Below, in pieces: positions 1 through 64,000 of a stretch of DNA of 64,000 nucleotides. Each line of letters opens with the position of its first letter. Positions within the stretch are counted from its first letter, which is position 1. The stretch comes from Caldicellulosiruptor saccharolyticus DSM 8903 (GTDB lineage: Bacteria > Bacillota > Thermoanaerobacteria > Caldicellulosiruptorales > Caldicellulosiruptoraceae). The notes under the pieces are model-generated. The model saw only the letters and a list, made by a program, of their open reading frames with translations. It was not told where the DNA came from and searched no databases. The DNA lies in contig NC_009437.1 of NCBI RefSeq assembly GCF_000016545.1, positions 2,754,501 through 2,818,500 on the forward strand, in the 5' to 3' direction. The position numbers and the translations under genes were made by a program.

Positions 1-226
1 TGCATGATTTAAGCTCACCTTTACATTGAACTTTGTCTTTTTCTTTATTTTGAAACTTTTAAAAGTTTCTGAATAGTACACATCTGCAATATTCATCAGA
101 GTTGAAAGTCCATTTGTGACAAAATTAAAAATCTTTTCTTCATCCTCTAAAATATATTGCTTCTTTTGATTTCTTTCAAATCCATAGGCTGTAAATATAT
201 ATGCAATTTTAAGCTCTTTTACTAAA
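1..226 (-). pseudogene. SNF2-type helicase, middle part (frameshifted continuation)
   Basis: Minus-strand translation from about 226 to the window edge is open in one frame. It reads like the helicase-associated region that precedes the SNF2 ATPase (FTAYGFERN, DEEKIFNFVTNGL, MNIADVYYSETFK). The frame is shifted by one base from the SWIM gene next to it. Removing one A from the AAAA run (TTTT at 217-220 on the plus strand) joins the two as ...RDFSKELKIAYIF.... Clostridial SWIM/SNF2 helicases are usually one long protein, so this is most likely the second part of one broken gene. A sequencing error cannot be excluded. The rest lies outside the window. Confidence 0.6.
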
Positions 227-1657
227 ATCTCTCTTTAATCCTGCTTTTTCAATATCCAAATCAGTTGACCCATCTGTATATTTTATCTGCGCACAAATGC
301 CTTTTTTGTAAGTATCAAATAAAACCTTTAATTTCAGCTCTTCATCCTTTAATTCTAAAAACTCTTTTACTTTTTGTGACATTTCAAATCTGCAATACTC
401 TTTAGCAACAGGATAAACAATTTCTATAAATTCTTTTAAATCTTCTTTATTTAATTTTATCTCTCCCTGCATTTCATCTGCTGCAAATTCAACACAATTG
501 TAGTAAAAAAGAGGATAAATTATGAAATTCTGCGGTTCTTTTAGCACAGTCAGAGTATCTTTGTATATTACAAACCTTGCTCTTTGTTTCCAGTCAAGCA
601 CATCTGCTTCTTTTAAAAACTCAGATTTTATGTTGGCTTCTTCTTCATTCATATCCACAAAAATATCAATATCTACTGGTTTGGTAATATCTACCTTTAT
701 CTTCTTATATTCATTTCCTTCGCCGTAAGCTGCAAAGATTTCTTGTCTGTTTATAAGATTGAAAAAGTCTTCCCACAAGGCATAGGGAATACTAAGATAT
801 TGGGCTGAGAAAATAACTGGCTTTATATTCTTAAGTTTGTAAATAAACTCTAAAAGTTTTTTGTCTTCTTCCGGAAATATATGTATAAATGGATTATATA
901 CAAACTTTTTCCCAAATTGATATTCAATTTTATTAATATAGGCTTCTGAAAAATCACCTATATCTTTGATAAAATATTCCTTCCCTATATCTTCAGAGTA
1001 TATCTTAAACCTCATATTTAAGGCATCAACAGATACTGACTCTATTATCTTCTTTAAATATACATTCGGTTTTATATCTATTTCTGATATAAGTCTTGTC
1101 ATTGCATGTGCATAAGTACTTTTTATCTTTTCAAGTCTTTTCTTAAACTCTGTCCTTCTTCTTTGCCTCTCTTCCTCTTCAAACTTCTTTTTCAATTCCA
1201 AAAAAATAGGTGTTGGATAATCTACAACTTCAACCTCACCTTTAGAAAGAGCTTTTAAAAGAGCAACCGAATGTTTGCAAAGTCCTTTGTAGGTCTGAGC
1301 TGCTTTGCATTCACGCCAAAATCCAACTTTATAAATGCTTGCTTTTAAATTATTCTCTTCTCCCTCAGTATCAACGTCAAGATCAAGGATGACATTATAT
1401 GGATCTGTATCACCTTCTACCTTTGCTTCAGCTATCATAAGCTCTGGATTAAATTTTGGATTCTTTACTCTTCCGTGATTGTAAAGCTGTATTCCTCGAA
1501 TATAAACATTCTCATTTGAAGCGAGTCTTCTTATCATGTAATCTGTTATTGAGGCATATATTTTTTTTGCTAATTCCTGTACCAACGTTCTCAGCTCCTG
1601 TGCTTTTTTAAGTTTTGATAATTCTAAAATTTTCTGTACACCTTTCAATTTTATCAT
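209..1657 (-). CDS. SWIM zinc-finger protein, N-terminal part of a SWIM/SNF2 helicase
   Basis: 482 residues. Residues about 115-135 hold a SWIM-like site (FWRECKAAQ...GLCKH). The usual CxC first half is reduced to one Cys, so zinc binding is uncertain. A Lys/Glu/Arg-rich helix follows at about 155-180. The stop at 209-211 comes right where the helicase-associated region continues in the +1 frame, so this is probably a truncated product of a longer ATP-dependent DNA/chromatin remodelling-type helicase. No good ribosome site precedes the ATG at 1657. A start at the later Met of MIRRLASNENVY is also possible and matches the usual start of this family better. Confidence 0.6.
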   Translation of the reverse strand: MIKLKGVQKILELSKLKKAQELRTLVQELAKKIYASITDYMIRRLASNENVYIRGIQLYNHGRVKNPKFNPELMIAEAKVEGDTDPYNVILDLDVDTEGEENNLKASIYKVGFWRECKAAQTYKGLCKHSVALLKALSKGEVEVVDYPTPIFLELKKKFEEEERQRRRTEFKKRLEKIKSTYAHAMTRLISEIDIKPNVYLKKIIESVSVDALNMRFKIYSEDIGKEYFIKDIGDFSEAYINKIEYQFGKKFVYNPFIHIFPEEDKKLLEFIYKLKNIKPVIFSAQYLSIPYALWEDFFNLINRQEIFAAYGEGNEYKKIKVDITKPVDIDIFVDMNEEEANIKSEFLKEADVLDWKQRARFVIYKDTLTVLKEPQNFIIYPLFYYNCVEFAADEMQGEIKLNKEDLKEFIEIVYPVAKEYCRFEMSQKVKEFLELKDEELKLKVLFDTYKKGICAQIKYTDGSTDLDIEKAGLKRDFSKRA

Positions 1658-1679
1658 ATTGAAGAATCAAAATAAAAAC

Positions 1680-1705
1680 AAAAAAAGCAGGCTTTTTACC
1701 TGCTT
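1680..1705 (-). terminator. Intrinsic terminator of the TPM gene
   Basis: On the minus strand GCAAGCAGG, a short loop holding the stop TAA, then CCTGC and a run of T. The stem begins within the last codons of the TPM gene. Confidence 0.75.
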
Positions 1706-2625
1706 GCACCGCCACCGCCAGAGGATCCTCCGCCAAATCCGCCAAAGCCTCCACCACTTCCAAAGCTGTCAGAATCATCAGAATCATCAAAAAAGCTTCT
1801 GTTGTTTTTCCATAAATCATCGTAGCGATATACATAAACTTTTTTCTCCCACTTTCCATTTTTCCATGTCCATTCATACTTTTTACCAGCATATGGTTGA
1901 TTATATAAAATAACTATTACCATCAAAAAAATAATGAAGAAAAACAAACCAAATCCTACTATTAATCCAGCACCAATTCCTAATCCAAATGGTACATCTA
2001 CAACATTTTCTGCATTACCATCAGAAGTAACCTCATTTTCATTAACATCTTCCGAAGCACCATACCCTGAAAGCCCATCTATCTTAAGCCCATATTCATT
2101 TGCAACCTCGCTCGCAACTGCCAAAAATGTATCCCTTATCCCTTTCGAATACTCGTTTCTCTCAAATGCAGGTATAGCATATTCATCAAGTGTCCTGCCT
2201 GCCTTGCCATCTGTTATCGCACCTTCCAATCCATACCCAACTTCTATTCTTATTCTTCCTTTTTTGCCTAAAAGCAAATTCTCCTTGTTGACAAGAATCA
2301 AAACTCCATTGTTAAGTTCCTTGTCGCCAATCTCCCAGCTTCTGAAAAGCTCATTTGCATACTCCTCTATTGTATAGCTGCCAAGAGTTTCTACTGTAAC
2401 AACCACTATCTCTGCCTTTGATTTGTCCTCTATTTCCTTTGCCAAAGCCCTCATCTCTTCTTCATCAGAGCTGTCTATCAAATTAGCATAGTCAAAGACA
2501 TAACTATTTTCTGCTGGCTTTTTAAGAATTTGAGCTTTTGCCAAAACACAAAAGCCAAACACAACGTTTACAACTGCTGCCACAAGAAAAACAGCAATTA
2601 ATTTTATACCTCTTGCTTTTCTCAT
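1696..2625 (-). CDS. TPM-domain (YgcG family) membrane-anchored protein, copy 1
   Basis: 309 residues. A signal peptide or N-terminal membrane segment (about 8-30) is followed by a TPM domain at about 40-190 (VFDYANLIDSSDEEEM, IVVVTVETLGSYTIEEYANE, IEVGYGLEGAITDGKAG). A second membrane segment lies at about 222-243, and the tail is Gly/Ser-rich, ending SGGGGASR. TPM proteins of this layout are secreted or membrane proteins often paired with LemA; their activity is poorly defined, and the name TPM_phosphatase comes from a plant homologue. A close paralog lies at 3581-4447. A decayed lemA tail sits directly upstream, so this is the second copy of a duplicated lemA-TPM unit. Confidence 0.85.
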   Translation of the reverse strand: MRKARGIKLIAVFLVAAVVNVVFGFCVLAKAQILKKPAENSYVFDYANLIDSSDEEEMRALAKEIEDKSKAEIVVVTVETLGSYTIEEYANELFRSWEIGDKELNNGVLILVNKENLLLGKKGRIRIEVGYGLEGAITDGKAGRTLDEYAIPAFERNEYSKGIRDTFLAVASEVANEYGLKIDGLSGYGASEDVNENEVTSDGNAENVVDVPFGLGIGAGLIVGFGLFFFIIFLMVIVILYNQPYAGKKYEWTWKNGKWEKKVYVYRYDDLWKNNRSFFDDSDDSDSFGSGGGFGGFGGGSSGGGGASR

Positions 2626-2642
2626 CTTCTATTTCCCCTCTT

Positions 2643-2735
2643 TTAATTCGAAAAATCTACAAAAGCACCTTTTGAGCCTTGCTTTTCGCATTTCAAAATA
2701 CTCTTTTCTTTAAACCCCAACATCCTTAAAGCATT
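2643..2735 (-). pseudogene. lemA 3' remnant
   Basis: The minus strand reads RMLGFKEKSILKC, then ...KGAFVDFSN and a stop at 2643-2645. This aligns with the last 27 residues of the intact LemA at 4464-5033 (RMFGFEERQYFEA...VDFSK). Upstream the frame is closed by stops. Only the C-terminal codons of a duplicated lemA survive, just ahead of the TPM copy 1 gene. Confidence 0.7.
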
Positions 2736-2875
2736 TTACCTATTTCCTTTTTAATGTCAAGATATATTGACTGAGGTAAAAGTAAAAGTTACAAAATTTC
2801 TGAAGAATAAATAGAGTTCTTTGTGTTATAATTTAATTGAAGGAAAGTAACAAAGGGAAGGAGAAGTCTAAAATT

Positions 2876-3352
2876 TTGAAAAAGTTGAGAGTGTACCTTG
2901 ACACATCAGTTATCAGCCATTTAGACCAGCAAGATAATCCTGAGTATATGCAGATAACAAAAGAATTCTGGAAAGAAGTTAAAAAAGGAAAGTACGAAAT
3001 TGTTGTTTCTGATATTGTTTTTGCTGAGTTAAGAAGATGTTCTGAACCTAAAAGAAGCATTTTATTAAGATTTTTAGCTGAAATTGAATATAATACCATT
3101 GAAATTTCAAAAGAAATTAGAGAACTTGCTAAAGAATATATAAAAAATGGCATTATTCCTTTAAAGTATATTGATGATGCAATTCATATTGCAGCAGCCA
3201 CTGTTTCTCAATGCGACGCATTGGTATCATGGAATTTTAAGCACATAGTTAAACTCAAGACAATTCAAGGAATAAATGGAGTCAATAAATTAGTAGGTTA
3301 TAAAGAAATTCAGCTGGTATCACCTCAAATGATGTTAGAAGAAAAGGAGTGA
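2876..3352 (+). CDS. PIN-domain protein, probable toxin RNase, copy 1
   Basis: PIN fold: VYLDTSVISHL near the start gives the first acidic residue, SDIVFAELRRC the second, and YIDDAIHIAAATVSQCDALVSWNFKHI the C-terminal Asp residues. PIN toxins are Mg-dependent RNases. I chose the TTG at 2876 because it matches the start of the paralog at 57859-58335. A -10 box (TATAAT, 2827-2832) would put the transcript start near 2839, which excludes the longer reading from 2837. A GGGAAGGAG site at 2855-2863 precedes the start, at slightly long spacing. The small gene at 3361 follows at once. The module lies, in opposite orientation, between the duplicated TPM copies. Confidence 0.75.
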   Translation: MKKLRVYLDTSVISHLDQQDNPEYMQITKEFWKEVKKGKYEIVVSDIVFAELRRCSEPKRSILLRFLAEIEYNTIEISKEIRELAKEYIKNGIIPLKYIDDAIHIAAATVSQCDALVSWNFKHIVKLKTIQGINGVNKLVGYKEIQLVSPQMMLEEKE

Positions 3353-3360
3353 TAAGAAAG

Positions 3361-3531
3361 ATGTTTGAAACAAGTGCAATGGCAGAGCTGCATAAAATAA
3401 GAGAGCAAATATACGAAGAAACTAAAAATATGTCAGACGAAGAGTTCATAGAATTTATCCGTAAAGAAGCTGAGAAAGTTAAAGAAGAAATGAGATTGTT
3501 AAAAGAAGAAACCAGAAAACAAGTAAACTGA
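3361..3531 (+). CDS. Small charged helical protein, partner of PIN copy 1 (antitoxin candidate)
   Basis: 56 residues from the ATG at 3361 (MFETSAMAELHKIREQIYEE...), with AAGGAG at 3344-3349 inside the end of the PIN gene. Almost entirely helical and rich in Glu/Lys, with no DNA-binding motif that I can recognise. A homologous 56-residue protein follows the second PIN gene at 57683-57853 in the same order, so the pair is a conserved unit. Order toxin-then-partner is the reverse of most VapBC pairs. Antitoxin role is inferred from the pairing only. Confidence 0.65.
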   Translation: MFETSAMAELHKIREQIYEETKNMSDEEFIEFIRKEAEKVKEEMRLLKEETRKQVN

Positions 3532-3567
3532 TAATTTGCGTTTTTAATCCTAAAAAGGTTTTATGCC

Positions 3568-3592
3568 GCAAGCAGGCTTTTTACCTGCTTGC
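3568..3592 (-). terminator. Hairpin at the end of TPM copy 2
   Basis: GCAAGCAGG/CCTGCTTGC, a 9-bp perfect stem overlapping the stop of the TPM copy 2 gene. It is the same stem as at 1680-1705, but a clear T run follows only after about 9 bases, so termination may be weaker. It also lies downstream of the plus-strand PIN unit. Confidence 0.5.
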
Positions 3593-4447
3593 ACCGCCAC
3601 CGCCAGAAGAGCCTCCGCCAAATCCGCCAAAGCCTCCGCCACCAGAAGATCCACCACCGCCACCAAATCCACCAAATCCACTAAAGTGGTGATGGTCTTT
3701 ATCCCAAGGGTCTTGTCCCCACCAGTATGTTCTTCTTCGTCTTCTGTTTATGAGTGAAAAGATTATTATCAGAAATACAACAACAAAAATACCAAGCCCA
3801 GATATATCCTTATCTTCATCCCCTACATGGACCGTTGTAGAAGAGCTGTCATTTTGGGTAAAATCTTCAGAAGTACTATACCCTGAAAGCCCATTTACTT
3901 TTAGCCCATATTCATTTGCAACCTCGCTCGCAACTGCTAAAAATGTATCCCTTATCCCCTTTGAATACTCTTTGTTCTCAAATGCAGGTATAGCATACTC
4001 ATCAAGTATCCTTCCCGCCTTGCCATCCGGAATTGTACCTTCCAATCCATACCCAACTTCTATTCTTATTCTTCCTCTCTTGCCAGATAGCAAATTCTCC
4101 TTGTTTACCAAAATCAATACCCCATTGTTAAGCTCTTTGTCGCCAATCCCCCAGCTGTTGAAAAGTTCATTTGCATACTCTTCTATTGTGTAGCTGCCAA
4201 GAGTTTCTACTGTAACAACCACTATCTCTGCCTTTGATTTGTCCTCTATTTCCTTTGCCAAAGTCCTCATCTCTTCTTCATCAGAGCTATCAATCAAGTT
4301 CGCATAGTCAAAAATGTAGACATTTTCAACAGGTTTTTTGGAAATCTGCGTTTTAGCAAGAACAAAAGACGCAAATAAAAAACTTAAAACCGCAATTGCA
4401 ACTGCCATTGCAAGTATCATAAAAAGTGAACCTGGCTTTGTCTTCAT
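3581..4447 (-). CDS. TPM-domain (YgcG family) membrane-anchored protein, copy 2
   Basis: 288 residues with the same layout as copy 1: N-terminal hydrophobic signal/anchor (about 8-31), TPM domain (about 40-190, nearly identical to copy 1), a short membrane segment at about 215-233 (FVVVFLIIIFSL), an Arg-rich stop-transfer (NRRRRRTYWW) and a tail of Gly/Ser repeats (GFGGFGGGGGSSGGGG). It lies 16 bases after lemA and is probably co-transcribed with it. The LemA-TPM pairing is widespread, but its biochemical role is not settled. Confidence 0.85.
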   Translation of the reverse strand: MKTKPGSLFMILAMAVAIAVLSFLFASFVLAKTQISKKPVENVYIFDYANLIDSSDEEEMRTLAKEIEDKSKAEIVVVTVETLGSYTIEEYANELFNSWGIGDKELNNGVLILVNKENLLSGKRGRIRIEVGYGLEGTIPDGKAGRILDEYAIPAFENKEYSKGIRDTFLAVASEVANEYGLKVNGLSGYSTSEDFTQNDSSSTTVHVGDEDKDISGLGIFVVVFLIIIFSLINRRRRRTYWWGQDPWDKDHHHFSGFGGFGGGGGSSGGGGFGGFGGGSSGGGGASR

Positions 4448-4463
4448 CTTTTATCTTCTCCTT

Positions 4464-5033
4464 TTATTTCGAAAAGTCAACCGAAGGCACGCTCTTTGCT
4501 TGGCTTGATGCCTCAAAATACTGTCTTTCTTCAAACCCAAACATCCTTGCAATAAATACGTTTGGAAATACCTTTATTTTCATGTTGTACTGTTTTACTG
4601 CCTCATTGTAATCCTTTCTTGCAACTGCAATTCTGTTTTCTGTACCAGATAGCTCATCCATAAGCTGGACAAATGTTCTGTCGGCCTTGAGATTTGGGTA
4701 GTTTTCAACTATCACTAAAAGCCTTGAAATTGCCGACGAAAGCTCATCGTTTGCTTTTGCTTTATCTTCTACTGTTGAGGAATTTAATAGCTTTGACCTT
4801 GCCTGAGCAAGAGTTTCAAAAATCTCTTTTTCGTGCTTTGCATAGCCTTTGACTGTATTGACTAAGTTAGGAATTAAGTCTGCTCTTCTTTGCAGCTGAT
4901 TTTCAACCTGGCTCCATTTGCTGTCAACATTTTCTCTCATGCGCACAAGGCTATTATATGTCGAAAAGGTGTATACAACAAGCACTGCAACCAAAAGCAA
5001 AGCAATTAAAAAGATCTTTATGCCCTTCTTCAA
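4464..5033 (-). CDS. lemA: LemA family membrane protein
   Basis: 189 residues. One N-terminal membrane helix (IFLIALLLVAVLVVYTFS) is followed by the family core: NSLVRMRENVDSKWSQVENQLQRR... with RADLIPNLVNTVKGYA, then long helices ending in EERQYFEA. Length and order match the family. The start is a TTG with GGAG about 10 bases upstream in a run of AT-rich DNA. First gene of the LemA-TPM operon. Function in the family is uncertain; an envelope role is likely. Confidence 0.9.
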   Translation of the reverse strand: MKKGIKIFLIALLLVAVLVVYTFSTYNSLVRMRENVDSKWSQVENQLQRRADLIPNLVNTVKGYAKHEKEIFETLAQARSKLLNSSTVEDKAKANDELSSAISRLLVIVENYPNLKADRTFVQLMDELSGTENRIAVARKDYNEAVKQYNMKIKVFPNVFIARMFGFEERQYFEASSQAKSVPSVDFSK

Positions 5034-5269
5034 CTTTTCACTTCTCCTTTCTATATTATATTTTCTTATATATACCCACTATTTTAGTGTATTAAATCTT
5101 ATGTTAAAAATTAACTATGTACTTTTTACTCTTTGGTTGAATGTATTTGAAAAATTGCTTATAATATCCTTAGAGTTATTTTTTGTTTCAATAGTTTTGA
5201 TTTAGGTAGATTTGAATGTCAAGCGAAAAAAACTTGGCAAGAAAAATTGTGAAATGGGAGGAGATTTTA

Positions 5270-6778
5270 GTGAGAAGAATTAAAAGATTTGTTTGCTTCC
5301 TGCTGGCAGTTGTTTGGCTCATTGGCACTTTGACCTCGGCATACTCTCAGCAAGCCTCTTCTCAAAAGTTTGTGTATATAAAGCCGCAGTTTGAAAATGT
5401 TATGTTCTGGGAAAATGGCTGGATTTCTTATCTTCAGGGTGGAAAATGGGGAATTATGAACTCTTTTGGTCAAGTCCTTTTAAAGCCTCAGTTTGACAAA
5501 ATTGAACCTGTAGTTTATGACGGTCGTGCAATAATGGGAATTGAGGATAAGCTCTACAAAGATATATTTGTTGTCTGGCAAAATGGCAGAGCAGGGTTTG
5601 TGGATTCAAATCTTAAAATTCTCGCAAAACCAGAGTTAGACTCTTTTGAAGTTTTAAACCCTTGGCTAAGTTTATATGTTTGCAAAAAAGATGGCAAATA
5701 CGGTTTTTTAAATCTGGATAAAAAAGTTTATATCACCCCTCAGTTTGACAAAATGTACTTTGTTGTTGTGCTCTCTTACAACCTAAATGGAAAATACTTT
5801 AATCCCCATATAAAGTGTACCTTGCCAAATGAAAACAACAAAGAGTTTTGTCTTTATGCTCTTGATTTGAAAGATGGAACTTGACCAGACTCTTATTTAG
5901 AATACATTCTTGTTTCAAAAGATGGAAAGTGTGGCGCTGTTGATACAAACGGAAATGTATTTGTAGATCTAAGCTTTAGCTCTTTTGAAGAGGTTTTAGC
6001 AGACAGTAAGTTTGCAGAAGCTCTGCAGGCTATGCTAAATAAATCTGTCTCAGCACCATCTTCAAACAACCAGGAGGCAAAAATACCAGTGTCAGAATAC
6101 ATTTCTTATGAAAAACTTGGCAACAATTATAAGCTCATACTCACCAAAGGTTATAAACTGACAAAAAGCAAAGAAACTTATGAAAATGTAAAATATCTGG
6201 GCGTGAACAATTTCATTGCCGTTTGCAAAGACAAAAAGTGGGGAGTTGTTGATATAAACGAAAGATTTGTTGTAAAGCCTCAGCTTGATGATATAAAAGA
6301 GTTCAGCGAAGGATTTTTAGCTTTTAAACAAAATGGCAAGTGGGGATTTATGGATAAAAATTTTAAAGTAGTTATAAAACCCCAGTTTGACAAAGTCGAA
6401 AACTTTTCTGAAGGATATGCAGCGGTAAATAGGTCAGGCTTGTGGGGATATATAAATTCTTCTGGAAAGCTTGTCATAAAACCTCAATTTAGTCTTGCAG
6501 GTACATTTTTTGCTAAGTTAGCTACTGCTTCTACAAAGGATTATGTAGGGCTTATAGATACAAAAGGCAGTTTTGTTTTGAAATTTTCAGCCAAAAACTC
6601 TAATTATTCGTTTGTTGATAACGAAAGCTACAAGTTTAGGTTTATGCCCAGTTACGCAAGAAATTCAACAGATTTTATGATATACATGTCACTATTGATG
6701 TTCCCTAAATTCGGCTATGTTGTGATTGACAAAAAATCAAACAAGGTGGGCCTTGTTTTGAGAGGTCAAGGAAAATAA
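5270..6778 (+). pseudogene. Secreted WG-repeat protein interrupted by an in-frame TGA
   Basis: A GTG start at 5270 with GGGAGGAG just upstream begins a signal peptide (MRRIKRFVCFLLAVVWLIGT...AYSQQ). About eight WG-type repeats follow, e.g. YLQGGKWGIMNSFGQVLLKPQFDK cut into pieces, FKQNGKWGFMDK, RSGLWGYINSSGK and VIKPQFD. WG repeats form beta-rich structures, often in surface or signalling proteins. The frame is open from 5270 to 6778 except for one TGA at 5882-5884 in ...LKDGT[TGA]PDSYLEY.... Both sides have WG repeats, so one nonsense mutation (or sequencing error) splits an otherwise intact gene of about 500 codons. An upstream ATG at 5216 lacks a ribosome site. Confidence 0.75.
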
Positions 6779-6795
6779 ACTTGCTTTTTGTTTTA

Positions 6796-6824
6796 TTGAC
6801 CAATTCAAGGAAAAGTAATATAAT
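6796..6824 (+). promoter_or_regulatory. Promoter of the herA-nurA operon
   Basis: TTGACC (6796-6801), 17-base spacer, TATAAT (6819-6824). Near-perfect vegetative promoter about 54 bases before the HerA start. Confidence 0.85.
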
Positions 6825-6877
6825 TTTTATAAACAATTTGGGTATTTTGAAATTTAATTAAAAAGGGGGCTTTCGGT

Positions 6878-8923
6878 TTGGAAAATAGTCTTTCAAATAT
6901 CATTCAACAGATGAGTGAAAAATCAATAATTGTTCAAGAGATTGAAAGTATTGTTCAAAATGCTCGCTTTGTGGGTTTTGCAGTTGATGTAACTTACTCT
7001 ACTTTAACAGTACTTACCAATGATGCATGGAAAGAACGTGCAAATGGAATACCTCATAATAGTTTTCTCTTTGCAGCGTCTCCTAATTGGTTAAAACCAA
7101 TTTTTGATAACTTTTCTTACCATCAACTAAAAGTAAATGTAAACTCTAATGAAGAACCAGAAATAATTCTCCTGCGTGTTACAGAAGAATATGAACTTCC
7201 CAGTAAAGATATATGGTTAGCAACAAAAATTGATAAGTTTAAGAGTTTAGAAACTAAAGAATTATATGACGGGGTTATTTTTGATGAATTGTCACGAAAT
7301 GAAATACAGTATGCTGGTCTCAAATGTCGCGTTCTTGGTACGTTTTATTTTGATGAATATGGAAATCTTACTTTCGGATCAGATCTCGAAAATTATTATG
7401 GGGCCAAAATTCTCTATGTGTATAAACCTTCTACTGAAGGCTTAGAAAACATAGTAAACTTTGAAACTCGAAAAAAGATGCAAGAATTATCTGCCGAAAA
7501 TAGCATTAACTTGAGTGAACTTGTTCCTTTTGGTTATGTCCGTTATACGTCAACACAACGGTTACAAAAGAAAGAAGGAAAATCAGCCCAAGTTTATATA
7601 AATCCAAATGATTTTTTAGCTCGCAGAACGGCACTTTTTGGTATGACGCGAACAGGAAAATCTAATACAGTTAAAATCTTAATTAAATCAATTAAAGAAG
7701 CGGCCCAAAAACACGGTAAGAAGGTAGCTCAAGTTATATTTGATGTAAATGGTGAGTATATATACATTAACCCTCAAGATAAAGGAGCTATTTCTACTGA
7801 TATTGATGATTGTTTTATTCTTACTTTTAATCCCAATATAAATACAAACAATAATTCAATAAGGAGTTTACAGTTTGACTTATTTAAAGACTTAGGAGTA
7901 ACTCATGAATTAGTTGTGTCACTACTAAGGAGTCAAGGCCTAAGTGCATCTACCGACTTAGAAGCATTTTTAGGTATTGACATGTATGCTTATTGTAACG
8001 TCGATTCTAATGATTATGCCGGAGTAAATAGGGCTAATAGAATTAAAGCTCTTTATAAATATATATTGGCTAAAGTACTGGGAATCAATGTTACAATTCC
8101 CAACCCATTTGGTGATTTCATTTTAAACCAACTTGAAGGAATAGAAGAGAGTCTTCGTAAAAAAACAACATTTACAATTGAAGAATTCGAGATGATCTTA
8201 AATGAAATTCACGAACGAAGAGATACAGTAGTAACATCATCACGGAATAAATTGTACCGAGAAGATTTCGAAACATTACTTAATTTTGCAGTAAAGAAAA
8301 ACTCCCAAGGAAGACCAATAGCAGGTTATGGACACTTGCGAAGGATACACTTAGAAAGATTCCACTTAGCTGGTGCTGATACCTATTTTGATGAAATTCT
8401 AAAAAAGATAAAAAACGGAGAAACTATACTAATTGATATGGTATATGGCAGTGAAGAGGTAAGAAAACTTCTAAGTACAAAAATAGCTACTCTTATATTC
8501 TCTGAAAATCAAAAATTGTTTACCGAAGCTAAAGAACCACCATATGTAATTCTATATATTGAAGAAGCTCATAACCTTATAGGGAAAGATATGGAGCCTA
8601 CTGAAATCTGGCCTCGAATAGCTAAAGAAGGTGCAAAATACAACATAGGTTTGGTTTATTCAACGCAAGAACCATCAACCATTAGTAGAAATATTTTGGC
8701 CAATACTGAAAATTGGTTTGTTACACATTTAAACAATGAAGATGAAATAAAGACAGTGATACGTTATTATGATTTTGCAGATTTTAAGGAATCTATTATG
8801 GTAGCGAAAGATAAAGGATTTGCAAGAGTAAAAACTTTTTCATCTAATTTTGTTTGTCCAGTACAAATCAATCTTTATCAACCATCTGTTACCCAAAGTG
8901 GAAGGGAGGGAGCAGGAGGTTAA
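6878..8923 (+). CDS. herA: HerA-like DNA-translocating ATPase
   Basis: 681 residues from a TTG preceded by AAGGGGG. A beta-rich N-terminal part fits a HAS-barrel. The FtsK/HerA ATPase core follows: Walker A FGMTRTGKSNT at about residues 254-264, Walker B VILYIEEAHN at about 557-566, and IAKEGAKYNIGLVYSTQEP typical of HerA/DUF87 proteins. HerA forms hexameric rings that pump DNA and work with the NurA nuclease in end resection in archaea; bacterial HerA-NurA pairs are often in defence islands. The next gene overlaps or abuts its stop. Together with the convergent methylase it looks like a restriction-type cassette (inference). Confidence 0.85.
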   Translation: MENSLSNIIQQMSEKSIIVQEIESIVQNARFVGFAVDVTYSTLTVLTNDAWKERANGIPHNSFLFAASPNWLKPIFDNFSYHQLKVNVNSNEEPEIILLRVTEEYELPSKDIWLATKIDKFKSLETKELYDGVIFDELSRNEIQYAGLKCRVLGTFYFDEYGNLTFGSDLENYYGAKILYVYKPSTEGLENIVNFETRKKMQELSAENSINLSELVPFGYVRYTSTQRLQKKEGKSAQVYINPNDFLARRTALFGMTRTGKSNTVKILIKSIKEAAQKHGKKVAQVIFDVNGEYIYINPQDKGAISTDIDDCFILTFNPNINTNNNSIRSLQFDLFKDLGVTHELVVSLLRSQGLSASTDLEAFLGIDMYAYCNVDSNDYAGVNRANRIKALYKYILAKVLGINVTIPNPFGDFILNQLEGIEESLRKKTTFTIEEFEMILNEIHERRDTVVTSSRNKLYREDFETLLNFAVKKNSQGRPIAGYGHLRRIHLERFHLAGADTYFDEILKKIKNGETILIDMVYGSEEVRKLLSTKIATLIFSENQKLFTEAKEPPYVILYIEEAHNLIGKDMEPTEIWPRIAKEGAKYNIGLVYSTQEPSTISRNILANTENWFVTHLNNEDEIKTVIRYYDFADFKESIMVAKDKGFARVKTFSSNFVCPVQINLYQPSVTQSGREGAGG

Positions 8924-8924
8924 T

Positions 8925-10304
8925 ATTGAACTCCTGCGAGCAATTATGCCATATATAAATGAATTTTCAAACAAAATTTCCCATGAACGTATTATTAAAA
9001 ATCCAAAAGTAATAGAAAAACTTAAGGAATTCAAAATATCATATGAAATTCCTGCACTTCAGACAAACGATATAATTAAGTTGTTTCAACAAATAGAAAC
9101 AAAGGAAGCATCACAAAAAATCAAATTTGTTTTTACAGTAGACAGTTCCTATGTAGAGGTTCCCTTAAATAACAACATTCCTTCTGCTACAGTGGGTATC
9201 GTTAACTTTAGCGTTTCTATTGTTGATCTTGAAAAGAAATATTCTCTTAGTAAAAGTGAATTTATTGATCCTCAAAAATTTAATGATATGTTTAATTCTT
9301 CTTTACTTACTTTCGTAACTCCGGGTCATAACGTTATATTGAAAGAAGACCTTAGTACAATTCAATCCATAAGATTGTCTATTTTTGAGTTTTTCTCTCA
9401 AAAACCTTTTAATAACTTATCGTTACTTGATACACTAAAAGATATCTTAAAATCAAAAGATGATAAAATTTCTTTTTTGTGTCCAAATCCTGACTGCCAT
9501 ACAAATATTGATTGGGATTTGAAAAATTCAAATGACTATATTGACAATTGTCCGAGGTGCGGTGAAAGAATATATCTTTCTGATTGGCTTCGTCTTCATG
9601 AAGCAGTAGATGAGGAACTAGGAACTGGGTCTATTCTTTCTAGATTTTCACAAGCAAGTGAACATCTGATTGTTTTAAATCTTTTACAAACAATAATGAA
9701 TAATCAGTTCTTAAATAATCTACTAGAAAATATTGCTTTTATAATAGATGGTCCTCTTGCAATTTATGGTCAGCCTGCTAAACTTCATGCATATATACTT
9801 CGATATTTACATCAGCTTAGAGACAAAGGATTTATATATTTCGGTGTAATCAAAAGTGGAAGACTAAAAGACCATTTTACTATTTTAGAAGAAAGACTGA
9901 AACAACAGGGTATTAATATTCCTTATAATTCTTTTATGCTTGTAAATGATGAGTATCGCTTTAAATATATTCAAAGGCGCCCAAAACAAAATAAATATTT
10001 TGGAATAGAAGTTCTTTATGGACAAGATTTTCTTTTTTACTCGGACAAGGGTAAAAAATATGTTATTTCACTTCCATATCCAGTACCAGAAAAAAATGAA
10101 TCAGCTTTTGAAAAATATATCTTTAACCATAATACTTACGGTACATTACCAATTGTATTAGATTTACTCAATAGAATTAGTATTGACCTTTACGAAGATG
10201 CGGTTTTACCAATTGCTTTAGCACATAAATTTGCCTCTATAAGCCTTAATCCTGGTATTAAAATCTTAGAAATATTTACTAAAAATTATATCCAACAACA
10301 ATGA
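8925..10304 (+). CDS. nurA: NurA-like nuclease with an internal zinc ribbon
   Basis: About 460 residues. A Cys4 zinc ribbon (CPNPDCHT...DNCPRCGERIYLS) lies near residues 185-215. A NurA-like nuclease core follows, with the Asp motif FIIDGPLAIYG near 275-283 and a helical RYLHQLRDKGFIYFGVIKSG segment. NurA is a 5'-3' and endonuclease partner of HerA. The best ribosome site (AGGAGG, 8914-8919, inside the herA end) points to the rare ATT at 8925. In-frame alternatives are GTG 8898, TTG 8850 (deep in herA) and ATG 8946. The zinc ribbon within the protein is unlike archaeal NurA and may help in DNA or HerA binding (inference). Assignment rests on motif and neighbour. Confidence 0.65.
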   Translation: MELLRAIMPYINEFSNKISHERIIKNPKVIEKLKEFKISYEIPALQTNDIIKLFQQIETKEASQKIKFVFTVDSSYVEVPLNNNIPSATVGIVNFSVSIVDLEKKYSLSKSEFIDPQKFNDMFNSSLLTFVTPGHNVILKEDLSTIQSIRLSIFEFFSQKPFNNLSLLDTLKDILKSKDDKISFLCPNPDCHTNIDWDLKNSNDYIDNCPRCGERIYLSDWLRLHEAVDEELGTGSILSRFSQASEHLIVLNLLQTIMNNQFLNNLLENIAFIIDGPLAIYGQPAKLHAYILRYLHQLRDKGFIYFGVIKSGRLKDHFTILEERLKQQGINIPYNSFMLVNDEYRFKYIQRRPKQNKYFGIEVLYGQDFLFYSDKGKKYVISLPYPVPEKNESAFEKYIFNHNTYGTLPIVLDLLNRISIDLYEDAVLPIALAHKFASISLNPGIKILEIFTKNYIQQQ

Positions 10305-10305
10305 T

Positions 10306-11163
10306 TTAAAAAATAATATTTTCCGTCCCTTCAATTCTAGAAGGGACTATTATTTTGTTGTAAAACATTATTTCTTTTTTCCTCTTAATAGTTCCCGCAG
10401 TATAAATTACATCGATGAGTAAATAAGGTATTCTTTCAGAATAAAACTCCATAACCTCAGTTGCCAAATCATACGTCATTAACCAAGGAATATTTACCAT
10501 ATTGGATAAAATAAATTGGGCTAAATAAGCATGATCTTCTTTTTTGTAAAAATTAGTATAAAGTTCGCTACCTTTCTGATAATATGGTGGATCTAAAAAA
10601 ACAAAAATTTTTTCTTTCCTATTTATAATTTTATTCAAAAAATCAACAGCATCTAAATTATATATTTCTATTTTATCCCTCATTGCAGATATGTTCTTAA
10701 TAATCTTAATAATTCGTTCTTTGTTAAAACGGCAATCAATTTTGTATTTTCCGGTTTGAAGATATCCACCTATCGGTCCAGCGTTTAGTATACCTGAGCG
10801 ATTTGTTCTATTTAAAAAAAGCGTAGAAAAACCTAATTCTAGCACATCAGTTGGTTCTTTAAATTTCCTTTTTATTTCTTTATAAGTTTCAATCGTTATC
10901 GGCGTATTTTCTATCATTTTACATAATTCTTCTGGATAATTCAAAATACTAAACCACAAAGCATATATGGACGGATCAATATCATTTAAGATTATCATAT
11001 CTACTTTCTTATTGAATAACAATGCTAATGCTAAACCGGCACCGCCCGCATACGCTTCAACATAACTATAGTTATTTAATGAATTAAAATCAATTATTTC
11101 AGCAACAAAGCGATATAAAAAACTTTTCCCACCTGGATATCGTAAAGGAGAATAAGATCTCAT
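10306..11163 (-). CDS. Dam-type (D12 class) adenine-N6 DNA methyltransferase
   Basis: 285 residues, normal length for the Dam/DpnM group. The N-terminal SPLRYPGGKS gives motif X, YVEAYAGGAGLAL is the SAM-binding motif I, and VFLDPPYYQ (DPPY) at about 190-197 is the catalytic motif. It transfers methyl to adenine in a target that cannot be read from the sequence. GGAGG lies 5 bases before the ATG. It converges on the nurA-like gene, their stops being only 1 base apart. Such methylases next to nuclease/ATPase genes usually protect self DNA, so it may mark the host for the HerA-NurA pair. An orphan methylase is the alternative. Confidence 0.9.
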   Translation of the reverse strand: MRSYSPLRYPGGKSFLYRFVAEIIDFNSLNNYSYVEAYAGGAGLALALLFNKKVDMIILNDIDPSIYALWFSILNYPEELCKMIENTPITIETYKEIKRKFKEPTDVLELGFSTLFLNRTNRSGILNAGPIGGYLQTGKYKIDCRFNKERIIKIIKNISAMRDKIEIYNLDAVDFLNKIINRKEKIFVFLDPPYYQKGSELYTNFYKKEDHAYLAQFILSNMVNIPWLMTYDLATEVMEFYSERIPYLLIDVIYTAGTIKRKKEIMFYNKIIVPSRIEGTENIIF

Positions 11164-11293
11164 TCATACCTCCGTCCTCATTTTCATCAAAATAAAAAAC
11201 CTAATTCTTTATAATACTATCTTTAATTATAAACTTTAATTATAAAACAATCATTATAAGAAAAATAGCCGAGCTTGTAAAATTAAAACAGAA

Positions 11294-11326
11294 GAGGAGA
11301 GTGCAGCCTTTAGGCACACTCTCCTC
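11294..11326 (-). terminator. Terminator at the end of the replication/recombination operon
   Basis: GAGGAGAGTG/CACTCTCCTC, a 10-bp perfect stem that contains the primase stop codon in its arm, followed on the minus strand by a T-rich stretch. Confidence 0.7.
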
Positions 11327-12431
11327 GAGCTTTTGCAAGCAGATAGTCATCAAAACCTTTATAACTCAAGTTAAATCCAAGCCTTAAAATGCTAATTCCG
11401 GCTTCTTTGAATTTCTTTTTTAGCTTTTCAAATGCATCTTGAACTTCTTTTTTATCATAGTAGTCGTTGTCAACTACTACATATACTTCACCTTCATATT
11501 TCAATCCCAGATTCTTTACAACTTCAACTGCAGAATCGTGGCTATTTGCAATACCAGGGATTCCTATGAACAATTCGCCATCCATTAGATATGAACATAT
11601 GTCTGCCTTCAGTATACCTTCGATTATAAAAGCTCTGCGGCATTTTTCTTCGTTGAACGAACCTGTAACATGAATGAAGTTTTTAGCTGAAGTACCTGTC
11701 GGAACATTCCCCGATGAAAACCAGCGATACTTTCCGCTTGTGCTATTCTCTTTGACAATTCTTACTTGTAAACCTTGAATTCTGCCTTCAAAGTCTTTGG
11801 CTGGTATACAAAAACCGTCGTAGTTGATAAAATCCCAACTACCGTCAGAGTGCCTAAAGAATCCCGGTACTCCTTCTAGGCTTAACCCCTTTTCAATTAA
11901 TGTTTTACAGATTTCCTTTCTTTTCCTCTCATCTCTTACGTTCAAACTCTTGTAACTCTTAAACTTTATGAATGTTTCGGTTAAACCACGCAAAAGTAAA
12001 TGCTCTTTGTGTTTTTCATCTAAGTCTAACAACTTTATGAATTCTCTATAGACTTTATCTCTTTGCTCTACTGGTGCAAGATTGTCGGACTTAACAGTGA
12101 TATTATAGTTAACTGTAGGTTCTGCAACAGCTTTTCGTGCTCTTTTTGTACCTTTCGTGAGTATCTGCGTAAGTTCCTTGTAAGCCTCTTTTGTGTCCAT
12201 GTTGCTCAGCCAAGCGTATAGCTGAAGTGCGTTTCCACCTACACCACACTTGTGACAGAAAAATGTGTTCTTGTAAACATTGATATAAAGGTGCCCTTCT
12301 CCTTTTATCTTGTGTATATCACACTTCGGACAATAAGCGTTCAACTCGTTACCATGTTGTTTTACAATGTTAAGTCTTAACAAGTTCAACACATCATCCA
12401 TCCTGATGTCAATAAGTTCATGCTTCATCAT
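11310..12431 (-). CDS. CHC2 zinc-finger / Toprim primase-like protein
   Basis: 373 residues. The N-terminal primase zinc finger (YCPKCD...FFCHKCGVGGNALQL) spans about residues 33-70. The C-terminal half has a Toprim-like core: AFIIEGILKADICSYL (Glu) and VYVVVDNDYYD (DxD) near 315-325. Proteins of this build are primases or primase-like factors of phages, plasmids and integrative elements. No helicase domain is attached. It is the last gene of the minus-strand operon that starts near 18425, and has its own leader with a Shine-Dalgarno-sequestering stem. Confidence 0.75.
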   Translation of the reverse strand: MMKHELIDIRMDDVLNLLRLNIVKQHGNELNAYCPKCDIHKIKGEGHLYINVYKNTFFCHKCGVGGNALQLYAWLSNMDTKEAYKELTQILTKGTKRARKAVAEPTVNYNITVKSDNLAPVEQRDKVYREFIKLLDLDEKHKEHLLLRGLTETFIKFKSYKSLNVRDERKRKEICKTLIEKGLSLEGVPGFFRHSDGSWDFINYDGFCIPAKDFEGRIQGLQVRIVKENSTSGKYRWFSSGNVPTGTSAKNFIHVTGSFNEEKCRRAFIIEGILKADICSYLMDGELFIGIPGIANSHDSAVEVVKNLGLKYEGEVYVVVDNDYYDKKEVQDAFEKLKKKFKEAGISILRLGFNLSYKGFDDYLLAKARGECA

Positions 12432-12435
12432 GGCA

Positions 12436-12514
12436 CTCCCTCTCCCTTCTTATTTTTTTACTCAGTTTTGTTTTACTCGCTTTTGAGTAAAACTCCGACA
12501 AGAGGGAGAGGGAG
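12436..12514 (-). promoter_or_regulatory. Leader of the primase gene with SD-sequestering stem
   Basis: In mRNA sense CTCCCTCTCCCT (5' arm, 12514-12503) can pair over 12 bp with AGGGAGAGGGAG (12447-12436), which contains the ribosome site. Between them GAGTAAAAC (12493-12485 region) and its inverted copy form a 9-bp hairpin (12470-12493). The 5' arm can also pair with GAGAGG just after the RadC stop. Several GAGTAAAA boxes mark it as a member of the repeated leader set. Confidence 0.6.
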
Positions 12515-12521
12515 CACCTCT

Positions 12522-13013
12522 CTATAGTATTCCTGCTTGTGAGAACGAATAATAATCTTCTTCTGTTACAATAATATGGTCGTTGAGCCTTATGTCCAGC
12601 AGTTGTGCAGCTTCTTTTATTTTCTCTGTGGTTTTGATATCGTCCATTGATGGTTTTGCAGAACCACCAGGATGGTTATGCGCAATGATTATGCTGTGAC
12701 AGTTTGTCAGTAGTACCCTCTTGAAAATTTCACGTGTATTAGCAGGAGCCATGTCGAGTGTCCCTCTGCTTACTTCAAAAATAGCATTCAGGTTTAACTG
12801 CACATCCAGACAAAGTACAACTAAAACTTCTTCAGGTTCTAAATGTAATTTTAAATGTTTTTTTAGAAAGTCAACTGCAAGCCTAACATTCGCAAGTTGA
12901 AAGTTATATGCAAAAGACTCCTCTTTTATTAGTGAAATTCGGTATTTTTGTGCAATACATCTTGGCTCAGGTGCATATACCTTTCTATCAAAAAAACTAA
13001 GCTGGTTTTTCAC
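12522..13013 (-). CDS. radC: RadC/JAB-domain protein
   Basis: 163 residues, shorter than chromosomal RadC (about 220) and lacking the N-terminal helix-hairpin-helix region. The metalloprotease-like JAMM site is present as IIIAHNHPGGSAKPSMDDI (HxHPxG...D). Short RadC-like proteins are common on mobile elements. Whether they act as peptidases or in recombination is unknown. Starts at GTG 13013 after GGGGGAGTTAAAC. The next gene follows after a leader of 90 bases. Confidence 0.85.
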   Translation of the reverse strand: MKNQLSFFDRKVYAPEPRCIAQKYRISLIKEESFAYNFQLANVRLAVDFLKKHLKLHLEPEEVLVVLCLDVQLNLNAIFEVSRGTLDMAPANTREIFKRVLLTNCHSIIIAHNHPGGSAKPSMDDIKTTEKIKEAAQLLDIRLNDHIIVTEEDYYSFSQAGIL

Positions 13014-13024
13014 GTTTAACTCCC

Positions 13025-13079
13025 CCTTTCGGTTTTACTCCGAAAGGAGAGGGAAGAGAAGGATACCCTTCTCAACCCT
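13025..13079 (-). promoter_or_regulatory. Leader of radC: post-stop hairpin plus SD-sequestering hairpin
   Basis: First hairpin GAGAAGG-GTAT-CCTTCTC (13056-13073), extended by AGGG/CCCT, lies right after the upstream stop. Second hairpin CCTTTCGG-AGTAAAA-CCGAAAGG (13025-13047) carries the GGAGTAAAACC box in its loop region and runs into the GGGGGAG ribosome site. Confidence 0.6.
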
Positions 13080-13640
13080 GCTTTTTTTACTTTTTTGTCT
13101 TCCTGAGTTGATAAGTTATACTTCTTTCACCAAGCTGTTCTAAGACATCCTCAGAAATCTTAAGTTTTTTAAGCGACGTTAAAGTGAAGTTTGCAAATTC
13201 AATTGGGTCCTTTCCAAGACTTTTAATATATTCCCAAACTTTACGAGTGTCAAAGCTAAAACTATTTACCGGAGTCAAGCGCCATACTCCTGAATCTGTT
13301 ACAAGTTCTTCTCCCGTTTCTTCTAAATATGTTTTTAATGCATCTTTTGCAGCATTTAATTTCGCTTCAAGTTCTTCAATGTACTTTGCAAGTTCCAATG
13401 CTTTTTGTTTGTCAGTAATATTTTCGCCAAGGCATACTGCTGAGTATGGACAACCTCTGCATGATGAGTAGTTTTTCTCAAATTCTTCTTCAATGCCACT
13501 CATTGAATACAAGAATACTTTCTCATTCATCATTTCTTCAACTCTTGACATCCAGTCCAATGTCTCAACCAGTTTGTTTTGTTCTAACTCTATTTCAACT
13601 TCTTCGTTGTACCTCAAATAGAAGAATGACAGGTAGCGTG

Positions 13641-14949
13641 GGGAGTTAAAATAAAATTGTGTCCACTGTATAATTAGTGTTGAAATAATCACCAAAGGGG
13701 GGCTCACGATTATGGAGAAAAATGAAATTTTTGAAACCGCTAAAAATATGGCTATCGAGCAAGTATTAAATATGTATTGCTCCAAAGATGATCCTACTCG
13801 CCCAGCTTTAAAACAGCTTTTGGAAAACTTGCTCGATTGCTTTATGTTATCAGAAAGAACTGTTTACCTTGCTAAAAACGAAAACGATAAAGGCAATGGT
13901 TTTTACGGCAGAAAACTTGCAACACCTGTTGGCAGCCTTGAAATTTCTGTTCCTCGCACACGCTCTGGTAACTTTCGACCTTCCATTCTCCCTGACCGCT
14001 ACAAAAGGGTTGACAGCTCATACACTGACCTGCTCATGTCTTTAGTCGCCAATGGTTACTCAGAAAGTTCTCTTGTCCAAACTCTTAAAAGCATGAATCT
14101 GCCTTATTCTGAAGACGAAATCGAAAAAATCAAAAACGATCTTAAAAACGAGCTTCAACTTTTCAAACAAAGAGAACTTCCTGAAAGTGCTTTTGCTCTT
14201 ATCATTGACGGTTACCATTGCGAAATTAAAGATAACTCAAAAGTTAAACAAGCTACTTGCTATGTCGTGCTTGGCATTGATTTAGAAGGCAAAAAAGATA
14301 TCTTCGGTATCTACACTTTCTTCGGCAAAGAAAACAAAGCCGATTGGATGAGAGTCTTTGACGACTTAATTACAAGAGGTCTTAAAAAAGTCTTAATAGT
14401 TGTAAGCGATGATTTTCCAGGCATTATCGATGCTGTTAGACTCGCTTATCCCCTTGCCGACCATCAACTATGTTTTGTTCACCTTCAACGCAATGTCAGA
14501 AAACATATGGCAAAAGATGATGCTTCCGTTTTCAACAAAGAGCTTGATAAACTAAGAACTTCCTCTGCTGATTTTGACGAAGCTATTTCAAAGTTCAAAC
14601 TTCTTTGTGAGCAATACTCCTCAAAATATCCTCGATTCATAAAAGGTATTTGCGAAAAAGCAGAGTTCTATCTTGCACATATGAGGTATCCTGAAGATTT
14701 AAGAAAGTACATTTATACTACTAATGCTGTAGAAAGCGTAAACAGTATGATTGAAAAGATAAGAATAAACTCCGGTGGTTATTTTCAATCTGTAGAAGTT
14801 TTAGAGATAAACATATATTTACAAAGAGAAAACTTGCGTCGGGGCAAGTGGAAAAACGGAGTACCTATTCTTAAAAAATGTAGTTACAATATATTACAGC
14901 TCTACAATATACGCTATGAAATGGAAACACAAAATTCTTGACAAGTCTC
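13641..14949 (+). mobile_element. IS256-family element, copy 1
   Basis: 1309 bp. Left end GGGAGTTAAAATAAAATTG, right end reading inward GAGACTTGTCAAGAATTTTG, imperfect inverted repeats. Target duplication GGTAGCGTG at 13632-13640 and 14950-14958. The intact duplication shows a simple insertion into the nuclease gene. All three copies in the window encode the same protein. Confidence 0.9.
13712..14941 (+). CDS. IS256-family (mutator-type) transposase, copy 1
   Basis: 409 residues with the DDE layout of the mutator group: LIIDGYHC (first Asp), VVSDDFPGI (second Asp), LCFVHLQRNVRKH, and TTNAVESVNSMIEKIRI (Glu). It catalyses cut-and-paste or copy-out transposition of the element. The ATG follows AAAGGGGGGCTC. 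Full length; the two other copies encode an identical protein, so all three are recent. Confidence 0.95.
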   Translation: MEKNEIFETAKNMAIEQVLNMYCSKDDPTRPALKQLLENLLDCFMLSERTVYLAKNENDKGNGFYGRKLATPVGSLEISVPRTRSGNFRPSILPDRYKRVDSSYTDLLMSLVANGYSESSLVQTLKSMNLPYSEDEIEKIKNDLKNELQLFKQRELPESAFALIIDGYHCEIKDNSKVKQATCYVVLGIDLEGKKDIFGIYTFFGKENKADWMRVFDDLITRGLKKVLIVVSDDFPGIIDAVRLAYPLADHQLCFVHLQRNVRKHMAKDDASVFNKELDKLRTSSADFDEAISKFKLLCEQYSSKYPRFIKGICEKAEFYLAHMRYPEDLRKYIYTTNAVESVNSMIEKIRINSGGYFQSVEVLEINIYLQRENLRRGKWKNGVPILKKCSYNILQLYNIRYEMETQNS

Positions 14950-15376
14950 GGTAGCGTGTTTCATAACCGTTCTGCTTAAGTGCATTTGCATAAAGGTATA
15001 ACTGTTTTACATCTGAACTCTTCTGCCAGCTTGTCTTCCAGTCCAACACTTTTGATGTTCTGTTATCAAAAAGGTCAATCACAGCTGTGTATTCTGTGCC
15101 AGCAGGTGATGTGAATTTGAGTTCAAACTCAACGTATTCAGGATGAACGCCAGCATAATGTTTTACCTTCTGGGTAAGGAACTGTTTAACATTCTCTCCT
15201 TCGACACCAGTAGTTAAAAATTTTGCAAGTTCTTCGTGGATGATTCTGCCAAACTCCATTGCAGGTGTGGTGTACTCAATTCCTTTTACGTATTTGTAGT
15301 AAAAGGCTTTCTGGCACTTCTCAAAAAGCTGAAGTCTTGAGTAACTTCCTTTCATAACATCAATTAACTCTATCAT

Positions 15377-15432
15377 GTTCAACTCCCCTTTCTTAATTGT
15401 TTTACTCCTGAGGCAGGGGACAAGTCCCTGCC
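15377..15432 (-). promoter_or_regulatory. Leader of the RecB-type nuclease gene
   Basis: Post-stop hairpin GGCAGGG...CCCTGCC (15412-15432), then a GGAGTAAAACA box and AAAGGGGAGTTGAAC before the ATG at 15376. TCCCCT in the hairpin could alternatively pair with AGGGGA of the ribosome site. Confidence 0.55.
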
Positions 15433-15438
15433 AAAAGG

Positions 15439-15669
15439 CTACGCTGGTACATTTTCTTTTTTCCTTACTCTCAGGACTGCTCTTAACACATCTGTTGCCA
15501 TAACAAAAGTGTCCTCATCGACAAATTCTCGCACTTGTTTTAGTGCGTCTTTTATCAGCTCATCGTCGACTACTTTAATTACAGTTCCGTTTTTCTTTAC
15601 AGTGAGTCTAATTTTGCCATCAACAAATGTTATAAGTACAACTTCCCCGTTGTTTACAACTCTTATCAT
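15439..15669 (-). CDS. Hypothetical protein of the element (76 aa)
   Basis: I do not recognise it. A beta-rich N-terminal half (MIRVVNNGEVVLITFVDGKI, TVKKNGTVIKVVDDE) is followed by helices (DALKQVREFVDEDTFVMATD). It is a real gene by its position in the array: ATG directly after GGGGGAGTTGAACC, own leader, and a post-stop hairpin. Acidic and soluble. Confidence 0.7.
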   Translation of the reverse strand: MIRVVNNGEVVLITFVDGKIRLTVKKNGTVIKVVDDELIKDALKQVREFVDEDTFVMATDVLRAVLRVRKKENVPA

Positions 15670-15712
15670 GGTTCAACTCCCCCTTCTTATTGGTATAACT
15701 CCGAGGCAGTTG
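15670..15712 (-). promoter_or_regulatory. Leader of the 76-aa gene, best copy of the repeated unit
   Basis: mRNA-sense GGAGTTATACCAATAAGAAG followed by GGGGAGTTGAACC and the ATG. Two GGAGTT boxes about 22 bases apart; the second is the ribosome site. Confidence 0.65.
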
Positions 15713-15724
15713 CCAGAAAGTTTG

Positions 15725-15838
15725 TTGTTGAAATACTCTGAAAGTGGTATAATTATTTTAGGGGATGTCGGGGATTTATTTTAAAGCGCAGGCGTTGAGC
15801 AGGAAGTGGTAAAGTTTTACTTTACCACTTCTTTTTTT
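15725..15838 (+). ncRNA. Candidate antisense RNA (type I antitoxin) with its promoter
   Basis: Plus-strand promoter TTGTTG (15725-15730), 17-base spacer, TATAAT (15748-15753). A perfect terminator GAAGTGGTAAAG/CTTTACCACTTC (15803-15831) with a T run ends the transcript near 15838, giving an RNA of about 80 nt. It is the only plus-strand signal in a minus-strand operon. It overlaps the last codons and 3' end of the small membrane-peptide gene at 15817-15963, the geometry of txpA/ratA-type pairs. Confidence 0.6.
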
Positions 15839-15963
15839 ATTTGAACCCTGAAGGGTTTTATGCTTAGACTGATTCTATAATTCGCTTTAGTCAGACAAAT
15901 TGCAAGTACACTTACTGCAACCACTACACTGGCTGAAACAATTTTTATTACTTCAATACTCAA
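15817..15963 (-). CDS. Small membrane peptide, candidate type I toxin (48 aa)
   Basis: From TTG 15963, preceded by AAAGGGGGTG at 8-base spacing: MSIEVIKIVSASVV..., a hydrophobic helix (about residues 3-24) and a basic tail (SIKPFRVQIKKEVVK). One membrane helix plus a charged C-terminus, a sequestered ribosome site and an antisense RNA at the 3' end are hallmarks of type I toxins. I do not recognise a named family. A longer reading from upstream GTG/ATG codons would run through the sequestering stem and is less likely. Toxicity is inference. Confidence 0.6.
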   Translation of the reverse strand: MSIEVIKIVSASVVVAVSVLAICLTKANYRISLSIKPFRVQIKKEVVK

Positions 15964-15967
15964 CGAT

Positions 15968-16033
15968 GTCACCCCCTTTGTTTTTGCATGTTTATTTCTC
16001 CCCAACATCCCCATATCTAAAAAAGGGGGTGAC
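15968..16033 (-). promoter_or_regulatory. Long-range SD-sequestering stem ahead of the membrane peptide
   Basis: GTCACCCCCTTT (mRNA 16033-16022) is perfectly complementary over 12 bp to AAAGGGGGTGAC (15979-15968), which contains the whole ribosome site. The loop is 42 nt. Fold-back like this delays or blocks toxin translation in known type I systems. Confidence 0.7.
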
Positions 16034-16043
16034 TTGCCTGCGT

Positions 16044-16093
16044 TGTTGACTCATTAATTGGTGTAACTCAGAGGGAGAGGATGAACCTCTCCC
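16044..16093 (-). repeat. Orphan copy of the operon leader unit after bet
   Basis: Hairpin GGGAGAGG-TTCAT-CCTCTCCC (16073-16093) directly follows the bet stop, then TGAGTTACACCAATTAA and TGAGTCAAC, a degenerate copy of the GGAGTTATACC...GGAGTTGAAC unit. No start codon follows at the expected place, so a gene may have been lost here. Confidence 0.55.
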
Positions 16094-16098
16094 AAATT

Positions 16099-17109
16099 TT
16101 AGGCAGCATTTTCTACTTTGTAATCGAGTATTAAGTTATTTTCTTTTTGGATTTTAGCTTTTATTGTCATATTCTTTTCAAACTGCATTTTTTCGTTTGC
16201 TTCAGCGTATAGAATTTTCTTTTCTGCATCTTCTGTGTAAGCAGTTAATTTGAAATAATCTTTTCCGTTTTTTGCTCTAATAATATTTACTTCTCTGATG
16301 AAAAATAATTGATATTCATCGCCTTGAAACTTTTCTGCTGGTTGTACTTCTGGAGTTGATTGTTTTGATTCTTCGACAGGTCTAACTACTTTCTGCAAAG
16401 CTTGAACTTCTTCTTGATTTTTCATCTTTTCTTGAACTTTTTGGTCTTCTGCCTGTTCAACTTCTTCTGGCTGGACAACTATAGCAGGCTTGTTTTCAAC
16501 TTCTTGTGGGTCTGACATTTCTTCAATGCCGTAAAGTCCCTGAAGCTCTTCCATGAATGCTTCCCTCAATGCTTGTTCAAGTGCGACTTTTCGAATCATA
16601 GTAGCCGGCATTTGCTGCCAGCTTCTCATAGGTTGCCCGTCTTTTCTTCTTCTGAGGTATTCCGAAAGCGATACTGTGATTTTTAGAGGTACCTGCCAGT
16701 CTTTTCGAAAGACTTCTGCCCAGCCTCCTATAAGGGTCTCGTTTTCAAGGGTAAGTGTGCCTTCTCTAAATTCGATACTGCCATTGTCATGCCTTACAAC
16801 AATGCCTGCTCTCCAGCCGTTGCATAGTCCACTCTTTTGCGCACGTCGGATAAAGACATCTTTACTAACAACTAAGCTTGCCGGTTCGTCATTAAATTTT
16901 ATTAAATATACGTCTTTTCTAAATGGATTCAACTTCTGGGCTTCACACAGTTTCATGAACAGTACAACTTCTTCGTCGCTTACTTTTGTTGCATCACCGC
17001 TGACAAGGTACCTTTTTACTAAGTCAAATGTAAGTCTAATTTCTTTTCCGTCTTCAGAAGTGTAAACTACCTCAGGAATATCGTTCCTTTTTATAATACT
17101 CTTTTCCAT
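16099..17109 (-). CDS. bet: Phage-type single-strand annealing recombinase Bet
   Basis: 336 residues. The N-terminal two thirds show the Bet/RecT-like core: LFMKLCEAQKLNPFRKDVYLI, LVVSKDVFIRRAQKSG, GIVVRHDNG, GGWAEVFRKDW, and PATMIRKVALEQALREAF. A Gln/Glu-rich linker (about 215-275) and a beta-rich C-terminal part follow that resembles an extra OB-like module. Bet anneals complementary single strands made by a partner exonuclease; the broken RecB-type nuclease two genes downstream is the likely partner. Typical of phages and integrative elements. Confidence 0.9.
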   Translation of the reverse strand: MEKSIIKRNDIPEVVYTSEDGKEIRLTFDLVKRYLVSGDATKVSDEEVVLFMKLCEAQKLNPFRKDVYLIKFNDEPASLVVSKDVFIRRAQKSGLCNGWRAGIVVRHDNGSIEFREGTLTLENETLIGGWAEVFRKDWQVPLKITVSLSEYLRRRKDGQPMRSWQQMPATMIRKVALEQALREAFMEELQGLYGIEEMSDPQEVENKPAIVVQPEEVEQAEDQKVQEKMKNQEEVQALQKVVRPVEESKQSTPEVQPAEKFQGDEYQLFFIREVNIIRAKNGKDYFKLTAYTEDAEKKILYAEANEKMQFEKNMTIKAKIQKENNLILDYKVENAA

Positions 17110-17177
17110 GTTAACTCCCCTCCAAAAGTTTAGTTTAACTCCAGAGACAGAGCTGGCAGCTGAGGCTCAGCTCTGTC
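17110..17177 (-). promoter_or_regulatory. Leader of bet
   Basis: Post-stop hairpin GACAGAGCTG/CAGCTCTGTC (17146-17177, 10 bp perfect, overlapping the upstream stop), then GGAGTTAAACT and GGAGGGGAGTTAAC before the ATG. Confidence 0.6.
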
Positions 17178-17448
17178 AATACTCCCATGTGAAAAGCACT
17201 GTTGTGTAGGAACGGTCAGGTTCGGTAATGATGTATATATCGCCTGCTTCTGTGCGGTATTTTGAAATAACTCTTTCTCCTCTTTCTACTGCCCAGTCGT
17301 TGATTTTTTTGTCTTTCTCTGGCATATCGCCCCAGTCGCCTTCTTGATGTTTGCCAAGACACCACAGAATTTCATGTTCTGGGACTTTGTTTGCAACCTC
17401 TCTTGTCAAAAATACCTGACCGAGTTCAAGTTTGACTACTGTTTTCAT
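17176..17448 (-). CDS. Small plasmid-type protein with ITEPDRSYTTVL signature (90 aa)
   Basis: From ATG 17448. Contains EGDWGDMPEKDKKIND, ERVISKYRT and IYIITEPDRSYTTVLFTWEY. I know this pattern (…GDWGD…ND…ITE.DRS.TTVL..EY) from a small protein family common on plasmids and integrative elements, with no defined function and sometimes mislabelled as a restriction subunit. Compact alpha/beta, no membrane segment. A longer start at 17457 (TTG) would lie within the ribosome site. The leader and post-stop hairpin mark it as a unit of the same operon. Confidence 0.75.
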   Translation of the reverse strand: MKTVVKLELGQVFLTREVANKVPEHEILWCLGKHQEGDWGDMPEKDKKINDWAVERGERVISKYRTEAGDIYIITEPDRSYTTVLFTWEY

Positions 17449-17507
17449 CGTGTTCAACTCCCTCCCATTTTGGTATAACTCCAGAAGGTGGAGGAGAAAA
17501 CCCCACC
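17449..17507 (-). promoter_or_regulatory. Leader of the 90-aa gene
   Basis: Post-stop hairpin GGTGGGG...CCACC (17487-17507), then GGAGTTATACC, 11 bases, GGGAGGGAGTTGAACACG before the ATG. Confidence 0.6.
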
Positions 17508-17508
17508 G

Positions 17509-17730
17509 TTATTTTCCGCCAAGGCTTTTCCACATCTGACTACTGGTCGGAAGTTGCTGTCCTATTTTGAAGATTTGCGTTGTGCTTAGCAGTTTGTTGC
17601 GGTTTGTGTCATCTTTGACCCTAAAGATGTACTTGACTACCACATAGTTTGTATCAGCAAACTCAATAATTTTGTAAGACTCCATTAATTGGTAGTTTCT
17701 AAGCAACAAACTCCCGATTAATTTTCTCAA
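17509..17730 (-). CDS. Hypothetical protein of the element (73 aa)
   Basis: Starts at TTG 17730 right after GGAGTGAGTTTAAC. Not recognised. N-terminal hydrophobic-basic stretch (MRKLIGSLLLRNYQL), then beta-rich sequence (YKIIEFADTNYVVVKYIFRVKDD). It is supported as a gene by its leader box (GGAGTCCTACC) and by the hairpin after its stop. Confidence 0.55.
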   Translation of the reverse strand: MRKLIGSLLLRNYQLMESYKIIEFADTNYVVVKYIFRVKDDTNRNKLLSTTQIFKIGQQLPTSSQMWKSLGGK

Positions 17731-17734
17731 GTTA

Positions 17735-17762
17735 AACTCACTCCTTTTTGGTAGGACTCCGA
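17735..17762 (-). promoter_or_regulatory. Leader of the 73-aa gene
   Basis: GGAGTCCTACCAAAAAGGAG then TGAGTTTAAC and the TTG start: the same two-box unit as upstream of the neighbouring genes. Confidence 0.55.
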
Positions 17763-17795
17763 GAAAGGGTTATTGAAAGGTTCTTGAAAAACAAG

Positions 17796-17913
17796 AAAGC
17801 CACAGAGATAATTTGCATTGCCGCAAACTCTCTGTGGCTTTACTCTCTTTTGACAGGTGAGACTCTGAAATATTCTTTTAATTATATTATACCCAATTTT
17901 TTGATTTTTGCAA
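17796..17913 (-). ncRNA. Promoter plus short leader/small RNA ending in a strong terminator
   Basis: Minus-strand promoter TTGCAA (17908-17913), 16-base spacer, TATAAT (17886-17891). About 70 nt downstream AAAGCCACAGAGA/TCTCTGTGGCTTT forms a 13-bp perfect stem (17796-17841) followed by CTTGTTTTTC. Either an attenuator before the downstream operon or an independent RNA of about 90 nt. Similar promoter-terminator units occur at 43.5 and 57.1-57.6 kb. Confidence 0.55.
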
Positions 17914-17933
17914 ACACTTCTTCTATGAAAATA

Positions 17934-18425
17934 TTATACAACTTCCTCGCCGTTTTTCAAGTAAAATTTTACTATTTTTGATTTTAGCTTTATTTTGTCT
18001 TTCTGCTCTTTGTTCTGTAGCACACAAATAATACTTTCTGGAGGATTCATGTTAATTATTTCTGACACAAGTTCTTCTTCTCCAGGGAATATTACTGTGA
18101 CATATGCAAGTTTCCCTTTTGTTGTTTTCACAAGAGCGACAAAAGGAAAATCAGCTGGATAATAAAACGTTACTCTGTCTTGTAGAAAATCTACCATAAA
18201 GTCGAGAAAGGCAAGTCTTCTTCTTTCTACATCAGGTTTTAGTCTTCTGAACGGAACGTAGTAAACTCCATCCCTTTCTTCAACCCTCAAACCTTTTATC
18301 AATCTTCTGAGCTTTGCTTCTGGAAAAGGATAAACAAGTTCTGCAAGATGCCTTAAAGTTGCAGCTCCCCAATCATATACAAATTTTTCAACCTCTCTGT
18401 CAGCCTTGTGTTTGTAAACAGGCAT
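17934..18425 (-). CDS. Winged-helix-like protein of the element (163 aa)
   Basis: Best start ATG 18425 with AAGGAG 8 bases upstream; the longer reading begins inside AT-rich promoter-like DNA. MPVYKHKADREVEKFVYDWGAATLRHLAEL looks like a helix-turn-helix of the kind found in element-encoded replication or transfer regulators. The central part (RRLAFLDFMVDFLQDRVTFYYPADFP) and a C-terminal beta/alpha part (KLAYVTVIFPGEEELV) follow. I cannot name the family with confidence; it resembles uncharacterised proteins of clostridial conjugative elements. It is the first gene of the operon. Confidence 0.6.
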   Translation of the reverse strand: MPVYKHKADREVEKFVYDWGAATLRHLAELVYPFPEAKLRRLIKGLRVEERDGVYYVPFRRLKPDVERRRLAFLDFMVDFLQDRVTFYYPADFPFVALVKTTKGKLAYVTVIFPGEEELVSEIINMNPPESIICVLQNKEQKDKIKLKSKIVKFYLKNGEEVV

Positions 18426-18558
18426 TGTATCAGCTCCTTCCCAGAATTTTTGTGATATAATTTTATTATATTTTGCAATAAGCAACAACTTAAACAAGTA
18501 GGAGGTCACAACAGTTGAAAACAACAAGGCAAAAAGGTATAATTTTGAACAGGAGATA

Positions 18559-19537
18559 TTGAAAACTGCTGGATGTGCAAAATATCAAATAAATACGAGG
18601 TGCAAAAACGTGATAACCATCCAGGCTAAGCTGATTTTTGACAGCAGTGAGGATAAGCAAACGGTATTTGACCTTATGAGAAGATGGTCAGCCTGTATGA
18701 GGTATGCGTATAAGAGACTACTGGAAGGACACAAGAGGAATGAACTTAAAAAGCAGCTCCAGGGGATTTTCAACCTAAACTCCCGATATGTTGATTATGC
18801 GATAATGAAAGCAAACAGCGTTTTGAAGTCCTGCAAAGAGAGAGGAGAAAACCCAAGGAAGGTTATTTTTGGTGGCAGGGAGTTGTTTGAGAAGCTCCAA
18901 AAGAGGCATATAAACGGCAGGGCGTACAGGAAACTTCAACGTGAGTGGCAGGAGAAAAGAAAAGGGAATCTGTATTCAAGAGGAGACAGGAGCAAGAAAG
19001 GGAATCTCAATACAAGGATTGAGATAGATGGCTCTTTAACCAAACTCAGAATTAACGTAGGAGAAAGGGAGTATGTATATGCGTCGATACAGCCTGGATG
19101 GAAAGTAAAAGCTGGAACGTACACAGACAGGAACATGTTACTGCAGGTAATAAGCATCTCAGGAGAACCCTACTCTGTAGAGCTGAAACTCAAAAACGGC
19201 AAGATATATGCCTACTTCACCGTTGAAGAGGTCTTCCCACCGTCCACGATAACGAGAGCAAACGGTGTTATAGGGATAGATACGAACGCATATCCCAGGC
19301 ACGTGGCATGGGCAGAAACAGACAAGAACGGGCAGCTTCTGAGCTACGGTGAGATATTAATGCCAGAGCTTGAGAGTGGAAGCTCGTACAAGAGGGAATA
19401 TTACAAGTGGCAGTATGCTCATATGATAGTGCAAATGGCAAAAGAAAAGCAAAAAACCATAGTGGTTGAAAAACTGGACATGAAGAACAAGGGCAGAAGA
19501 GGAGACTTTTCAGGTAGAAAATCAAGGCGTATAAGGC
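18559..19537 (+). pseudogene. TnpB-related RNA-guided nuclease gene, 5' part
   Basis: Starts at TTG 18559 after AGGAGA. The N-terminal helical/beta part is followed by RuvC motif I (VIGIDTNAYPRHVAWAETD) and motif II (TIVVEKLDM). It is cut at RKSRRI by IS21, whose left end TGTTATTGTC begins at 19538 after the 7-bp repeat ATAAGGC. The rest is found, inverted, at 21792-22013 and then at 24862-25195. The reassembled protein of about 500 residues keeps the RuvC acidic residues (GIDTN, VVEKLD, SKDVAAAY) but has no CxxC zinc ribbon where TnpB normally carries one. Confidence 0.75.
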
Positions 19538-20482
19538 TGTTATTGTCAATACCTTTTCCCCACTTTTGATAATATTTTTTCCCCACCTGTTTTCAAAAAA
19601 AATTTAATTATCATTATTTAACTGATTTGAGTCATTCTTGGAATCATATGTTAAAGCTTTTATAGCACCCTCCCTTTGCTTCATCCTATAACTTTCACCT
19701 TTGATAACCACAAAATGACAATGATGTACAAATCTATCTAAAATCGCTGTCGCTAAAACTGGATCATAAAATATCCTCGCCCACTCTTCAAATACTTTGT
19801 TTGTGGTTATTATTATCGATCCTCTCTCATATCTCTTTGATATTATCTCATAAAAATCATCTACACTGCTTTGATTAAATTTCCTTAAGCCCAGCTCATC
19901 TATTATTAACAAATCCACATTAACATAGTTTTTTAGCTTTTGTTGATACGAATTATCCGCTCTTGAAATATACAACTCTTCTAACATCTCATTTGCTGTG
20001 GTAAACAAAACTCTATATCCAAGTGCTACAGCTTTAAGTCCTATCGCTATTGCAAGATGTGTCTTCCCTGTCCCTGGCGGTCCTATGAAGGCCACATTCT
20101 CCCTTTTTCGGACAAATTCACAGGTCGCCAAATTGTATATAAACCTTTTATTAATTGAAGGCTGATAATTAAAATTGTATTCTTCTAACGTCTTGTGCCA
20201 TGGAAACTTCGCTTTGCTTATCCTCTTTTGATTACTGTTTATTCTCCTGTTACTCACTTCATCATTTATCAATATCTCAAAAAACTCTTGATATGAAAAG
20301 TTATTCTTAATAGCTTCCTCTACTCTTAAATCAAAACTTTTTATTATCCCGGATAATTTCAAATCCTTTAACTTCCCCAACAAAAGATCATTCATCTTTG
20401 CAATTCTCCTATCTCAAGCAATTTGTCATATTCCCTGATATCCCTGTAAAGCTCTGTTCTTTCCTCATTAATATAGCTCTCA
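19538..20482 (-). mobile_element. IS21-family element, istB-containing part
   Basis: The left terminus TGTTATTGTCAATACC abuts the ATAAGGC target repeat. Two CCCCAC-containing repeats (TTTTCCCCAC) near the end match AATTCCCCACCTG near the other terminus at 22014. Internal break at 20482 where IS256 copy 2 starts. With 22014-23552 it makes an element of about 2.5 kb, normal for IS21. Confidence 0.8.
19604..20395 (-). CDS. istB: IS21 helper ATPase
   Basis: 263 residues. The AAA+ core has Walker A VAFIGPPGTGKTHLAIAIG and Walker B VDLLIIDELG, as in IstB/DnaC-like proteins. IstB assembles on DNA and licenses IstA for transposition. The bases upstream encode the missing C-terminus of IstA (...YINEERTELYRDIREYDK...), ending in TGA that overlaps the istB ATG (ATGA). 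So istB was once directly behind istA. The two genes now face opposite ways because of an inversion. Confidence 0.9.
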   Translation of the reverse strand: MNDLLLGKLKDLKLSGIIKSFDLRVEEAIKNNFSYQEFFEILINDEVSNRRINSNQKRISKAKFPWHKTLEEYNFNYQPSINKRFIYNLATCEFVRKRENVAFIGPPGTGKTHLAIAIGLKAVALGYRVLFTTANEMLEELYISRADNSYQQKLKNYVNVDLLIIDELGLRKFNQSSVDDFYEIISKRYERGSIIITTNKVFEEWARIFYDPVLATAILDRFVHHCHFVVIKGESYRMKQREGAIKALTYDSKNDSNQLNNDN

Positions 20483-21791
20483 GGGAGTTAAAATAAAATT
20501 GTGTCCACTGTATAATTAGTGTTGAAATAATCACCAAAGGGGGGCTCACGATTATGGAGAAAAATGAAATTTTTGAAACCGCTAAAAATATGGCTATCGA
20601 GCAAGTATTAAATATGTATTGCTCCAAAGATGATCCTACTCGCCCAGCTTTAAAACAGCTTTTGGAAAACTTGCTCGATTGCTTTATGTTATCAGAAAGA
20701 ACTGTTTACCTTGCTAAAAACGAAAACGATAAAGGCAATGGTTTTTACGGCAGAAAACTTGCAACACCTGTTGGCAGCCTTGAAATTTCTGTTCCTCGCA
20801 CACGCTCTGGTAACTTTCGACCTTCCATTCTCCCTGACCGCTACAAAAGGGTTGACAGCTCATACACTGACCTGCTCATGTCTTTAGTCGCCAATGGTTA
20901 CTCAGAAAGTTCTCTTGTCCAAACTCTTAAAAGCATGAATCTGCCTTATTCTGAAGACGAAATCGAAAAAATCAAAAACGATCTTAAAAACGAGCTTCAA
21001 CTTTTCAAACAAAGAGAACTTCCTGAAAGTGCTTTTGCTCTTATCATTGACGGTTACCATTGCGAAATTAAAGATAACTCAAAAGTTAAACAAGCTACTT
21101 GCTATGTCGTGCTTGGCATTGATTTAGAAGGCAAAAAAGATATCTTCGGTATCTACACTTTCTTCGGCAAAGAAAACAAAGCCGATTGGATGAGAGTCTT
21201 TGACGACTTAATTACAAGAGGTCTTAAAAAAGTCTTAATAGTTGTAAGCGATGATTTTCCAGGCATTATCGATGCTGTTAGACTCGCTTATCCCCTTGCC
21301 GACCATCAACTATGTTTTGTTCACCTTCAACGCAATGTCAGAAAACATATGGCAAAAGATGATGCTTCCGTTTTCAACAAAGAGCTTGATAAACTAAGAA
21401 CTTCCTCTGCTGATTTTGACGAAGCTATTTCAAAGTTCAAACTTCTTTGTGAGCAATACTCCTCAAAATATCCTCGATTCATAAAAGGTATTTGCGAAAA
21501 AGCAGAGTTCTATCTTGCACATATGAGGTATCCTGAAGATTTAAGAAAGTACATTTATACTACTAATGCTGTAGAAAGCGTAAACAGTATGATTGAAAAG
21601 ATAAGAATAAACTCCGGTGGTTATTTTCAATCTGTAGAAGTTTTAGAGATAAACATATATTTACAAAGAGAAAACTTGCGTCGGGGCAAGTGGAAAAACG
21701 GAGTACCTATTCTTAAAAAATGTAGTTACAATATATTACAGCTCTACAATATACGCTATGAAATGGAAACACAAAATTCTTGACAAGTCTC
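20483..21791 (+). mobile_element. IS256-family element, copy 2
   Basis: 1309 bp, ends as in copy 1. The two flanks do not match each other: left TAGCTCTCA (20474-20482), right TGCTATGTA. The left flank is the reverse complement of the sequence left of copy 3 (TGAGAGCTA, 23544-23552), showing that copies 2 and 3 exchanged flanks by recombination. Confidence 0.9.
20554..21783 (+). CDS. IS256-family transposase, copy 2
   Basis: 409 residues, identical to the proteins of copies 1 and 3, with the DDE residues intact (LIIDGYHC, VVSDDFPG, NAVESVNS). Present between the istB part of IS21 and an inverted fragment of the TnpB-related gene. Confidence 0.95.
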   Translation: MEKNEIFETAKNMAIEQVLNMYCSKDDPTRPALKQLLENLLDCFMLSERTVYLAKNENDKGNGFYGRKLATPVGSLEISVPRTRSGNFRPSILPDRYKRVDSSYTDLLMSLVANGYSESSLVQTLKSMNLPYSEDEIEKIKNDLKNELQLFKQRELPESAFALIIDGYHCEIKDNSKVKQATCYVVLGIDLEGKKDIFGIYTFFGKENKADWMRVFDDLITRGLKKVLIVVSDDFPGIIDAVRLAYPLADHQLCFVHLQRNVRKHMAKDDASVFNKELDKLRTSSADFDEAISKFKLLCEQYSSKYPRFIKGICEKAEFYLAHMRYPEDLRKYIYTTNAVESVNSMIEKIRINSGGYFQSVEVLEINIYLQRENLRRGKWKNGVPILKKCSYNILQLYNIRYEMETQNS

Positions 21792-22013
21792 TGCTATGTA
21801 GTTGTACGGTATTCTTTCTTTCAGCCCTAATCCTCTTCTTGCTATTACATACGCTGCTGCCACATCCTTGCTTACCATAAACTGCGGTGCGTACTTCAAC
21901 ATCCCTATCACAGAAGTATACGCCGGGTCCACTTCTATAACCTCTATTCCTTCCCGCTTTGCCAGAAGTCTTACCATCTCCAAAAGTGACCTGTACCCAA
22001 AGTAGTGCCTTAT
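21792..22013 (-). pseudogene. TnpB-related gene, middle part (inverted)
   Basis: On the minus strand: RHYFGYRSLLEMVRLLAKRE, then EVIEVDPAYTSVIGMLKYAP, SKDVAAAYVIARRGLG and KERIPYNYIA. VDPAYTS is the position where TnpB has VDPxxTSxxC; here no Cys follows. It joins perfectly to the 5' part at ATAAGGC (copy at 22007-22013) and to the 3' part at CATAGCA. It lies on the inverted 1.76-kb segment. Confidence 0.75.
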
Positions 22014-23552
22014 TGTTAATGATAAAATAAAATCATCAGAAATGACACTAAAAATTCCCCACCTGCCACTTAAAAAGAAGCCTTCTGTAGTGTAGAATGG
22101 AAAGTATGGGAAAACTACAGAAGGAGAAGATAACAAGAAAATGTTGGGGGTTGCAATGCACACAACAATCTACACACTTTTCAAACGGGGATACAACAAA
22201 AGTCAAATAGCAAGATTGTTAGACGTGGATAGAAAAACTGTTAGAAAAGTAATCCATGACATTGAACAGAAAGGAAAAGTCGAGAGAAAATCAAAAGGTT
22301 CTGTATTAGATAATTACAGGGAGTTCATTGAGGTAAAGGTTAATAAAGGACTTTCAGCAAAGAAAATACATCAAGACTTGAAAGCGGAATTTGGTTTTGA
22401 AGGAAGCTACTCGAATGTAAGAAGATATGTCCAAAAGGTAAAACAAAAGATAGCAAATTCAAAGGTGTACATGGTTTTAACAACACTGCCTGCAGAAGAA
22501 GCTCAAGTTGATTTTGGATATATAGGCAAGATAAAAGTTGATGGCAAATTCAAAAAAGCATGGGTATTTACAATGGTTTTAAGTTATTCAAGATATATGT
22601 ATGCAGAGATAGTATTTGAGCAGACAGTTGAAACATTTATACAGTGTCATAAGAACGCATTTAAGTATTTTGGTGGGGTAGTAGAAGTTGTAAAGATAGA
22701 CAACTTAAAAGCAGGTGTATTGAATGTTGATTTTTATGAGGCGCAAATACAAAAAGATTATGCAAGTTTTGCAAGCCACTATGGATTTTTACCTCAGCCA
22801 TGTAGGGTATACACACCGACTGATAAAGGCAAAGTAGAATCAGCAATTAAGTATGTTAAGCAAAATTGTTTTTCTGGGGAAGAATTTAAGGATATTGATG
22901 AGGCGAGGGAGTATTTAAAAAACTGGCTTGACAATGTAGCAAATGTGAGAGTACATGGCACAACCAAGAAAGTTCCCAAAGAAGTTTTCATCTCAGAAGA
23001 GAAAGAGAAGTTAATAGCTCTTCCTGTTGAGGAATATTACATATCAAGAAGTTCAATTCATAAAGTAGCTACTAACTGTCATCTCATATACAAAGGGAAC
23101 TATTATTCAGTGCCATATGAGTATGCAGGAGGTGAAGTAGAGGTAGTTGAGATTGGCAGTTTTTTGAGGGTGTTCTTTGAGGGTAAAGAAATAGCCCTTC
23201 ATCAGATTGTCAAAAACAATGAGAAGGGCAAATACGTAACCAACAAAGAACACTATCCCTCGTCTAAGAATATAACAATTGAGGATATAATGTCAAGACA
23301 GAGGGAGCAAATGGCAGAAATTGGGGAGTGGGCGTTGAAGTTTTTTGAAGAATTTACCGAGCAAGAAGGATTTAAGAAGTATGACTACAGAAGCATAAGT
23401 GGGATAATAGCATTAAAAGAAAGATATGGATCAAAGATGGTAGACAATGCGTGTAAGAGGGCTTTAAAATTCAGAGGATTGAGTTACAAGCTTGTGAAGA
23501 ATATATGTGAAAAAGGGATAAGCGATTTACCTGAGTATGAAGATGAGAGCTA
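22014..23552 (+). mobile_element. IS21-family element, istA-containing part (inverted)
   Basis: Terminus TGTTAATGATAAAA at 22014 next to GCCTTAT (complement of the ATAAGGC repeat). An internal CCCCACCTG repeat lies near 22057. It ends at 23552 where IS256 copy 3 interrupts istA. Orientation is opposite to the istB part. Confidence 0.8.
22081..22124 (+). promoter_or_regulatory. Inverted repeat ahead of istA
   Basis: CCTTCTGTAGT (22081-22091) and ACTACAGAAGG (22114-22124): an 11-bp perfect stem with a 22-nt loop. The 3' arm covers part of an AAGGAG site, so it could limit istA translation when read from outside. Confidence 0.6.
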
Positions 23553-23553
23553 G
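22156..23553 (+). CDS. istA: IS21 transposase, C-terminus replaced by IS256 sequence
   Basis: From ATG 22156 (GGGGGT at 5 bases; an earlier ATG at 22141 is possible). N-terminal helix-turn-helix (NKSQIARLLDVDRKTVRKVI), DDE core with AQVDFGYIG, VVKIDNLKAGV and KGKVESAIKYV, and C-terminal beta domain. After ...PEYEDES the stop TAG is made by the junction with IS256 copy 3. The native last residues, about 27, lie at 20474-20392. Only the tail is lost, so activity is uncertain, and it is now divorced from istB. Confidence 0.85.
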   Translation: MHTTIYTLFKRGYNKSQIARLLDVDRKTVRKVIHDIEQKGKVERKSKGSVLDNYREFIEVKVNKGLSAKKIHQDLKAEFGFEGSYSNVRRYVQKVKQKIANSKVYMVLTTLPAEEAQVDFGYIGKIKVDGKFKKAWVFTMVLSYSRYMYAEIVFEQTVETFIQCHKNAFKYFGGVVEVVKIDNLKAGVLNVDFYEAQIQKDYASFASHYGFLPQPCRVYTPTDKGKVESAIKYVKQNCFSGEEFKDIDEAREYLKNWLDNVANVRVHGTTKKVPKEVFISEEKEKLIALPVEEYYISRSSIHKVATNCHLIYKGNYYSVPYEYAGGEVEVVEIGSFLRVFFEGKEIALHQIVKNNEKGKYVTNKEHYPSSKNITIEDIMSRQREQMAEIGEWALKFFEEFTEQEGFKKYDYRSISGIIALKERYGSKMVDNACKRALKFRGLSYKLVKNICEKGISDLPEYEDES

Positions 23554-24861
23554 AGACTTGTCAAGAATTTTGTGTTTCCATTTCATAGCGTATATTGTAG
23601 AGCTGTAATATATTGTAACTACATTTTTTAAGAATAGGTACTCCGTTTTTCCACTTGCCCCGACGCAAGTTTTCTCTTTGTAAATATATGTTTATCTCTA
23701 AAACTTCTACAGATTGAAAATAACCACCGGAGTTTATTCTTATCTTTTCAATCATACTGTTTACGCTTTCTACAGCATTAGTAGTATAAATGTACTTTCT
23801 TAAATCTTCAGGATACCTCATATGTGCAAGATAGAACTCTGCTTTTTCGCAAATACCTTTTATGAATCGAGGATATTTTGAGGAGTATTGCTCACAAAGA
23901 AGTTTGAACTTTGAAATAGCTTCGTCAAAATCAGCAGAGGAAGTTCTTAGTTTATCAAGCTCTTTGTTGAAAACGGAAGCATCATCTTTTGCCATATGTT
24001 TTCTGACATTGCGTTGAAGGTGAACAAAACATAGTTGATGGTCGGCAAGGGGATAAGCGAGTCTAACAGCATCGATAATGCCTGGAAAATCATCGCTTAC
24101 AACTATTAAGACTTTTTTAAGACCTCTTGTAATTAAGTCGTCAAAGACTCTCATCCAATCGGCTTTGTTTTCTTTGCCGAAGAAAGTGTAGATACCGAAG
24201 ATATCTTTTTTGCCTTCTAAATCAATGCCAAGCACGACATAGCAAGTAGCTTGTTTAACTTTTGAGTTATCTTTAATTTCGCAATGGTAACCGTCAATGA
24301 TAAGAGCAAAAGCACTTTCAGGAAGTTCTCTTTGTTTGAAAAGTTGAAGCTCGTTTTTAAGATCGTTTTTGATTTTTTCGATTTCGTCTTCAGAATAAGG
24401 CAGATTCATGCTTTTAAGAGTTTGGACAAGAGAACTTTCTGAGTAACCATTGGCGACTAAAGACATGAGCAGGTCAGTGTATGAGCTGTCAACCCTTTTG
24501 TAGCGGTCAGGGAGAATGGAAGGTCGAAAGTTACCAGAGCGTGTGCGAGGAACAGAAATTTCAAGGCTGCCAACAGGTGTTGCAAGTTTTCTGCCGTAAA
24601 AACCATTGCCTTTATCGTTTTCGTTTTTAGCAAGGTAAACAGTTCTTTCTGATAACATAAAGCAATCGAGCAAGTTTTCCAAAAGCTGTTTTAAAGCTGG
24701 GCGAGTAGGATCATCTTTGGAGCAATACATATTTAATACTTGCTCGATAGCCATATTTTTAGCGGTTTCAAAAATTTCATTTTTCTCCATAATCGTGAGC
24801 CCCCCTTTGGTGATTATTTCAACACTAATTATACAGTGGACACAATTTTATTTTAACTCCC
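23553..24861 (-). mobile_element. IS256-family element, copy 3
   Basis: 1309 bp in the opposite direction to copies 1 and 2. Left flank TGAGAGCTA, right flank CATAGCATT: no direct repeat between them. In the un-inverted order the flanks become CATAGCA on both sides of copy 3 and TAGCTCTCA on both sides of copy 2, as expected for target duplications (7 and 9 bp). Confidence 0.9.
23561..24790 (-). CDS. IS256-family transposase, copy 3
   Basis: 409 residues, identical to the other copies, complete, DDE residues present. Being inverted relative to copy 2, the pair supplied the homologous sequence for the inversion of 21792-23552. Confidence 0.95.
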   Translation of the reverse strand: MEKNEIFETAKNMAIEQVLNMYCSKDDPTRPALKQLLENLLDCFMLSERTVYLAKNENDKGNGFYGRKLATPVGSLEISVPRTRSGNFRPSILPDRYKRVDSSYTDLLMSLVANGYSESSLVQTLKSMNLPYSEDEIEKIKNDLKNELQLFKQRELPESAFALIIDGYHCEIKDNSKVKQATCYVVLGIDLEGKKDIFGIYTFFGKENKADWMRVFDDLITRGLKKVLIVVSDDFPGIIDAVRLAYPLADHQLCFVHLQRNVRKHMAKDDASVFNKELDKLRTSSADFDEAISKFKLLCEQYSSKYPRFIKGICEKAEFYLAHMRYPEDLRKYIYTTNAVESVNSMIEKIRINSGGYFQSVEVLEINIYLQRENLRRGKWKNGVPILKKCSYNILQLYNIRYEMETQNS

Positions 24862-25195
24862 CATAGCATTCCTCAGTAGACTTGACGTAAACAACATGGA
24901 AGAGCTGAAAGAACACGTAAAGAAGGTAGTTAAAAACCCATACGTTAGGAAAATACAGCTCAAAGAGATAGATAAGGCGATAAAGATATTACAAAGCCTT
25001 GGGAGTGAGCCAGGGAGGCTACGTCCTTTGCCTCTGGATGGAACAAGCGAGGGTAGCCGCAGGGAAGATACCTGCAATCTCTGGCGAGTTCTCAGGGTAG
25101 CGGTGGTAACTCCACTCTCTCCTGAGAGGGTTTTGAGAGACCTCTCTGTCCTGAAAGGGCTTTTGATTTCAGGGCAAGTGGGGAGACCGAGATAA
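24862..25195 (+). pseudogene. TnpB-related gene, 3' part
   Basis: Continues the frame after the CATAGCA repeat: AFLSRLDVNNMEELKEHVKK, PYVRKIQLKEIDKAIKILQS, then LGSEPGRLRPLPLDGTSEG and a low-complexity Arg/Leu-rich end at the stop, 25193-25195. The helical tail is probably native. The last 60 codons coincide with G+C-rich DNA that is better explained as an RNA. Confidence 0.6.
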
Positions 25196-25250
25196 AAAGG
25201 GCGCGAGTTCCTGTTTCTTGGGACAGGGGCTGCTGTGCAGTTTTGCACAG
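24990..25250 (+). ncRNA. G+C-rich structured 3' end of the TnpB-related gene (omega-RNA candidate)
   Basis: Clearly richer in G+C than its surroundings, with many short complementary pieces (e.g. CCTGAGAGGG, CTCTCCTGAGAGG, GCTGCTGTGCAG, TTTTGCACAG). TnpB guide RNAs (omega-RNAs) overlap the 3' end of their gene. Position and composition fit; no fold was computed. The gene is broken, so the RNA may be a relic. Confidence 0.4.
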
Positions 25251-25270
25251 TTTTGTTGACCAGGAACAGA

Positions 25271-26113
25271 ATGAAGACTTACATAATTTATTGTGATGAA
25301 TCTACTAAACAGGGAAAATACTACACAAATTTTTATGGTGGGGCACTTGTGGAAAGTAAATATTTTCAAGAAATAAATGATAAATTAAATCAAAAAAAGA
25401 GAGAGCTTAATTTATACGGAGAGGTAAAATGGAGCAAAGTTAGTTTGCAATACTTAGATAAATATAAAAGTTTTATAGAATACTATTTTTCGTTTGTGAA
25501 GGATAATAAAATAAAGATTAGAATTATGTTCAAACAAAAGTATTTTCAAACAGTAGGGCTTACAAAAGAACAACAAGAAAATGAATTTTATCTTCTTTAC
25601 TATCAATTTTTTAAACATGCATTTGGTTTTAGGTATTGCAACGACAGTAAAGAAGAAATTTACTTGATACCATATTTTGATAAGCTGCCGGATACAACTG
25701 AAAAGAATGAAAAATTTAAAACATTTATTTATAATCTCCAATTTTTAGATGAATTCAAAAAGGCAAATATAAAAATTCGAAAAGAAGATATCGCTGAGGT
25801 AGAGTCTCATAAACACGTAATCTTGCAAGGCATGGATATTATAATGGGAGCAATTCAATTCCGTCTAAATGATGAACATAAAAAAATAGACCCTGCTACC
25901 GGAAAGAAGGGAAATAAAACAAAAGCTAAAGAAGAACTCTATGAACATATTAGAAATCTTATTTGTAATCTGAGACCAGATTTTAAGAACTTCAATATTG
26001 GGGACACTACTGGAAAAAAAGGAAGTTGGAAAAATTTATGGCTTCATCCCTATAGACATTGGAAATTTGTATCAAAAAATTATGTAATTGACCCAAGTAA
26101 GGCAAAAAAATAG
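25271..26113 (+). CDS. DUF3800 domain protein
   Basis: 280 residues from ATG 25271 (AGGAA 6 bases upstream). N-terminal IIYCDESTKQGKYY and FYGGALVE are the typical DUF3800 opening (a D-E-S motif of a presumed RNase H-like fold). VKWSKVS and IPYFDKLPD follow. A second acidic cluster, QGMDIIMGAIQFRLND, lies near residue 195. DUF3800 proteins are predicted nucleases, frequent on mobile elements and in defence islands; function unproven. The gene sits just behind the TnpB remnant. A convergent small-RNA candidate overlaps its last codons. Confidence 0.8.
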   Translation: MKTYIIYCDESTKQGKYYTNFYGGALVESKYFQEINDKLNQKKRELNLYGEVKWSKVSLQYLDKYKSFIEYYFSFVKDNKIKIRIMFKQKYFQTVGLTKEQQENEFYLLYYQFFKHAFGFRYCNDSKEEIYLIPYFDKLPDTTEKNEKFKTFIYNLQFLDEFKKANIKIRKEDIAEVESHKHVILQGMDIIMGAIQFRLNDEHKKIDPATGKKGNKTKAKEELYEHIRNLICNLRPDFKNFNIGDTTGKKGSWKNLWLHPYRHWKFVSKNYVIDPSKAKK

Positions 26114-26222
26114 AGCCCCACCGCCTCTACAAATTCCTTCCAGGTAGGAACCTGGAGCTTCGATTTGGCAGGGCCTTTTTATTTTCTGTTTTTATTATAC
26201 ATCTATTCTATCACTTTTTCAA
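26104..26222 (-). ncRNA. Small-RNA candidate convergent with the DUF3800 gene
   Basis: Minus-strand promoter TTGAAA (26217-26222), 17-base spacer, TATAAT (26194-26199), between two genes whose 3' ends face each other, so it has no gene to serve. The predicted RNA (about 26187 to 26104) is closed by GCCCTGCC/GGTGGGGC (8 pairs, two wobble), has an inner hairpin CCAGGT/ACCTGG, and ends in TATTTTTTT. The same stem read on the plus strand is followed by TTTTTATTTT and would terminate the DUF3800 transcript, so part of the structure may simply be a two-way terminator. Confidence 0.5.
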
Positions 26223-26246
26223 GCATTTCTTTTTCACAACAAAATC

Positions 26247-27011
26247 TTAAGTTAAAACTTCTTTTTTTATTATCACCTCTATATTTTTTCTTTCTCCAAA
26301 GTTCATAACCTCATTAGCAATCCTTCTGTAATACTCTTTTGAATCAAAGTTGAGATTTACAAAACTATTGTAATTCCATCTTCCAAATACGATTTTTTCA
26401 ACAAAGCTTATTTTTGATAAAAGCTTTCTTATGTCCTGTTGGATAATATTAGGAGTAGGGTAAGGTTCTATGCTAACCCATGTCTTAAAACCCTGTCGAT
26501 GTAAAAATTCCAATGACTTTAATCTTTCTTCTACTGGAGCAGCACCCGGCTCAAACCGTTCTCTGAATTTTTCAGAATACGAGACCAGAGAGATTCCAAA
26601 GTAGTTGTCGTCGTTTTTTGATGTTCCTAATAGTTCAACTGGATAAACTCCCTTAGTTAACACCTCGACAGGAATACCATTGCTATTGAGAATATCTATA
26701 ATCTGCAGAGAAAGCTTTGATACTTCTTTCTGCCTATACATAAAAGGGTCAGTCGAAAAACACATGTTAACGTGTTTAATTTTGTATCTTAACTTTGGAA
26801 TTTCTTTTTCGAGAAGATCTACAGCATTTGAAACAATCTTAGGTGTTATCCAGTCTTTGTAATCTTTTACCTTGCCAAATCTTTTATTCATCAAGAAAGC
26901 ATAGCATGGGTACATACAACCATGAGAACACCAAAGTACATGATTGATAGTATAGTCCCCATATTCAACACCTGTTTTATACAGCAAGGTTTTGCGCTCT
27001 ATTTTTAACAT
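26247..27011 (-). CDS. Radical SAM protein of the spore photoproduct lyase-like group
   Basis: 254 residues. The cluster motif is VLWCSHGCMYPCYAF (Cys-x3-Cys-x3-Cys), residues about 27-37, as in SPL-like and related radical SAM proteins. GISLVSYSEKFRERFEPGAAPVEERL and KTWVSIEPYPTP follow, strands of the half-barrel. These enzymes use a 4Fe-4S cluster and SAM. Substrate unknown; relatives are annotated as DNA repair photolyases and often sit on mobile elements. It follows the integrase gene by 17 bases and may be co-transcribed with it. Confidence 0.85.
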   Translation of the reverse strand: MLKIERKTLLYKTGVEYGDYTINHVLWCSHGCMYPCYAFLMNKRFGKVKDYKDWITPKIVSNAVDLLEKEIPKLRYKIKHVNMCFSTDPFMYRQKEVSKLSLQIIDILNSNGIPVEVLTKGVYPVELLGTSKNDDNYFGISLVSYSEKFRERFEPGAAPVEERLKSLEFLHRQGFKTWVSIEPYPTPNIIQQDIRKLLSKISFVEKIVFGRWNYNSFVNLNFDSKEYYRRIANEVMNFGERKNIEVIIKKEVLT

Positions 27012-27028
27012 CTTCCATCATCGCCTTT

Positions 27029-27889
27029 CTATTCCAACAAGTTTTCTACCATTTCTTCCTGAAGCTTTGTATTTGGTTTTTTATATCTCAAAGTTGTTTC
27101 TATTCTTTGGTGTCCCAGCAGCTGTTGAACATCGTAGATATTCAATCCCTTATCAATCAACGTTTGTGCAAAGAAATGCCTGAGCATGTGTGGATGTAAA
27201 CAAAGCCCGGCAAGTTTTGCATACTTTTGTATGATTTTATAGGCACTGTTGCGCGTCAGTTTTTTGCCTGTTGAAGTAACAAAAAGATAGTTTGTTTCTG
27301 AGTAAGGCCGCTTTTTCAGGTATTCCGATAGGTATTTTCTTGCATCGGAGTTTAAAGGCACTTCTCTATAGCTTCTGCCTTTGCCCCAGATTTTTACTTT
27401 ACCTTTTCTCTCTGATATCTCAACATCTTCAAGTTTGAGATTTATAGCTTCCGAAATCCTCATTCCTGTATTAAGAAGTAGCTCCACCAAAGCAACATCC
27501 CTTGTCTTTCCAAATTGATGGACAGTGCGACGAAACTTGTATATATCTTTTTTGTCTAAAACTACTGGGGAGAGATTCCTTGTTGTGTCTTTCACCTGCT
27601 TTAGTCTTGTTGATATGTCTTTATTAAGCAATCCTCTGTCCAGTAGAAAATGCACAAATTTTCTTAGCGATATAATACTTCGATTTACTGTACTTGGTTT
27701 GTGGTTTTTGCGCAGAAGGTATGATTTGTACTCAACAAGGTCAAACTCTGTTAAATTCTCTGGTAAAAACTCCTGACCAGTAGTATCAACATACCAGCGC
27801 ATGAAAAGTTCAACGTCTTTCGTGTAGCTTTTTATCGTGTTTTCCGTAAAATCCTGAGTTTTCAGGTATTCTTCAAATTCTTTCAGCAT
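27029..27889 (-). CDS. Tyrosine recombinase / integrase
   Basis: 286 residues. The N-terminal SAM-like core-binding domain (about 1-95) is followed by the catalytic domain with R144 (TGMRISEA), HPHMLRH (H234, R237), H260 (LLGHQRIETT) and the nucleophile Y269. Closest in layout to XerC/XerD-like recombinases of integrative elements. It is the only integrase in the window and the best candidate for integration of the element. No attachment site could be identified. Confidence 0.9.
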   Translation of the reverse strand: MLKEFEEYLKTQDFTENTIKSYTKDVELFMRWYVDTTGQEFLPENLTEFDLVEYKSYLLRKNHKPSTVNRSIISLRKFVHFLLDRGLLNKDISTRLKQVKDTTRNLSPVVLDKKDIYKFRRTVHQFGKTRDVALVELLLNTGMRISEAINLKLEDVEISERKGKVKIWGKGRSYREVPLNSDARKYLSEYLKKRPYSETNYLFVTSTGKKLTRNSAYKIIQKYAKLAGLCLHPHMLRHFFAQTLIDKGLNIYDVQQLLGHQRIETTLRYKKPNTKLQEEMVENLLE

Positions 27890-27904
27890 TTTTTATTTCC
27901 AACC

Positions 27905-28114
27905 TCACTTTTTAAACAGGTAATCTTTGTACATCACATATGCTTTTAAAATTTCATAATACTTCTCGTCTACTTTCTTAACAAATTCATAATCATTAGT
28001 TTTGTAAAAGTGAGCAAAAGCCTCATTGTAGAGTTTTCTTAGCCTGTGAAGTTCTTTTTTTAGCTGAAAGAGCATTTCCTCAGGTTTGGGTGGATTTTTA
28101 ACTCTCTTGAACAT
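27905..28114 (-). CDS. Hypothetical helical protein upstream of the integrase (69 aa)
   Basis: MFKRVKNPPKPEEMLFQLKK... predicted all-helical and rich in Lys and Tyr (HFYKTNDYEFVKKVDEKYYE). GGGGG lies 9 bases before the ATG. It lies 15 bases upstream of the integrase gene, so it could be a small accessory or regulatory protein like an excisionase, but it has no recognisable DNA-binding motif. Confidence 0.6.
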   Translation of the reverse strand: MFKRVKNPPKPEEMLFQLKKELHRLRKLYNEAFAHFYKTNDYEFVKKVDEKYYEILKAYVMYKDYLFKK

Positions 28115-28145
28115 AGCTATTTCCCCCTTTTATTTTGCCTTAAAA

Positions 28146-28282
28146 ACATTATGTTGAAAAAATTTTGAGTTTTATTTTATGTTTCTTCTGATGTTATTGT
28201 ATCACAAAACAGCAATTTTTGCAACATAATGTATACTTATGAGTATAAATTATTTAGAATTGTACCATTTAGAATTGCACTA
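28146..28282 (-). promoter_or_regulatory. Promoter and possible operators of the integrase operon
   Basis: TTGCAA (28219-28224), 17-base spacer, TACAAT (28196-28201). CAACATAATG lies at the promoter (28222-28231) and its inverted copy CATTATGTTG downstream (28147-28156). A tandem 15-base repeat TTTAGAATTGyACyA (28253-28267 and 28268-28282) lies just upstream. The arrangement suggests regulator binding. Confidence 0.6.
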
Positions 28283-28289
28283 TGATGAA

Positions 28290-28318
28290 AAGAAAAAAGG
28301 ACAGGTATAAACCTGCCT
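28290..28318 (-). terminator. Terminator of the coiled-coil gene
   Basis: GGCAGG-TTTATA-CCTGTCC followed by TTTTTT on the minus strand, a few bases after the stop. Confidence 0.75.
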
Positions 28319-28325
28319 TTTACTT

Positions 28326-29075
28326 TTATTTTAAAACTATTGCAGTGACAATTCCTGCAAACCCTGTCAAAAGTGCTACGATGATGCCAATCATATTCCA
28401 TCTAAATGTGTTTTTTATGTCTGCGATTTCATTCCTGATATTTGCAACTTCATTTCTAATATTTGCAAACTCTTTTGTGGTTTCTTCTTTGAATTGTATA
28501 AACTCATTCCTAAGGTCGGTTATCTCTTTCCTAACATTTGCAAACTCTCTTGCTGTTTCTTCTTTGAACTGTGCAAACTCATTCCTTATGTTGGCAAACT
28601 CTTTTGTGGTTTCTTCTCTAAACTGTACAAACTCATTCCTCAAGTCAGTTATCTCTTTCCTGACATTTGCAAACTCTTTGGCTGTTTCCTGCTTGAAATC
28701 TGCAATTTCATTTTTTAAATCAGCTATTTCTTTTCTGACACCTGAGAACTCTTTTGTGCTCTCCTGTTTGACATTGCTCAGCTCTGTTGTTGTATCGCTT
28801 CTCAAGTCTGTGATTTGATAGACAGTTTCTTTTTGCAGGCTTGCAACCTGATTTGACAGTTCACCAATCTTCTGGTTAAATTCATTTTTGAGGTTAACTT
28901 CCAAAGTCTTCAGTTTGGTATCAACCTCTGTTCTGACTTCTGAAATTTCACGTCTTACATCCTGAAGATGAGAATTAAATTCAATCCTCAAAAGGTCAAT
29001 ACTCATGGGACTTAAGTAAATTCTAACTCTGTCTTTTCTCCTTTCCCTTTCATTTTCCATATTACTCATCTCCAT
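28326..29075 (-). CDS. Repeat-built coiled-coil protein with C-terminal membrane anchor
   Basis: 249 residues. After a charged N-terminus comes a long coiled coil (about 30-220) built of near-identical blocks such as ETTKEFANIRNEF and KEITDLRNEF, repeated five or more times at DNA level too. One membrane helix closes the protein (MIGIIVALLTGFAGIVTAIVL). The layout is like Bdr/DUF1640-type tail-anchored coiled-coil proteins. Function unknown; oligomeric scaffold at the membrane is plausible. Its leader carries the same GAGTAAAACC box as the genes of the 11-18 kb operon, linking it to that element. Confidence 0.75.
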   Translation of the reverse strand: MEMSNMENERERRKDRVRIYLSPMSIDLLRIEFNSHLQDVRREISEVRTEVDTKLKTLEVNLKNEFNQKIGELSNQVASLQKETVYQITDLRSDTTTELSNVKQESTKEFSGVRKEIADLKNEIADFKQETAKEFANVRKEITDLRNEFVQFREETTKEFANIRNEFAQFKEETAREFANVRKEITDLRNEFIQFKEETTKEFANIRNEVANIRNEIADIKNTFRWNMIGIIVALLTGFAGIVTAIVLK

Positions 29076-29085
29076 TTTTATACTC

Positions 29086-29118
29086 CCCCTTCTTATTGGT
29101 TTTACTCAAAAGAAGGGG
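29086..29118 (-). promoter_or_regulatory. Leader of the coiled-coil gene with SD-sequestering hairpin
   Basis: mRNA-sense CCCCTTCTT (29118-29110), 15-nt loop with GAGTAAAACC, then AAGAAGGGG (29094-29086), a 9-bp perfect stem whose 3' arm is the ribosome site GGGGGAG. Confidence 0.7.
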
Positions 29119-29157
29119 CAGATGTTACACTTTTATTATAGATTTTTGTTGCTGTTT

Positions 29158-29496
29158 TTACAATCCCAGCAGAATCTTTATTTTCTCTTCCAGTTCTCTT
29201 AATTTTTCATTTGGAAGTTGACCTATCTTTTTGACAAGTCTTTCTTTTGAGATTGAGCGTATATCTTCAGGTTTTGCAAATGATACTCTTGTAAGTCCGC
29301 TGTTTTCGGGCTGTATTTCTACATGCAGTGGTATATTTTTGTTCTTGCTTGTGATTGGTACAACAACCACCAGCTCGGCAGGACATGAATTGAATTCGTC
29401 CACTGAGATTATCACTGCTGGGCGGATACCGCTCTGTTCATGTCCTCTTGTTGGACTTAAATCTACAAGCCATATTTCTCCTCTTTTGGCGTTCAT
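29158..29496 (-). CDS. mazF: MazF/PemK-type mRNA endonuclease toxin
   Basis: 112 residues: KRGEIWLVDLSPTRGHEQSGIRPAVIIS at the N-terminus and VVVVPITSKNK and TRVSFAKPEDIRSISKERLV are characteristic of MazF. It cuts mRNA at short sequences. The start overlaps the end of the antitoxin gene by 4 bases (ATGA type), so the two are translationally coupled. Confidence 0.9.
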   Translation of the reverse strand: MNAKRGEIWLVDLSPTRGHEQSGIRPAVIISVDEFNSCPAELVVVVPITSKNKNIPLHVEIQPENSGLTRVSFAKPEDIRSISKERLVKKIGQLPNEKLRELEEKIKILLGL

Positions 29497-29744
29497 TGCT
29501 CAATCCCATCCTGCAATGTGTTTTCCCACAGTTTTCTTTCTTCAATTTCTTCCTGCCACAGTTTATTGTTTTCTTTAAGAGCAGCAAAAGCTTCAGCAGT
29601 TTTAGAGAGTATGACTTTCCTTTTGTAATCTTTAAGAGCTTCCTGAATTATATTTTGCATTGGCTGATTGAGCTCCGAAGCCAGTTTCTTTAAGCCTTCA
29701 TACGTTTCAATATCCACTCTTACCGTTGTTGTTTTGTTTAGCAT
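29493..29744 (-). CDS. Ribbon-helix-helix antitoxin paired with MazF
   Basis: 83 residues. KTTTVRVDIETYEGLKKLAS is a ribbon-helix-helix opening (beta strand followed by two helices). The C-terminal helical part (LKENNKLWQEEIEERKLWEN) probably binds the toxin. It should bind its own promoter as a repressor. Antitoxin first, toxin second, as usual for MazEF. Confidence 0.8.
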   Translation of the reverse strand: MLNKTTTVRVDIETYEGLKKLASELNQPMQNIIQEALKDYKRKVILSKTAEAFAALKENNKLWQEEIEERKLWENTLQDGIEQ

Positions 29745-29827
29745 ATTATCATCTCCAGTAGATTGTTTTGTCTACTTAATAGTATACCATCTTAGATTGG
29801 GTTTCTGCAAACAAAATTTTTGTTTTT

Positions 29828-30673
29828 TTAGCTTTTTGCTGCCTGTTGCCATATCTCCAGTTTCCCAGCCAACTCTTTTGAAATGATGTACTTGCCCAGC
29901 TTTAGTTTTCTTGCTTTTTGCATATACTCTAAAAAGTGCTCCTCAACTGCCAGATTGCAGTTTTCTATCTCTACTATTATATTGCCCTGTTCTTCTGTTT
30001 TTGCCATACTGATGTACGGAAATAGATTTTTAGAAAGCTTTTTGCTGTTTCCACCTTTTAGCTTTAGTTTCTTCATGCTAAGTTCCAGACTCCATGTATA
30101 GTTTTTAAGAAGCTGCAAAAGTACATAGATTCCTGTTCTGATTTCCCTGTCCCTCGGTGTTGCTTCACCAAGGGTGTACTTCACAAAAGCAACATCATCA
30201 GAGATTATTCTTAGCTTTTTCTCCACTGGAATTAAAGGCAAAATTGCTATTAATGAAAGTGCATGAGAATATCTTGTTGCTTTTGTGCCAAAATCGTATA
30301 TCTTCTCTTCCTTCTTGTTTCCATCTATTTCGAATACTCTCACAACTCCGCTTGAGAGTGAGTTAAGAAAAATACAAATTGTATCATCTTCTTTTCCTCT
30401 CTCATCTCCTATTTTCCCCTTATTTTCTTTGCCTGAACGGAACTCAAAATCCACCTTGCCATTTTCATACACAAGTTTTGCTCTGAACCTTTTGTTCTTT
30501 GCCTGTGAGAAAAACTCAAGTTCTTCACTAACACCTTCCAATATAAGCTTATCTATATCGTCCTGTTTTAGTTCATAGCCATAAAAAGCTACTGGCAGGG
30601 AAATCTGGCAGGCAGGACATTTGTATTTCTCATCTTCTACAACAAACTCATCTTTGCATTTCGGACAAATCAT
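29828..30673 (-). CDS. Zinc-ribbon protein of unknown function (281 aa)
   Basis: Zinc ribbon at residues 3-22 (CPKCKDEF...YKCPACQ), then FYGYELKQDDIDKLILEGVSEEL, similar to the small topoisomerase C-terminal repeat motif. A beta-rich region and TRYSHALSLIAILPLIPVE with LRIISDDVAFVKYTLGEA follow, which looks like an RNase H-type fold, but I see no convincing catalytic set. I do not recognise the whole protein. It lies between a MazEF-like pair and a LexA-like HTH gene on the element. Confidence 0.6.
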   Translation of the reverse strand: MICPKCKDEFVVEDEKYKCPACQISLPVAFYGYELKQDDIDKLILEGVSEELEFFSQAKNKRFRAKLVYENGKVDFEFRSGKENKGKIGDERGKEDDTICIFLNSLSSGVVRVFEIDGNKKEEKIYDFGTKATRYSHALSLIAILPLIPVEKKLRIISDDVAFVKYTLGEATPRDREIRTGIYVLLQLLKNYTWSLELSMKKLKLKGGNSKKLSKNLFPYISMAKTEEQGNIIVEIENCNLAVEEHFLEYMQKARKLKLGKYIISKELAGKLEIWQQAAKS

Positions 30674-30690
30674 CTAAAGCTTCCCCTTTC

Positions 30691-30891
30691 TCAATTAATC
30701 ACTATTGTTCGGTACTTGCCTTTTTCCCTTGTTATAAACCCATTTTTTTCAAGACTGATTAGTTCATTGCGCACAGTGGTTGGACTGTAGCCTGTACCAT
30801 CTGCAATCTCTCTTATTGTGGGCCCATATTTCTTGTCTTCATGAAAGCTTTTTATGAAAAGAAGTATGTGCCTCTGCCTTTCACTCAGCAT
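30691..30891 (-). CDS. LexA-like winged-helix regulator, DNA-binding domain only
   Basis: 66 residues that match the LexA N-terminal domain: LSERQRHILLFIKSF, YGPTIREIADGTGYSPTTVRNELISLEKNGFI. The peptidase half of LexA is absent. It probably represses an element promoter and cannot self-cleave. The start overlaps the upstream gene by 7 bases. Confidence 0.8.
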   Translation of the reverse strand: MLSERQRHILLFIKSFHEDKKYGPTIREIADGTGYSPTTVRNELISLEKNGFITREKGKYRTIVIN

Positions 30892-31178
30892 TTTGTAGCA
30901 CTCCTTTTGTCAATTTTTAACGGTCTGAAGCTCTTCAACACCTCTTTTTTATAACGCTCATAGTCAATCCCGAGAAAATCACAGATAAGCTGGCAGTATC
31001 TGCTTCTGACAAAGCTCAGAGCTTCCATCTTAATTCGCCATGGCTCATTTCTGCCATCATAACAGCCCCGTGGAACCGGATTTTGCAGGTCTTCTTTTGT
31101 GAGTAGCAAAACCTCTGCAAATAGATTCTTCAAAAACACTATTTCAGGGTCTTCTGAGAGCCTTTGTATTAAGCTCAT
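30885..31178 (-). CDS. Hypothetical protein of the element (97 aa)
   Basis: MSLIQRLSEDPEIVFLKNLF..., with NPVPRGCYDGRNEPWRIKMEALSF cut into two motifs, then FLGIDYERYKKEVLK. Soluble and basic-acidic mixed. Not recognised. Overlaps the HTH gene and follows the hydrolase gene by 17 bases, so it belongs to the same operon. Confidence 0.6.
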   Translation of the reverse strand: MSLIQRLSEDPEIVFLKNLFAEVLLLTKEDLQNPVPRGCYDGRNEPWRIKMEALSFVRSRYCQLICDFLGIDYERYKKEVLKSFRPLKIDKRSATKC

Positions 31179-31195
31179 CCCAAAAACCCCCTTCC

Positions 31196-33379
31196 CTATT
31201 TGACAAGTTGCTGCAAAATCTCAAACGGGTCAACGGGCTGTCCTGCAACTCTTATTTCAAAATGAAGATGTGGACCAGTGCTGTATCCTGTTGAACCCAC
31301 ACCACCAATTACACTTCCCTGTGTAACAGCCTGTCCCTGCTGGATAACAACTGAACTGAGATGTCCATACAGCACTTCTATCTCCTGTCCCGAAAGAGTA
31401 CCTTTTACAATAACAGTATTGCCATAGCCTTCCATAGTCCCTGCAAACTCAACTGTGCCGTTTATTATGCTTTTCACATCAGCATTCATTGGAGCTCCAA
31501 TGTCAACACCTGTGTGCAGTTTTTCTCTACCTGTGATTGGGTGAATTCTCAGTCCATAAAGGCTTGTTATTATCATGTATTTATCATCTACTGGCATGTA
31601 CTCTGGATGCCTTTTTTCAAAGCTTCTGAACTTGAAAAGTCTTGCCTGGGCAATTAACTTTTGAGCATATTGTTTGCGTGTCTTTTCGTAATCTGGTGCG
31701 TCTGATTTACAGCCTTCAGGCCCGAGCCAGTAGCTTGCCAGCGCAGGTATTACACCTTCCTGCCATCCATTTCCCGCCCAGTCAATCTGTGCACCGCCAA
31801 GATAGCTTTTAAAAACAAATGACCCTATTAAAATCTGGTCACGTGGGTTGTTGATATCGCCTGTAATGTCGATGTTGGGGTAGCGTGTTTTGAAGTCTTT
31901 CACATGCCCATCCCAGTAAATTTGCTGCACCTGCATAAGTCCGATGGCATAGCCATCCTTGTTTTTTGCTTTTGCTTCGGGATTAAAAGAACTTTCTCTT
32001 GCTGCTATTGCTGTTAAGAACCATTTAGGTATGCCAAAGATTTTCTCTGCCTCCTCAAAGTATTGCTCATACTGTGCAGGTACATATTGAATAAGTGAGC
32101 TTGCTGATACAACTTTGGGCGTTTCAAAGATGTTTTCTTTTACATCTTCAAAAAGCCACCCAAAGTCCTTGTCACCTCTTTCATATGTCATTGCCGTATA
32201 TATGATAATTTTGTTTGCAAATTCAATATCAGCATTTTTATCGTCTTCAAGTATCAATTCTTCAAGCCTTTTATACTCTGCATCGATGCTGTATGTGCTG
32301 TCAATCACAGGTATGGTCTGGACTTTTTGCAGTGTTTCTTCATCTAATACTGTTTCCTGTGAATCAGTGTATGAAACATTTTTGGCTTCTTCCGAAAGTG
32401 AAACAGAAGGGTTTTGGTTGCCCGGGTCAAGCACATCTGTTTTTGCAGTTTTTTCAACTTTTTCTGCATTGTCAAGATTGCTGACAATTTTATATTTTGT
32501 CTTGATATTTAAATCCTCTGCCTTTTTTGCTTCTTTTTGTTCAATTATTTTCTTTGGGTCAAAATCAAGTTCAAGTTTGCCACTGTCCTCAACCTTTGCT
32601 GATTTTGGCAGGTTGTTCTGGTACGTGGTTGTGGTTTTCTGAAGTTTATAAGAAACAGTAAATCTGTTTTTGATTGTATCAGCACAAATCAAAAGGTAGA
32701 TTGGCTGTGTTTCTGTTAACTTTACCTTTTCTGTCCATGTTATTCTAACAGTCTGAGTTTTAACAGAACTTACTTTTTCGGTTTGGCCAGTTTGAGGGTT
32801 GTATACTTCATTTTCAACCGTATACGTATATGTTCTTGTTTTCTCCTTTGTAACCTCTTTTGTAGTTTCTGTTGTAATATTGTGTTTGATATAAAAAAAT
32901 CGTGGCTGCATTCTTCTTGCTATGCTCAAAAGCTCATTTTTGCATTTAAGATAATAAACTTCTGGCAAAAGCTTCTTGATTACATCTTCTGTAACATTTT
33001 TAATTCCTCTCTTTGCAGCTTCTTTCGTAACCTCTTCCAGATCTTTTTTCTCCAGCAGTCCCATGTTACTTGAAAGAACAAGGTATTTGTAATATGCAAT
33101 CACCCAGGGATAGGTGAGAATTAAGTCTTCATCAATTCCGTTGTAATCATAAAGGTTTCCGTTTAGTTTTCGTATCTCTTCGGTAACTTCGCGAAGCAGT
33201 CTTTCGTTCTGTTCTTTGGTCAGTTTTTCAGAAATACTTTTCTCTTCAGCAAATGAGTATATAACAGCAAGGAAGGTAATTATTATGAGAAAAAAGCCAA
33301 TAAGGGCTATAGCAACCGGGGCTTTTAGTAGGGTTTTAAGTTTGCTTCTTTGATTATTTTTTCTCCTATAATTCTCCAC
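31196..33379 (-). CDS. Membrane-anchored lytic transglycosylase / M23 endopeptidase
   Basis: 727 residues. An N-terminal membrane helix (about 20-44) and a long linker region come first. Next is an SLT transglycosylase domain at about 445-560 (WFLTAIAARESSFNPEAK with catalytic Glu, IGLMQVQQIYWDGH). Last is an M23 peptidase domain at about 610-720 (GREKLHTGVDIGAP, GPHLHFEIR). The two activities cut glycan strands and cross-bridges. Such two-domain enzymes open the wall for transfer or secretion machines of Gram-positive elements; here it lies between SSB/HD genes and the recombinase, near the pilus operon. Confidence 0.9.
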   Translation of the reverse strand: MENYRRKNNQRSKLKTLLKAPVAIALIGFFLIIITFLAVIYSFAEEKSISEKLTKEQNERLLREVTEEIRKLNGNLYDYNGIDEDLILTYPWVIAYYKYLVLSSNMGLLEKKDLEEVTKEAAKRGIKNVTEDVIKKLLPEVYYLKCKNELLSIARRMQPRFFYIKHNITTETTKEVTKEKTRTYTYTVENEVYNPQTGQTEKVSSVKTQTVRITWTEKVKLTETQPIYLLICADTIKNRFTVSYKLQKTTTTYQNNLPKSAKVEDSGKLELDFDPKKIIEQKEAKKAEDLNIKTKYKIVSNLDNAEKVEKTAKTDVLDPGNQNPSVSLSEEAKNVSYTDSQETVLDEETLQKVQTIPVIDSTYSIDAEYKRLEELILEDDKNADIEFANKIIIYTAMTYERGDKDFGWLFEDVKENIFETPKVVSASSLIQYVPAQYEQYFEEAEKIFGIPKWFLTAIAARESSFNPEAKAKNKDGYAIGLMQVQQIYWDGHVKDFKTRYPNIDITGDINNPRDQILIGSFVFKSYLGGAQIDWAGNGWQEGVIPALASYWLGPEGCKSDAPDYEKTRKQYAQKLIAQARLFKFRSFEKRHPEYMPVDDKYMIITSLYGLRIHPITGREKLHTGVDIGAPMNADVKSIINGTVEFAGTMEGYGNTVIVKGTLSGQEIEVLYGHLSSVVIQQGQAVTQGSVIGGVGSTGYSTGPHLHFEIRVAGQPVDPFEILQQLVK

Positions 33380-33380
33380 A

Positions 33381-33920
33381 TTATATACCCCCTTGAAATT
33401 GGCCTTTCTTATCTGTTATTAATTCTGTTTGAGCAATAGCAAGAGCTTCTATGACTGTTGATTGAAATATTTGCATTTTCCACAGCTCATCGATAGCTTC
33501 TTTTGCTGTCATTGCTTTTCTATACTGTCGCCACAGACTTGTCATAGCTTCAAACTTGTCTGCGACTGATACAATCTGTACGGACAGTGGCAAATCTGCA
33601 GTATCCTGATGATGCAGCAGTGTTATTGTTGAGAACTGCTCAAGCCCCAGCAGTTTCAAAAGTTCTGCTCCCCACTTGCTGTGGTTCCTGAGAATTTCTA
33701 ACTCCTCTTTTCCTATTGCGATGGATTTATCCAGAAGTGCATTGGGAACAAGTAGCTTCCCAACATCGTGCAGAAGTCCTGCAGTATAATAAAACTCTTC
33801 ATCCATTCCCATATTCCTTGCTATAACCATGCTTAGTTTTGCAACGTTAAGTGAATGCGTAAGAAGCGTAGCATTTTTCTCACTCATGTCTTGTAAAAGC
33901 ATTTCAATGGTTTTAAGCAA
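33381..33920 (-). CDS. HD-domain phosphohydrolase-like protein
   Basis: Start at TTG 33920 behind AAAGGAGG; the longer reading to 34019 would cross the ssb terminator. About 179 residues with LLTHSLNVAKLSMV, YTAGLLHDVGKLL (HD), HSKWGAELL, LLHHQD and SVADKFEAM. It resembles HD-GYP domains but the GYP loop is missing (TADLPLSVQ instead), so c-di-GMP cleavage is doubtful. Function unknown; nucleotide hydrolysis is the general activity of the fold. Confidence 0.8.
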   Translation of the reverse strand: MLKTIEMLLQDMSEKNATLLTHSLNVAKLSMVIARNMGMDEEFYYTAGLLHDVGKLLVPNALLDKSIAIGKEELEILRNHSKWGAELLKLLGLEQFSTITLLHHQDTADLPLSVQIVSVADKFEAMTSLWRQYRKAMTAKEAIDELWKMQIFQSTVIEALAIAQTELITDKKGQFQGGI

Positions 33921-33963
33921 TTCAAATTCCTCCTTTGTGCTGTTTTCCGGCTTAAACAAAAAA

Positions 33964-33984
33964 AGCAGGGCTTTAAACCCTGCT
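33964..33984 (-). terminator. Terminator after ssb
   Basis: AGCAGGG-TTTAAA-CCCTGCT then TTTTTTTG on the minus strand, directly after the ssb stop. Confidence 0.85.
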
Positions 33985-34410
33985 TCAGAACGGCAATTCG
34001 GTTTCTGATGTGATAGCACCGTTTTTTACTGGAGGCACAAAGGCTGGGTCTTCTTCGAAAATCTCTTCAAGTTCCTTTTCAAGCTCATCCTCGGGAACCT
34101 CGGGTTCTACTGCTGGTGCCTCTGCAGCCTGTTCATGCTGCTGTTCTTTTTTTGTCCCTGCAAACCAGAACCGCTCTACCACAAACCTGAACGTTGGGTA
34201 CTCCACTCCGTCTTTTGTTTTCCCAGTAGCATTTTCAACCCTAAGCTCTGCATTTTTGTTAAAAGCTATGCATGGAATGAATTGTGCCCTTTTCTCATCC
34301 TTGACCTTTCTGTCCATAGCAATTGTGATACGCACCAGTTTGTTGCCGTTTTGTGTTGTGAACACCTCAGGGTCTTTTGTTAGTCTGCCAAAAAACAAGC
34401 ATTTGTTCAT
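33985..34410 (-). CDS. ssb: Single-stranded DNA-binding protein, shortened OB fold
   Basis: 141 residues. The N-terminal OB strands (CLFFGRLTKDPEVFTTQNGNK, ITIAMDRKVKD, IPCIAFNKNAE) and the acidic tail ending ELPF identify SSB. Between NKNAE and LRVENATGKTKDGVEYP the family normally has about a dozen more residues (the Y-x-K-G-x-x-V-x-V-E-G-R segment). They are absent here, so one strand or loop of the OB fold is missing or replaced. The tail should still recruit partner proteins. Element-encoded. Confidence 0.85.
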   Translation of the reverse strand: MNKCLFFGRLTKDPEVFTTQNGNKLVRITIAMDRKVKDEKRAQFIPCIAFNKNAELRVENATGKTKDGVEYPTFRFVVERFWFAGTKKEQQHEQAAEAPAVEPEVPEDELEKELEEIFEEDPAFVPPVKNGAITSETELPF

Positions 34411-34430
34411 GATTTCTTCTCCTTTCTATT

Positions 34431-35078
34431 TTATTGATTTTGACTCATGTCTTTTAACACTATAAAAGTCCCAGTTTTTTCAAGCTGTTTTAGTTGTATT
34501 ACAGTATCCTTGTTACCCAAAACTTCGATATATGCAACGTTTATTGGTTGGTATGCGTTCTGCTGGGAAGTTACTTCTTCTATCGTTTTGAAATTTGCAT
34601 CGTACATATTTTTTACCTGAACAGTATCCAGTATCTGTATTGAAGGTTTTTGAGTTTTTGCATCAACAGCGTTTGATACAAACATCAATCTGACTGTATC
34701 ATACTTAGCAATAAATGTTGACGGTACAGGCTCAATTTTAATTAACATTGAATACTGTCCTTTAGATACATCTATTGGTGGCTTTACAGTCAGTTTTGCT
34801 GGTATAATTGGTTCACCTCTTTTGATGTCATACAGTACATACTTGTTCAAAACCTCAACCGGGTTTTTGGCAGCCGGTATTGGTGTGGGTGCCGCAACTC
34901 TTACCAGAGCCAGTTTGTCCTGTGTTATTTTCTCACCCTTTTTAATATCCATTGATGCAACTATTATGTTCTCAAACAACCCCTGGTTCTTCTTATTGAA
35001 GTAAATGTATTCGCCTGCTACTGTACCAACAGCAATCAGAATGGCAAGTATTGTTATTATTAGTTTTTTTAACTTCAA
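34431..35078 (-). CDS. cpaB: CpaB/RcpC-like SAF-domain pilus protein
   Basis: 215 residues from TTG 35078 (AAGGAGG upstream). N-terminal membrane helix (LIITILAILIAVGTVAGEYIYF), then a SAF domain (IIVASMDIKKGEKITQDKLAL, YVLYDIKRGEPIIPAKL) and a beta-rich C-terminal part. CpaB proteins act in the outer part of Tad/Flp pilus systems; in Gram-positives they sit outside the membrane. First example of several pilus genes here; shares the operon with the pilins upstream. Confidence 0.8.
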   Translation of the reverse strand: MKLKKLIITILAILIAVGTVAGEYIYFNKKNQGLFENIIVASMDIKKGEKITQDKLALVRVAAPTPIPAAKNPVEVLNKYVLYDIKRGEPIIPAKLTVKPPIDVSKGQYSMLIKIEPVPSTFIAKYDTVRLMFVSNAVDAKTQKPSIQILDTVQVKNMYDANFKTIEEVTSQQNAYQPINVAYIEVLGNKDTVIQLKQLEKTGTFIVLKDMSQNQ

Positions 35079-35098
35079 ACCTAAAAACACCTCCTTGT

Positions 35099-35809
35099 CT
35101 AATCCTGTGCAAAGTATGGGTTTTTTATATAGAATTCGTACGTCTGTACTACCTGACTTTCTGGTGTAACAAAGAATGTTATTGTATTGCCTGTCCCATC
35201 CCAAAAATTTGGCATGATTTTAAAGGTACAGGTTTGATATTCGCCATCTGTAGTAAAATCAACAAGTTTTACATTGCTTGATACTGAAACACTATTATCA
35301 TTTAGTGTCCCTACTTTTTTTTCGTTATACGTGCCACCATTTATTGCAGGTCCTTTGGCATACAGAGATAATGGCTCTGATGTTGCCTGAACACGTTTTG
35401 CACTGAATGACACTATATATGCTTTGTTCTTGTCCACTGTATAGGCATAGTTGGTTGCTGACGGTGAAAATACAAATCTTATAGCAACATACGTTGTATT
35501 TTTAAGTTGCTGGTAATAGATTTTTGCAACACCACCGGATATTTGACTGCCCAAGTCAACACCGTTTGTACCATCAATGCTTAGTTTCCACAAACTGCAT
35601 GTGGAAAGTCCTGTTGGGTCAGGTACAAGGTTTACATCTGGCATTGCAGCAGGGTCAAGGGTTTTCTCCAGATACTTGTTCATTGCAGAAACAATAGAAT
35701 TAGTAGTGTACGCACATGCAAGCAATGATGGCATGACTTGAATAACAATAAAAACTATCAACAGAGCAGCACCAAGTACTTCTGACGTACCTTTTTTGTT
35801 TTGAAGCAG
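35099..35809 (-). CDS. Prepilin-like protein with C-terminal beta domain
   Basis: The frame is open upstream of the first ATG and is closed by an in-frame TAG, so the start must lie between. CTG 35809 with GAGGTGAT five bases before is the best choice. The N-terminus then reads LLQNKKGTSEVLGAALL, a class III prepilin signal (Gly then x-S-E) followed by a hydrophobic helix. The remaining 190 residues are beta-rich (TYVAIRFVFSPSATNYAY, CTFKIMPNFWDG) like a jelly-roll carbohydrate-binding or minor-pilin domain. Probably a minor pilin. Confidence 0.65.
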   Translation of the reverse strand: MLQNKKGTSEVLGAALLIVFIVIQVMPSLLACAYTTNSIVSAMNKYLEKTLDPAAMPDVNLVPDPTGLSTCSLWKLSIDGTNGVDLGSQISGGVAKIYYQQLKNTTYVAIRFVFSPSATNYAYTVDKNKAYIVSFSAKRVQATSEPLSLYAKGPAINGGTYNEKKVGTLNDNSVSVSSNVKLVDFTTDGEYQTCTFKIMPNFWDGTGNTITFFVTPESQVVQTYEFYIKNPYFAQD

Positions 35810-35826
35810 AAACTATCACCTCTTTC

Positions 35827-37641
35827 CTACTGGGCTATGATGTTAATTGTAACTGATGAAAGTGAAGGAGTAACTGTTACGTCGCTGGTTGTTAAAGTTT
35901 CGCGTATTTGTAGTCTTGCATTTGAGAGGTCCATTCCCGGGGTAATGTCCGGGATTGGTCCGCCGTTTGTACATTGTTTCCATCCAAGCCATGTGGTCCC
36001 CCCATCAAGTGACAGATTGGATTCTATAACTACATTTGTTCCAGTAGGTGTTGTCGCAGTCCATGAAATATTAGAATCCTTTGCAATTTTGACCTGGCTT
36101 ATGTCATATACAGGTGAAATACGCATTCCTCCTCTGCCTGCTGTCAAAGTGTTATCAAAACTGCATTTGTAAGTAGTGTATTCGTCTATATTTAAACCCG
36201 TTGAACTTGAATATGCAGAAGATATTTCACTTTCGCTTCTTGTTTTACTGGAAATTCTCAATTCGTCAAAAAGAGCATTTGCTATAAATCCTCCAAGGGA
36301 AGATTGTCCCAAAAACAAAGTTTGATACTTGAAAACTGAGCTGGAGCCCAAGGTTCCAATTGGAGTACTTGAGTGTAATGTACCGTTTACATATAGCTTA
36401 ATAGAATCATTCTCCTTCCATGTTGCAGCAACATAATACCAGTTGTTTGGTCGCATACTGCTGTACGAACCTGTACCATATAACCCGGTACCGTAACCAT
36501 AGGAAGAATGTAAACCACCGTCAGAAAAGTCATACCAAATGTTATATGACTGTCGGTCTTCACTAGCTGAAATAAATCGTGAACCACCAACGCCTATATA
36601 CATGTTTCCTGTCAAATTAAAAGGCTTCACCCAGAATTCTACTGTTCCTTCCTTGGTATTAATAATATCTGCTAACGTTGTTGATACTAAGTCTGAACTT
36701 CTTGTAGTTCCGCCCGGTATCCAGGTCGTAGGCAAAGAAGTTTGAGCCGAAACTTGTTCCAGTTGCAACCCATCAACCCAGAACACCACTGAAGTTGAAC
36801 CTGGTACTATAATTTGAAATCCTGGTCTAAAACTCTGAGTAGTGCATGTGAAAGGTGGTGTGTAAATTCTCTGCCATGTTCCTGTTGCTGTAAACCAACT
36901 GGCATATAATAATTCATGAAGATAACCACCTGAAGAAGTAGTTACTCTCTCTGATATACATATCAGAGTTCCTGTTGGTGCCCAGATATAAGCACTGCCA
37001 ATAAAATAAGTATTAGCTGAGTATGTTGTTGAAATAGAATTTACAATTACTCCATGATTTTCATGACCATCATTGGCTCTTGATGTAGTATCTACCTTTA
37101 TTGAAGCACTTCCGATAAGTGCTTTCGATGTATCTCTTGAAATGGACGTATCCCAGTAAGATGAGAATCCGCTTATATCGGTTTCAGCACTGCTTTGGTT
37201 GGCAGTCAATAAATTAGCAGTTCCTCCTTCTACCAATAGTGCGCTTCCATATTTGCCCGCTTCGTATCTTGGCTGATTAGAACCTACCTGTGTAACGCCG
37301 TCCAGCTTGTAAGCAATACTGCTTCGTGAAAATGTAAGATTGGATGCTGTTGTAAGATTTAGACCGCCACTGCTTGTTGATACCGTATTTACAAGAGTAC
37401 CGCTCAAAAAATCACTCTGTGTATCTTCCATTAATATGAAGTCAGTTCCGTGTACAGGAATGCTATAACTGTTCCCAATTGTTAGTTGTCCTTTTATCTT
37501 TGTATCAACGGCAGCAATCAATTTATCAGAATTGATTGAAACATTTCTAACTGCTGGCATAATTTGAATCGCAAGGAACAGTATCAAAAGAGTTGCTCCA
37601 ACTATCTCTGCCATTCCTTTTTTACTCGTCCAGAAATTCAT
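35827..37641 (-). CDS. Large pilin with LamG-like lectin domain
   Basis: 604 residues from ATG 37641 behind GGGAGGTGG. The prepilin signal SKKGMAEIVGATLL and a membrane helix are followed by beta-rich regions and a concanavalin/LamG-like domain at about 340-500 (GTVEFWVKPFNL, NNWYYVAATWKENDSIKLYVNG, ALFDELRIS). LamG domains bind sugars or surface proteins. A pilin signal fused to a lectin domain suggests an adhesive minor pilin, perhaps at the pilus tip (inference). Confidence 0.75.
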   Translation of the reverse strand: MNFWTSKKGMAEIVGATLLILFLAIQIMPAVRNVSINSDKLIAAVDTKIKGQLTIGNSYSIPVHGTDFILMEDTQSDFLSGTLVNTVSTSSGGLNLTTASNLTFSRSSIAYKLDGVTQVGSNQPRYEAGKYGSALLVEGGTANLLTANQSSAETDISGFSSYWDTSISRDTSKALIGSASIKVDTTSRANDGHENHGVIVNSISTTYSANTYFIGSAYIWAPTGTLICISERVTTSSGGYLHELLYASWFTATGTWQRIYTPPFTCTTQSFRPGFQIIVPGSTSVVFWVDGLQLEQVSAQTSLPTTWIPGGTTRSSDLVSTTLADIINTKEGTVEFWVKPFNLTGNMYIGVGGSRFISASEDRQSYNIWYDFSDGGLHSSYGYGTGLYGTGSYSSMRPNNWYYVAATWKENDSIKLYVNGTLHSSTPIGTLGSSSVFKYQTLFLGQSSLGGFIANALFDELRISSKTRSESEISSAYSSSTGLNIDEYTTYKCSFDNTLTAGRGGMRISPVYDISQVKIAKDSNISWTATTPTGTNVVIESNLSLDGGTTWLGWKQCTNGGPIPDITPGMDLSNARLQIRETLTTSDVTVTPSLSSVTINIIAQ

Positions 37642-37674
37642 CAGATATTGCCACCTCCCGCATACAACAAAAAA

Positions 37675-37694
37675 GGGTGCTTTATATAGCACCC
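37675..37694 (-). terminator. Terminator upstream of the LamG pilin gene
   Basis: GGGTGC-TATATAAA-GCACCC then TTTTTT on the minus strand, just after the stop of the small membrane protein. Confidence 0.8.
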
Positions 37695-37697
37695 CGC

Positions 37698-37907
37698 CTA
37701 TTTAATTAACTGTGCTATTACTACAAGTGCTGCTGTTAGGACAACGAATAACCAGAATACTGATTTTACTGTACTAAGCTTTACAACGTTCTGTTTCTTC
37801 ATAACGTCAAATGGTACTGCAGATGAATATAAAATTGCACAAGTGAGATAAGTACCAATTCCTAAACCAGCAGCAATCATTGAAATTAAGTAAAGAAACT
37901 CTTTCAT
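37698..37907 (-). CDS. Small protein with two membrane helices (69 aa)
   Basis: FLYLISMIAAGLGIGTYLTCAI and VFWLFVVLTAALVVIAQLI are clear membrane helices joined by a basic loop (DVMKKQNVVKL). Not recognised. It lies 14 bases after the prepilin peptidase gene and ends at a terminator, so it belongs to the pilus operon, perhaps as an assembly factor. Confidence 0.65.
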   Translation of the reverse strand: MKEFLYLISMIAAGLGIGTYLTCAILYSSAVPFDVMKKQNVVKLSTVKSVFWLFVVLTAALVVIAQLIK

Positions 37908-37921
37908 GGTTCTAACCTCCC

Positions 37922-38365
37922 TTAAACAATATTTTTGAATATTAGAATTTTGATTATTATACTTAACACCATCCCTGGTATTAGAAATGGTGCAAGTGGC
38001 ATCTGTAACTTGAAATAATTATCTGCTGTTCTTTTGGCTTTTACATAACCAGTTATCATGAACAACAATAGCGTAAAGAAAATAGCAATGTATGCGTTAT
38101 ACCCCAGTAGTAACGTCAATGAAAACAGTAGTTTGACATCTCCTGCCCCAATTAGTTTAAATAACCACATTATAAACATTACTGCAAACAAACTTAATGC
38201 AAGCCAGAGATGTCCATTCTTTATCAGGTCAATTCTGAAAATTAAAATGGCAGCAATTATATTTATCAATACAGCAATGTTTGGTATTATCCTTGATTTA
38301 TAGTCTGTATACGCTGTCCAGCAGCATGTTATACATCCAACCAAATATGCTATCCATATCGTCAT
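37922..38365 (-). CDS. A24-type prepilin peptidase (TadV/CpaA)
   Basis: 147 residues, the short form without a methylase domain. Two catalytic Asp motifs: CWTAYTDYKSRIIPNI (first Asp) and KLIGAGDVKLLFSL (GxGD). Five to six membrane helices. It cuts the Gly of class III prepilins on the inner face of the membrane. The stop-start overlap with the TadE/G-like gene is 4 bases. The prepilins upstream and downstream are its likely substrates. Confidence 0.9.
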   Translation of the reverse strand: MTIWIAYLVGCITCCWTAYTDYKSRIIPNIAVLINIIAAILIFRIDLIKNGHLWLALSLFAVMFIMWLFKLIGAGDVKLLFSLTLLLGYNAYIAIFFTLLLFMITGYVKAKRTADNYFKLQMPLAPFLIPGMVLSIIIKILIFKNIV

Positions 38366-38913
38366 TGTCCAACCCCCGTTTCAAATATATCTATGTCTTT
38401 GTGTATCCTTATTGTTATATACTCACCAAAAACATCCGCCATGTAGTTTCGATGAATTCTGGTTGATATTACAATATGCATACCCGGATATTTAATCTCG
38501 TTTCCCCAACTGCACGTTGCAGGCACATCGTTGCCATCATATACTGTTATCTCCTCGATATTAATTGGGTCTTTTATTGGTCCTGCTTTGGGAATAAAGT
38601 TGTCATCAAGATTTAGGTTCTGCTTTAAAAAGTATTGGAATCTGTCGGTAATATCATCTTTCTGAAAATCTGACAGGTCGGAATCAACTGAAACATTGTA
38701 CAGTGCTGCAAGTGCCGAAACAACTGCTGCACGCTCAATATGTTTTTCCTCTTCTATTGCCATTGTCATATCTATCTGAAACATTGATAGCGGAAAAGTA
38801 ACAAAGAACAAAAGCACAAATGCAAAGAGTATCATTGCAGCTCCACTTTTATCATTCAAGATTCTTCTTGCTGACAGACACATATGGACCAATGGTCGCC
38901 TGAATCGTGTCAT
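38362..38913 (-). CDS. TadE/TadG-like prepilin
   Basis: 183 residues. Basic N-terminus, DKSGAAMILFAFVLLFFVTFPL (a Gly-preceded hydrophobic helix, but without the Glu of the others), then EEEKHIERAAVVSALAALYNV and a beta-rich exported domain (GMHIVISTRIHRNYM). Fits pseudopilins of Tad systems. It overlaps the preceding pilin gene by 62 bases in another frame. Confidence 0.7.
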   Translation of the reverse strand: MTRFRRPLVHMCLSARRILNDKSGAAMILFAFVLLFFVTFPLSMFQIDMTMAIEEEKHIERAAVVSALAALYNVSVDSDLSDFQKDDITDRFQYFLKQNLNLDDNFIPKAGPIKDPINIEEITVYDGNDVPATCSWGNEIKYPGMHIVISTRIHRNYMADVFGEYITIRIHKDIDIFETGVGQ

Positions 38914-39283
38914 TTGAAAGCCCTCCAGCCTTGATAAGCACTATTCGTTTCATTGTAAGCGGAACGGTAATCTTTAGTGCTACTTCTTCACCAAACTCTA
39001 CTGGGTATGGAGTGTAATCAATCTTAACTTGGGAAATATCAAATCCAGTACCTGCAAGGTCGTTTAAAAGATTACCGTAGTCTTCTGGAGTCAAACCACC
39101 TGTTGTTTCCATCTTGATAATGTAGGCTTTTGCAATTTCATCAAGCCTTGAATACTTTTGTAAGTCAAGAAACATCAGTATTGGATTTAAAGAAAGAGAG
39201 ATTAAAACAGGCAGGGCGATTAGTGCACCTATTAATTCTGCATTACCTTTTCTATTTCTGAAAAATAGCTTTAACACTTTCAA
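38852..39283 (-). CDS. Prepilin-like protein (143 aa)
   Basis: FFRNRKGNAELIGALIALPVL is the shared signal (KG, then N-A-E-L-I-G) at the head of one membrane helix, followed by RLDEIAKAYIIKMETTGGLTPEDY and a beta-rich part. The motif RxKGNAE is also seen in small pseudopilin-like proteins of clostridial integrative elements. Probably a minor pilin. Confidence 0.75.
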   Translation of the reverse strand: MKVLKLFFRNRKGNAELIGALIALPVLISLSLNPILMFLDLQKYSRLDEIAKAYIIKMETTGGLTPEDYGNLLNDLAGTGFDISQVKIDYTPYPVEFGEEVALKITVPLTMKRIVLIKAGGLSNDTIQATIGPYVSVSKKNLE

Positions 39284-39305
39284 ATCACCTCCCAGAAAAA
39301 AGAAA

Positions 39306-39330
39306 GGCAGGGTGTTAGAAGCACCCTGCC
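39306..39330 (-). terminator. Terminator downstream of the major pilin pair
   Basis: GGCAGGGTG/CACCCTGCC, 9-bp perfect stem, followed by TTTCTTTTTT on the minus strand. It would let the two small pilins be made in excess over downstream genes. Confidence 0.8.
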
Positions 39331-39543
39331 TTATTGAATTTGATTCAAGTAATTGAGGTTATTGTCCATTTTGCCGTTGAGGATGTTGAAGCTTGTACCA
39401 AGTGTAGTACCAATATTCTGTAGTGGTTTACCAAGTATAAAAATTAGAAAGAAAAGCAGAAAAGCAACGCCGATAACTTCTACTATACCTATTTGGTCAA
39501 CTATAAATGTCCTAACAGTTGCAGAGAATGTTTTCCTCAACAT
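39331..39543 (-). CDS. Flp-type small pilin 2
   Basis: 70 residues from ATG 39543 (GAGGGA upstream). FIVDQIGIVEVIGVAFLLFF carries the signal Gly-I-V-E-V-I-G and one hydrophobic helix, then KPLQNIGTTLGTSF and a short Asn-rich tail (NNLNYLNQIQ). Small size and single helix match Flp major pilins. Tandem paralog of the gene at 39564. Confidence 0.85.
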   Translation of the reverse strand: MLRKTFSATVRTFIVDQIGIVEVIGVAFLLFFLIFILGKPLQNIGTTLGTSFNILNGKMDNNLNYLNQIQ

Positions 39544-39563
39544 CCTGCTGTTTCCCTCTTGCA

Positions 39564-39761
39564 TTAGTTAATCTGGTTAAGATAGTTTAAGTTAGTGTTT
39601 AGCTTGTTGTTGAGTGTGTTATAACCACCACTAAGTGTAGTACCAATATTCTGTAGCGGTTTACCAAGAACGAAAACTACAAAGATAAGTAGAAACGCAA
39701 CACCTATTACCTCTGCCATACCTGTTTGGTCCTTCAAAAAATCTCTTATCATTTTTAACAT
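39564..39761 (-). CDS. Flp-type small pilin 1
   Basis: 65 residues. FLKDQTGMAEVIGVAFLLIF (signal Gly-M-A-E-V-I-G, helix), KPLQNIGTTLSGGY, tail NTNLNYLNQIN. Nearly the same tail as pilin 2, so the two arose by duplication and likely share the fibre. AGGAGG lies 6 bases before the ATG. Confidence 0.85.
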   Translation of the reverse strand: MLKMIRDFLKDQTGMAEVIGVAFLLIFVVFVLGKPLQNIGTTLSGGYNTLNNKLNTNLNYLNQIN

Positions 39762-39774
39762 AGTAAAATACCTC

Positions 39775-40497
39775 CTATAATAAAGTTTTTTTGATATATT
39801 CCAATGGCTTTATGCCATTGTAGACATTTATAATTTTAAAAAGAGATATTAACATCTCAAATGGTGCAGATATACCAACTTTACTGCCATCTCTAGCAAC
39901 CCAGTTTACACCCGTTTCTTTAAAACTAAGTCCCATTATTCTGGCTCTCAGTAAAATCTCAATATCAAATGCGTATCTGTTTGCTGTAAGCGGTTCAGAA
40001 AAAAGTGCTCTGGCTGCCTGCGGTCTGAAAAATTTAAGCCCGCACTGTGTATCATGTACGGATAATTGCAATACCTCATGAACCAAATGATTGAATATCT
40101 TGCTTATGAGTTTTCTCGGTATGCTTCTTTTTACAATTGAATCTGGCATGGAACGTGAACCTATAACAATATCATATTCGTCCAGTTTTGATATGAGTTT
40201 TTCCCATTGCTCAGGTGAAACACTAAGATCCGCATCAGAAAATCCTATGAATGACGGCTCTGGTGTAAGTGCCAGTGCCCTAAGTATCCCCGCCCTCACC
40301 GCATAACCCTTCCCCATGTTTTTGGACAACCTTACTACATGCCAGCCAAGGCTCTCACCTATCCTGTATGTGTCATCACCCGACCCGTCATCTACAAGTA
40401 TCATATCATATTGTTTTGACAGTTCTAAATACTTTTCAATCTGTGAGTTCATCCTTGCATATTCGTTGTATGCTGGTATCACTATTGCCCCTCTCAT
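39775..40497 (-). CDS. GT2 glycosyltransferase, dolichyl-phosphate mannose synthase-like
   Basis: 240 residues. AIVIPAYNEYARM, MILVDDGSGDDTYRI, KNMGKGYAVRAGI and IGFSDADLSV are the nucleotide-sugar and metal sites of Dpm1/ALG5-type enzymes, which load a sugar on a polyprenyl phosphate. HDTQCGLKFFRP is also typical. It lies just before the major pilins and after a GT-C-like membrane protein, the layout expected for pilin glycosylation. Confidence 0.85.
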   Translation of the reverse strand: MRGAIVIPAYNEYARMNSQIEKYLELSKQYDMILVDDGSGDDTYRIGESLGWHVVRLSKNMGKGYAVRAGILRALALTPEPSFIGFSDADLSVSPEQWEKLISKLDEYDIVIGSRSMPDSIVKRSIPRKLISKIFNHLVHEVLQLSVHDTQCGLKFFRPQAARALFSEPLTANRYAFDIEILLRARIMGLSFKETGVNWVARDGSKVGISAPFEMLISLFKIINVYNGIKPLEYIKKTLL

Positions 40498-41174
40498 CCT
40501 TTTTCACCCCCTCTCTTATTCTTTATTATTGCCAGTAATGAAAGCCCTGTGGGTAGTAACGGCAACAGATAATATTCCATGGACAGTATAAGAAAGAGCA
40601 ATCTGTTAAGCATTGATGGTATTGGTTTTAAATTGTCCCTGCCTTTTGTAAACATTCTGTATAGCACTTCTACTGGGAATAGCAGTGAATTGTAGTAGTA
40701 TATTTTGCAGTCGAATGTTTTGAATAGTTCTTTTAACTGTTTTTTTGTATATCTTCTGTAGTGCCCGCATACCCTGTCATGCTCTGAAAACAACCATGGG
40801 TGTGCTGGCACTGTTATTATTGCAATACCATCTTCTTTTAGGTTGTTACGAAGGTAGCGAAGGATTACTCTATCATCTTCTAAGTGCTCAAGTACGTCTA
40901 AAGCAAGTATAACATCATATTTGTCCTTTAGTTGCACTTCCTCAATTCTAGCTTTTATTATGTTATTGCCAGTCTTTTCTGCATTTGCATCTATGCCCGT
41001 GTATTCATAGAATTTTGAAAAATACGCTGGACCGCAACCTATATCCAATACTTTGGGTGTATGGTCCGTTTTGATGTGTTTTCGTATAAGTTTGTTTATA
41101 ATTTCGTATTTCCCCCGAAACCACCAGTGTGTTTCGTATAATGTTTGAGTCTTTTGAAGCTCTTCCCTGTTCAG
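40494..41174 (-). CDS. Class I SAM-dependent methyltransferase
   Basis: The frame is open upstream of the first in-frame start in the core. The extended N-terminus (YETHWWFRGKYEIINKLIRK) is typical of the family, so I start at CTG 41174, behind GGGAGGGCAGG. Core: VLDIGCGPAYFSKF (SAM motif I), YDVILALDVLEHLED, GIAIITVPAHPWLFSEHD. A C-terminal hydrophobic stretch (RLLFLILSMEYYLLPLLPTG) may touch the membrane. Sugar- or lipid-linked substrate is likely from the neighbours (inference). Confidence 0.75.
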   Translation of the reverse strand: MNREELQKTQTLYETHWWFRGKYEIINKLIRKHIKTDHTPKVLDIGCGPAYFSKFYEYTGIDANAEKTGNNIIKARIEEVQLKDKYDVILALDVLEHLEDDRVILRYLRNNLKEDGIAIITVPAHPWLFSEHDRVCGHYRRYTKKQLKELFKTFDCKIYYYNSLLFPVEVLYRMFTKGRDNLKPIPSMLNRLLFLILSMEYYLLPLLPTGLSLLAIIKNKRGGEKG

Positions 41175-41248
41175 TGCCCGCCACCTGCCCTCCCTATTAT
41201 TTTTGCTTTTTGGTTTCGTTGTCTGTATTGTCTGAAAAAATAAAAAAA

Positions 41249-41270
41249 GCAGGGCTTTATTTGTCCCTGC
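41249..41270 (-). terminator. Terminator after the GT-C-like gene
   Basis: GCAGGG/CCCTGC stem followed by TTTTTTT on the minus strand, overlapping the end of the gene. Confidence 0.8.
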
Positions 41271-41271
41271 T

Positions 41272-42672
41272 TTATTCTGGCACCTTGAAAAGTATGCTGT
41301 ATTTGTCGCTGTATAGAACTTTGTATTGTTTTGCTTTTAAATAAAGTGCAAGTGCTCCATCTGGGTTTGTTAAAATGTACTTGGCTTTTAGTTTTTTAAT
41401 AAAATTGTCAGGTGCTTTTCTGAGTTGGAAATTTTCTATGTACTCTTTTGTGAATTTTGGGTTTGCCAAGTAGTACATATCACCTCTGCTATCAACCGAA
41501 CATTTTATACCTCTAAATATTAGATAAGCACCAAGGTCATAATCATTCAATACCCTGTCTGTATAACCATTTTTCTTCATGTAATCTACTACTTTAAATA
41601 CCTGTGCCCATTCCTGTTTTAGCATGGTTTTCTCATCTACTAGTTTTAGACTGTCCATATACATATTGAACATAAGAGTTACTATAAGCAGATATATATA
41701 AACGCTAAGCCATTTTTTTTCTTGCTTTTCTTCATCTTTTGTTCTATTAATTGCAATACCCAAAAGTAAACCCATATATACAACATTTCGCAGTGCACTT
41801 AAAAACATTGCTAACCCTAATATGAAAAAAGGAAGTGTATTCCACAAGTTTTGCTCTCGTCTTGTTGATATTATATACGCTAATGTCCATGCAAGAATAA
41901 CTAATAGCAACAGTGTATCATGAAAATTTGGCGACTTCCACTCAGCAACGTTGTCTGTGAGTAGTCTTGCTGTTGTAAGTTTGAAAAAGAAATAATATAC
42001 TCCAACACTATGTGGATTTATTAATGATGCCACTGCTGATACTACAACAGGTTTTATTGCTTCTTTGTATCTTCTTTCCTCCAGAATTTTTAACACTGCA
42101 TACAAACCTGTAAAAAAAACACCAAGGACTACTGATGAATGTATGTTAGCCCACAGTATGAATATAAAAAATAACGTTACTAACTGTTTTGTGCTAAGCC
42201 TATCTTGCTTAATTATGAACAAAGTAACTGTGAATAAAAGCACAGCCAGTACAAGTGCACGTGCTACAAAAAAGCCATACAATATCCCCCAGCTTATAAT
42301 TGAGGTAATTGTAAACAGAACCTTCCCTATTGTAGACTCTATAACAAAGTAGCTAACGAAAAGTATTAGTGCAAGGATAACAACATTGGACCAGAACAAA
42401 CCTGCAAAACCAAAGTGTTTGTATATTGTATAAAAGATAACTGACCACAACCATTCGTGTGAGTACCAGTGTGCACCTGGAATTGTCCATGAATATATGT
42501 CATGTGTCAGGATTGTTTTGTTTTGTACCATGTACTCTCCAGATTTTAATAGCCATAAAGTATCATTTTGAATAAACCATGGCAAACGCATTATCCCGAT
42601 AATATATGCAAGCATGAAACTCAATATGGCAAGAACAGATATATAAATACTTCTGGAACGGCTCTGTTGCAT
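41272..42672 (-). CDS. Polytopic membrane protein, GT-C glycosyltransferase-like
   Basis: 466 residues with about ten membrane helices and a soluble C-terminal part (residues about 350-466). The first outside loop holds FIQNDTLWLLKSGEYM and GAHWYSHEWLWSVI; acidic plus His residues in loop 1 are where GT-C enzymes have their catalytic Asp. The tail contains RVLNDYDLGAYLIFRGIKCSVDSRGDM. GT-C enzymes move sugars from lipid carriers to proteins. With the GT2 next door, a pilin oligosaccharide or monosaccharide transferase is plausible. Assignment by topology and context. Confidence 0.6.
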   Translation of the reverse strand: MQQSRSRSIYISVLAILSFMLAYIIGIMRLPWFIQNDTLWLLKSGEYMVQNKTILTHDIYSWTIPGAHWYSHEWLWSVIFYTIYKHFGFAGLFWSNVVILALILFVSYFVIESTIGKVLFTITSIISWGILYGFFVARALVLAVLLFTVTLFIIKQDRLSTKQLVTLFFIFILWANIHSSVVLGVFFTGLYAVLKILEERRYKEAIKPVVVSAVASLINPHSVGVYYFFFKLTTARLLTDNVAEWKSPNFHDTLLLLVILAWTLAYIISTRREQNLWNTLPFFILGLAMFLSALRNVVYMGLLLGIAINRTKDEEKQEKKWLSVYIYLLIVTLMFNMYMDSLKLVDEKTMLKQEWAQVFKVVDYMKKNGYTDRVLNDYDLGAYLIFRGIKCSVDSRGDMYYLANPKFTKEYIENFQLRKAPDNFIKKLKAKYILTNPDGALALYLKAKQYKVLYSDKYSILFKVPE

Positions 42673-42686
42673 CTTTTAACTCCTTT

Positions 42687-43448
42687 CTATTTAAAGAATT
42701 GAGTCATACTTTGCATTATTAAATTATAAATGGGTGCAAAATATACCATCATTGCTGCAAATAGTACCAGTGCAACAGCTATTGTCGAATAGGTTGTAAC
42801 AGATTCCTTTCGTCGTGAAAGGTAGTCATTTGCCCTCAGGTTTTGCATGTTGGCAAATGTTTCTAGTGATATAAGAGCACTTGTCCCCACCTTCTCTACC
42901 TCTTTTAGGGCAGTTTTGAAAAGCTTTAATTCTGGTGATGTCAAAACCGTTTCTACTTCTTCAAATGCCTGTTCAATATCACGTGTTTTTATATATACCG
43001 CTCCAGCACGCTGTAGTGCTTTGCTCAGTTCTGCGTGCTTGACTACTTCTGCGCATGTGTCAAATATCTTTTCCAGTGGTACGTTCGATTTAATACCTAT
43101 CTCAAACAGGGTCGAAATCGTGGTAAGATACTTTTCTGTTTTCTTAGCCATTGATTTTGCTATCAGGTCAGGTGTAACATACCCAATTGCGCCGAACCCG
43201 AAAGCTCCCATAACAGCAAGTGGGTATGAACCAGTCCACCATGCCGAAACAAAAAATCCTGCTATACCCATAAGCAATGCAAATATAATCTGAATTTTTG
43301 ACTGTATTTTATCTATTTTAGCAGTTGCAGACTGGATGCGATTGTTGATTCTAAATACTGTGACTGCTGAAATTCCTGCAGTTACAGCAACTGCAATTCC
43401 CAGGACCTGTATGACCGACAAAATGCCCGCAACAATGTCAATATGCAT
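42687..43448 (-). CDS. tadC: TadC-like inner-membrane platform protein
   Basis: 253 residues from ATG 43448; the longer reading includes a terminator hairpin and is not likely. T2SSF-type: N-terminal helix, FALLMGIAGFFVSAWWTGSYPLAVMGAFGFGAIGYVTP split over two helices, cytoplasmic helical domain (TISTLFEIGIKSNVPLEKIF, VETVLTSPELKLFKTALKEVEKV) and C-terminal helix. With TadB it forms the membrane platform driven by TadA. Confidence 0.8.
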   Translation of the reverse strand: MHIDIVAGILSVIQVLGIAVAVTAGISAVTVFRINNRIQSATAKIDKIQSKIQIIFALLMGIAGFFVSAWWTGSYPLAVMGAFGFGAIGYVTPDLIAKSMAKKTEKYLTTISTLFEIGIKSNVPLEKIFDTCAEVVKHAELSKALQRAGAVYIKTRDIEQAFEEVETVLTSPELKLFKTALKEVEKVGTSALISLETFANMQNLRANDYLSRRKESVTTYSTIAVALVLFAAMMVYFAPIYNLIMQSMTQFFK

Positions 43449-43486
43449 TTTTCTCTTACCCCTTCTTTTGTCTTCTAAAAAAAATA

Positions 43487-43603
43487 AAAACCACAGACCT
43501 ATTATAGGTACTGTGGTTTTATTTTTTATATTCTTGTAGGACATTTTCTAAACATAACTTCGCTTGTTGTTTTTAGTATATCACAAAATTTTCGGTTTTG
43601 CAA
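43487..43603 (-). promoter_or_regulatory. Promoter and terminator/attenuator between tadB and tadC
   Basis: TTGCAA (43598-43603), 17-base spacer, TATACT (43575-43580), then about 55 nt and a hairpin AAACCACAG...CTGTGGTTT (43487-43520) followed by a T run. tadC begins 40 bases further on. The layout fits an attenuator or a short RNA, and resembles units at 17.8 and 57.5 kb (shared CTACA...ATrTAAAAA leader piece). Confidence 0.6.
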
Positions 43604-43610
43604 CAAATAC

Positions 43611-44360
43611 CTAATCACTCAACCACCCCAGTAACATTTTGGCTATTGCTATGGCTACTATGTTTGCAACCAGGGTAAAAAGCAAAGTAACTGGTGATAT
43701 TTGTTGAACAATATCTGTGGTTGCAAGTGCATTTGAAACAAGATACGTTGCAAGAACAATCATAGCACCAATGATGGCAATTGATACCGTAACTGTTCCA
43801 CGAAGTTGACTTCTGATTTTCTCCTGTTCAGTTTCCCGTGTTATTATTTGTGTTGATACACTTACAATATCCGCACCTGATTCATCGGCATAATATACAA
43901 GCATCAAAAAATTCGTATAGCTTGGTATATCAATTTCTGCGCTTATTCTTTTAAATAGTTGTTCATACGTGAGTCTTCCCTTTTCATACAGATAAAGATT
44001 GGTGAGAATTATGGTTTTTACAGGGTCATTGATATAGTTGCACACCTCATACAATGTTTTGAGCGCATTTCCATACACGGCATAAGCACTTGCAAACACT
44101 GAGGCAAAATGGATGAATTGGCTTTGTAATCTGTTCTTGCTGTATGCCACAAGTATTTCCCATACAAAGTATAGCATTATAAATGCCAATAACCCGAGAG
44201 TAATTGCTTTGTAGAGGTTAAATCTCAAGTTGATCAGGAACACTACAACACTCAATACACACTGAAGTACAAAATATGCTTCAAAGAAAAATAACTGGTT
44301 TATAACTGTGCGCAGAAACTTTTCCTGTGACTTGAAATATCTATACGTTCGTTTCAACAT
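43611..44360 (-). CDS. tadB: TadB-like inner-membrane platform protein
   Basis: 249 residues. T2SSF-type protein: two N-terminal helices (FFFEAYFVLQCVLSVVVFLI, TLGLLAFIMLYFVWEILVAY), a helical cytoplasmic part (SVFASAYAVYGNALKTLYEV, YADESGADIVSVSTQIITRE) and two C-terminal helices. Overlaps the tadA end by 20 bases. Partner of TadC and TadA. Confidence 0.8.
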   Translation of the reverse strand: MLKRTYRYFKSQEKFLRTVINQLFFFEAYFVLQCVLSVVVFLINLRFNLYKAITLGLLAFIMLYFVWEILVAYSKNRLQSQFIHFASVFASAYAVYGNALKTLYEVCNYINDPVKTIILTNLYLYEKGRLTYEQLFKRISAEIDIPSYTNFLMLVYYADESGADIVSVSTQIITRETEQEKIRSQLRGTVTVSIAIIGAMIVLATYLVSNALATTDIVQQISPVTLLFTLVANIVAIAIAKMLLGWLSD

Positions 44361-45468
44361 ATTCCAGTTCGCCCCGTTTCACATTGTAAATTTCTCTCAG
44401 TTTGAACCCTTTTACGTACAGGATGTAATCTATTGAACTAAGAAGTACACTTTCCAAAAAATCAGCTGGCAGGTCGGTATTTGCCATCTTCATAAGCATT
44501 AGCAGTTTGGGGATAGTTTCCTGGCTGGAATTTGTGTGCACGGTTGTCATTGATCCGTTCATCCCCGAATATACCGCAAATACCCATTCATATGTTTCTG
44601 CACCTTTGACCTCTCCGATTATTACTCGTCCCAATGTTTCCAATAACCCTATCTTGACAAGCTCAAACAAAGTGTATTGTTTTAACCATGGCTGAAGTTC
44701 CGAAGTTCGCATAACCTCAACAAAGCTGTTTGGATGTATCCTTGGTATTTCAAATGTTTCCTGAATGATAGCATAGCGTTCATGCTCAGGAATTTCACGT
44801 ATGAGAGCTGCAAGCAGTGTGGTTTTGCCACTACTGGGTGGTCCTGATATTACTATTGATTTTCTCTCTTTTACTAAAGCAGCAAGTTGCTGTGCCTGCT
44901 GTTGAGTAAGCATCCCGTCCTCTATAAGGTCTGTAAGCGTCTTGTAGGTTGGTGGTTTTCGTATGTGCAGCATTGGTGAGTGAATACTGATTGATTCTAA
45001 CGTTGCTACTATACGCAGGTTGTATCTAGGGTCTGTTGTGATAACTTTTGCCTCATTCTCATTTATTCTCCCACCGTTCATTATGACTATTCGTTTTACA
45101 AACTCTTTTAGCTCCTTGTTTGACTTGAAATTTATGCTTAGTTTAGTGTCCTTCCCTTTTTTCCTGACTGCTACAAAGTCAGGTGCGTTTATGAATATGT
45201 CTGTTACTTCAGGGTCTTCAATTAAATCCTGAAATGGTCCGTATTGAAAAAGGTTCTGGATAATGTGTTTTGGTGTTACGTTGGTGTACCCAAGTTGAGC
45301 TATAATGTCCTGTATGTCAGGAATGAGTGTAAACGGGTCAGTGTTTTCAAGTATAATTCCTGGTTTTCGCTTTAATAGCTTGTCTATGATTTCTGTTATT
45401 CTTTCCTCACGAAGGATCTCATCAATGTCTTCATCCTTTGCTGTATAAGCGTAAGGATTTATTATCAT
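44341..45468 (-). CDS. tadA: TadA/CpaF secretion ATPase
   Basis: 375 residues. N-terminal CpaF domain (FQYGPFQDLIEDPEVTDIFIN, LRIVATLESISIHSPMLHIRK), Walker A SIVISGPPSSGKTTLL, Asp box (YAIIQETFEI), Walker B-like RVIIGEVKGAETYEW and the His box (TTVHTNSSQE). It is a hexameric ATPase that powers pilus assembly or secretion. ATG 45468 overlaps the TadZ-like stop (ATGA), so the two are coupled. Only one such ATPase is seen, so assembly and retraction would share it. Confidence 0.9.
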   Translation of the reverse strand: MIINPYAYTAKDEDIDEILREERITEIIDKLLKRKPGIILENTDPFTLIPDIQDIIAQLGYTNVTPKHIIQNLFQYGPFQDLIEDPEVTDIFINAPDFVAVRKKGKDTKLSINFKSNKELKEFVKRIVIMNGGRINENEAKVITTDPRYNLRIVATLESISIHSPMLHIRKPPTYKTLTDLIEDGMLTQQQAQQLAALVKERKSIVISGPPSSGKTTLLAALIREIPEHERYAIIQETFEIPRIHPNSFVEVMRTSELQPWLKQYTLFELVKIGLLETLGRVIIGEVKGAETYEWVFAVYSGMNGSMTTVHTNSSQETIPKLLMLMKMANTDLPADFLESVLLSSIDYILYVKGFKLREIYNVKRGELEYVETNV

Positions 45469-46754
45469 GCACCACACCCCTTTATAACCAGTTCGTTAAT
45501 GAGTTTGTTTATTGTCTTCATGTATTTCTTACCGCCTGCACCTGCAAAATTTACTCCGTTAAGCTCACACAATTCACGTACAGTTGCAGCATCAAGTTCG
45601 GTTGTCCATCCGTCTTCAATGAGGTATACATACACTTTTGATTTATCTACTCCCCAGGCTGATGCTGCAAAGTTAATCAATTCCAGTGTTCTTATTACGT
45701 CCGATTTGCTGGGTTTAACTATCACCAGCAGTTTGTCAGACTTACTGAGGGCTACTGCCGCACCTGTTGTTGTTACCCCACTACCACCATGGATAACTAC
45801 AAACTGCATACTCTCTTTTAGCATGTTTGTAACAGTTATCAGATGCCTGTCTGTTACTTTAAGACTGTTACGTATGGTAATACCGCCAAAGACCTTTATT
45901 CCATCTATGTCTGACAATAACTCATCAAGTTTCTTCCTTGTCAGTTCACCAAGGTTAATGAGTCGTGTGAGGTATTCCACCTGTGTTTGACGCACTTTCA
46001 AAATATCACATATCCGTGGTGTGATTTCTTCAAAATCTAGCAGTGCTACATTTGGTGTTTTTGAATACTGCTTTAAACTACGTGCTACTTCAATAGCAAT
46101 TTCCGCTGTTGGATAGCCTGAATTCACGGACCATATACCTATTGACTGAGATTGGACTATTACGGGTTTTTCTATTTGTACGATTTTCTCTTTCTCTACT
46201 ACCTTTTCCACTACCTTCTCTACAGGTATTTCAACTACCTTCTCTGTTACTTCACTTGTTTGAGCCTGCTGGTCTGAATTTTGCTCTGGCTGTTGTCCTT
46301 CTTGTTTCTCCTCCTGCTTTTGCTCTTTTGTCTGTTCTTCTTTATGCTGTCTGTCCGATATGACAGGTTTAATATCCTCTGCGCCGCTTACCATCAATAA
46401 TAGTTTTGATATGTCCTTGAACGTCTTTGGATTGTTCAAAACGGTTATAACATCATCACAGGCTACATTGCCAGTAATTATGTCATATACGCCCAGTAGT
46501 AAAAGATACTTTACCAGACTTGGGTTGTCTTCTACATCAGGTATTAAAAATATTAGCCTTGTGCCATTTTCCCTTAATTTAAAAGCCAGCTCCTCAAGCC
46601 TGACTGCTCCTGTCAGTTGTTCGGATAGTATTACTGTGTCATATTGCTCTTTTAATAAAAACTCCCTGTAGTATATAATATCAGAATTCGCTATTTTCTT
46701 TTGTAATTCCTCATCAAATGAATTTATTCCTGTTGCTATTGCTATCTTGCTCAA
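45465..46754 (-). CDS. tadZ: TadZ/CpaE-like protein with degenerate P loop
   Basis: 429 residues. A receiver-like N-terminal domain (about 1-130, YDTVILSEQLTG, LIFLIPDVEDNP), a Gln/Glu-rich linker with repeated VEKVVEK, and a MinD/ParA-like C-terminal domain (about 200-429). Where ParA proteins have a GKGGxGKT P loop, this reads SVNSGYPTAEIAI: no Gly-Lys-Thr, so ATP hydrolysis is doubtful. VALLDFEE and FVVIHGGSGVTTT keep other parts of the fold. TadZ places the pilus machine in the cell. Confidence 0.75.
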   Translation of the reverse strand: MSKIAIATGINSFDEELQKKIANSDIIYYREFLLKEQYDTVILSEQLTGAVRLEELAFKLRENGTRLIFLIPDVEDNPSLVKYLLLLGVYDIITGNVACDDVITVLNNPKTFKDISKLLLMVSGAEDIKPVISDRQHKEEQTKEQKQEEKQEGQQPEQNSDQQAQTSEVTEKVVEIPVEKVVEKVVEKEKIVQIEKPVIVQSQSIGIWSVNSGYPTAEIAIEVARSLKQYSKTPNVALLDFEEITPRICDILKVRQTQVEYLTRLINLGELTRKKLDELLSDIDGIKVFGGITIRNSLKVTDRHLITVTNMLKESMQFVVIHGGSGVTTTGAAVALSKSDKLLVIVKPSKSDVIRTLELINFAASAWGVDKSKVYVYLIEDGWTTELDAATVRELCELNGVNFAGAGGKKYMKTINKLINELVIKGCGA

Positions 46755-46779
46755 GAAAATTCACCTCCCTAAAAAAATA

Positions 46780-46813
46780 AAGCCTCTGGTGGGCAATAAC
46801 CCTCCAGAGGCTT
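46780..46813 (-). terminator. Terminator between the giant surface gene and the tad genes
   Basis: AAGCCTCTGG/CCAGAGGCTT, 10 bp, followed by TATTTTTTT on the minus strand. Confidence 0.85.
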
Positions 46814-46823
46814 CCTATACAGG

Positions 46824-49800
46824 TTAGTTCAGTATTTCTGTACCGAACGCAAGTGAACCTTTGATGTAAACCGGTAGTTCTACTTCTTTAACTGTGTCAG
46901 TTCCATCTGCGTTCTTTTTATATGCTCTTACCTTTACCCAGACCGTATCACCAACACGTAGATACGATACTCTGCCATATAATGAAATCATTTGTGTATA
47001 GTTAAATGTGGTGCTTGGATAATCAGTCCATTTATACGCTCCTGTGAACAGGTTTCTGTTGTAGCCTGTGTAACCATTGTAGTGTGAAATTGGGAACTGC
47101 AACTGCAAGGCTGTTGCATATGGGTTGAGTGTTTTTGTCGGGTCATCCTTGTACGGTATTTTCCCACGTCGTTCCTTGGGGTTTGTAATGTCGAGCGATA
47201 CCCATTCTTTTGTGTTGTTCGAACCTGACTTTATCACTTTCATTGGTACTATCATGCTGTTTTTGTCCTTGTATATCATTTTCCATTGTGTTGTGTCACA
47301 ATCCCACCAGCCATCAAAGTATTTTGTAACCTTTGTGCCTTTCTGAGGTTTATCTACTGTAGTGTCAACTCTATCGAAGAACGCTTCTACTTTGTATACG
47401 TAGCCTGTTGTTTTAGCGTGTACAATGACTGTTTCACCCCGAAGTATCTGATTGGTCGTTACCTCCTCGTTACAGGTTGGTTTGTGTTCCTTGAGCTTGC
47501 TCGTCCATGCCTGTATTGTTATGTCAGTGCTGATGTAATACGTCTGTACATACCAATTGCTCCACAGCGGTTTTAGTGATGATGACCTGCCAGTAGGATT
47601 GTCCTGAACCTTATACCCTATCTCATATGTGCCGTCATAGGTGTAACCAGCTTCCTCTAAGGTGTTCGGCAGTTTGTCAAAATACTGCGTCTGCCCGTTG
47701 AATTTGATATACCATTGCTCTGTGTTTTTCGGGTCATTATTAGGGTCAGAGTAAGTGGTTGCCGGTTTTAGCTTTGTCCTGTGGTCGGCAATTGTCATTG
47801 TGAATGTGCCTGTTGGTGGATTGTTTGTAAGTTCAGGTGTTGTGTCCTTGCTGGGTGAGTATATTTTAAACTGTTTTGTTGTTACTGCTGAGTAGTTACC
47901 TACAGAGTCTTTAACCTGCAATGATAGTTTGTAACTGCCTTCTGACATTGTTGCGATGTAGCTTTTGATATTGCTGATATTGTTGTTTGTGGTTTCTCCA
48001 AAGTCCTTGTTGGTGCTACCATCACTATTGTATATCCACCAGTGCCATGCTGTAATTGCATCACCATCAGGGTCATAGCTCTTATCAGTTAGATTGCCTG
48101 GCTGATTGCCCTTTAAAATCTCTGAGTCAATTGTAAAATCTGCTACCGGTGGGTTGTTGGAAACACTCAAATCTATCATTGCAATCTTAGGTTTGGACCA
48201 TACACCGATACCGTTTGGACCATCACAGTCCTGAACCGTAAGTTTGATAAGGTATATCTTACCACTTTGTAGTGTCATGTTCTGCAAGTTAGCAAGCGTT
48301 GTATCCGTCCATGTTGTATCGTCAAGTGTCTTATATTGCCACTTCCACGCTATTATGCCCTTATCAGCTCTGTTGTACTGATGGTCAGGGTCGTAGCTTT
48401 TATCGGTGATTGTTACCTTCCCAGTAGATTTGTTATATACTGCTGTAAAGTCTGCAATTGGTCTTCTGTGAACGTAGAGCACCATTTGCCGTTCAAGCTT
48501 TGACCAGAGCTTGTACTCATCAAAGTCGCTGCTGCCCGGTGGTGGATTGTCTTGGACCTGGAATGTTACTGTGTACTTTCCAACCTTGTTGAATACCTCG
48601 ATTGGAGCATTTAACCATATACCGTCAAATTCTGCTTTGCCAAGGCTGTTATCAAAGACTGTTTCGTCATGTTCATAGCGCCATCTCTGATTGATAATAA
48701 CGTCGTTCTCATAGTCTTCCCAGTATGGATAGTAAATGACCTTTTCCTCATCAGCAAGGACATATACCGGGTCTGGTGTTAACTGCGGGTTGGTGTATTT
48801 TGCTTTTATTACTCCAAGAATTGTATTGAACTGTCCTGCGTCGTATAAACCACCACCTGCTGGTGCATAGTTTACAAATTGTCTTATAGTGTATTGTTGC
48901 TTATTCGACTCTGGTAGCTTGTAGTCCCATGCACTGCTTGGAACTGTTGCATAAACAGCATAGTTGTTGAGTATAACATATTTTAGATGGTCCTTACTGA
49001 GCGCTGAGAAGGAATAGTAGTTCCCAAAACCGTTAGAAAAGTTATTACCCGTACCGTTTGAAACAAAAATTAAGTATTTGTCAGTTACATTTTCTGTAAG
49101 TTCTTTTATAGTATTTGCAGACAATCCTTCTATATTAACAGTTACAGTTGTTGTTTGCGGTACCAAAACAGTATAATAACCAACATAATTTTGTGCATAG
49201 CCATAGACTGCCCCAACATAATAACAATCATAGTACGCTATTTCTACGTAATTTATACCACTTTTATAACTTACTGAACCTGTTGAAACCCAATAGTTCG
49301 TACCTGGTGGATAATTTTGATAATAGGTAACTGGGTGCCTTACTCCAGTATTATCCACCCAGTATTCGTAGTATTGATATCCCGGCCCCAAGTATTCATT
49401 TTTGTAATCTATTTGCACCTGGTAAGGAGAACCAGATTTATAACAAGTTACTCCATTACATACAGTACTGTCAGGGAAGTTTGGAGTACTATTAGTTAAC
49501 GTAGTAGAAACTTGTTGGGAAACAGGTATATAGGTCGTTTCCGTTTTTGTATAGGAACCAACTATTTCTTTACTGTTGTCTATAATGTAATTTACTTCTA
49601 CACCATAGGGATATAGGTCGGATTTTAATTGGTTAAGAGAACTTTTTAATGGATTCACATCACTGTAATCTGTTACAACGTTGATAAAGATTTTCTTTTT
49701 CTCAACTTTACTACTGCTCAGTGTTGCAAAAGGTGCAACATTTAGGACTTCTATAGTTTTCTTGTCATCGTCTATGTTTGTTGATATATTCCTTCTTCTA

Positions 49801-52800
49801 TCATAAGGTGTTACAAACTGGTCAATAGTTTCTTGCCCAAATTCTTCTCTTACCCACAGCTCTATCTTATAGTTACCCACATTTGTTACTTTAAATGTAA
49901 TTGTTGTGTTGTTCCCACTATCAAAGTTTTCCAGATCAAATCCAAGTACCTTGTTGTAATCCCCTACTGCCTGCCATGTACCATCTGCTTTCCTGACATA
50001 CCATGTTTCGTTGTCGAAGTTTCCATCGTTATTGGAATCCCATGCATAGAACCATACATGCTTTGCTATTATATCATTGTCTGGGCTATAACTGTTGCTT
50101 GTAATCTGTATTGATGCTTGGGAATTATCTGCTGGGTCACGAAGTATCTTTGTTGGTGTTGTGAAACTGACAACAGGTTTCTCATCAGGCTTTATATCCA
50201 AATACCATGTCCCAGTAGCACTATTGCCATAGTTGTTTGTAAGTGTCAGGTCAACTCTATATCTACCTGCTACCTTAAATAAACAGTTCAGTTTTTGCGA
50301 ACCTGTTAAACTTTCTACCACGTTAATTGAGTTTGCTGGAATGCTACTGTCAACAGGGGTTATCTTCCATTGTGCTGCGCTCCAGATAATGTATGCTCTT
50401 CTCGAACCTGCATATGAACCCGATGCATCCAATACAACTTTTCTGTTTTCTTTTAGTGTTCCTGAAATATAGCAAACAGGTCGTGGTATAGCAGGAATAA
50501 CTGTTATACTTGTCTGTGCTGTCCCTGTAGCTCCTTTAGTATCCGTTGCAACCGCTGTAGCAGCATATGTCCCTGTTTCGTCGCTCCAAAATGTTGCAGT
50601 TGCCTGATTCTTATTCTGGGCAAAACCTTCGATATTCCCACCATTAGCTGTAATAGCTGTAATCGTTGCGCTATCATCTTTGTCCGTATCAGAAGCAGTT
50701 GCTATAAGAAATGCGTCATCTCCTTGAGGAATAACACTTGGTATTGCCTGCAGTGTCGCTGTTGGCGGGTTATTTTGTGGTTCTTCAACAGGTAAAATAG
50801 GTTGGTCCTCAGGTACAGGTTGGTCGTTAGGTACTTGGTCAGTATCATCTGTCACAACAACCCTGACTTTTACTGTTTTTTGCCCACTGTCCAGAGAATT
50901 AGTACCTACAGTTGCTCTAGAACGAGCAATGAATATCAGGTCTTTTCCATTCATATCTTTTTTAAGCACATACGTAAATGTTCGTGTAGCAGTTAGTGTC
51001 TGTTGCGTACCGCTTGCAGTCGGCGAAGGTAATTGTTCATAATCTGCCCTCACCCATACTCTGTGGTCTGTCACCTGTCCTGTTGTTGTAATCGTTGAAT
51101 TTGCTGTAATTGTAACACTTTTGACATCTCCTGGTTTTCCAGACAGTAGTGTTTTATCAGCAGTAAGGGTAAGGTCAATATCTGAACCGTCCGTTTCTAC
51201 TGGAACTGAAACAACTACTGTGTTTGTTTTCTTTTGTGACCCATCTGTAAAGTATAACGTTCCAGATACATCAAAATCCTCTGATGTTCTACTGGAGCTT
51301 GTCGCTATATTAACCTGCAATGTTGTGCTGGCACTTCTACTGGTTGTCGTAACAGTTTGTGTAGCTTTTTCATTCTGATTCTGTTTATGGATAGCAACAA
51401 AATCCCACTTTTGTATTGTTTTTGAACCTACCTCATCTATTTGTGCAGATACATTGATTTTAACTGTGTAAGTTTTGGGATTGCCAGCTGAATCAAGGTG
51501 TATCTTATCACTACTTGCTGCGGCAAGAACTGGCGTACCATCCTTGGGTGTTACTTTTATAGTAGCGCTGGTTGACGCTGTCCCTGACCAGTCTGAATTG
51601 TGCAGATTGCCACTTGGGTCTTTAACAACGTATCTAACCTTGCCATAGTATGCAGGTGTCCCTGTTTTACCGGGCTGGATGTATGTTGTGTTGTAATCAA
51701 ATGTCTTGCTCTGTGTGAAACTTGTAATAGTTGTAGCGGTTGTATCGTAGGATTCGCTGTAGTCAGGTGTTGTAGCGCTTTGAACTCTGTTTACATCTTT
51801 ATCAATCACAAAATCAAGCCTGACAAGTTTCCAGCCTGCTGGGACAGTAATGTTGCTGACTTTTGTTGGTTGTACTTTATGTTGGATTGTGGACGGTACA
51901 TACTGTCCGTTTGAGATTGTAACAGTACTTTGAGAAGGTGTTACTGAAAGTTGCAGGCTTGGTGCTGGCAAATTGATTACCCTGATGGTAAATGTCAAAG
52001 TTGCTGAATTTGGCTGAAGTGGATATTCACGTGTTCTGCCATCTCCTATGTCAAATATCACATGCGTTTGACCTGTGACAACCACCGTATTATCTCCAGT
52101 CTGCAACATGTTTGTTGGAATATCAAAATGTCTGCCTTCTGCCTGTGTCCTGAAAGTTACTGTGTCTGATTTTTTGTCAATAACTATTGCGTTTGTCCAC
52201 CTGTTTATGATACTGCTACTAACAGAACTGCCGTTGATTGTGATTGAAGTTATCCTTGTCTGATACTGCAAAACGTCATTTCTTGTAAGTGTGTTTTGGT
52301 CATAGTATGGATTTGTAGCACTCATTGTTCCAAGCTTATCCTCAAGCACACCATCAATGTAAAGGTCTATTGACGGCTTTGCAGTGTTCTTGGGGTCATA
52401 TTGCAAAACTGCACCATTCAGACTTGTTGTACCGCTACCATTTGCAAAACTCAAGCCTGAAACTATTATCCCATCAACCTTATCCGCTGTAACATTAGGA
52501 TTTCCGCCCTGTGCAATAAAGCCTGTATATGTTCTGTATCTAAGTCTGCCGGTAGAATCTTTCCATACAATTCTTGCTGAAGCGTTGTGGTTATTATCTG
52601 TGCCAAGGTATGCAACATATGTGGAAAGCCCGCTTGCTGATGTTACCTTCCCACTATCGACAAGAAGTTGCTTGAGTGTCTGGTAAGTTCCTGAATCATA
52701 CTCTTTTAGATTAAACAGGTTATCCCACAATGTTTGCCAGTCACTTGCAGAAACGTTGCTTGGGTTATACCCAGAAAGACCAAGGTCGTCTTTTGCCGAT

Positions 52801-53348
52801 GCAGGAACTTGGAAAAGTGGCACTACTTTGTCTGGTGTTATAACTTCTGGTGCATAGTCAGGCGGAAAGTTTGGATCAGAAAAAGGTGCACCCGATTTTG
52901 AATATCCCAGATACCTAAACCATCCACGAGTACCTGATGTCGCTAAATTGTATGACCCGTTGCTTTGCTGGGTTGCATAGAAATACCCATTCGATGCTGG
53001 TTTGAAGCCTGCGGGTGATACAAGGTGGTTTTGAGGTACATCATCAGGTGTGCCATATACAACTTGCCCACGCTCTGCATAGATCTCACAGTTGAAATAT
53101 AGGGTTTTGCCATTGACGTTGATAGTGGTAATGGGTTTTCGGGTTTGTACATCTACCACTCCTGCTTGTCCTGCCCACCATGAAGAATCGTGCCCACCAT
53201 AGCTTGTATATCCGCCATTGTAGACACTTGGGTCGTCAGCGGCTTTGGCATTATGCCAGATTCCTACTGGTGGAACAATGCTTAAAACAAGTGACAGAAT
53301 ACATAAAAAAGAAAGAGCTTTTAACAAGCTCCTGTGTTTAAATAACAT
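46824..53348 (-). CDS. Giant secreted PKD/Ig-like surface protein (2174 aa)
   Basis: Signal peptide (residues about 10-36, FLCILSLVLSIVPPVGIWHNAKA). Many beta-sandwich modules follow: an Ig-like block at about 860-950 (PPTATLQAIPSVIPQGDDAF), PKD-like blocks near 1030-1120 and 1600-1800 (NPPVADFTIDSE, DKSYDPDGDAITAWHWW), and an alpha/beta insert near 1215-1480 with a very Tyr-rich stretch (YYEYWVDNTG, YYDCYYVGAVYGYAQNYVGYY). No sortase signal or membrane tail is visible at the C-terminus, and no SLH domain. Probably an adhesin or pilus-associated surface protein. Next to the SLH-like protein gene and upstream of the tad genes. Confidence 0.75.
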   Translation of the reverse strand: MLFKHRSLLKALSFLCILSLVLSIVPPVGIWHNAKAADDPSVYNGGYTSYGGHDSSWWAGQAGVVDVQTRKPITTINVNGKTLYFNCEIYAERGQVVYGTPDDVPQNHLVSPAGFKPASNGYFYATQQSNGSYNLATSGTRGWFRYLGYSKSGAPFSDPNFPPDYAPEVITPDKVVPLFQVPASAKDDLGLSGYNPSNVSASDWQTLWDNLFNLKEYDSGTYQTLKQLLVDSGKVTSASGLSTYVAYLGTDNNHNASARIVWKDSTGRLRYRTYTGFIAQGGNPNVTADKVDGIIVSGLSFANGSGTTSLNGAVLQYDPKNTAKPSIDLYIDGVLEDKLGTMSATNPYYDQNTLTRNDVLQYQTRITSITINGSSVSSSIINRWTNAIVIDKKSDTVTFRTQAEGRHFDIPTNMLQTGDNTVVVTGQTHVIFDIGDGRTREYPLQPNSATLTFTIRVINLPAPSLQLSVTPSQSTVTISNGQYVPSTIQHKVQPTKVSNITVPAGWKLVRLDFVIDKDVNRVQSATTPDYSESYDTTATTITSFTQSKTFDYNTTYIQPGKTGTPAYYGKVRYVVKDPSGNLHNSDWSGTASTSATIKVTPKDGTPVLAAASSDKIHLDSAGNPKTYTVKINVSAQIDEVGSKTIQKWDFVAIHKQNQNEKATQTVTTTSRSASTTLQVNIATSSSRTSEDFDVSGTLYFTDGSQKKTNTVVVSVPVETDGSDIDLTLTADKTLLSGKPGDVKSVTITANSTITTTGQVTDHRVWVRADYEQLPSPTASGTQQTLTATRTFTYVLKKDMNGKDLIFIARSRATVGTNSLDSGQKTVKVRVVVTDDTDQVPNDQPVPEDQPILPVEEPQNNPPTATLQAIPSVIPQGDDAFLIATASDTDKDDSATITAITANGGNIEGFAQNKNQATATFWSDETGTYAATAVATDTKGATGTAQTSITVIPAIPRPVCYISGTLKENRKVVLDASGSYAGSRRAYIIWSAAQWKITPVDSSIPANSINVVESLTGSQKLNCLFKVAGRYRVDLTLTNNYGNSATGTWYLDIKPDEKPVVSFTTPTKILRDPADNSQASIQITSNSYSPDNDIIAKHVWFYAWDSNNDGNFDNETWYVRKADGTWQAVGDYNKVLGFDLENFDSGNNTTITFKVTNVGNYKIELWVREEFGQETIDQFVTPYDRRRNISTNIDDDKKTIEVLNVAPFATLSSSKVEKKKIFINVVTDYSDVNPLKSSLNQLKSDLYPYGVEVNYIIDNSKEIVGSYTKTETTYIPVSQQVSTTLTNSTPNFPDSTVCNGVTCYKSGSPYQVQIDYKNEYLGPGYQYYEYWVDNTGVRHPVTYYQNYPPGTNYWVSTGSVSYKSGINYVEIAYYDCYYVGAVYGYAQNYVGYYTVLVPQTTTVTVNIEGLSANTIKELTENVTDKYLIFVSNGTGNNFSNGFGNYYSFSALSKDHLKYVILNNYAVYATVPSSAWDYKLPESNKQQYTIRQFVNYAPAGGGLYDAGQFNTILGVIKAKYTNPQLTPDPVYVLADEEKVIYYPYWEDYENDVIINQRWRYEHDETVFDNSLGKAEFDGIWLNAPIEVFNKVGKYTVTFQVQDNPPPGSSDFDEYKLWSKLERQMVLYVHRRPIADFTAVYNKSTGKVTITDKSYDPDHQYNRADKGIIAWKWQYKTLDDTTWTDTTLANLQNMTLQSGKIYLIKLTVQDCDGPNGIGVWSKPKIAMIDLSVSNNPPVADFTIDSEILKGNQPGNLTDKSYDPDGDAITAWHWWIYNSDGSTNKDFGETTNNNISNIKSYIATMSEGSYKLSLQVKDSVGNYSAVTTKQFKIYSPSKDTTPELTNNPPTGTFTMTIADHRTKLKPATTYSDPNNDPKNTEQWYIKFNGQTQYFDKLPNTLEEAGYTYDGTYEIGYKVQDNPTGRSSSLKPLWSNWYVQTYYISTDITIQAWTSKLKEHKPTCNEEVTTNQILRGETVIVHAKTTGYVYKVEAFFDRVDTTVDKPQKGTKVTKYFDGWWDCDTTQWKMIYKDKNSMIVPMKVIKSGSNNTKEWVSLDITNPKERRGKIPYKDDPTKTLNPYATALQLQFPISHYNGYTGYNRNLFTGAYKWTDYPSTTFNYTQMISLYGRVSYLRVGDTVWVKVRAYKKNADGTDTVKEVELPVYIKGSLAFGTEILN

Positions 53349-53367
53349 TCAATCTCTCACCTCTTTG

Positions 53368-55242
53368 TTACTGTTTATATTTAGGATTTGGCTTTGCAAC
53401 TGGAACAGGATAAACTCTTTTCTCATTGAGCGGGTCATATGGTGTCGGTGCTGTATAAATGCAGTAATTTATTGTCTTCTTGTAGTATGGCTCTAAAGTG
53501 AAACTTACATAGATGTTGCCATACTTCTTTATAATCCTGTTCAGTTCGTTAACAGTCTTGAGTTTTGAAACATTATAAATGCTCAGGTCTTTTATAAACT
53601 CATCACGATATGCAAGAGGAATGAAGTTTGATAAAACCTTCCCATCACCTTGAACTTTTAGTTTTTCAGCATCAAGTTCATCATAAAGCCTAAAACCAAG
53701 ACTAAAGTTATTATCCCTACATCCTCCGAAACCTGCAACATCATAACCATCTGAAACAATCGATGCTAACCCCATACCATAATGTCCTGAAGGTATTATT
53801 CTGTAAATTGTTTTTGCAAAAGACATTGCCATAGGTTCTTCTATTCTAAATGTCGCTACTGGTGATGCAGGTGTCAATCCATCTGTACAAACCTCTGGCC
53901 CTTTATCAAAAGCCCATGAATAATACTCATCTCCTTTCTGTTTCCACACCCTTTCATATCCTAACCCAATTTCATTTTTAACTTCCCAGTAGTCTGTCTG
54001 CTTAACAGTCACCTCATCCAGCACATCTCTTTGCTTTTTATCGAACACTTTTGAAATCATCTGGACAGCATCTGAGCGTGTGAGCATCTTTGCAGGGTTG
54101 AAATAATAGACGCCTACATACAGCGCTGACTGGTCAGGTGTGATAATCCCAAGGTCTGCTAAATGTAACATTGAATCTCTGTAGAGTTGTGGTATTGATG
54201 AGTAGTCCTTGCAGTAGTATGCAAACCTTGTATGGTCTGTCGGGTATTTTCGTGGATAGTTCATCAAAAAGTCTTCAAAGTACATGTTGAAGTATGGATG
54301 CTCTTTGATGTTGTATTTTACCCTGTTACCTTTAAACTCTTCCATGCCACGTGTATGATAAAGATAAGTTACTTCTGCCATGTCACGTCTTGTAAGAGGT
54401 AAACCAAGATGCTCATATGCGTTGCTACCCATAAGTAATATTTCAACTGCCTTTTCAGGTGTATCTACATCCCATCTACTTGTGACATACTTCTTTGTAA
54501 TCAAATCAAAAGAAGTTTCAGGCACATTGTAGATAGGGTACTTTAACTTTTGTGCCTCAATCATAGGGTCTATTGTGAACAGCCAGCCCTTCTGGTATGG
54601 TCTTGGTGCATATACCACTTTGTCAGATTTCTTCTTGAATTCATCCAAAAGCCCTAAAAATATTGAGTTGCTATTAACGTAATTCTCACGTGTTATACTT
54701 ATTCCCTTGTATCTATCCCAAACATATTTTATCTCTGTTCTACTATCTGAATATTTGTACTCCATCACCAGTAGTTGATAGCCCTGAATAAACTCATCAA
54801 GGTCATAACCAACTACTGGTTGTCTAACAACATAACCATCTCCCCTAACTGGTCCACCAAAAAAGCAGATACCTCTCATGAACGCCTCAGTTGGTGGCAC
54901 TCTCCTGACTGATACTGGTATATTCTTATCCTTGAGTTCTGGCACAGCATTGATTAACTGCCAAACTATATAGCTTGCCTGAGCTCTTGTTAAGGGTTTG
55001 TCTTTTTTGACCTCAGCAGGTATCAACCCCATAGAAACAGCTTTTCCCCAGTAGTCAGCAATGCCATTGGGTTTTACTTTAGCACCCAGTAGCAGTGATG
55101 TTACAAATTCGCCTGCTGTGATGTAATCTATTTTAGCTGTTGCTGTTTTGATTGCCTGTGTGATTGTTCCTGCCTGTGCTGCCGGGAAGGAAAGGGTTAA
55201 AAGCAGGCTCAGGATGAGTATGAAGCTCAAAAGTTTTTTCAT
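53368..55242 (-). CDS. Secreted SLH-like domain protein (624 aa)
   Basis: Signal peptide (MKKLLSFILILSLLLTLSFP...AAQAG), then S-layer homology-type motifs: ITAGEFVTSLLLG, YWGKAVSMGLIPAEV and LTRAQASYIVWQLIN near the N-terminus, and HLADLGIITPD and MLTRSDAVQMISKVF near residues 365-410. The remainder is not recognised. SLH domains bind wall polymers. It lies 20 bases upstream of the giant protein gene and may anchor it to the wall (inference). Confidence 0.75.
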   Translation of the reverse strand: MKKLLSFILILSLLLTLSFPAAQAGTITQAIKTATAKIDYITAGEFVTSLLLGAKVKPNGIADYWGKAVSMGLIPAEVKKDKPLTRAQASYIVWQLINAVPELKDKNIPVSVRRVPPTEAFMRGICFFGGPVRGDGYVVRQPVVGYDLDEFIQGYQLLVMEYKYSDSRTEIKYVWDRYKGISITRENYVNSNSIFLGLLDEFKKKSDKVVYAPRPYQKGWLFTIDPMIEAQKLKYPIYNVPETSFDLITKKYVTSRWDVDTPEKAVEILLMGSNAYEHLGLPLTRRDMAEVTYLYHTRGMEEFKGNRVKYNIKEHPYFNMYFEDFLMNYPRKYPTDHTRFAYYCKDYSSIPQLYRDSMLHLADLGIITPDQSALYVGVYYFNPAKMLTRSDAVQMISKVFDKKQRDVLDEVTVKQTDYWEVKNEIGLGYERVWKQKGDEYYSWAFDKGPEVCTDGLTPASPVATFRIEEPMAMSFAKTIYRIIPSGHYGMGLASIVSDGYDVAGFGGCRDNNFSLGFRLYDELDAEKLKVQGDGKVLSNFIPLAYRDEFIKDLSIYNVSKLKTVNELNRIIKKYGNIYVSFTLEPYYKKTINYCIYTAPTPYDPLNEKRVYPVPVAKPNPKYKQ

Positions 55243-55329
55243 GCTCTATCAACTCCTTTACCAAAGTTTTTCTCTCACTATAGTTATACCATGATTTTTG
55301 AAAAAACAGCTTTGAACTTTTTATAATTC

Positions 55330-55878
55330 TCACATGTTTTCCCATTTCTTTATAAGCTCAGAAAAATCATAGGTAGAGAGTTTTCTGTTTTTCTGCTTCA
55401 TAGCAATTAGAATCTGCTGTCCTTCTTGGAAGGTTATAATTTTCTGAACAAAAGCAAGATACAGGATTGTTTCTGTGGTTATCAGTGGTGGGTGGTTGGG
55501 CTGGATATGTGGCAGTACATCTTTTAGATTATTGCTTGCAAGGGTGCCGTTGTGTTGCTTTGATAGAACAATTGCTTCTGCCTCACCTTGCCCTATGTAG
55601 TTTCTTTTAGTTTTGTCAGTGAGTCTAACAAACTCAGGAAAAAACTCATCAGATGGAGTTAATTCGACAACTTTGAAATTGCCTGTTTCTATTTGATTTT
55701 TGATATTCTCATAAACATACTTGCTTTTTGCAAATTTGAGTCGTTCTATTTCCTGCATCACACTGGCAGGAATACAAATATTGTTCTTGAAAAGTTTTAT
55801 CAGAATGTCCAGACGATTGACCCATGAAAATGAACAAATACAATCATTGTCAAAAAATATCGGCATCTTCAATTTCAT
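55330..55878 (-). CDS. PIN-domain protein of the XRE/ImmA operon
   Basis: 182 residues. FFDNDCICSFSWVNRLDIL, ICIPASVMQEIERL, YIGQGEAEAIVLSKQHNGTLASNN carry the acidic residues of the PIN fold (D, E, E/D, with N in place of the last Asp). Probable RNase or DNase toxin. Its start overlaps the end of the ImmA/IrrE-type gene by 29 bases, so translation is coupled. Third gene of the operon. Confidence 0.75.
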   Translation of the reverse strand: MKLKMPIFFDNDCICSFSWVNRLDILIKLFKNNICIPASVMQEIERLKFAKSKYVYENIKNQIETGNFKVVELTPSDEFFPEFVRLTDKTKRNYIGQGEAEAIVLSKQHNGTLASNNLKDVLPHIQPNHPPLITTETILYLAFVQKIITFQEGQQILIAMKQKNRKLSTYDFSELIKKWENM

Positions 55879-56623
55879 TTTCTACACCTTCTATCTCTTC
55901 TGGTGCGTTGAATACTACATCAGCATAACCGCCTTCGATTAACAGTTCTTCATATTTACCTCGTGATATTCTGCCTGATTCATACAACCTTGTTGCCAGT
56001 TCAAGATACTTTGAATAAACTTTTATTCCTTCATCAGATGTGGGTTTGTATAACTTCGCAGAGTACCCAAGTTCACATGCTCTTTTGACAACATTTTTTT
56101 TAAACTCTTCATACTGGTTTTTATTGATGTATCCAAGTTCTTTCAGTCTTATCAACATCAATTGGTGACTTACTTCAAAATATTGTTCCAAAAAAATTAC
56201 ATCATCAAGTTCAATTTTTCTGTTATTGACTCTTCGTGAGAGTATAAACTCTACCGCCTGTTTTGGCAACAGAAAGTTTACTGCAAATTGATTAGCTTTG
56301 TACTCTTCTTCGTATTCATCTTCAAACTTCTTAATGGGACAAATTCGATGAGAAAGATTTCTGTCAAATTTGAAGTGGTAATATTCATGTGCAGCAGTAA
56401 AATGCTGGTGTCCTAACGTCTTTTTTGAGTTAATAACAATCAAACTTTCATCTTTGCGACTCAGATACATTCCGGAAATTTTATCACTCATTTCAACTAT
56501 CATTAGCGATATACCCTCTACCTTGGTCAAAAGTTCAAATATATTCACCTTTTCAAATAATCCTATACCCAGACTATTTCGTGTTTGAAGGGCTAACAGT
56601 TCCATTTCTTGTTTTATGTTCAA
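55850..56623 (-). CDS. ImmA/IrrE family metallopeptidase
   Basis: 257 residues. The zinc site is TAAHEYYHFKFD (HExxH) near residue 80, followed by EDEYEEEYKANQFAVNFLLP (the downstream Glu of the family). ImmA/IrrE peptidases cleave XRE-type repressors. Here the XRE gene lies directly upstream with a 4-base overlap, and a PIN gene downstream, so the peptidase probably controls release of the toxin (inference). Confidence 0.85.
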   Translation of the reverse strand: MNIKQEMELLALQTRNSLGIGLFEKVNIFELLTKVEGISLMIVEMSDKISGMYLSRKDESLIVINSKKTLGHQHFTAAHEYYHFKFDRNLSHRICPIKKFEDEYEEEYKANQFAVNFLLPKQAVEFILSRRVNNRKIELDDVIFLEQYFEVSHQLMLIRLKELGYINKNQYEEFKKNVVKRACELGYSAKLYKPTSDEGIKVYSKYLELATRLYESGRISRGKYEELLIEGGYADVVFNAPEEIEGVENEIEDADIF

Positions 56624-56988
56624 TTCTTAATCACTTCCTTCTCTTGGGCAAGCATCTGTTTCATTTCTTCAAGATTGATTAAAAACTCATTGGCCATCGC
56701 TATTACTTCTAAATCTTCTTTTTTTAACTCATCAGCACGAAATGAAAAACTTATTGTTGGTTCATTAATTTCATCATCGGAGAGAAAATAGCTCATTGTG
56801 TAACCATACAGATTAGAAAGATTTCGCAAAGTGGCAATACTTATTTCTCTTATTCCATTTTCATAGTATGAAATTAGAGTTTTGTTAACACCCAGATAAT
56901 CTGCTACCTGTTCCTGAGTAAGCCCAGCTTTTTTTCTTGCCTCCTGCAGTTTTTGCCCTATTTTTTTGTAAAGTTCTGTATTTTTCAT
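56620..56988 (-). CDS. XRE-family helix-turn-helix regulator
   Basis: 122 residues. The Cro/CI HTH lies at residues about 7-62 (LQEARKKAGLTQEQVADYLGVNKTLISYYENG). The C-terminal part (FSFRADELKKEDLEVIAMANEF) probably meets the peptidase. Likely autorepressor of the three-gene operon; TTAACA/TGTTAA repeats around 57000-57050 (TTAACAAATGTGTTAA, TTGTTAAC) may be its operators. Confidence 0.85.
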   Translation of the reverse strand: MKNTELYKKIGQKLQEARKKAGLTQEQVADYLGVNKTLISYYENGIREISIATLRNLSNLYGYTMSYFLSDDEINEPTISFSFRADELKKEDLEVIAMANEFLINLEEMKQMLAQEKEVIKN

Positions 56989-56999
56989 TTAAACCACCT

Positions 57000-57050
57000 C
57001 ATTAACAAATGTGTTAACTCTAATATTAAATATATCACATTGTTAACAAA
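57000..57050. promoter_or_regulatory. Operator-like palindromes before the XRE operon
   Basis: TTAACAAATGTGTTAA (57002-57017) is a near-perfect inverted repeat, and ATTGTTAACAAA lies near 57040-57051. Spaced palindromes directly upstream of an XRE gene are typical repressor sites. Confidence 0.55.
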
Positions 57051-57075
57051 ACTGCAATGCCTTTTAAAAACAGAA

Positions 57076-57246
57076 AGCCACGGCAAGGTTTTGACTGCAA
57101 CCTTTTCCGTGGCTAACTTCCCTTTTGATTTACTCGTTTGCATTTTACCAATTCAAAAATTTTGACACTCCATATAAACACCTAAAAACTACATTTGTGG
57201 CAATTGAATCTAAATAATATTATACCATTTTAGCTTGAAATTGCAA
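57076..57246 (-). ncRNA. Small-RNA or leader unit A: promoter, conserved leader, terminator
   Basis: TTGCAA (57241-57246), 16 bases, TATAAT (57219-57224). The transcript starts near 57212 and soon carries TTGCCACAAATG, then TTTTTAGGTGTTTATA and GTGTCAAAATTTT, shared with units at 57251-57341 and 60461-60551. It ends at AGCCACGG...CCGTGGCT (57076-57114) and TTTCTGTTTTT. About 140 nt, no open reading frame of note. Confidence 0.55.
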
Positions 57247-57250
57247 CAAC

Positions 57251-57341
57251 AAAAATTTTGACATTCTTTATAAACACCTAAAAGTTGCATTTGTGGCAAA
57301 TACTATGAGTATATTGTAACATGTTTGCAGCTGTTTTGCAA
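57251..57341 (-). repeat. Promoter-leader repeat B
   Basis: TTGCAA (57336-57341), 17 bases, TACAAT (57313-57318), then TTTGCCACAAATGCAAC, TTTTAGGTGTTTATAAAG and AATGTCAAAATTTT. It runs straight into unit A without a terminator of its own. Confidence 0.55.
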
Positions 57342-57496
57342 GAGTTTAAAACAGCAAAGCAGCAAGGATTCGAATAATGAGTACTACAAGCATGAGAAGG
57401 AAAATAACAACTTCCGGAAGAAGCATTTTAAACTCTACAGGGATACAAAACCTTGCTGTTTTCTTTTGCATCTAAAAACACCCCTGAAAAACAAAA

Positions 57497-57605
57497 ACCA
57501 CAGCCTTTTGCTGTGGTAGTTTTTATTTTTACATTTCTGTAGACGCATTTTGAATACAGCTTCTCTCACTGTTTTTATTATACACTCAAGTTTTAAATTT
57601 TGCAA
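57497..57605 (-). ncRNA. Small-RNA unit C: promoter, PIN-type leader, terminator
   Basis: TTGCAA (57600-57605), 17 bases, TATAAT (57577-57582), a leader with GTCTACAGAAATGTAAAAAT, and ACCACAGC/GCTGTGGT (57497-57517) followed by TTTTGTTTTT. About 80 nt. The first 60 bases match the leader of the PIN copy 2 gene, but here a terminator replaces the gene. Confidence 0.6.
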
Positions 57606-57629
57606 CACAATTTAATCCCTGGAAAAAAA

Positions 57630-57657
57630 CAAAGCCACTAAGGCTTTCTCAAGCCTT
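57630..57657 (-). terminator. Terminator of the PIN copy 2 unit
   Basis: AAGGCTT-GAGA-AAGCCTT, then AGTGGCTTTGTTTTTTT on the minus strand, about 25 bases after the small gene's stop. Confidence 0.6.
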
Positions 57658-57682
57658 TACCTCTTCAGGTGATGGTAGTTGA

Positions 57683-57853
57683 CTATTGCAATATTTCCTT
57701 TTCACTTTCTTTTCTGGATTCTTCTAATTCTTTTTTGACTTTTTCTGCTCTTTTGTGTACATACTCTAAAAATTCCTGCAAAGTCATATCTTTTGTTTCT
57801 TCGTAGAATTTTTCCTGAAATCGATGAATTTCTTGCATTACAGCACTCTCCAT
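57683..57853 (-). CDS. Small charged helical protein, partner of PIN copy 2 (56 aa)
   Basis: ATG 57853, 5 bases after the PIN stop; the ribosome site GAGGAG lies in the end of the PIN gene. MESAVMQEIHRFQEKFYEE, TKDMTLQEFLEYVHKR, then a Lys/Glu-rich helix to the TAG at 57683. It aligns with the protein at 3361-3531 (IREQIYEETKNMSDEEFIEF). Antitoxin candidate by its conserved pairing. Confidence 0.65.
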   Translation of the reverse strand: MESAVMQEIHRFQEKFYEETKDMTLQEFLEYVHKRAEKVKKELEESRKESEKEILQ

Positions 57854-57858
57854 AATTA

Positions 57859-58335
57859 TCACTCCTCGTCTACAAGCATATTTGGGGATACAATTTGAAT
57901 TTCTTTATAACCTGTCAGTTTGTTTATTCCGTTTACTCCCAGTATAGTTTTTGCACGTACAATATGTTTGAAGTTCCATGATACAAGGAAATCACAGTTT
58001 GAAACAGTAGCTGCTGCTATGTGCAATGCATCTGACTTGAATTTTTGTGGTATAATAGCTGAGTTGATATATTTTTCTGCCAGATTAGAAATTTCTTCTG
58101 TTAGAAATATCAGGTTATAATCAACCTGTCGCAAATAACCAAATAGTTTGGACTTTTTTGCAGGGTTACAACCCTCAAGTTCTATCAGCACAAGTTCTGA
58201 GATAAAAACAATATATTCTTGTTTTTTGCAGCTGTCCCAGAGTTTTTGGGTTATTAAAGTGTTCTGGGGGTTGTCTGGATGGTCCAGATGGCTTATTACT
58301 GATGTGTCAAAATAAAGTGTTAGTTTTTTATCCAT
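57859..58335 (-). CDS. PIN-domain protein, probable toxin RNase, copy 2
   Basis: 158 residues: LTLYFDTSVISHLDHPDNP, SELVLIELEGC, KSDALHIAAATVSNCDFLVSWNFKHIV. It is clearly related to the PIN protein at 2876-3352 along the whole length. AAAGGGGAAAG precedes the ATG. Own promoter at 58449-58477 and a leader of about 105 nt. Followed by the small helical partner. Confidence 0.8.
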   Translation of the reverse strand: MDKKLTLYFDTSVISHLDHPDNPQNTLITQKLWDSCKKQEYIVFISELVLIELEGCNPAKKSKLFGYLRQVDYNLIFLTEEISNLAEKYINSAIIPQKFKSDALHIAAATVSNCDFLVSWNFKHIVRAKTILGVNGINKLTGYKEIQIVSPNMLVDEE

Positions 58336-58395
58336 TTCTTTCCCCTTTCCCTTTGCAAACTATTAATTGTGGACTTCCAACACAAGGGGAGCTTC

Positions 58396-58486
58396 TATTT
58401 TTACATTTTTGTAGACACATTATGAATACAGTTTTCCTATTTGCTTTTATTATACACTCAATTTTTAGCCTTTGCAATACAATTTA
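58396..58486 (-). promoter_or_regulatory. Promoter and leader of the PIN copy 2 gene
   Basis: TTGCAA (58472-58477), 17-base spacer, TATAAT (58449-58454), then the leader piece GTCTACAAAAATGTAAAAAT (TACA-AAAA-TGTA half-sites) shared with unit C at 57497-57605. Confidence 0.75.
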
Positions 58487-58489
58487 GAG

Positions 58490-59230
58490 CCAAGACTCTC
58501 AAGGGTTTTGACTACTGGCATAAGCCTTGTTTGGGCTTTTGAACCAGCTGTTTTTTAGCTGACATGACTTTTTTCTGTCGCATCTTCATGTAATCGTTTA
58601 CAATTACCTTTTCCACCCTGTTGCCTGTTCTGATGCTCAAAGCCTGGCTCGAAAGCCCTTTTCAGGTTTGCCAGCTGCCCGCAAACCCAGACCTATCAAC
58701 GGTTTTGCAGCACACCTCATGCCCTGCCCGGGCTTTTGATTCGGCTTTCCTGTTGGCACATTTGCGAAAACTTCTGCAGCTGGATTTGACCATTTCTAAT
58801 AGCGAACACGTGTTGGCTATACTTTCCCCTGGGCGAGAGGCTTAACATCTGGCACGAGTCCTGTTTGAGCTTTTGAACCAGCTATTTGCAGTCAGCACGC
58901 CTTTTTGCTGCTTCATCCTTTTGTAATCGTTTACAACCCTTCTTTCTGCCTTTTTGCCTGTTTTTACAATTGGCAGCGGCGAAAAAGCCCTTCCCGGGAT
59001 CGGAGTAGTTCCACAAATCCAGTATTCTCAAGGCTTTCGAGATACTGTCAAACCCCAAAAGGGCTTTGAAGCCAACCTGAATGTGCTGAAATTGTTGCCT
59101 TTCTCTGTTTCTTTCATGAAAGCGTTTCCATAAGGGTTCTATGTTGCAATTGCCCCAGCAGTTATCTTTTCCCCTGCTCAAAAGCCCTTCTCAGGTTTGG
59201 CTACTGGGACAGAATACAGATGTCATAAGG
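58490..59230 (-). repeat. Non-coding region with two degenerate copies of a three-box repeat
   Basis: No gene I can support, and higher G+C than around it. Recurring boxes, given on the plus strand: GCTTTTGAACCAGCT (near 58528 and 58877), TAATCGTTTACA (58591-58602, 58924-58935), GCTCgAAAGCCCTTyTCAGG (58647, 59176) and AATAGCGAACAcgTGTTGG (58798-58816). The same boxes recur in the same order at 60209-60434. Between boxes the sequence differs. Minus-strand promoters of the TTGCAA type lie upstream of the third copy, so the boxes may be parts of a transcribed structured RNA. Confidence 0.5.
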
Positions 59231-59346
59231 GTTTTGAGATTTGGTCTGTGCCTTCTGCTATTGAAAAAGCCTTGAAAAAATCAGGGCTTTTGTTACTGCT
59301 TTTTTTGTTCCCTTCTTATATTATGAAAATTTTCATGAATATCTTA

Positions 59347-59375
59347 TTGAAATTGTTATTGAAAAATTATATAAT
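59347..59375 (+). promoter_or_regulatory. Promoter of the Phd/RelE-like pair
   Basis: TTGAAA (59347-59352), 17-base spacer, TATAAT (59370-59375). Confidence 0.75.
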
Positions 59376-59411
59376 TGAGATAAAAGACGTATACAAGGTG
59401 GGATGCTTTAA

Positions 59412-59774
59412 ATGTCCAATGCAAATCTGCAAAGAAGTAGACAACTCAGCAGTTTAAAAGAGCTGGTTTCTCAAATGATTTCTGTGAGTGAACTTTCACG
59501 TGGTAGAGCTTCTAAAATTATCGATGAGGTGGCAAAAAAGAAAAAGAATTTTCTGGTCATTAAGAACAATAAACCTCAAGCAATTATAGTGCCAATTGAT
59601 GTCTATGATGAACTTATTCAAGTTCAGGAAGATTATAAATTGCTTAAACTGGCACTTAAGAGAACTGAAAATTTGAAGCAAGAAAACTGTTCAACATTCG
59701 AAGAAGTTGTTAAGGAAGCTGGGTTTTCGATGGAAGAAATTGATAAATTAGCAGAGTCGGTGGAGATAGAATAG
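59412..59774 (+). CDS. Phd/YefM-type antitoxin
   Basis: 120 residues. MISVSELSRGRASKIIDEVAKKKKNFLVIKNNKPQAIIVPIDVYDELI is the Phd/YefM fold in the usual order (helix, then beta strands). A longer C-terminal helical tail (STFEEVVKEAGFSMEEIDKL) should wrap the toxin. Own promoter. The toxin gene follows after 1 base. Confidence 0.85.
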   Translation: MSNANLQRSRQLSSLKELVSQMISVSELSRGRASKIIDEVAKKKKNFLVIKNNKPQAIIVPIDVYDELIQVQEDYKLLKLALKRTENLKQENCSTFEEVVKEAGFSMEEIDKLAESVEIE

Positions 59775-59775
59775 G

Positions 59776-60132
59776 ATGTGGCAAATAACTTTTCTGCCAG
59801 AAGCAAAAAAGGAACTTTTTAAACTTGATAAACAAATTCAAAAGATAGTTTTAGCTGGTATACGGAAGGTTAGCAAAAATCCACTTCCACAAAGTGAAGG
59901 TGGATACGGCAAACCACTTGGCAGCAATCAATCTACCAATTTAACAGGCTTTTTCAAAATTAAATTCAAAGATGTTGGCATAAGAGTTATTTATGCCCTT
60001 GCTCCCTCTCAGAAGATAATGAATATTGTTGCGGTGTTGCCAAGAGAGGATGACTACTGTTACAAAGTTGCTGAAAAGCGAAAGAAAAAGTATGGCAAAG
60101 ATGTATTTAAAAAAAGTTTCGAAAACTTATAA
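59776..60132 (+). CDS. RelE/ParE-superfamily toxin
   Basis: 118 residues. ITFLPEAKKELFKLDKQIQK, NPLPQSEGGYGKPL, LTGFFKIKFKDVGIRVIYAL and VAVLPREDDYCYKVAEKRKKKY: a RelE-like fold with basic residues in the last part. RelE toxins cut mRNA in the ribosome. Paired with the Phd-like protein directly upstream. Confidence 0.85.
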   Translation: MWQITFLPEAKKELFKLDKQIQKIVLAGIRKVSKNPLPQSEGGYGKPLGSNQSTNLTGFFKIKFKDVGIRVIYALAPSQKIMNIVAVLPREDDYCYKVAEKRKKKYGKDVFKKSFENL

Positions 60133-60136
60133 GACC

Positions 60137-60167
60137 AGGACTCTGGGAATGATTATACCAGAGTCCT
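60137..60167 (+). terminator. Terminator of the RelE-type operon
   Basis: AGGACTCTGG/CCAGAGTCCT, 10-bp stem followed by GTTATATTTTATT. Confidence 0.75.
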
Positions 60168-60208
60168 GTTATATTTTATTGTTAACTCTTCTGGCTGGGT
60201 CTTTTGTA

Positions 60209-60434
60209 TAATCGTTTACAGCGTCTTTCCCCCGCCAAACTGAATTTTCCTATCTTGAATGGTAGCTCGAAAGCCTTTCTCGGGTTTGACTGCTGTCTTG
60301 CTACCCCAGTAGCTGTCTGTCTTTTAGCTACATGCCAAAGCCCGCCGTGAGCTTTCAAGCTACCCTGCCACTGGCCATGGTTTTGAAAAAGTTTTAAGAG
60401 GCTTGAGTTTGTTATAAATAGCGAACATTTGTTG
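60209..60434 (-). repeat. Third copy of the degenerate three-box repeat
   Basis: TAATCGTTTACA (60209-60220), GCTCGAAAGCCTTTCTCGGG (about 60265-60284) and AATAGCGAACATTTGTTGG (60416-60434) in the order seen at 58.6-58.8 kb. No supported gene. On the minus strand it lies directly downstream of the promoter-leader unit at 60461-60551. Confidence 0.5.
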
Positions 60435-60460
60435 GTGTTAAATCTGGCTTTTTTGATTTT

Positions 60461-60551
60461 AAAAAATTTGACATTCTTTATAAACACCTAAAAGCAACAT
60501 TTATGGCAAATATTTTAATTATATTGTAGCAGGTTCTTGTCTGTTTTGCAA
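60461..60551 (-). promoter_or_regulatory. Promoter-leader unit D
   Basis: TTGCAA (60546-60551), 17 bases, TACAAT (60523-60528), then TTTGCCATAAATG, CTTTTAGGTGTTTATAAAG and AATGTCAAATTTT: same leader as units A and B. It points into the three-box repeat. Confidence 0.6.
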
Positions 60552-60587
60552 GAGCTAAAGTCAACCACTATAGCAACGGCTAAAAAA

Positions 60588-60962
60588 CTATCTTCCCTTT
60601 AAAAAGTTTGGAAGAAAAAAATACTCTTCATGAGGACTTAGGAAGCTTTCACCGTCTAATTCATAGCTGTTGCCATATTTGCACTCCATCTCTTTAACAA
60701 CTCCAAAAAGCCTACAAATTAAAGGTCTAACAGGATATATTGCGCACTTTTTCATTTGGATATCTCTATAAGGACAGACAAGAGGGTGTTTTTTCTGACT
60801 AAGTAGCCTTTTTTGTTCTTCCTGGCTTATTGAATTTTCAACATATCTTTTGACTGTTTCAATCTCGCTTTTTGTTGCCAAGACTGGCCCACAGCAAGCA
60901 CCACAGTTTAAACATGCATGCCGTGGAATATTGAAAAGAATACTACTGGGCATAGAAAACAC
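60588..60962 (-). CDS. YkgJ-type cysteine-cluster protein
   Basis: 124 residues. CLNCGACCGPVLATKSEIE at the N-terminus, then PLVCPYRDIQMKKCAIYPVRPLICRLFG: the Cys pattern of the YkgJ/UPF0153 family, presumed to bind zinc or an iron-sulphur cluster. Function unknown. The C-terminal part is short. Preceded by an unrelated non-coding stretch and the IS200/IS605 element. Confidence 0.85.
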   Translation of the reverse strand: MFSMPSSILFNIPRHACLNCGACCGPVLATKSEIETVKRYVENSISQEEQKRLLSQKKHPLVCPYRDIQMKKCAIYPVRPLICRLFGVVKEMECKYGNSYELDGESFLSPHEEYFFLPNFLKGR

Positions 60963-61231
60963 CTCTGAAAGCTATAATTTTCTAAATGAAAAAAGCAGGG
61001 ACTTAAATCCCTGCTCATTTTAGAGTAGCTATTGCTACAAACTAAATTTTGGAGCAAATTAAAAACCACAAGCAACCGGGCTAATTTTATTTGCTCTTCT
61101 GGAACATTTGACAATTACTTTGGTGCACTCTTATATATCTATTCCCTTTTTTATGAGTTTTCTCTGAAAATCATTTAAAATAGAGTATTCCAATATTTCC
61201 TTGTTAACTCGCAAATAATCACTTTTGACCT
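60963..61231. other. Non-coding stretch between the YkgJ-type gene and the IS element
   Basis: Holds a GCAGGG/CCCTGC hairpin (60995-61014) with a T run on the minus strand, which would end transcripts coming from the IS element. Otherwise AT-rich with nothing recognisable. Confidence 0.5.
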
Positions 61232-61274
61232 ACTCCTCGCCTCCCAGAGGCGAGGATTCTCTTGGTAGCTTAGT

Positions 61275-62531
61275 TTAGGCTACCTTCCCAGTAGAACAGT
61301 TTTTATCCCATGGATGGGTGTTCCATTCTACTGGGCAACGCAGGTGCGATTTGAATCTCACACCTGTGGGGCAGGCCAATCGCCCTACTACCAGGCTCTC
61401 GCCTGTATACTTTCTGTAGATGTTTACCGCTCCTACTCCATCCCTGTGATACCTAAATCCACAACTCTTGCATTCATAGTTTCTATCCAATGGCTTGTTC
61501 TTACTGCCACATACAGGACAAATCTGCGATGTCATGTTCTCCTTTACATACACAACCTCTATACCTGCAAATTCGGCTTTTTGTTCTATCATCTTGCTTA
61601 TCTTCCTGAACAACCATTGGTGTACTTTCTGACTTGCCACTTTATTGCTCTTTTTCTTGCTGTTCCTTATGCCTTTCACATCACCCATAACTATTGTTGT
61701 GATACCATTTTCCACACAGTACCCTATCAGGTGAGATGTGTATTTTCCCAACACATCTCTTATCAGGTTTGAAAGCCTTCTCAATAGTTTTGTCTTTGCT
61801 CTTTGGAGTTTTCCCCGTCTTTTAGAACCCTTCTGACATCCTGAAATCTTGCTCTGGAGTAAAGATTGCTTTTTGTTCCTGTATCGCAAAATGGAGTTTA
61901 AAACCCCTCCATTGTACACAACTACCTTATTACCATCAAAACATACCATCGGGTGTATTACTCCAAGGTCTATTGCAATTGTTTTGCCACTCCTCTTTTT
62001 TGCTTCCTGTTCTTTTGCAATTTCAACAACTACATGAACATAGTATTTGCCTTTATCTGCATGATAAAGCAGCTCTGCATACTTGGGTTTTATACCAATT
62101 CTTACATTGTCTATAACTATCCTCTCTGCACCTTTCATGTTTACCAGAATTAGATTATCCCCTTCCAGCTTTATTGCCGAGTCTTTAAAACACACCTTGT
62201 TGTACTTCTTGTTCCTGTATGGCAGTCTAATCTTTGAAGTATTTTTATTTTTCTTTTTTGCCTTTTTGATTTTTCTCAAAGTGGCAGTATAGTTTGTCCA
62301 TGCCTGCTGGTATGCCGCCTGCTTGCTCTGACTGTGCAATATAAAACTCTTCTGGTGTATCCACCACTCCATGTACCTGTAGAATGTCTTTTGCTTTATC
62401 CTAAGTCCTTTCCTGTTTATCTTCTTAAGAAAACTTACAGCTTTGGAGTAGATTTTTCCTGATTGCATTGAAAGCTCTCTTGCTAAATTCTGATATTCAT
62501 TGGGAATTGGCAGAATATATGTCTTATCCAT
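61275..62531 (-). CDS. tnpB: TnpB RNA-guided nuclease of the IS200/IS605 element
   Basis: 418 residues. RuvC-I KTIAIDLGVIHPM, zinc ribbon CPVCGSKNKPLDRNYECKSCGF, RuvC-III YHRDGVGAVNIY. At RuvC-II the sequence is IVMGDVKGIRN, with Gly-Asp where many TnpB have Glu; a D in this place is common in one branch of the family, so activity is open. TnpB with its omega-RNA cuts the empty donor site and keeps the element in the genome. Overlaps tnpA by 8 bases. Confidence 0.9.
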   Translation of the reverse strand: MDKTYILPIPNEYQNLARELSMQSGKIYSKAVSFLKKINRKGLRIKQKTFYRYMEWWIHQKSFILHSQSKQAAYQQAWTNYTATLRKIKKAKKKNKNTSKIRLPYRNKKYNKVCFKDSAIKLEGDNLILVNMKGAERIVIDNVRIGIKPKYAELLYHADKGKYYVHVVVEIAKEQEAKKRSGKTIAIDLGVIHPMVCFDGNKVVVYNGGVLNSILRYRNKKQSLLQSKISGCQKGSKRRGKLQRAKTKLLRRLSNLIRDVLGKYTSHLIGYCVENGITTIVMGDVKGIRNSKKKSNKVASQKVHQWLFRKISKMIEQKAEFAGIEVVYVKENMTSQICPVCGSKNKPLDRNYECKSCGFRYHRDGVGAVNIYRKYTGESLVVGRLACPTGVRFKSHLRCPVEWNTHPWDKNCSTGKVA

Positions 62532-62934
62532 CTTCTTCTACCTTCTTCCATTGTGCTTCTATATACTTTTTTATCGTTTCAGAAGACACATTGCCTGCTG
62601 TTGCAACGAAGTATGCCCTTGTCCAGACTGAACCTTTCTGCTTATACTGAGGGAACTTCTGCCCTATCTTTCTGCCAGTAGCACCTTTTATCACATTGAT
62701 AAGTTGGCTTGGTGAATACCTTGGAAGTGCTGAGATAAACAAATGGATATGATCAGGCATTATCTCAAGTGCTAAAATGTCAAATTTATATGCTTTAGAC
62801 AGTTCTTTTATTGTGTCTTCGACTGTCTTTTTTACTTCAGGGTCTTTTAAAAAGTCCTTACGATATTTTGGTATCCAAATAAAGTGGTAGTTGATTAAAA
62901 ATTTAGCATGTCGTGTTGACTTGTAGGTATTCAT
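62524..62934 (-). CDS. tnpA: Y1 HUH transposase of the IS200/IS605 element
   Basis: 136 residues. YHFIWIPKYRKDFL, MPDHIHLFISA (HUH) and the catalytic Tyr in SSETIKKYIEAQW. It moves single-stranded DNA at TT-AC type sites next to the end hairpins. Full length. Confidence 0.92.
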   Translation of the reverse strand: MNTYKSTRHAKFLINYHFIWIPKYRKDFLKDPEVKKTVEDTIKELSKAYKFDILALEIMPDHIHLFISALPRYSPSQLINVIKGATGRKIGQKFPQYKQKGSVWTRAYFVATAGNVSSETIKKYIEAQWKKVEEDG

Positions 62935-63018
62935 TATGACTCATACCTTTAGTTTCAAAAGTTTAAATTAATTATATCATATTTTCTATTCACTATCAAG
63001 TTCGCATTCATCCCCGCC

Positions 63019-63558
63019 CTAAAAGGACGGGGCTTTCTGCGAAAATTCCTTGTAACTTCTCAAAAATTCTATATAATCTTTTACGTATTTATTATTTGCT
63101 TGCCATTCACCATAATACCATTTTGATAATCCTTCATAATCATGACAAATAATTATCTTTTTATATTCATTTTCGCAAGCCCACTTTACCGCAAACTTTA
63201 CCCCTTCAATTTCACCTGCTACATTACGTAAACTAACTATTTCACTATTTGCTATTACATTTGAAAACTTTTGTTCATCACCCTCTTTTGTAAGGATAAC
63301 ACAACCAAACGCACACTTGTTTAAACTTTCACTATAACTTCCATCGATATAAGCAATAACTTCATTTCCTTCGCTAAGAATATCTTTATACTTTTCAAGT
63401 TGGTCAAAACCTTTAAGATACAACTCGGCGTCTTCTCTGTTTGCAAAAACCTTATATTCAGCACTAGGATATCCTTTTACATTTTCCTCACATTCTGTCC
63501 AATTTTCAAATATGCCAGTTTTTCTACCCTTTCGTACAGCATAATATTTCTTTGGCAT
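63019..63558 (-). pseudogene. rnhA: RNase H1-type gene truncated by the IS200/IS605 element
   Basis: From ATG 63558 (AAAGGAA upstream). N-terminal hybrid-binding domain (KKYYAVRKGRKTGIFENWTE, YKVFANREDAELYL), then the RNase H core EVIAYIDGSYSES, AGEIEGVKFAV and IIICHDYEGLSKWY. The final helix with the fourth acidic residue is missing: after SYKEFS the frame runs into the IS end and stops at 63019. The lost end was not found on the other side of the IS, so part of the gene is gone. Confidence 0.8.
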
Positions 63559-63775
63559 TTTGAATTCCTTTCTTAAAAGTTTCAATGTGAAAATTTTGAT
63601 TTAATTTTATAAATTTTAAAAAGTTTTTGCAAGATATTAAACAAAAATTTTTTAGGGCAGCTTTAAGTCCACTTTCCAATTGTTTTTTTGTTATACACAA
63701 CAGTTTCAGATTTTACCCTCTACAGCTGCAAATGACCAATTACATAACGTTAAAAATTTTTTGAAGCTTAGATAT

Positions 63776-64000
63776 CTAACATATTTGAATCCCCAAAGAA
63801 CCCAAAACTTCGCCAATACTCTCCATGCCACCAGCTTTTCGCAAAGCTTCTTTATAGAGCTTCTCCATACTCACATACACCTTCTTGTCCCTTTCCTCAT
63901 GTTGAACTTTTTCTATTTTCTTTGCTACTGGCAGGGAAAGTGGATTTAGATTTTTGAGCTTGTTGACAATCTTTGCAAACACAAGCTCTTTTGCCTTCCT
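63776..64000 (-). CDS. Partial gene at the window edge, C-terminal part
   Basis: Open to the window end (...KAKELVFAKIVNKLKNLNP). Basic helical protein with KVYVSMEKLYKEALRKAGGM and a short end SIGEVLGSLGIQIC. Not recognised. The true start is outside. Confidence 0.5.
   Translation of the reverse strand, partial: RKAKELVFAKIVNKLKNLNPLSLPVAKKIEKVQHEERDKKVYVSMEKLYKEALRKAGGMESIGEVLGSLGIQIC

Follow-up and report, generated by a model that had tools for sequence, protein, structure and literature searches.

A HerA-NurA-methylase cassette of Caldicellulosiruptor saccharolyticus as a candidate restriction-modification-like system

Introduction

HerA-NurA pairs are classically tied to Mre11-Rad50 and to DNA end processing. 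HerA is also found in the phage defences SIR2-HerA (Nezha) and DUF4297-HerA. TdpAB reportedly degrades DNA lacking the phosphorothioate marks made by TdpC. The HerA-NurA complex of Thermococcus is described as exonucleolytic, and a part in defence against viruses has been suggested for it by the authors of that work.

Two described systems add a DNA methylase. According to two reports on the Thermus element ICETh1 (PMC5365140, PMC7767461), an operon in the order TthHB27I, NurA, TdtA and PF01555 methylase encodes TdtA of the FtsK/HerA family; the loss of nurA or tdtA cuts DNA donation (transjugation) by orders of magnitude, and transfer depends little on the methylase. PD-lambda-5, a prophage defence of E. 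coli, was described as RM+Abi-like by those who reported it (PMC9519451). The ICETh1 operon is the only NurA-HerA-methylase operon that we found in the literature, and no report of the trio with a D12 methylase was found in the literature covered, which lies outside the subscription papers. The main text of two recent surveys of HerA/FtsK-based defence does not contain the word NurA (PMC10853773, PMC12839542). PADLOC 2.0 gives separate matches to HerA and to the methylase of the cassette described here and, as far as the scans show, has no model of the trio. An earlier note on this DNA had called a zinc-ribbon NurA with a Dam-type methylase less described; with ICETh1, an operon that joins NurA, HerA and a methylase has been published.

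Results

Layout of the cassette

The window, which is the whole stretch of DNA that was analysed (64,000 nucleotides), covers positions 2,754,501-2,818,500 of the 2.97-Mb single-contig genome of C. saccharolyticus DSM 8903. The three genes named in the earlier note are present as open reading frames with Pfam matches for HerA, NurA and MethyltransfD12. The features, in window coordinates, are as follows.

6878..8923, forward strand: HerA-type hexameric ring ATPase, 681 aa, TTG start
8912..8937, forward strand: inverted repeat GCAGGAG / CTCCTGC with 7-bp arms, over the NurA Shine-Dalgarno sequence
8946..10304, forward strand: NurA-fold nuclease, 452 aa counted from the conserved ATG, with a zinc-ribbon insert
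9480..9560, forward strand: zinc-ribbon insert of NurA, residues 179-205, from sequence and cysteine conservation
9723..11287, no strand assigned: duplicated 1,565-bp segment comprising the 3' part of NurA, the methylase and 124 bp
10306..11163, reverse strand: D12-class (alpha) N6-adenine DNA methyltransferase, 285 aa, motif DPPY

The NurA and methylase genes converge with their stop codons one base apart (10305), as first noted. The overlap of HerA with NurA that was noted along with it is a start-codon artefact. The long NurA reading frame opens at TTG 8850, giving an overlap of 74 bp with HerA; homology among the NurA relatives begins at ATG 8946, which is position 33 of the long frame, and in L038, a near relative, the reading frame changes immediately upstream of the NurA ATG. 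The TTG 8850 start is unsupported by the alignment of relatives, and the gene overlap is rejected; the alignment and the frame change of L038 place the HerA and NurA genes probably 22 bp apart. The inverted repeat at the NurA ribosome site has a folding energy of -16.6 kcal/mol (z -2.6 in the window). It also occurs in L038, where it is weak (z -1.27), and is not apparent when L037 is aligned. It may couple the translation of NurA to that of HerA.

HerA and NurA models are closest to TdpA and TdpB

The HerA protein consists of an N-terminal strand-rich domain and a pump ATPase, in which GMTRTGKSN forms the Walker A motif and EEAH the Walker B motif. The residues G255, G260, K261, S262, E562 and E563 of these motifs are invariant in all 63 aligned relatives. 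It matches Pfam DUF87/HerA (8.5e-14) and 15 PADLOC HerA/mad8 models (best 3.5e-29). The closest solved structure to its AlphaFold model (pLDDT 87.3) is TdpA, with Z scores of 31.1 and 30.4 over 532-533 aligned residues, versus 27.9 over 452 residues for the next-best match. The sequence profile also ranks TdpA first (1.2e-33, versus 7.4e-20 for the next). The earlier comparison with HerA pairs that use SIR2 or DUF4297 effectors therefore did not reach the nearest relatives of this HerA, since TdpAB is nearer by both fold and profile. A HerA of the SIR2/DUF4297 type was considered and rejected, because the protein scores 69.7 bits against NCBIfam HerA_antiphage, far under the cut-off of 800 bits, and its nearest fold is TdpA.

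NurA matches Pfam NurA across the whole domain (2.8e-5; 24.2 bits versus a cut-off of 21) and has no match in PADLOC 2.0. Three acidic residues are kept among its 62 relatives (D66 in 60, E219 in 61 and D268 in 55) and, judging from the NurA family, would bind the metal ions. The zinc ribbon proposed in the earlier note is borne out by Cys179, Cys184, Cys202 and Cys205, which are kept in 57, 56, 58 and 55 of the 62 relatives. The AlphaFold model (pLDDT 92.3) is closest to TdpB among solved structures (Z 21.3 and 18.5), followed by the Sulfolobus NurA (14.8); Foldseek likewise gives 1.3e-9 for TdpB versus 5.1e-6 for the next match. A fold unlike any known one is ruled out by these matches to TdpB and to the Sulfolobus NurA. 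The NurA profile found no match below E 0.2 among PDB sequences, so it is the predicted fold that links NurA to TdpB. A DNA-recognition domain was identified in neither HerA nor NurA.

The methylase belongs to the D12 class

The methylase matches Pfam PF02086 (MethyltransfD12, 4.5e-18), and its profile matches the structures 7m6b (7.7e-37) and DpnM (2dpm, 1.9e-17). Its closest model is PADLOC PD-Lambda-5_B (1.1e-105); it also matches PADLOC MTase_II (4.9e-86), which denotes a type II kind of DNA methylase. The DPP of the catalytic motif is invariant in all 51 relatives, and each of them matches PF02086. The term Dam-type in the earlier note is right at the level of the class (D12, Dam/DpnM); the TIGR00571 dam model gives 61.5 bits, below its cut-off of 114.85, and PD-Lambda-5_B is closer. 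Methylases of the same subfamily in the Citrobacter phage phiNP and in a Streptococcus phage adjoin AAA/OLD-like ATPases beside integrases. Since the subfamily pairs with other ATPases in phages, the methylase is a movable part as well.

A methylase accompanies HerA-NurA across genomes and viruses

To survey the neighbourhood, loci were picked by HerA alone, from a HerA profile scan, and not by NurA or methylase. The survey comprises 86 loci, namely the best 80 of 372 HerA relatives on genome contigs and all 6 of 6 in viral contigs, so that neighbours were read for the nearest relatives and the remoter ones among the 372 lie outside it. Methylases were detected with HMMs built from the neighbours of these loci. 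NurA adjoins HerA in 73 of the 86 loci, and a D12 or N6/N4 methylase lies within 3.5 kb in 68 of the 73. In 63 of these 68 the methylase is at most 200 bp away; the other 5 are counted on methylases 0.9-2.7 kb away, one of which is a fragment (L113). The methylases are D12 in 57 loci and N6/N4 (PF01555) in 11. Their identity was checked with Pfam, for the D12 kind in all 51 rows and for the N6/N4 kind in a single representative per cluster. The 68 loci come from 16 named phyla, and archaea are among them. The refuting observation foreseen in the earlier note, homologs of the methylase and HerA-NurA that never co-occur in other genomes, is thus contradicted.

HerA precedes NurA in 68/68 loci, and methylase, HerA and NurA follow in this order on one strand in 58/68. 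The window's layout, with a convergent methylase, is rare (3/68); the mesophilic relative Shewanella sp. HN-41 (L064) shares it. Convergent copies were also seen in two Vibrio phage records, and in the one examined HerA is annotated as two ORFs.

At five HerA+NurA loci (L065, L100, L126, L102 and L132), neither a D12 nor an N6/N4 methylase lies within reach. L102 and L132 have short flanks, and L100 carries a type I HsdM with its specificity subunit farther along. A cyanobacterial relative on a Tolypothrix plasmid also has HerA-NurA without a methylase. Given these 5 of 73 loci and the Tolypothrix plasmid, HerA-NurA may act on its own or have a different partner. Among the loci counted without NurA, the contig ends after HerA in three, where a methylase is present, and in one further locus, of Verrucomicrobia, the sequence on the side of NurA is too short to hold the gene.

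A quickly built tree of 90 HerAs, with some long branches, has at least three switches of the methylase kind (D12 versus N6/N4). The methylase family is exchanged while the slot is kept, which indicates that a modification function, rather than one gene lineage, is conserved. That the slot survives the swap for an unrelated enzyme is the strongest argument from sequence for DNA modification as the partner function.

Control loci lack the methylase

Two sets of loci served as controls. The HerA relatives without NurA for which flanks are available (n=9, all Verrucomicrobiota) carry a methylase in 0/9 cases. An aspartyl-tRNA synthetase gene lies near 5 of these 9. The second set consists of 21 ordinary HerA-NurA loci of the same phylum, and the same HMMs detected a methylase in 0/21. 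It comprises the ordinary operon of the window's own genome (L048) and 20 loci that were chosen by hand among the 57 of 299 genomes in which NurA gave a match; one of the 21 (L173) has no HerA match.

Among the control neighbours, of which 104/181 ORFs were scanned with Pfam, metallophosphatase and SMC/Rad50-like families are the commonest. PF02086, PF01555 and PF02384 are absent from the 25 commonest of the 156 neighbour families. PF07669 (Eco57I) matched 4 members, as many as PrmA and MTS, which are presumably RNA or protein methylases. Chance linkage is ruled out by the 68/73 in the survey versus 0/9 and 0/21 in the controls; the survey, the controls and the HerA tree place the arrangement of HerA, NurA and methylase far above chance.

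The cassette is accessory and associated with mobile elements

This NurA occurs in 10 of 398 genomes of the phylum, and a methylase adjoins it in 8 of the 10. The neighbour is of the D12 kind in the window's genome, G005, G008, G047 and G356, and of the PF01555 kind in G289, G322 (short, 205 aa) and G347. G256 and G257 have NurA fragments only, beside which tblastn detected no methylase. In G035, a further genome that came from a 61-genome search, the D12 form is present and 80-90% identical. Within the genus, NurA is found in 3/12 genomes and is therefore accessory; methylases of more than 50% identity occur only in the same 3/12 genomes that hold HerA-NurA.

The cassette in the window adjoins mobile-element genes. 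A copy in a Vibrio prophage lies between the integrase and the excisionase in the layout of the window, and relatives are also carried on plasmids and viral contigs; the plasmid search found no Thermus relatives. In G005 an AlwI-type enzyme and two N6/N4 methylases come after the cassette. An AlwI-type enzyme adjoins the copies L036 and L039, in L036 with two methylases of its own.

The window's genome holds two remnants. L039 is a second copy of 9723-11287, 99.94% identical, followed by an AlwI-type restriction gene that is located ~175 kb from the cassette. L040 is a third, diverged copy with a full-length methylase and only the C-terminal half of NurA. Both remnants keep the methylase and have lost HerA. 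This would be expected if it is costly to lose the methylase first, but two cases, one of which arose by duplication, prove nothing. The same genome also has a separate ordinary operon (L048) of NurA, HerA, metallophosphatase and a Rad50-like gene.

Comparison with described systems

TdpA and TdpB (PDB 8wet, 8wfd, 8y1k; An et al. 2025, doi 10.1038/s41589-024-01832-w) are the closest solved folds to the HerA and NurA of the cassette. In contrast to Tdp, whose modification enzyme is reportedly TdpC, the cassette has a DNA methylase, and its NurA has 452 residues and a zinc-ribbon insert, whereas TdpB has 358 residues. A Pfam scan of ten window proteins, in which TdpC itself was not a query, gave no match to a sulfur-transfer enzyme and detected the D12 methylase. 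The cassette is not filed under Tdp, no TdpC having been seen in that scan.

By gene content, the ICETh1 operon resembles the cassette in combining NurA, a HerA/FtsK-family ATPase and a DNA methylase in one mobile operon. It differs in having NurA upstream of TdtA, an additional type IIG enzyme, an N6/N4 instead of a D12 methylase, and a role in DNA donation. PD-lambda-5 shares the methylase subfamily (by PADLOC model) and the prophage setting, but the methylase partners here are HerA and NurA, and no other PD-lambda-5 model matched among the 11 proteins scanned (3 of the cassette and 8 neighbours). SIR2-HerA (Nezha) and DUF4297-HerA also join a HerA ring to an effector; the effector of the cassette is a NurA nuclease, and a DNA methylase is linked to it. 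Like type II restriction-modification, the cassette has a type II kind of DNA methylase; unlike it, the methylase is adjoined only by HerA and NurA, without a site-specific endonuclease. The repair operon of HerA, NurA, Mre11 and Rad50 shares the HerA and NurA superfamilies with the cassette and lacks its methylase; Mre11-Rad50 is absent among the ten window proteins scanned with Pfam and present in the separate L048.

Discussion

We consider it probable that the cassette confers immunity in the manner of restriction-modification but without a site-specific endonuclease; complex formation, the modification of the target, methyl-sensitivity and defence are inferred from the genes, their linkage and their folds. 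The self/non-self reading of the earlier note is retained as the best-supported one on the strength of the 68/73 linkage; the gene overlap on which it also leaned has fallen away, and the convergent layout is a minority form. Judging from their families and homologues, the methylase would place N6-methyladenine on one sequence throughout the host DNA, while the hexameric HerA ring and NurA would form a complex that loads on dsDNA. Driven by ATP hydrolysis, HerA would thread the dsDNA through its ring, and NurA would cut both strands as the DNA emerges. Because of the methylase linkage and the analogy to Tdp, methylated host DNA is expected to stall the pump and nuclease, or to fail to trigger them, and so to be spared; unmethylated phage or plasmid DNA would be degraded. 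Such a machine would be TdpAB-like and would read base methylation in place of phosphorothioate. If Tdp works as it is said to, the cassette may be regarded, by this analogy, as a Tdp-like machine with methylation as its mark.

A broader proposal, to which we lend slightly less than even credence, is that a processive translocase-nuclease checks base methylation during pumping, and that the cassette belongs to a widespread restriction-modification class with no sequence-specific endonuclease and with interchangeable self-marks. A generic check of modified or not would allow D12, N6/N4 and possibly type I methylases, and phosphorothioation in Tdp, to plug into the machine.

The mobile surroundings of the cassette invite a different reading, in which it is a DNA-transfer machine whose HerA exports donor DNA and whose NurA trims it, as proposed for TdtA and its NurA in ICETh1, while the methylase shields or tags the DNA in transit. 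The look-alike ICETh1 operon has experimental support for donation (PMC5365140, PMC7767461). Its gene order differs, however, with NurA upstream of TdtA as against HerA before NurA in every methylase-bearing locus; the copy in the Vibrio prophage lies next to the integrase, a usual place for cargo; and the nearest folds are those of TdpAB. We regard a transfer machine as unlikely. Still more doubtful is a HerA-NurA pair for DNA end processing or repair beside a hitch-hiking or orphan methylase. HerA-NurA does classically go with Mre11-Rad50, as in L048, but a methylase at 68/73 loci versus 0/21 ordinary ones, the lack of Mre11-Rad50 genes here, the accessory distribution and the repair-type pair already present in the genome all speak against it, and the controls disfavour it.

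The methylase could also be an accessory of defence, acting for example in anti-restriction or as a regulator, while HerA-NurA is triggered by phage and kills the cell. HerA-SIR2 and HerA-DUF4297 are phage defences, and methylases of this subfamily pair with an AAA/OLD-like ATPase beside phage integrases. PD-lambda-5, which shares the methylase subfamily by model, is termed RM+Abi-like by its authors (PMC9519451). We nevertheless think this improbable, since the swaps for unrelated methylases argue that modification itself is needed and NurA has the fold of a DNA nuclease, not of a toxin such as an NADase.

If the restriction-modification-like reading is true, HerA-NurA, long seen as a repair complex, would be a restriction arm in one large branch, and methylation-based immunity of this kind would extend over 16 named phyla as well as viruses and plasmids. 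It would raise the question of how a motor without a recognised DNA-reading domain tells methylated from unmethylated DNA while its methylases are interchangeable. The cassette would then allow the phosphorothioate-sensing Tdp machine to be studied through a counterpart that is based on methylation.

A duplicated segment and the mobile-element surroundings of the cassette

The 3´ part of the NurA gene and the methylase gene are present in a second copy at L039, the partial cassette located in the same genome. The two copies of the 1,565-bp segment form a direct repeat, are 99.94% identical and lie ~175 kb apart. The L039 copy leads into an AlwI-type restriction gene, an arrangement also found in the related genome G005, and the window copy leads into mobile-element genes. 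The locus looks like a defence island split by a large insertion or rearrangement. The relevant features are as follows:

window 9723-11287 and G000:C1:2940369-2941933 (L039 6370-7934), direct repeat: duplicated segment, 1,565 bp
window 11310-17109, minus strand: CHC2-zinc primase-like protein, RadC-like protein, PD-(D/E)XK nuclease and Bet recombinase
window 13669-14949, 20511-21791 and 23550-24833, and L039 1-1276: Mutator-family insertion sequence copies

The genes immediately right of the cassette are a phage or integrative-element replication/recombination set, in which the primase-like protein weakly matches PADLOC RT-associated DnaG-like models. Each of the three insertion sequences in the window is ~97% identical to the copy in L039.

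Variation among the relatives

Eleven loci (L051, L053, L054, L068, L074, L079, L080, L082, L090, L114 and L130) carry a Schlafen AlbA_2 gene immediately 5´ of the methylase, in the order AlbA_2-methylase-HerA-NurA; the AlbA_2 identity was checked by Pfam for one representative. The protein is possibly a fourth component or a regulator. UvrD-type helicase and PD-(D/E)XK nuclease genes, representatives of which were checked by Pfam, immediately follow NurA at nine loci (L052, L061, L065, L067, L070, L087, L088, L089 and L091) and may constitute an added effector pair.

Verrucomicrobia HerA proteins of the cassette family (L081, L084, L093, L097 and L104) occur without NurA or methylase, near an aspartyl-tRNA synthetase gene. 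A ThiF (E1-like) plus JAB protein is encoded at 4566-5981 of L102, 5´ of a HerA-NurA pair, and no methylase was seen in the near flank of this pair. On the Deferribacter desulfuricans megaplasmid (L202), which retains the methylase-HerA-NurA order, HerA is interrupted by an IS200/IS605-TnpB element.

The methylase subfamily also has another partner, a 573–595 aa AAA/OLD-like ATPase, in Citrobacter phage phiNP (L136) and a Streptococcus phage (L137). The pair adjoins a phage integrase in both and looks like another methylase-linked defence pair.

Follow-up and report, generated by a model that had tools for sequence, protein, structure and literature searches.

A Tad-like pilus operon joined to genes of an integrative element in Caldicellulosiruptor saccharolyticus DSM 8903 raises the question of what a pilus does on such an element; the initial annotation had proposed that it serves either for attachment before transfer or as the transfer route itself. 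We analyzed a window of 64,000 nt (NC_009437.1, positions 2,754,501-2,818,500 of the forward strand; GCF_000016545.1), in which the block under study spans 34431-55242 (all feature coordinates are window positions), and scored 12 genomes of the genus for VirB4 and TadA, with G012 representing another genus of the same family. No relevant literature on Caldicellulosiruptor tad loci or integrative conjugative elements (ICEs) was found. The features of the cassette, starting from its first gene, are as follows.

33493..55305 (-): exchangeable cassette as a whole (blastn, 84-85% nucleotide identity to the G004 element)
53368..55242 (-): SLH-domain secreted protein, 624 aa, first gene of the cassette (signal peptide; predicted SLH fold)
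46824..53348 (-): giant secreted surface protein, 2,174 aa, PKD-like, putative adhesin (sequence)
45465..46754 (-): TadZ, MinD/ParA-like (alignment with 7 counterparts; degenerate Walker A)
44341..45477 (-): TadA/CpaF assembly ATPase (Pfam T2SSE; closest solved relative CpaF)
43611..44360 (-): TadB platform protein (position and homology to other elements)
42687..43544 (-): TadC platform protein (Pfam T2SSF, 7e-6)
41272..42672 (-): GT-C-like membrane protein (sequence; in cassette types alpha and gamma and in G012)
40494..41048 (-): methyltransferase (Pfam Methyltransf_23)
39775..40497 (-): GT2 glycosyltransferase (Pfam Glycos_transf_2, 6e-23)
39564..39761 (-): Flp-like small pilin 1 (G-MAEVIG, Glu +3)
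39331..39564 (-): Flp-like small pilin 2 (G-IVEVIG, Glu +3)
38852..39283 (-): TadE-like pseudopilin (G-NAELIG, Glu +3; kept in types alpha, gamma and delta)
38362..38913 (-): TadF-like pseudopilin (without the Glu; conserved)
37922..38365 (-): prepilin peptidase, TadV type (Pfam Peptidase_A24, 3e-10)
37698..37907 (-): 69-aa membrane protein (conserved in G004 and G007)
35827..37692 (-): minor prepilin with LamG/ConA-like lectin domain, 621 aa (Glu +3; Pfam Laminin_G_3, 1.4e-18)
35099..35812 (-): minor prepilin (G-TSEVLG, Glu +3; ORF called as 35099-35761)
34431..35204 (-): CpaB/RcpC (Pfam SAF, 2e-9)

The block holds an intact Tad-like pilus operon (TadZ, TadA, TadB, TadC, CpaB, a prepilin peptidase and six prepilins), and Pfam matches together with alignment to other elements confirmed the machinery genes named in the initial annotation. 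Neither TadZ nor TadB had a Pfam match; TadZ showed weak ParA/MinD matches and aligned with its 7 counterparts of other elements, the Walker A motif being degenerate in most copies, and TadB was homologous to its counterparts in other Tad elements. Among solved structures the TadA profile matched CpaF best (8.8e-58, vs. 2.5e-35 for VirB11), and its top NCBIfam match was TIGR03819, though below that family's cut-off. Identification of this protein as the VirB11 of a type IV secretion system (T4SS) was rejected, as CpaF is far closer and a full Tad set lies alongside. The prepilin peptidase has GAGD and the first Asp. No secretin (RcpA) was recognized among the proteins of the block; a secretin is not expected in a monoderm.

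Five of the six prepilin-like N-termini have the form G-x-x-E-x-x-G, with Glu at +3 and not +5, as initially described. Since the same signal recurs in small pilins of six other genomes (G004, G006, G007, G012, G238 and G367), it is not due to chance. The canonical Flp pilin motif (Glu+5 Tyr+6) was absent; because Glu stands at +3 and the Flp_Fap match was not significant, the predicted pilus is classed here as "Tad-like", with "Flp-like" pilins. The GVSEVIG-like motif recalls archaeal pilins, but Pfam matches did not bear out kinship with these, even at an E-value of 10, leaving a resemblance only. The minor prepilin called as 35099-35761 probably starts at a CTG near position 35,812.

The 624-aa protein is predicted to carry an SLH fold. 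The mean confidence of its AlphaFold model was low (41.6), and the SLH regions, at a pLDDT of about 80-90, were the sole part used; the model aligned to the SLH of B. anthracis Sap with a VIA-align Z of 12.8, and ranks 1-12 of the structure search were all SLH proteins. The giant protein is a mosaic of conserved and variable blocks, with homologues in the G367 and G331 elements. The three genes assigned to modification were likewise recovered inside the block, the GT2 and methyltransferase by Pfam and the GT-C-like protein, which had no Pfam match, by its conservation in G004, G006, G007 and G012. The conserved N-terminus of the methyltransferase extends upstream without an ATG, GTG or TTG start.

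At its CpaB end the operon runs into genes of the element:

33985..34410 (-): SSB, downstream recombination arm (Pfam SSB; conserved in both backbone families)
33381..34019 (-): HD-domain protein, downstream recombination arm (Pfam HD; conserved)
31196..33379 (-): SLT + M23 wall hydrolase, VirB1-like, element backbone (Pfam SLT, M23)
27029..27889 (-): second tyrosine recombinase of the element (synteny; Pfam Phage_integrase scan)
11310..17109 (-): distal replication/recombination genes, i.e., RecT, an IS-split nuclease-like gene, RadC and a primase-like gene (synteny; Pfam RecT; RadC)

CpaB and SSB are separated by 20 nt, SSB and HD overlap, and HD and SLT/M23 lie 1 nt apart, so that every gap or overlap from the cassette into SSB, HD and SLT/M23 is ≤35 nt; over the whole run between the SLH gene and SLT/M23, no intergenic gap exceeds 69 nt, save for the 223 nt before the methyltransferase. 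The continuation of SSB, hydrolase, recombinase and replication genes on the same strand, claimed from the outset, holds as far as the co-oriented recombinase, RecT, RadC and primase-like genes.

The block is part of a predicted ICE, of which VirB4, VirD4, VirB6 and PrgI lie just outside the window and a second copy lies at 1.55-1.62 Mb in the same genome. Pfam identified VirD4 (PF02534, 1.4e-70), PrgI (1.5e-9) and a VirB4-type P-loop; the VirB6-like protein, which had no Pfam match, was called from synteny, size and membrane character. A tyrosine integrase is present, and direct repeats of 46-47 bp at tRNA-Trp bound the elements of G007 (71.0 kb) and G008 (59.3 kb). In the window genome the element ends have been exchanged between the two copies, and the window copy is damaged (three IS256-type copies and a displaced distal end). 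No clear VirB8 or VirB11 was recognized in the element. Because no MOB relaxase appeared among the Pfam matches listed, 35 further element ORFs included, we infer conjugation by the element from its T4SS genes. Phage_integrase was found in 2 of these 35 ORFs (Pfam family scan), and the second tyrosine recombinase may, speculatively, be a TcpM-like candidate relaxase.

Occurrence of the pilus genes followed that of the T4SS. Seven of the 12 genus genomes carry VirB4, at 8 loci; these 7 also carry TadA, likewise at 8 loci, whereas the five genomes without element VirB4 lack it (P = 0.0013; Fisher's exact test). At the genus loci the distance between the two genes is 34-60 kb, and neither their order nor their strand varies, an arrangement also present in G012, and the tad block occupies the same slot, with gene order kept, in eight different elements. 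These data bear out the initial placement of the block on a mobile element; the comparison of presence and absence did not reveal a tad block that keeps its position across all relatives but lacks the recombination genes. The genus survey, which shows no tad without the element, also led us to reject a chromosomal tad locus that merely neighbors an unrelated island. Among 18 VirB4-positive genomes of a phylum sample, 13 of 44 TadA matches were co-oriented with VirB4 and no more than 50 kb downstream of it (0.39 expected; P = 5e-16). When TadZ and TadA of the window served as plasmid queries, few close relatives appeared; VirB4 as a first query, followed by TadA from plasmids, did reach plasmid relatives. 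A scan of genome contigs using an alignment of VirB4 retrieved just two short ones. VirB4 lies beside tad on pVpro, pGspE55-1, pESS17301a, pAACI01 and a Brevibacillus plasmid (PrgI annotated in four of the five), and TadA of the pGspE55-1 type occurs in 7 Bacillota plasmids, 6 of which have VirB4 within ≤35 kb. The linkage was seen in elements of Geobacillus, Clostridioides, Paenibacillus, Alicyclobacillus and Vallitalea; tad was absent from the region read of a Lysinibacillus plasmid with a related T4SS.

Within the genus, the elements fall into two backbone families, 35-60% identical in most genes, and carry four Tad types (named alpha, beta, gamma and delta), 23-55% identical to one another. 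Each type is common to one element per backbone family at 88-95% identity: TadA is 94% identical between the window element (G000A) and G004, 92% between the second element of the same genome (G000B) and G002, 95% between G007 and G006, and 88% between G008 and G001, while VirB4 within these pairs is just 54-60% identical. Outside the cassette, G000A and G004 have backbones unrelated at the DNA level, with sharp block borders (blastn). Conversely, G000A and G008 share backbones at 90-96%, and their cassettes are mostly unalignable except for blocks of the giant gene. TadA identity did not follow backbone identity (Spearman -0.20), whereas VirB4 identity predicted the remaining backbone genes (Spearman 0.80-0.95), and the SLT/M23, VirB6 and VirB4 identities are independent of Tad type, the SLT/M23 hydrolase tracking the backbone and not the cassette. 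Congruence of Tad and backbone was rejected both ways by AU tests (P = 2.5e-4 and 7e-71), and with it simple vertical inheritance of the cassette along with its element. As each of the four Tad types occurs in both backbone families, whole cassettes have been replaced at one fixed slot, by homologous recombination between conserved borders. The cassette is kept under purifying selection (dN/dS 0.04-0.19 for Tad core genes, 0.12-0.31 for surface proteins). Pneumococci exchange capsule (cps) loci whole through conserved flanks; the likeness lies in a surface-structure cassette swapped whole, the difference in that cps is a capsule locus of the chromosome, whereas a conjugative element carries the pilus described here.

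We consider it reasonably probable that the pilus is encoded by the element for capture of recipients by a conventional T4SS. TadZ, TadA, TadB, TadC, CpaB and the peptidase would assemble a thin Tad-like filament from the small Glu +3 pilins, which in the window copy the lectin-type minor pilin would cap or decorate, and the SLH and giant mosaic proteins would be displayed on the donor wall. Together, the filament and these adhesins would catch a recipient cell and draw it near, after which the DNA would be moved by the separate T4SS (VirB4, VirD4, VirB6, PrgI, SLT/M23). Cassette exchange and mosaicism of the giant protein may alter which recipients are caught, or may evade pilus phages and exclusion.

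An unlikely alternative is that the pilus, together with its lectin pilin and the giant protein, is cargo of benefit to the host, attaching it to plant biomass or biofilm. Caldicellulosiruptor hosts degrade plant biomass, a LamG/ConA-like pilin, an SLH protein and a giant surface protein are present, and the cassettes vary in the manner of niche genes. However, the cassette sits tightly next to SSB, HD and the wall hydrolase of the T4SS, all on one strand, and is present in 8 of 8 genus elements, whereas cargo usually comes and goes, and the same linkage recurs in elements of the five other genera named above (Geobacillus to Vallitalea), whose hosts have other life styles.

Of the two roles initially proposed, attachment before transfer seems to fit better, because the element has its own transfer apparatus (VirB4, VirD4, VirB6, PrgI, SLT/M23), mostly outside the window. 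The other role, in which the Tad machine would form part of the DNA channel (a model put forward for PAPI-1), is very unlikely. The small recognized T4SS set without clear VirB8 or VirB11, the kinship of the TadA family with VirB11 and the fixed linkage to VirB4 would agree with it, but the element does have VirB6, PrgI and SLT/M23, transfer in other Gram-positive systems takes place with neither VirB11 nor a pilus, and some related T4SS plasmids (e.g., the Lysinibacillus plasmid) have no tad in the region read. The independence of SLT/M23, VirB6 and VirB4 identities from Tad type is also hard to square with intimate co-assembly. It is still less probable that the cassette is primarily a module for exclusion or phage escape, in which pilus phages or same-type exclusion select rare types and attachment is secondary: four types in two backbones, the mosaic giant protein and the alpha and beta elements together in one cell are in keeping with this, yet it accounts for the variation and not for the presence of the cassette, a single cell has two elements, and no exclusion gene or phage was identified. 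Hitch-hiking of a chromosomal tad locus, captured once and now inert, would suit the partly decayed window element (IS copies, displaced end) but is largely refuted, and most improbable, given the Tad core dN/dS of 0.04-0.19, the lack of a chromosomal tad locus in the genus and the recurrence in many Bacillota elements.

Recipient capture by an element-encoded pilus has precedents. The type IV pili of IncI2 TP114 and of PAPI-1 act in mating-pair formation (PMC9045228, PMC5297154), and that of PAPI-1 has been proposed to work with only VirB4 and VirD4 (PMC5297154). As in R64/TP114 and PAPI-1, a type IV filament adjoins a T4SS here, and in IncI R64/TP114 adhesin variation by the PilV shufflon changes recipient specificity (PMC9045228, PMC5297154). 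In contrast to these Gram-negative T4b systems, which have a secretin and vary a single adhesin tip by site-specific inversion, the window element has a Gram-positive Tad-like machine replaced whole via recombination between elements; the block does not show the T4b pilus gene set (PilS/PilV, PilQ ATPase, secretin PilN), the ATPase being of CpaF type with no secretin recognized. By analogy, the window pilus would work like a PAPI-1/IncI conjugative type IV pilus without being a member of that group. The available text on linear plasmids of Cutibacterium acnes describes a parallel (Gram-positive and transferable, with a tad locus near VirB4 and TcpC-like genes, and with a tad-encoded pilin detected on cells), although these plasmids are actinobacterial, their authors call the functional link to conjugation unclear, and that text does not describe cassette exchange (PMC5696575, PMC9119108). 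Gram-positive tad operons with TadA/B/C/Z/V and Flp-like pilins without the canonical motif are, in the accessible part of Imam et al. 2011, widespread in Clostridia; that part mentions neither Caldicellulosiruptor nor a tie to conjugative elements, whereas here the genes lie within ICEs adjoining T4SS genes (PMC3244431). The LPxTG polymer adhesins of Gram-positive conjugative plasmids, such as PrgB of pCF10, are likewise element-encoded surface adhesins for mating-pair formation, but are sortase-anchored single proteins (PMC12857230).

Type IV pili are already known from Gram-negative elements, and tad from a Cutibacterium plasmid; an exchangeable Tad cassette built into Gram-positive conjugation operons appears undescribed. 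More tentatively, a large class of Bacillota conjugative elements may generally rely on Tad-like pili as their organelle for mating-pair formation, with cassette swaps resetting recipient range or exclusion in the manner of the PilV shufflon. To our knowledge, Gram-positive conjugative elements are thought to have no pili; if this reading is true, Gram-positive conjugation would not be pilus-free. Overall, these data suggest that Gram-positive conjugative elements may capture their recipients by means of interchangeable pili, and the four natural cassettes in donors make pilus-based recipient choice by such elements directly testable.

The Tad-like pilus genes and the adjoining surface-protein genes form a block, hereafter the cassette, located within an integrative conjugative element on the single contig (C1) of the 2,970,275-bp genome, of which the window covers C1:2754501-2818500. 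The genes are as follows, in the direction of transcription.

34431-55242, minus strand: the cassette as a whole
First part: SLH-domain protein, 2,174-aa surface protein, TadZ, TadA, TadB, TadC, GT-C-like protein
Middle part: methyltransferase, GT2, two small Flp-like pilins, TadE-like protein, TadF-like protein, prepilin peptidase
Last part: 69-aa protein, 621-aa lectin-type prepilin, 220-aa prepilin, CpaB
3' of CpaB, same transcription order: SSB, HD, SLT/M23

TadA was CpaF-like when compared with solved relatives, and comparison of predicted models revealed an SLH fold in the first protein (Z 12.8; ranks 1-12 all SLH). The initial annotation had placed a Glu at +3 in the prepilin signals, and 5 of the 6 signals do carry it; PMC3244431 gives Glu+5 and Tyr+6 as the canonical Flp pilin residues. 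Just upstream of the cassette (55330-56988), an HTH gene, an ImmA/IrrE-type metallopeptidase and a third PIN-like gene, found together in only some elements, match candidate defence families PDC-M69A/B and PDC-S70, and could alternatively represent an ICEBs1-like ImmR/ImmA switch. Between the cassette and the backbone, the plus strand carries a toxin-antitoxin-like pair (59412-60132) that is near-identical in G008 (another genome of the genus).

Among 12 genomes of the genus, sampled as one per species, the element VirB4 was found in 7 (8 loci). TadA likewise occurred at 8 loci, all in these 7 genomes, and was absent from the 5 VirB4-negative genomes (P = 0.0013; Fisher's exact test). The strong T2SSE matches in the 5 TadA-negative genomes were two only, as expected of PilB and PilT. 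The possibility raised in the initial annotation, that the tad block sits at the same place in all relatives without recombination genes, was thus not borne out in these 12 genomes, because TadA accompanies the element VirB4 (7/7) and is absent without it (0/5).

A syntenic second copy of the element is present in the same genome (1.551-1.618 Mb). Comparison of the two copies delimited the element and placed integrase, PrgI, VirB4, VirB6, VirD4 and ParM just outside the window (2.818-2.838 Mb; VirB6 and ParM assigned by synteny and homology). Elements of 71.0 kb (G007) and 59.3 kb (G008) in two other genomes of the genus are flanked by repeats of 46 and 47 bp representing the 3' half of tRNA-Trp. 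Unlike these, the elements in the window's genome have mixed ends: the window copy has a tRNA-Arg(CCT) 3' half at its integrase end, with the full tRNA at the distal end of the second copy, and the second copy has a tRNA-Trp half at its integrase end, with the full tRNA at 2.9387 Mb, adjoining element-type sequence. A 1,565-bp duplication (99.9%) connects this latter site with the distal end of the window copy. We infer that the two copies, which lie in opposite orientation, recombined with each other and that a later rearrangement followed, giving the mixed ends; the swapped att ends (C1:1551100-1617941, 2764223-2838264 and 2938736-2941933) point to a large chromosomal inversion via the two copies and a second rearrangement involving the duplication. 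The window copy has probably lost its mobility. A 409-aa transposase, judged IS256-like by visual inspection, occurs in three identical copies (13712-14941, 20554-21783, 23561-24790), the first interrupting a nuclease-like element gene (13087-15382). A HerA-type ATPase, a partner gene and a D12 methyltransferase (6878-11163, and C1:1572721-1574350; PD-Lambda-5_B match, 1e-105), a probable anti-phage system judging from these matches, occupy different positions in the two copies. No MOB relaxase was recognised among the Pfam matches listed for the element ORFs; given this, a second tyrosine recombinase (27029-27889), kept in most of the elements, might act as a TcpM-like relaxase.

Identity comparisons and trees divided the eight elements into two backbone families, i.e., family I (both copies in the window's genome, G007 and G008) and family II (G001, G002, G004 and G006, also of the genus), with VirB4 identities of 88-99% inside family I and 54-60% across families. 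Each of four TadA types was common to one family I and one family II element: alpha (window copy and G004, 94% identical), beta (second copy and G002, 92%), gamma (G007 and G006, 95%) and delta (G008 and G001, 88%); identity between types was just 23-55%. In AU tests, TadA rejected a family I clade, and both VirB4 and SLT/M23 rejected a grouping in which the window copy pairs with G004. By blastn, the block exchanged between window copy and G004 extends from 33493, inside the HD gene, to 55305, just upstream of the SLH gene; the comparison with G008 gave the opposite pattern. The likely recombination arms are the SSB-HD pair and the beginning of the SLH gene, both kept in most elements. In the second copy, remnants of an older SLH/giant pair persist next to the beta cassette. 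Glycosylation-type genes accompany types alpha and gamma, and also the element of G012, a genome of another genus of the family. TadZ (45465-46754) has no recognisable Walker A in types alpha, gamma and delta; the motif is retained in the homologue of G367, a more distant member of Bacillota.

dN/dS was 0.04-0.19 for the Tad core genes and 0.12-0.31 for the surface proteins. The giant surface protein is a mosaic; identity to its G008 counterpart was 16-26% over residues 1-400, 82-96% over 501-1200, 17-39% over 1201-1500 and 79-90% over 1501-1900, which fits repeated segment exchange in a putative surface adhesin. Overall, these genome comparisons show a cassette that is borne by the element, co-oriented and tightly spaced with its transfer genes, under purifying selection and exchanged as a unit.

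VirB4-TadA linkage was also observed outside the genus, including in G012. Among 398 genomes spread over Bacillota, 18 outside the genus carried a relative of the element VirB4, and in 9 of these TadA was located on the same strand ≤50 kb downstream (13 matches vs. 0.39 expected, an expectation that ignores contig ends). Full Tad sets lie near VirB4-VirB6-SLT/M23 in G012 and in the distant genomes G238, G367, G310 and G331, the last three also with a giant surface protein. The combination is also plasmid-borne in Vallitalea, Geobacillus, Clostridioides, Alicyclobacillus and Brevibacillus, and in the Geobacillus and Brevibacillus plasmids tad lies upstream rather than downstream; the combination was not found in the 42 kb read of a Lysinibacillus plasmid. 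TadA of the pGspE55-1 type was found on 7 Bacillota plasmids, all with VirB4, which was ≤35 kb away on the same strand in 6. Recurrence in two arrangements argues for a functional VirB4-Tad link. The neighbourhood in G238 holds two Tad sets; these are in tandem in an element of another family (C2:67282-101668), one beta-like and the other closer to the window's.

Type IV pili are known from Gram-negative elements (PAPI-1, IncI; PMC5297154, PMC9045228). A 2025 review states that Gram-positive systems do not encode conjugative pili. Transferable Cutibacterium plasmids carry a tad locus whose link to conjugation is termed unclear (PMC5696575, PMC9119108). In the open-licence literature searched, no paper was found that presents the Tad cassette as an exchangeable module common to conjugative elements in Bacillota.

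The main rival explanation is that the cassette is cargo that attaches the host to plant biomass or biofilm. The LamG pilin favours this reading; the cassette's operon-like context and the taxonomic spread of the linkage speak against this. That the Tad machine itself is the DNA route is less favoured than a role in attachment, because cassettes of 23-55% identity sit in the same backbones, suggesting loose coupling of cassette and backbone. Under the preferred attachment model, the cassette and downstream genes would form one transcript, its products would assemble a pilus that captures the recipient, and the DNA would pass via the separate T4SS.
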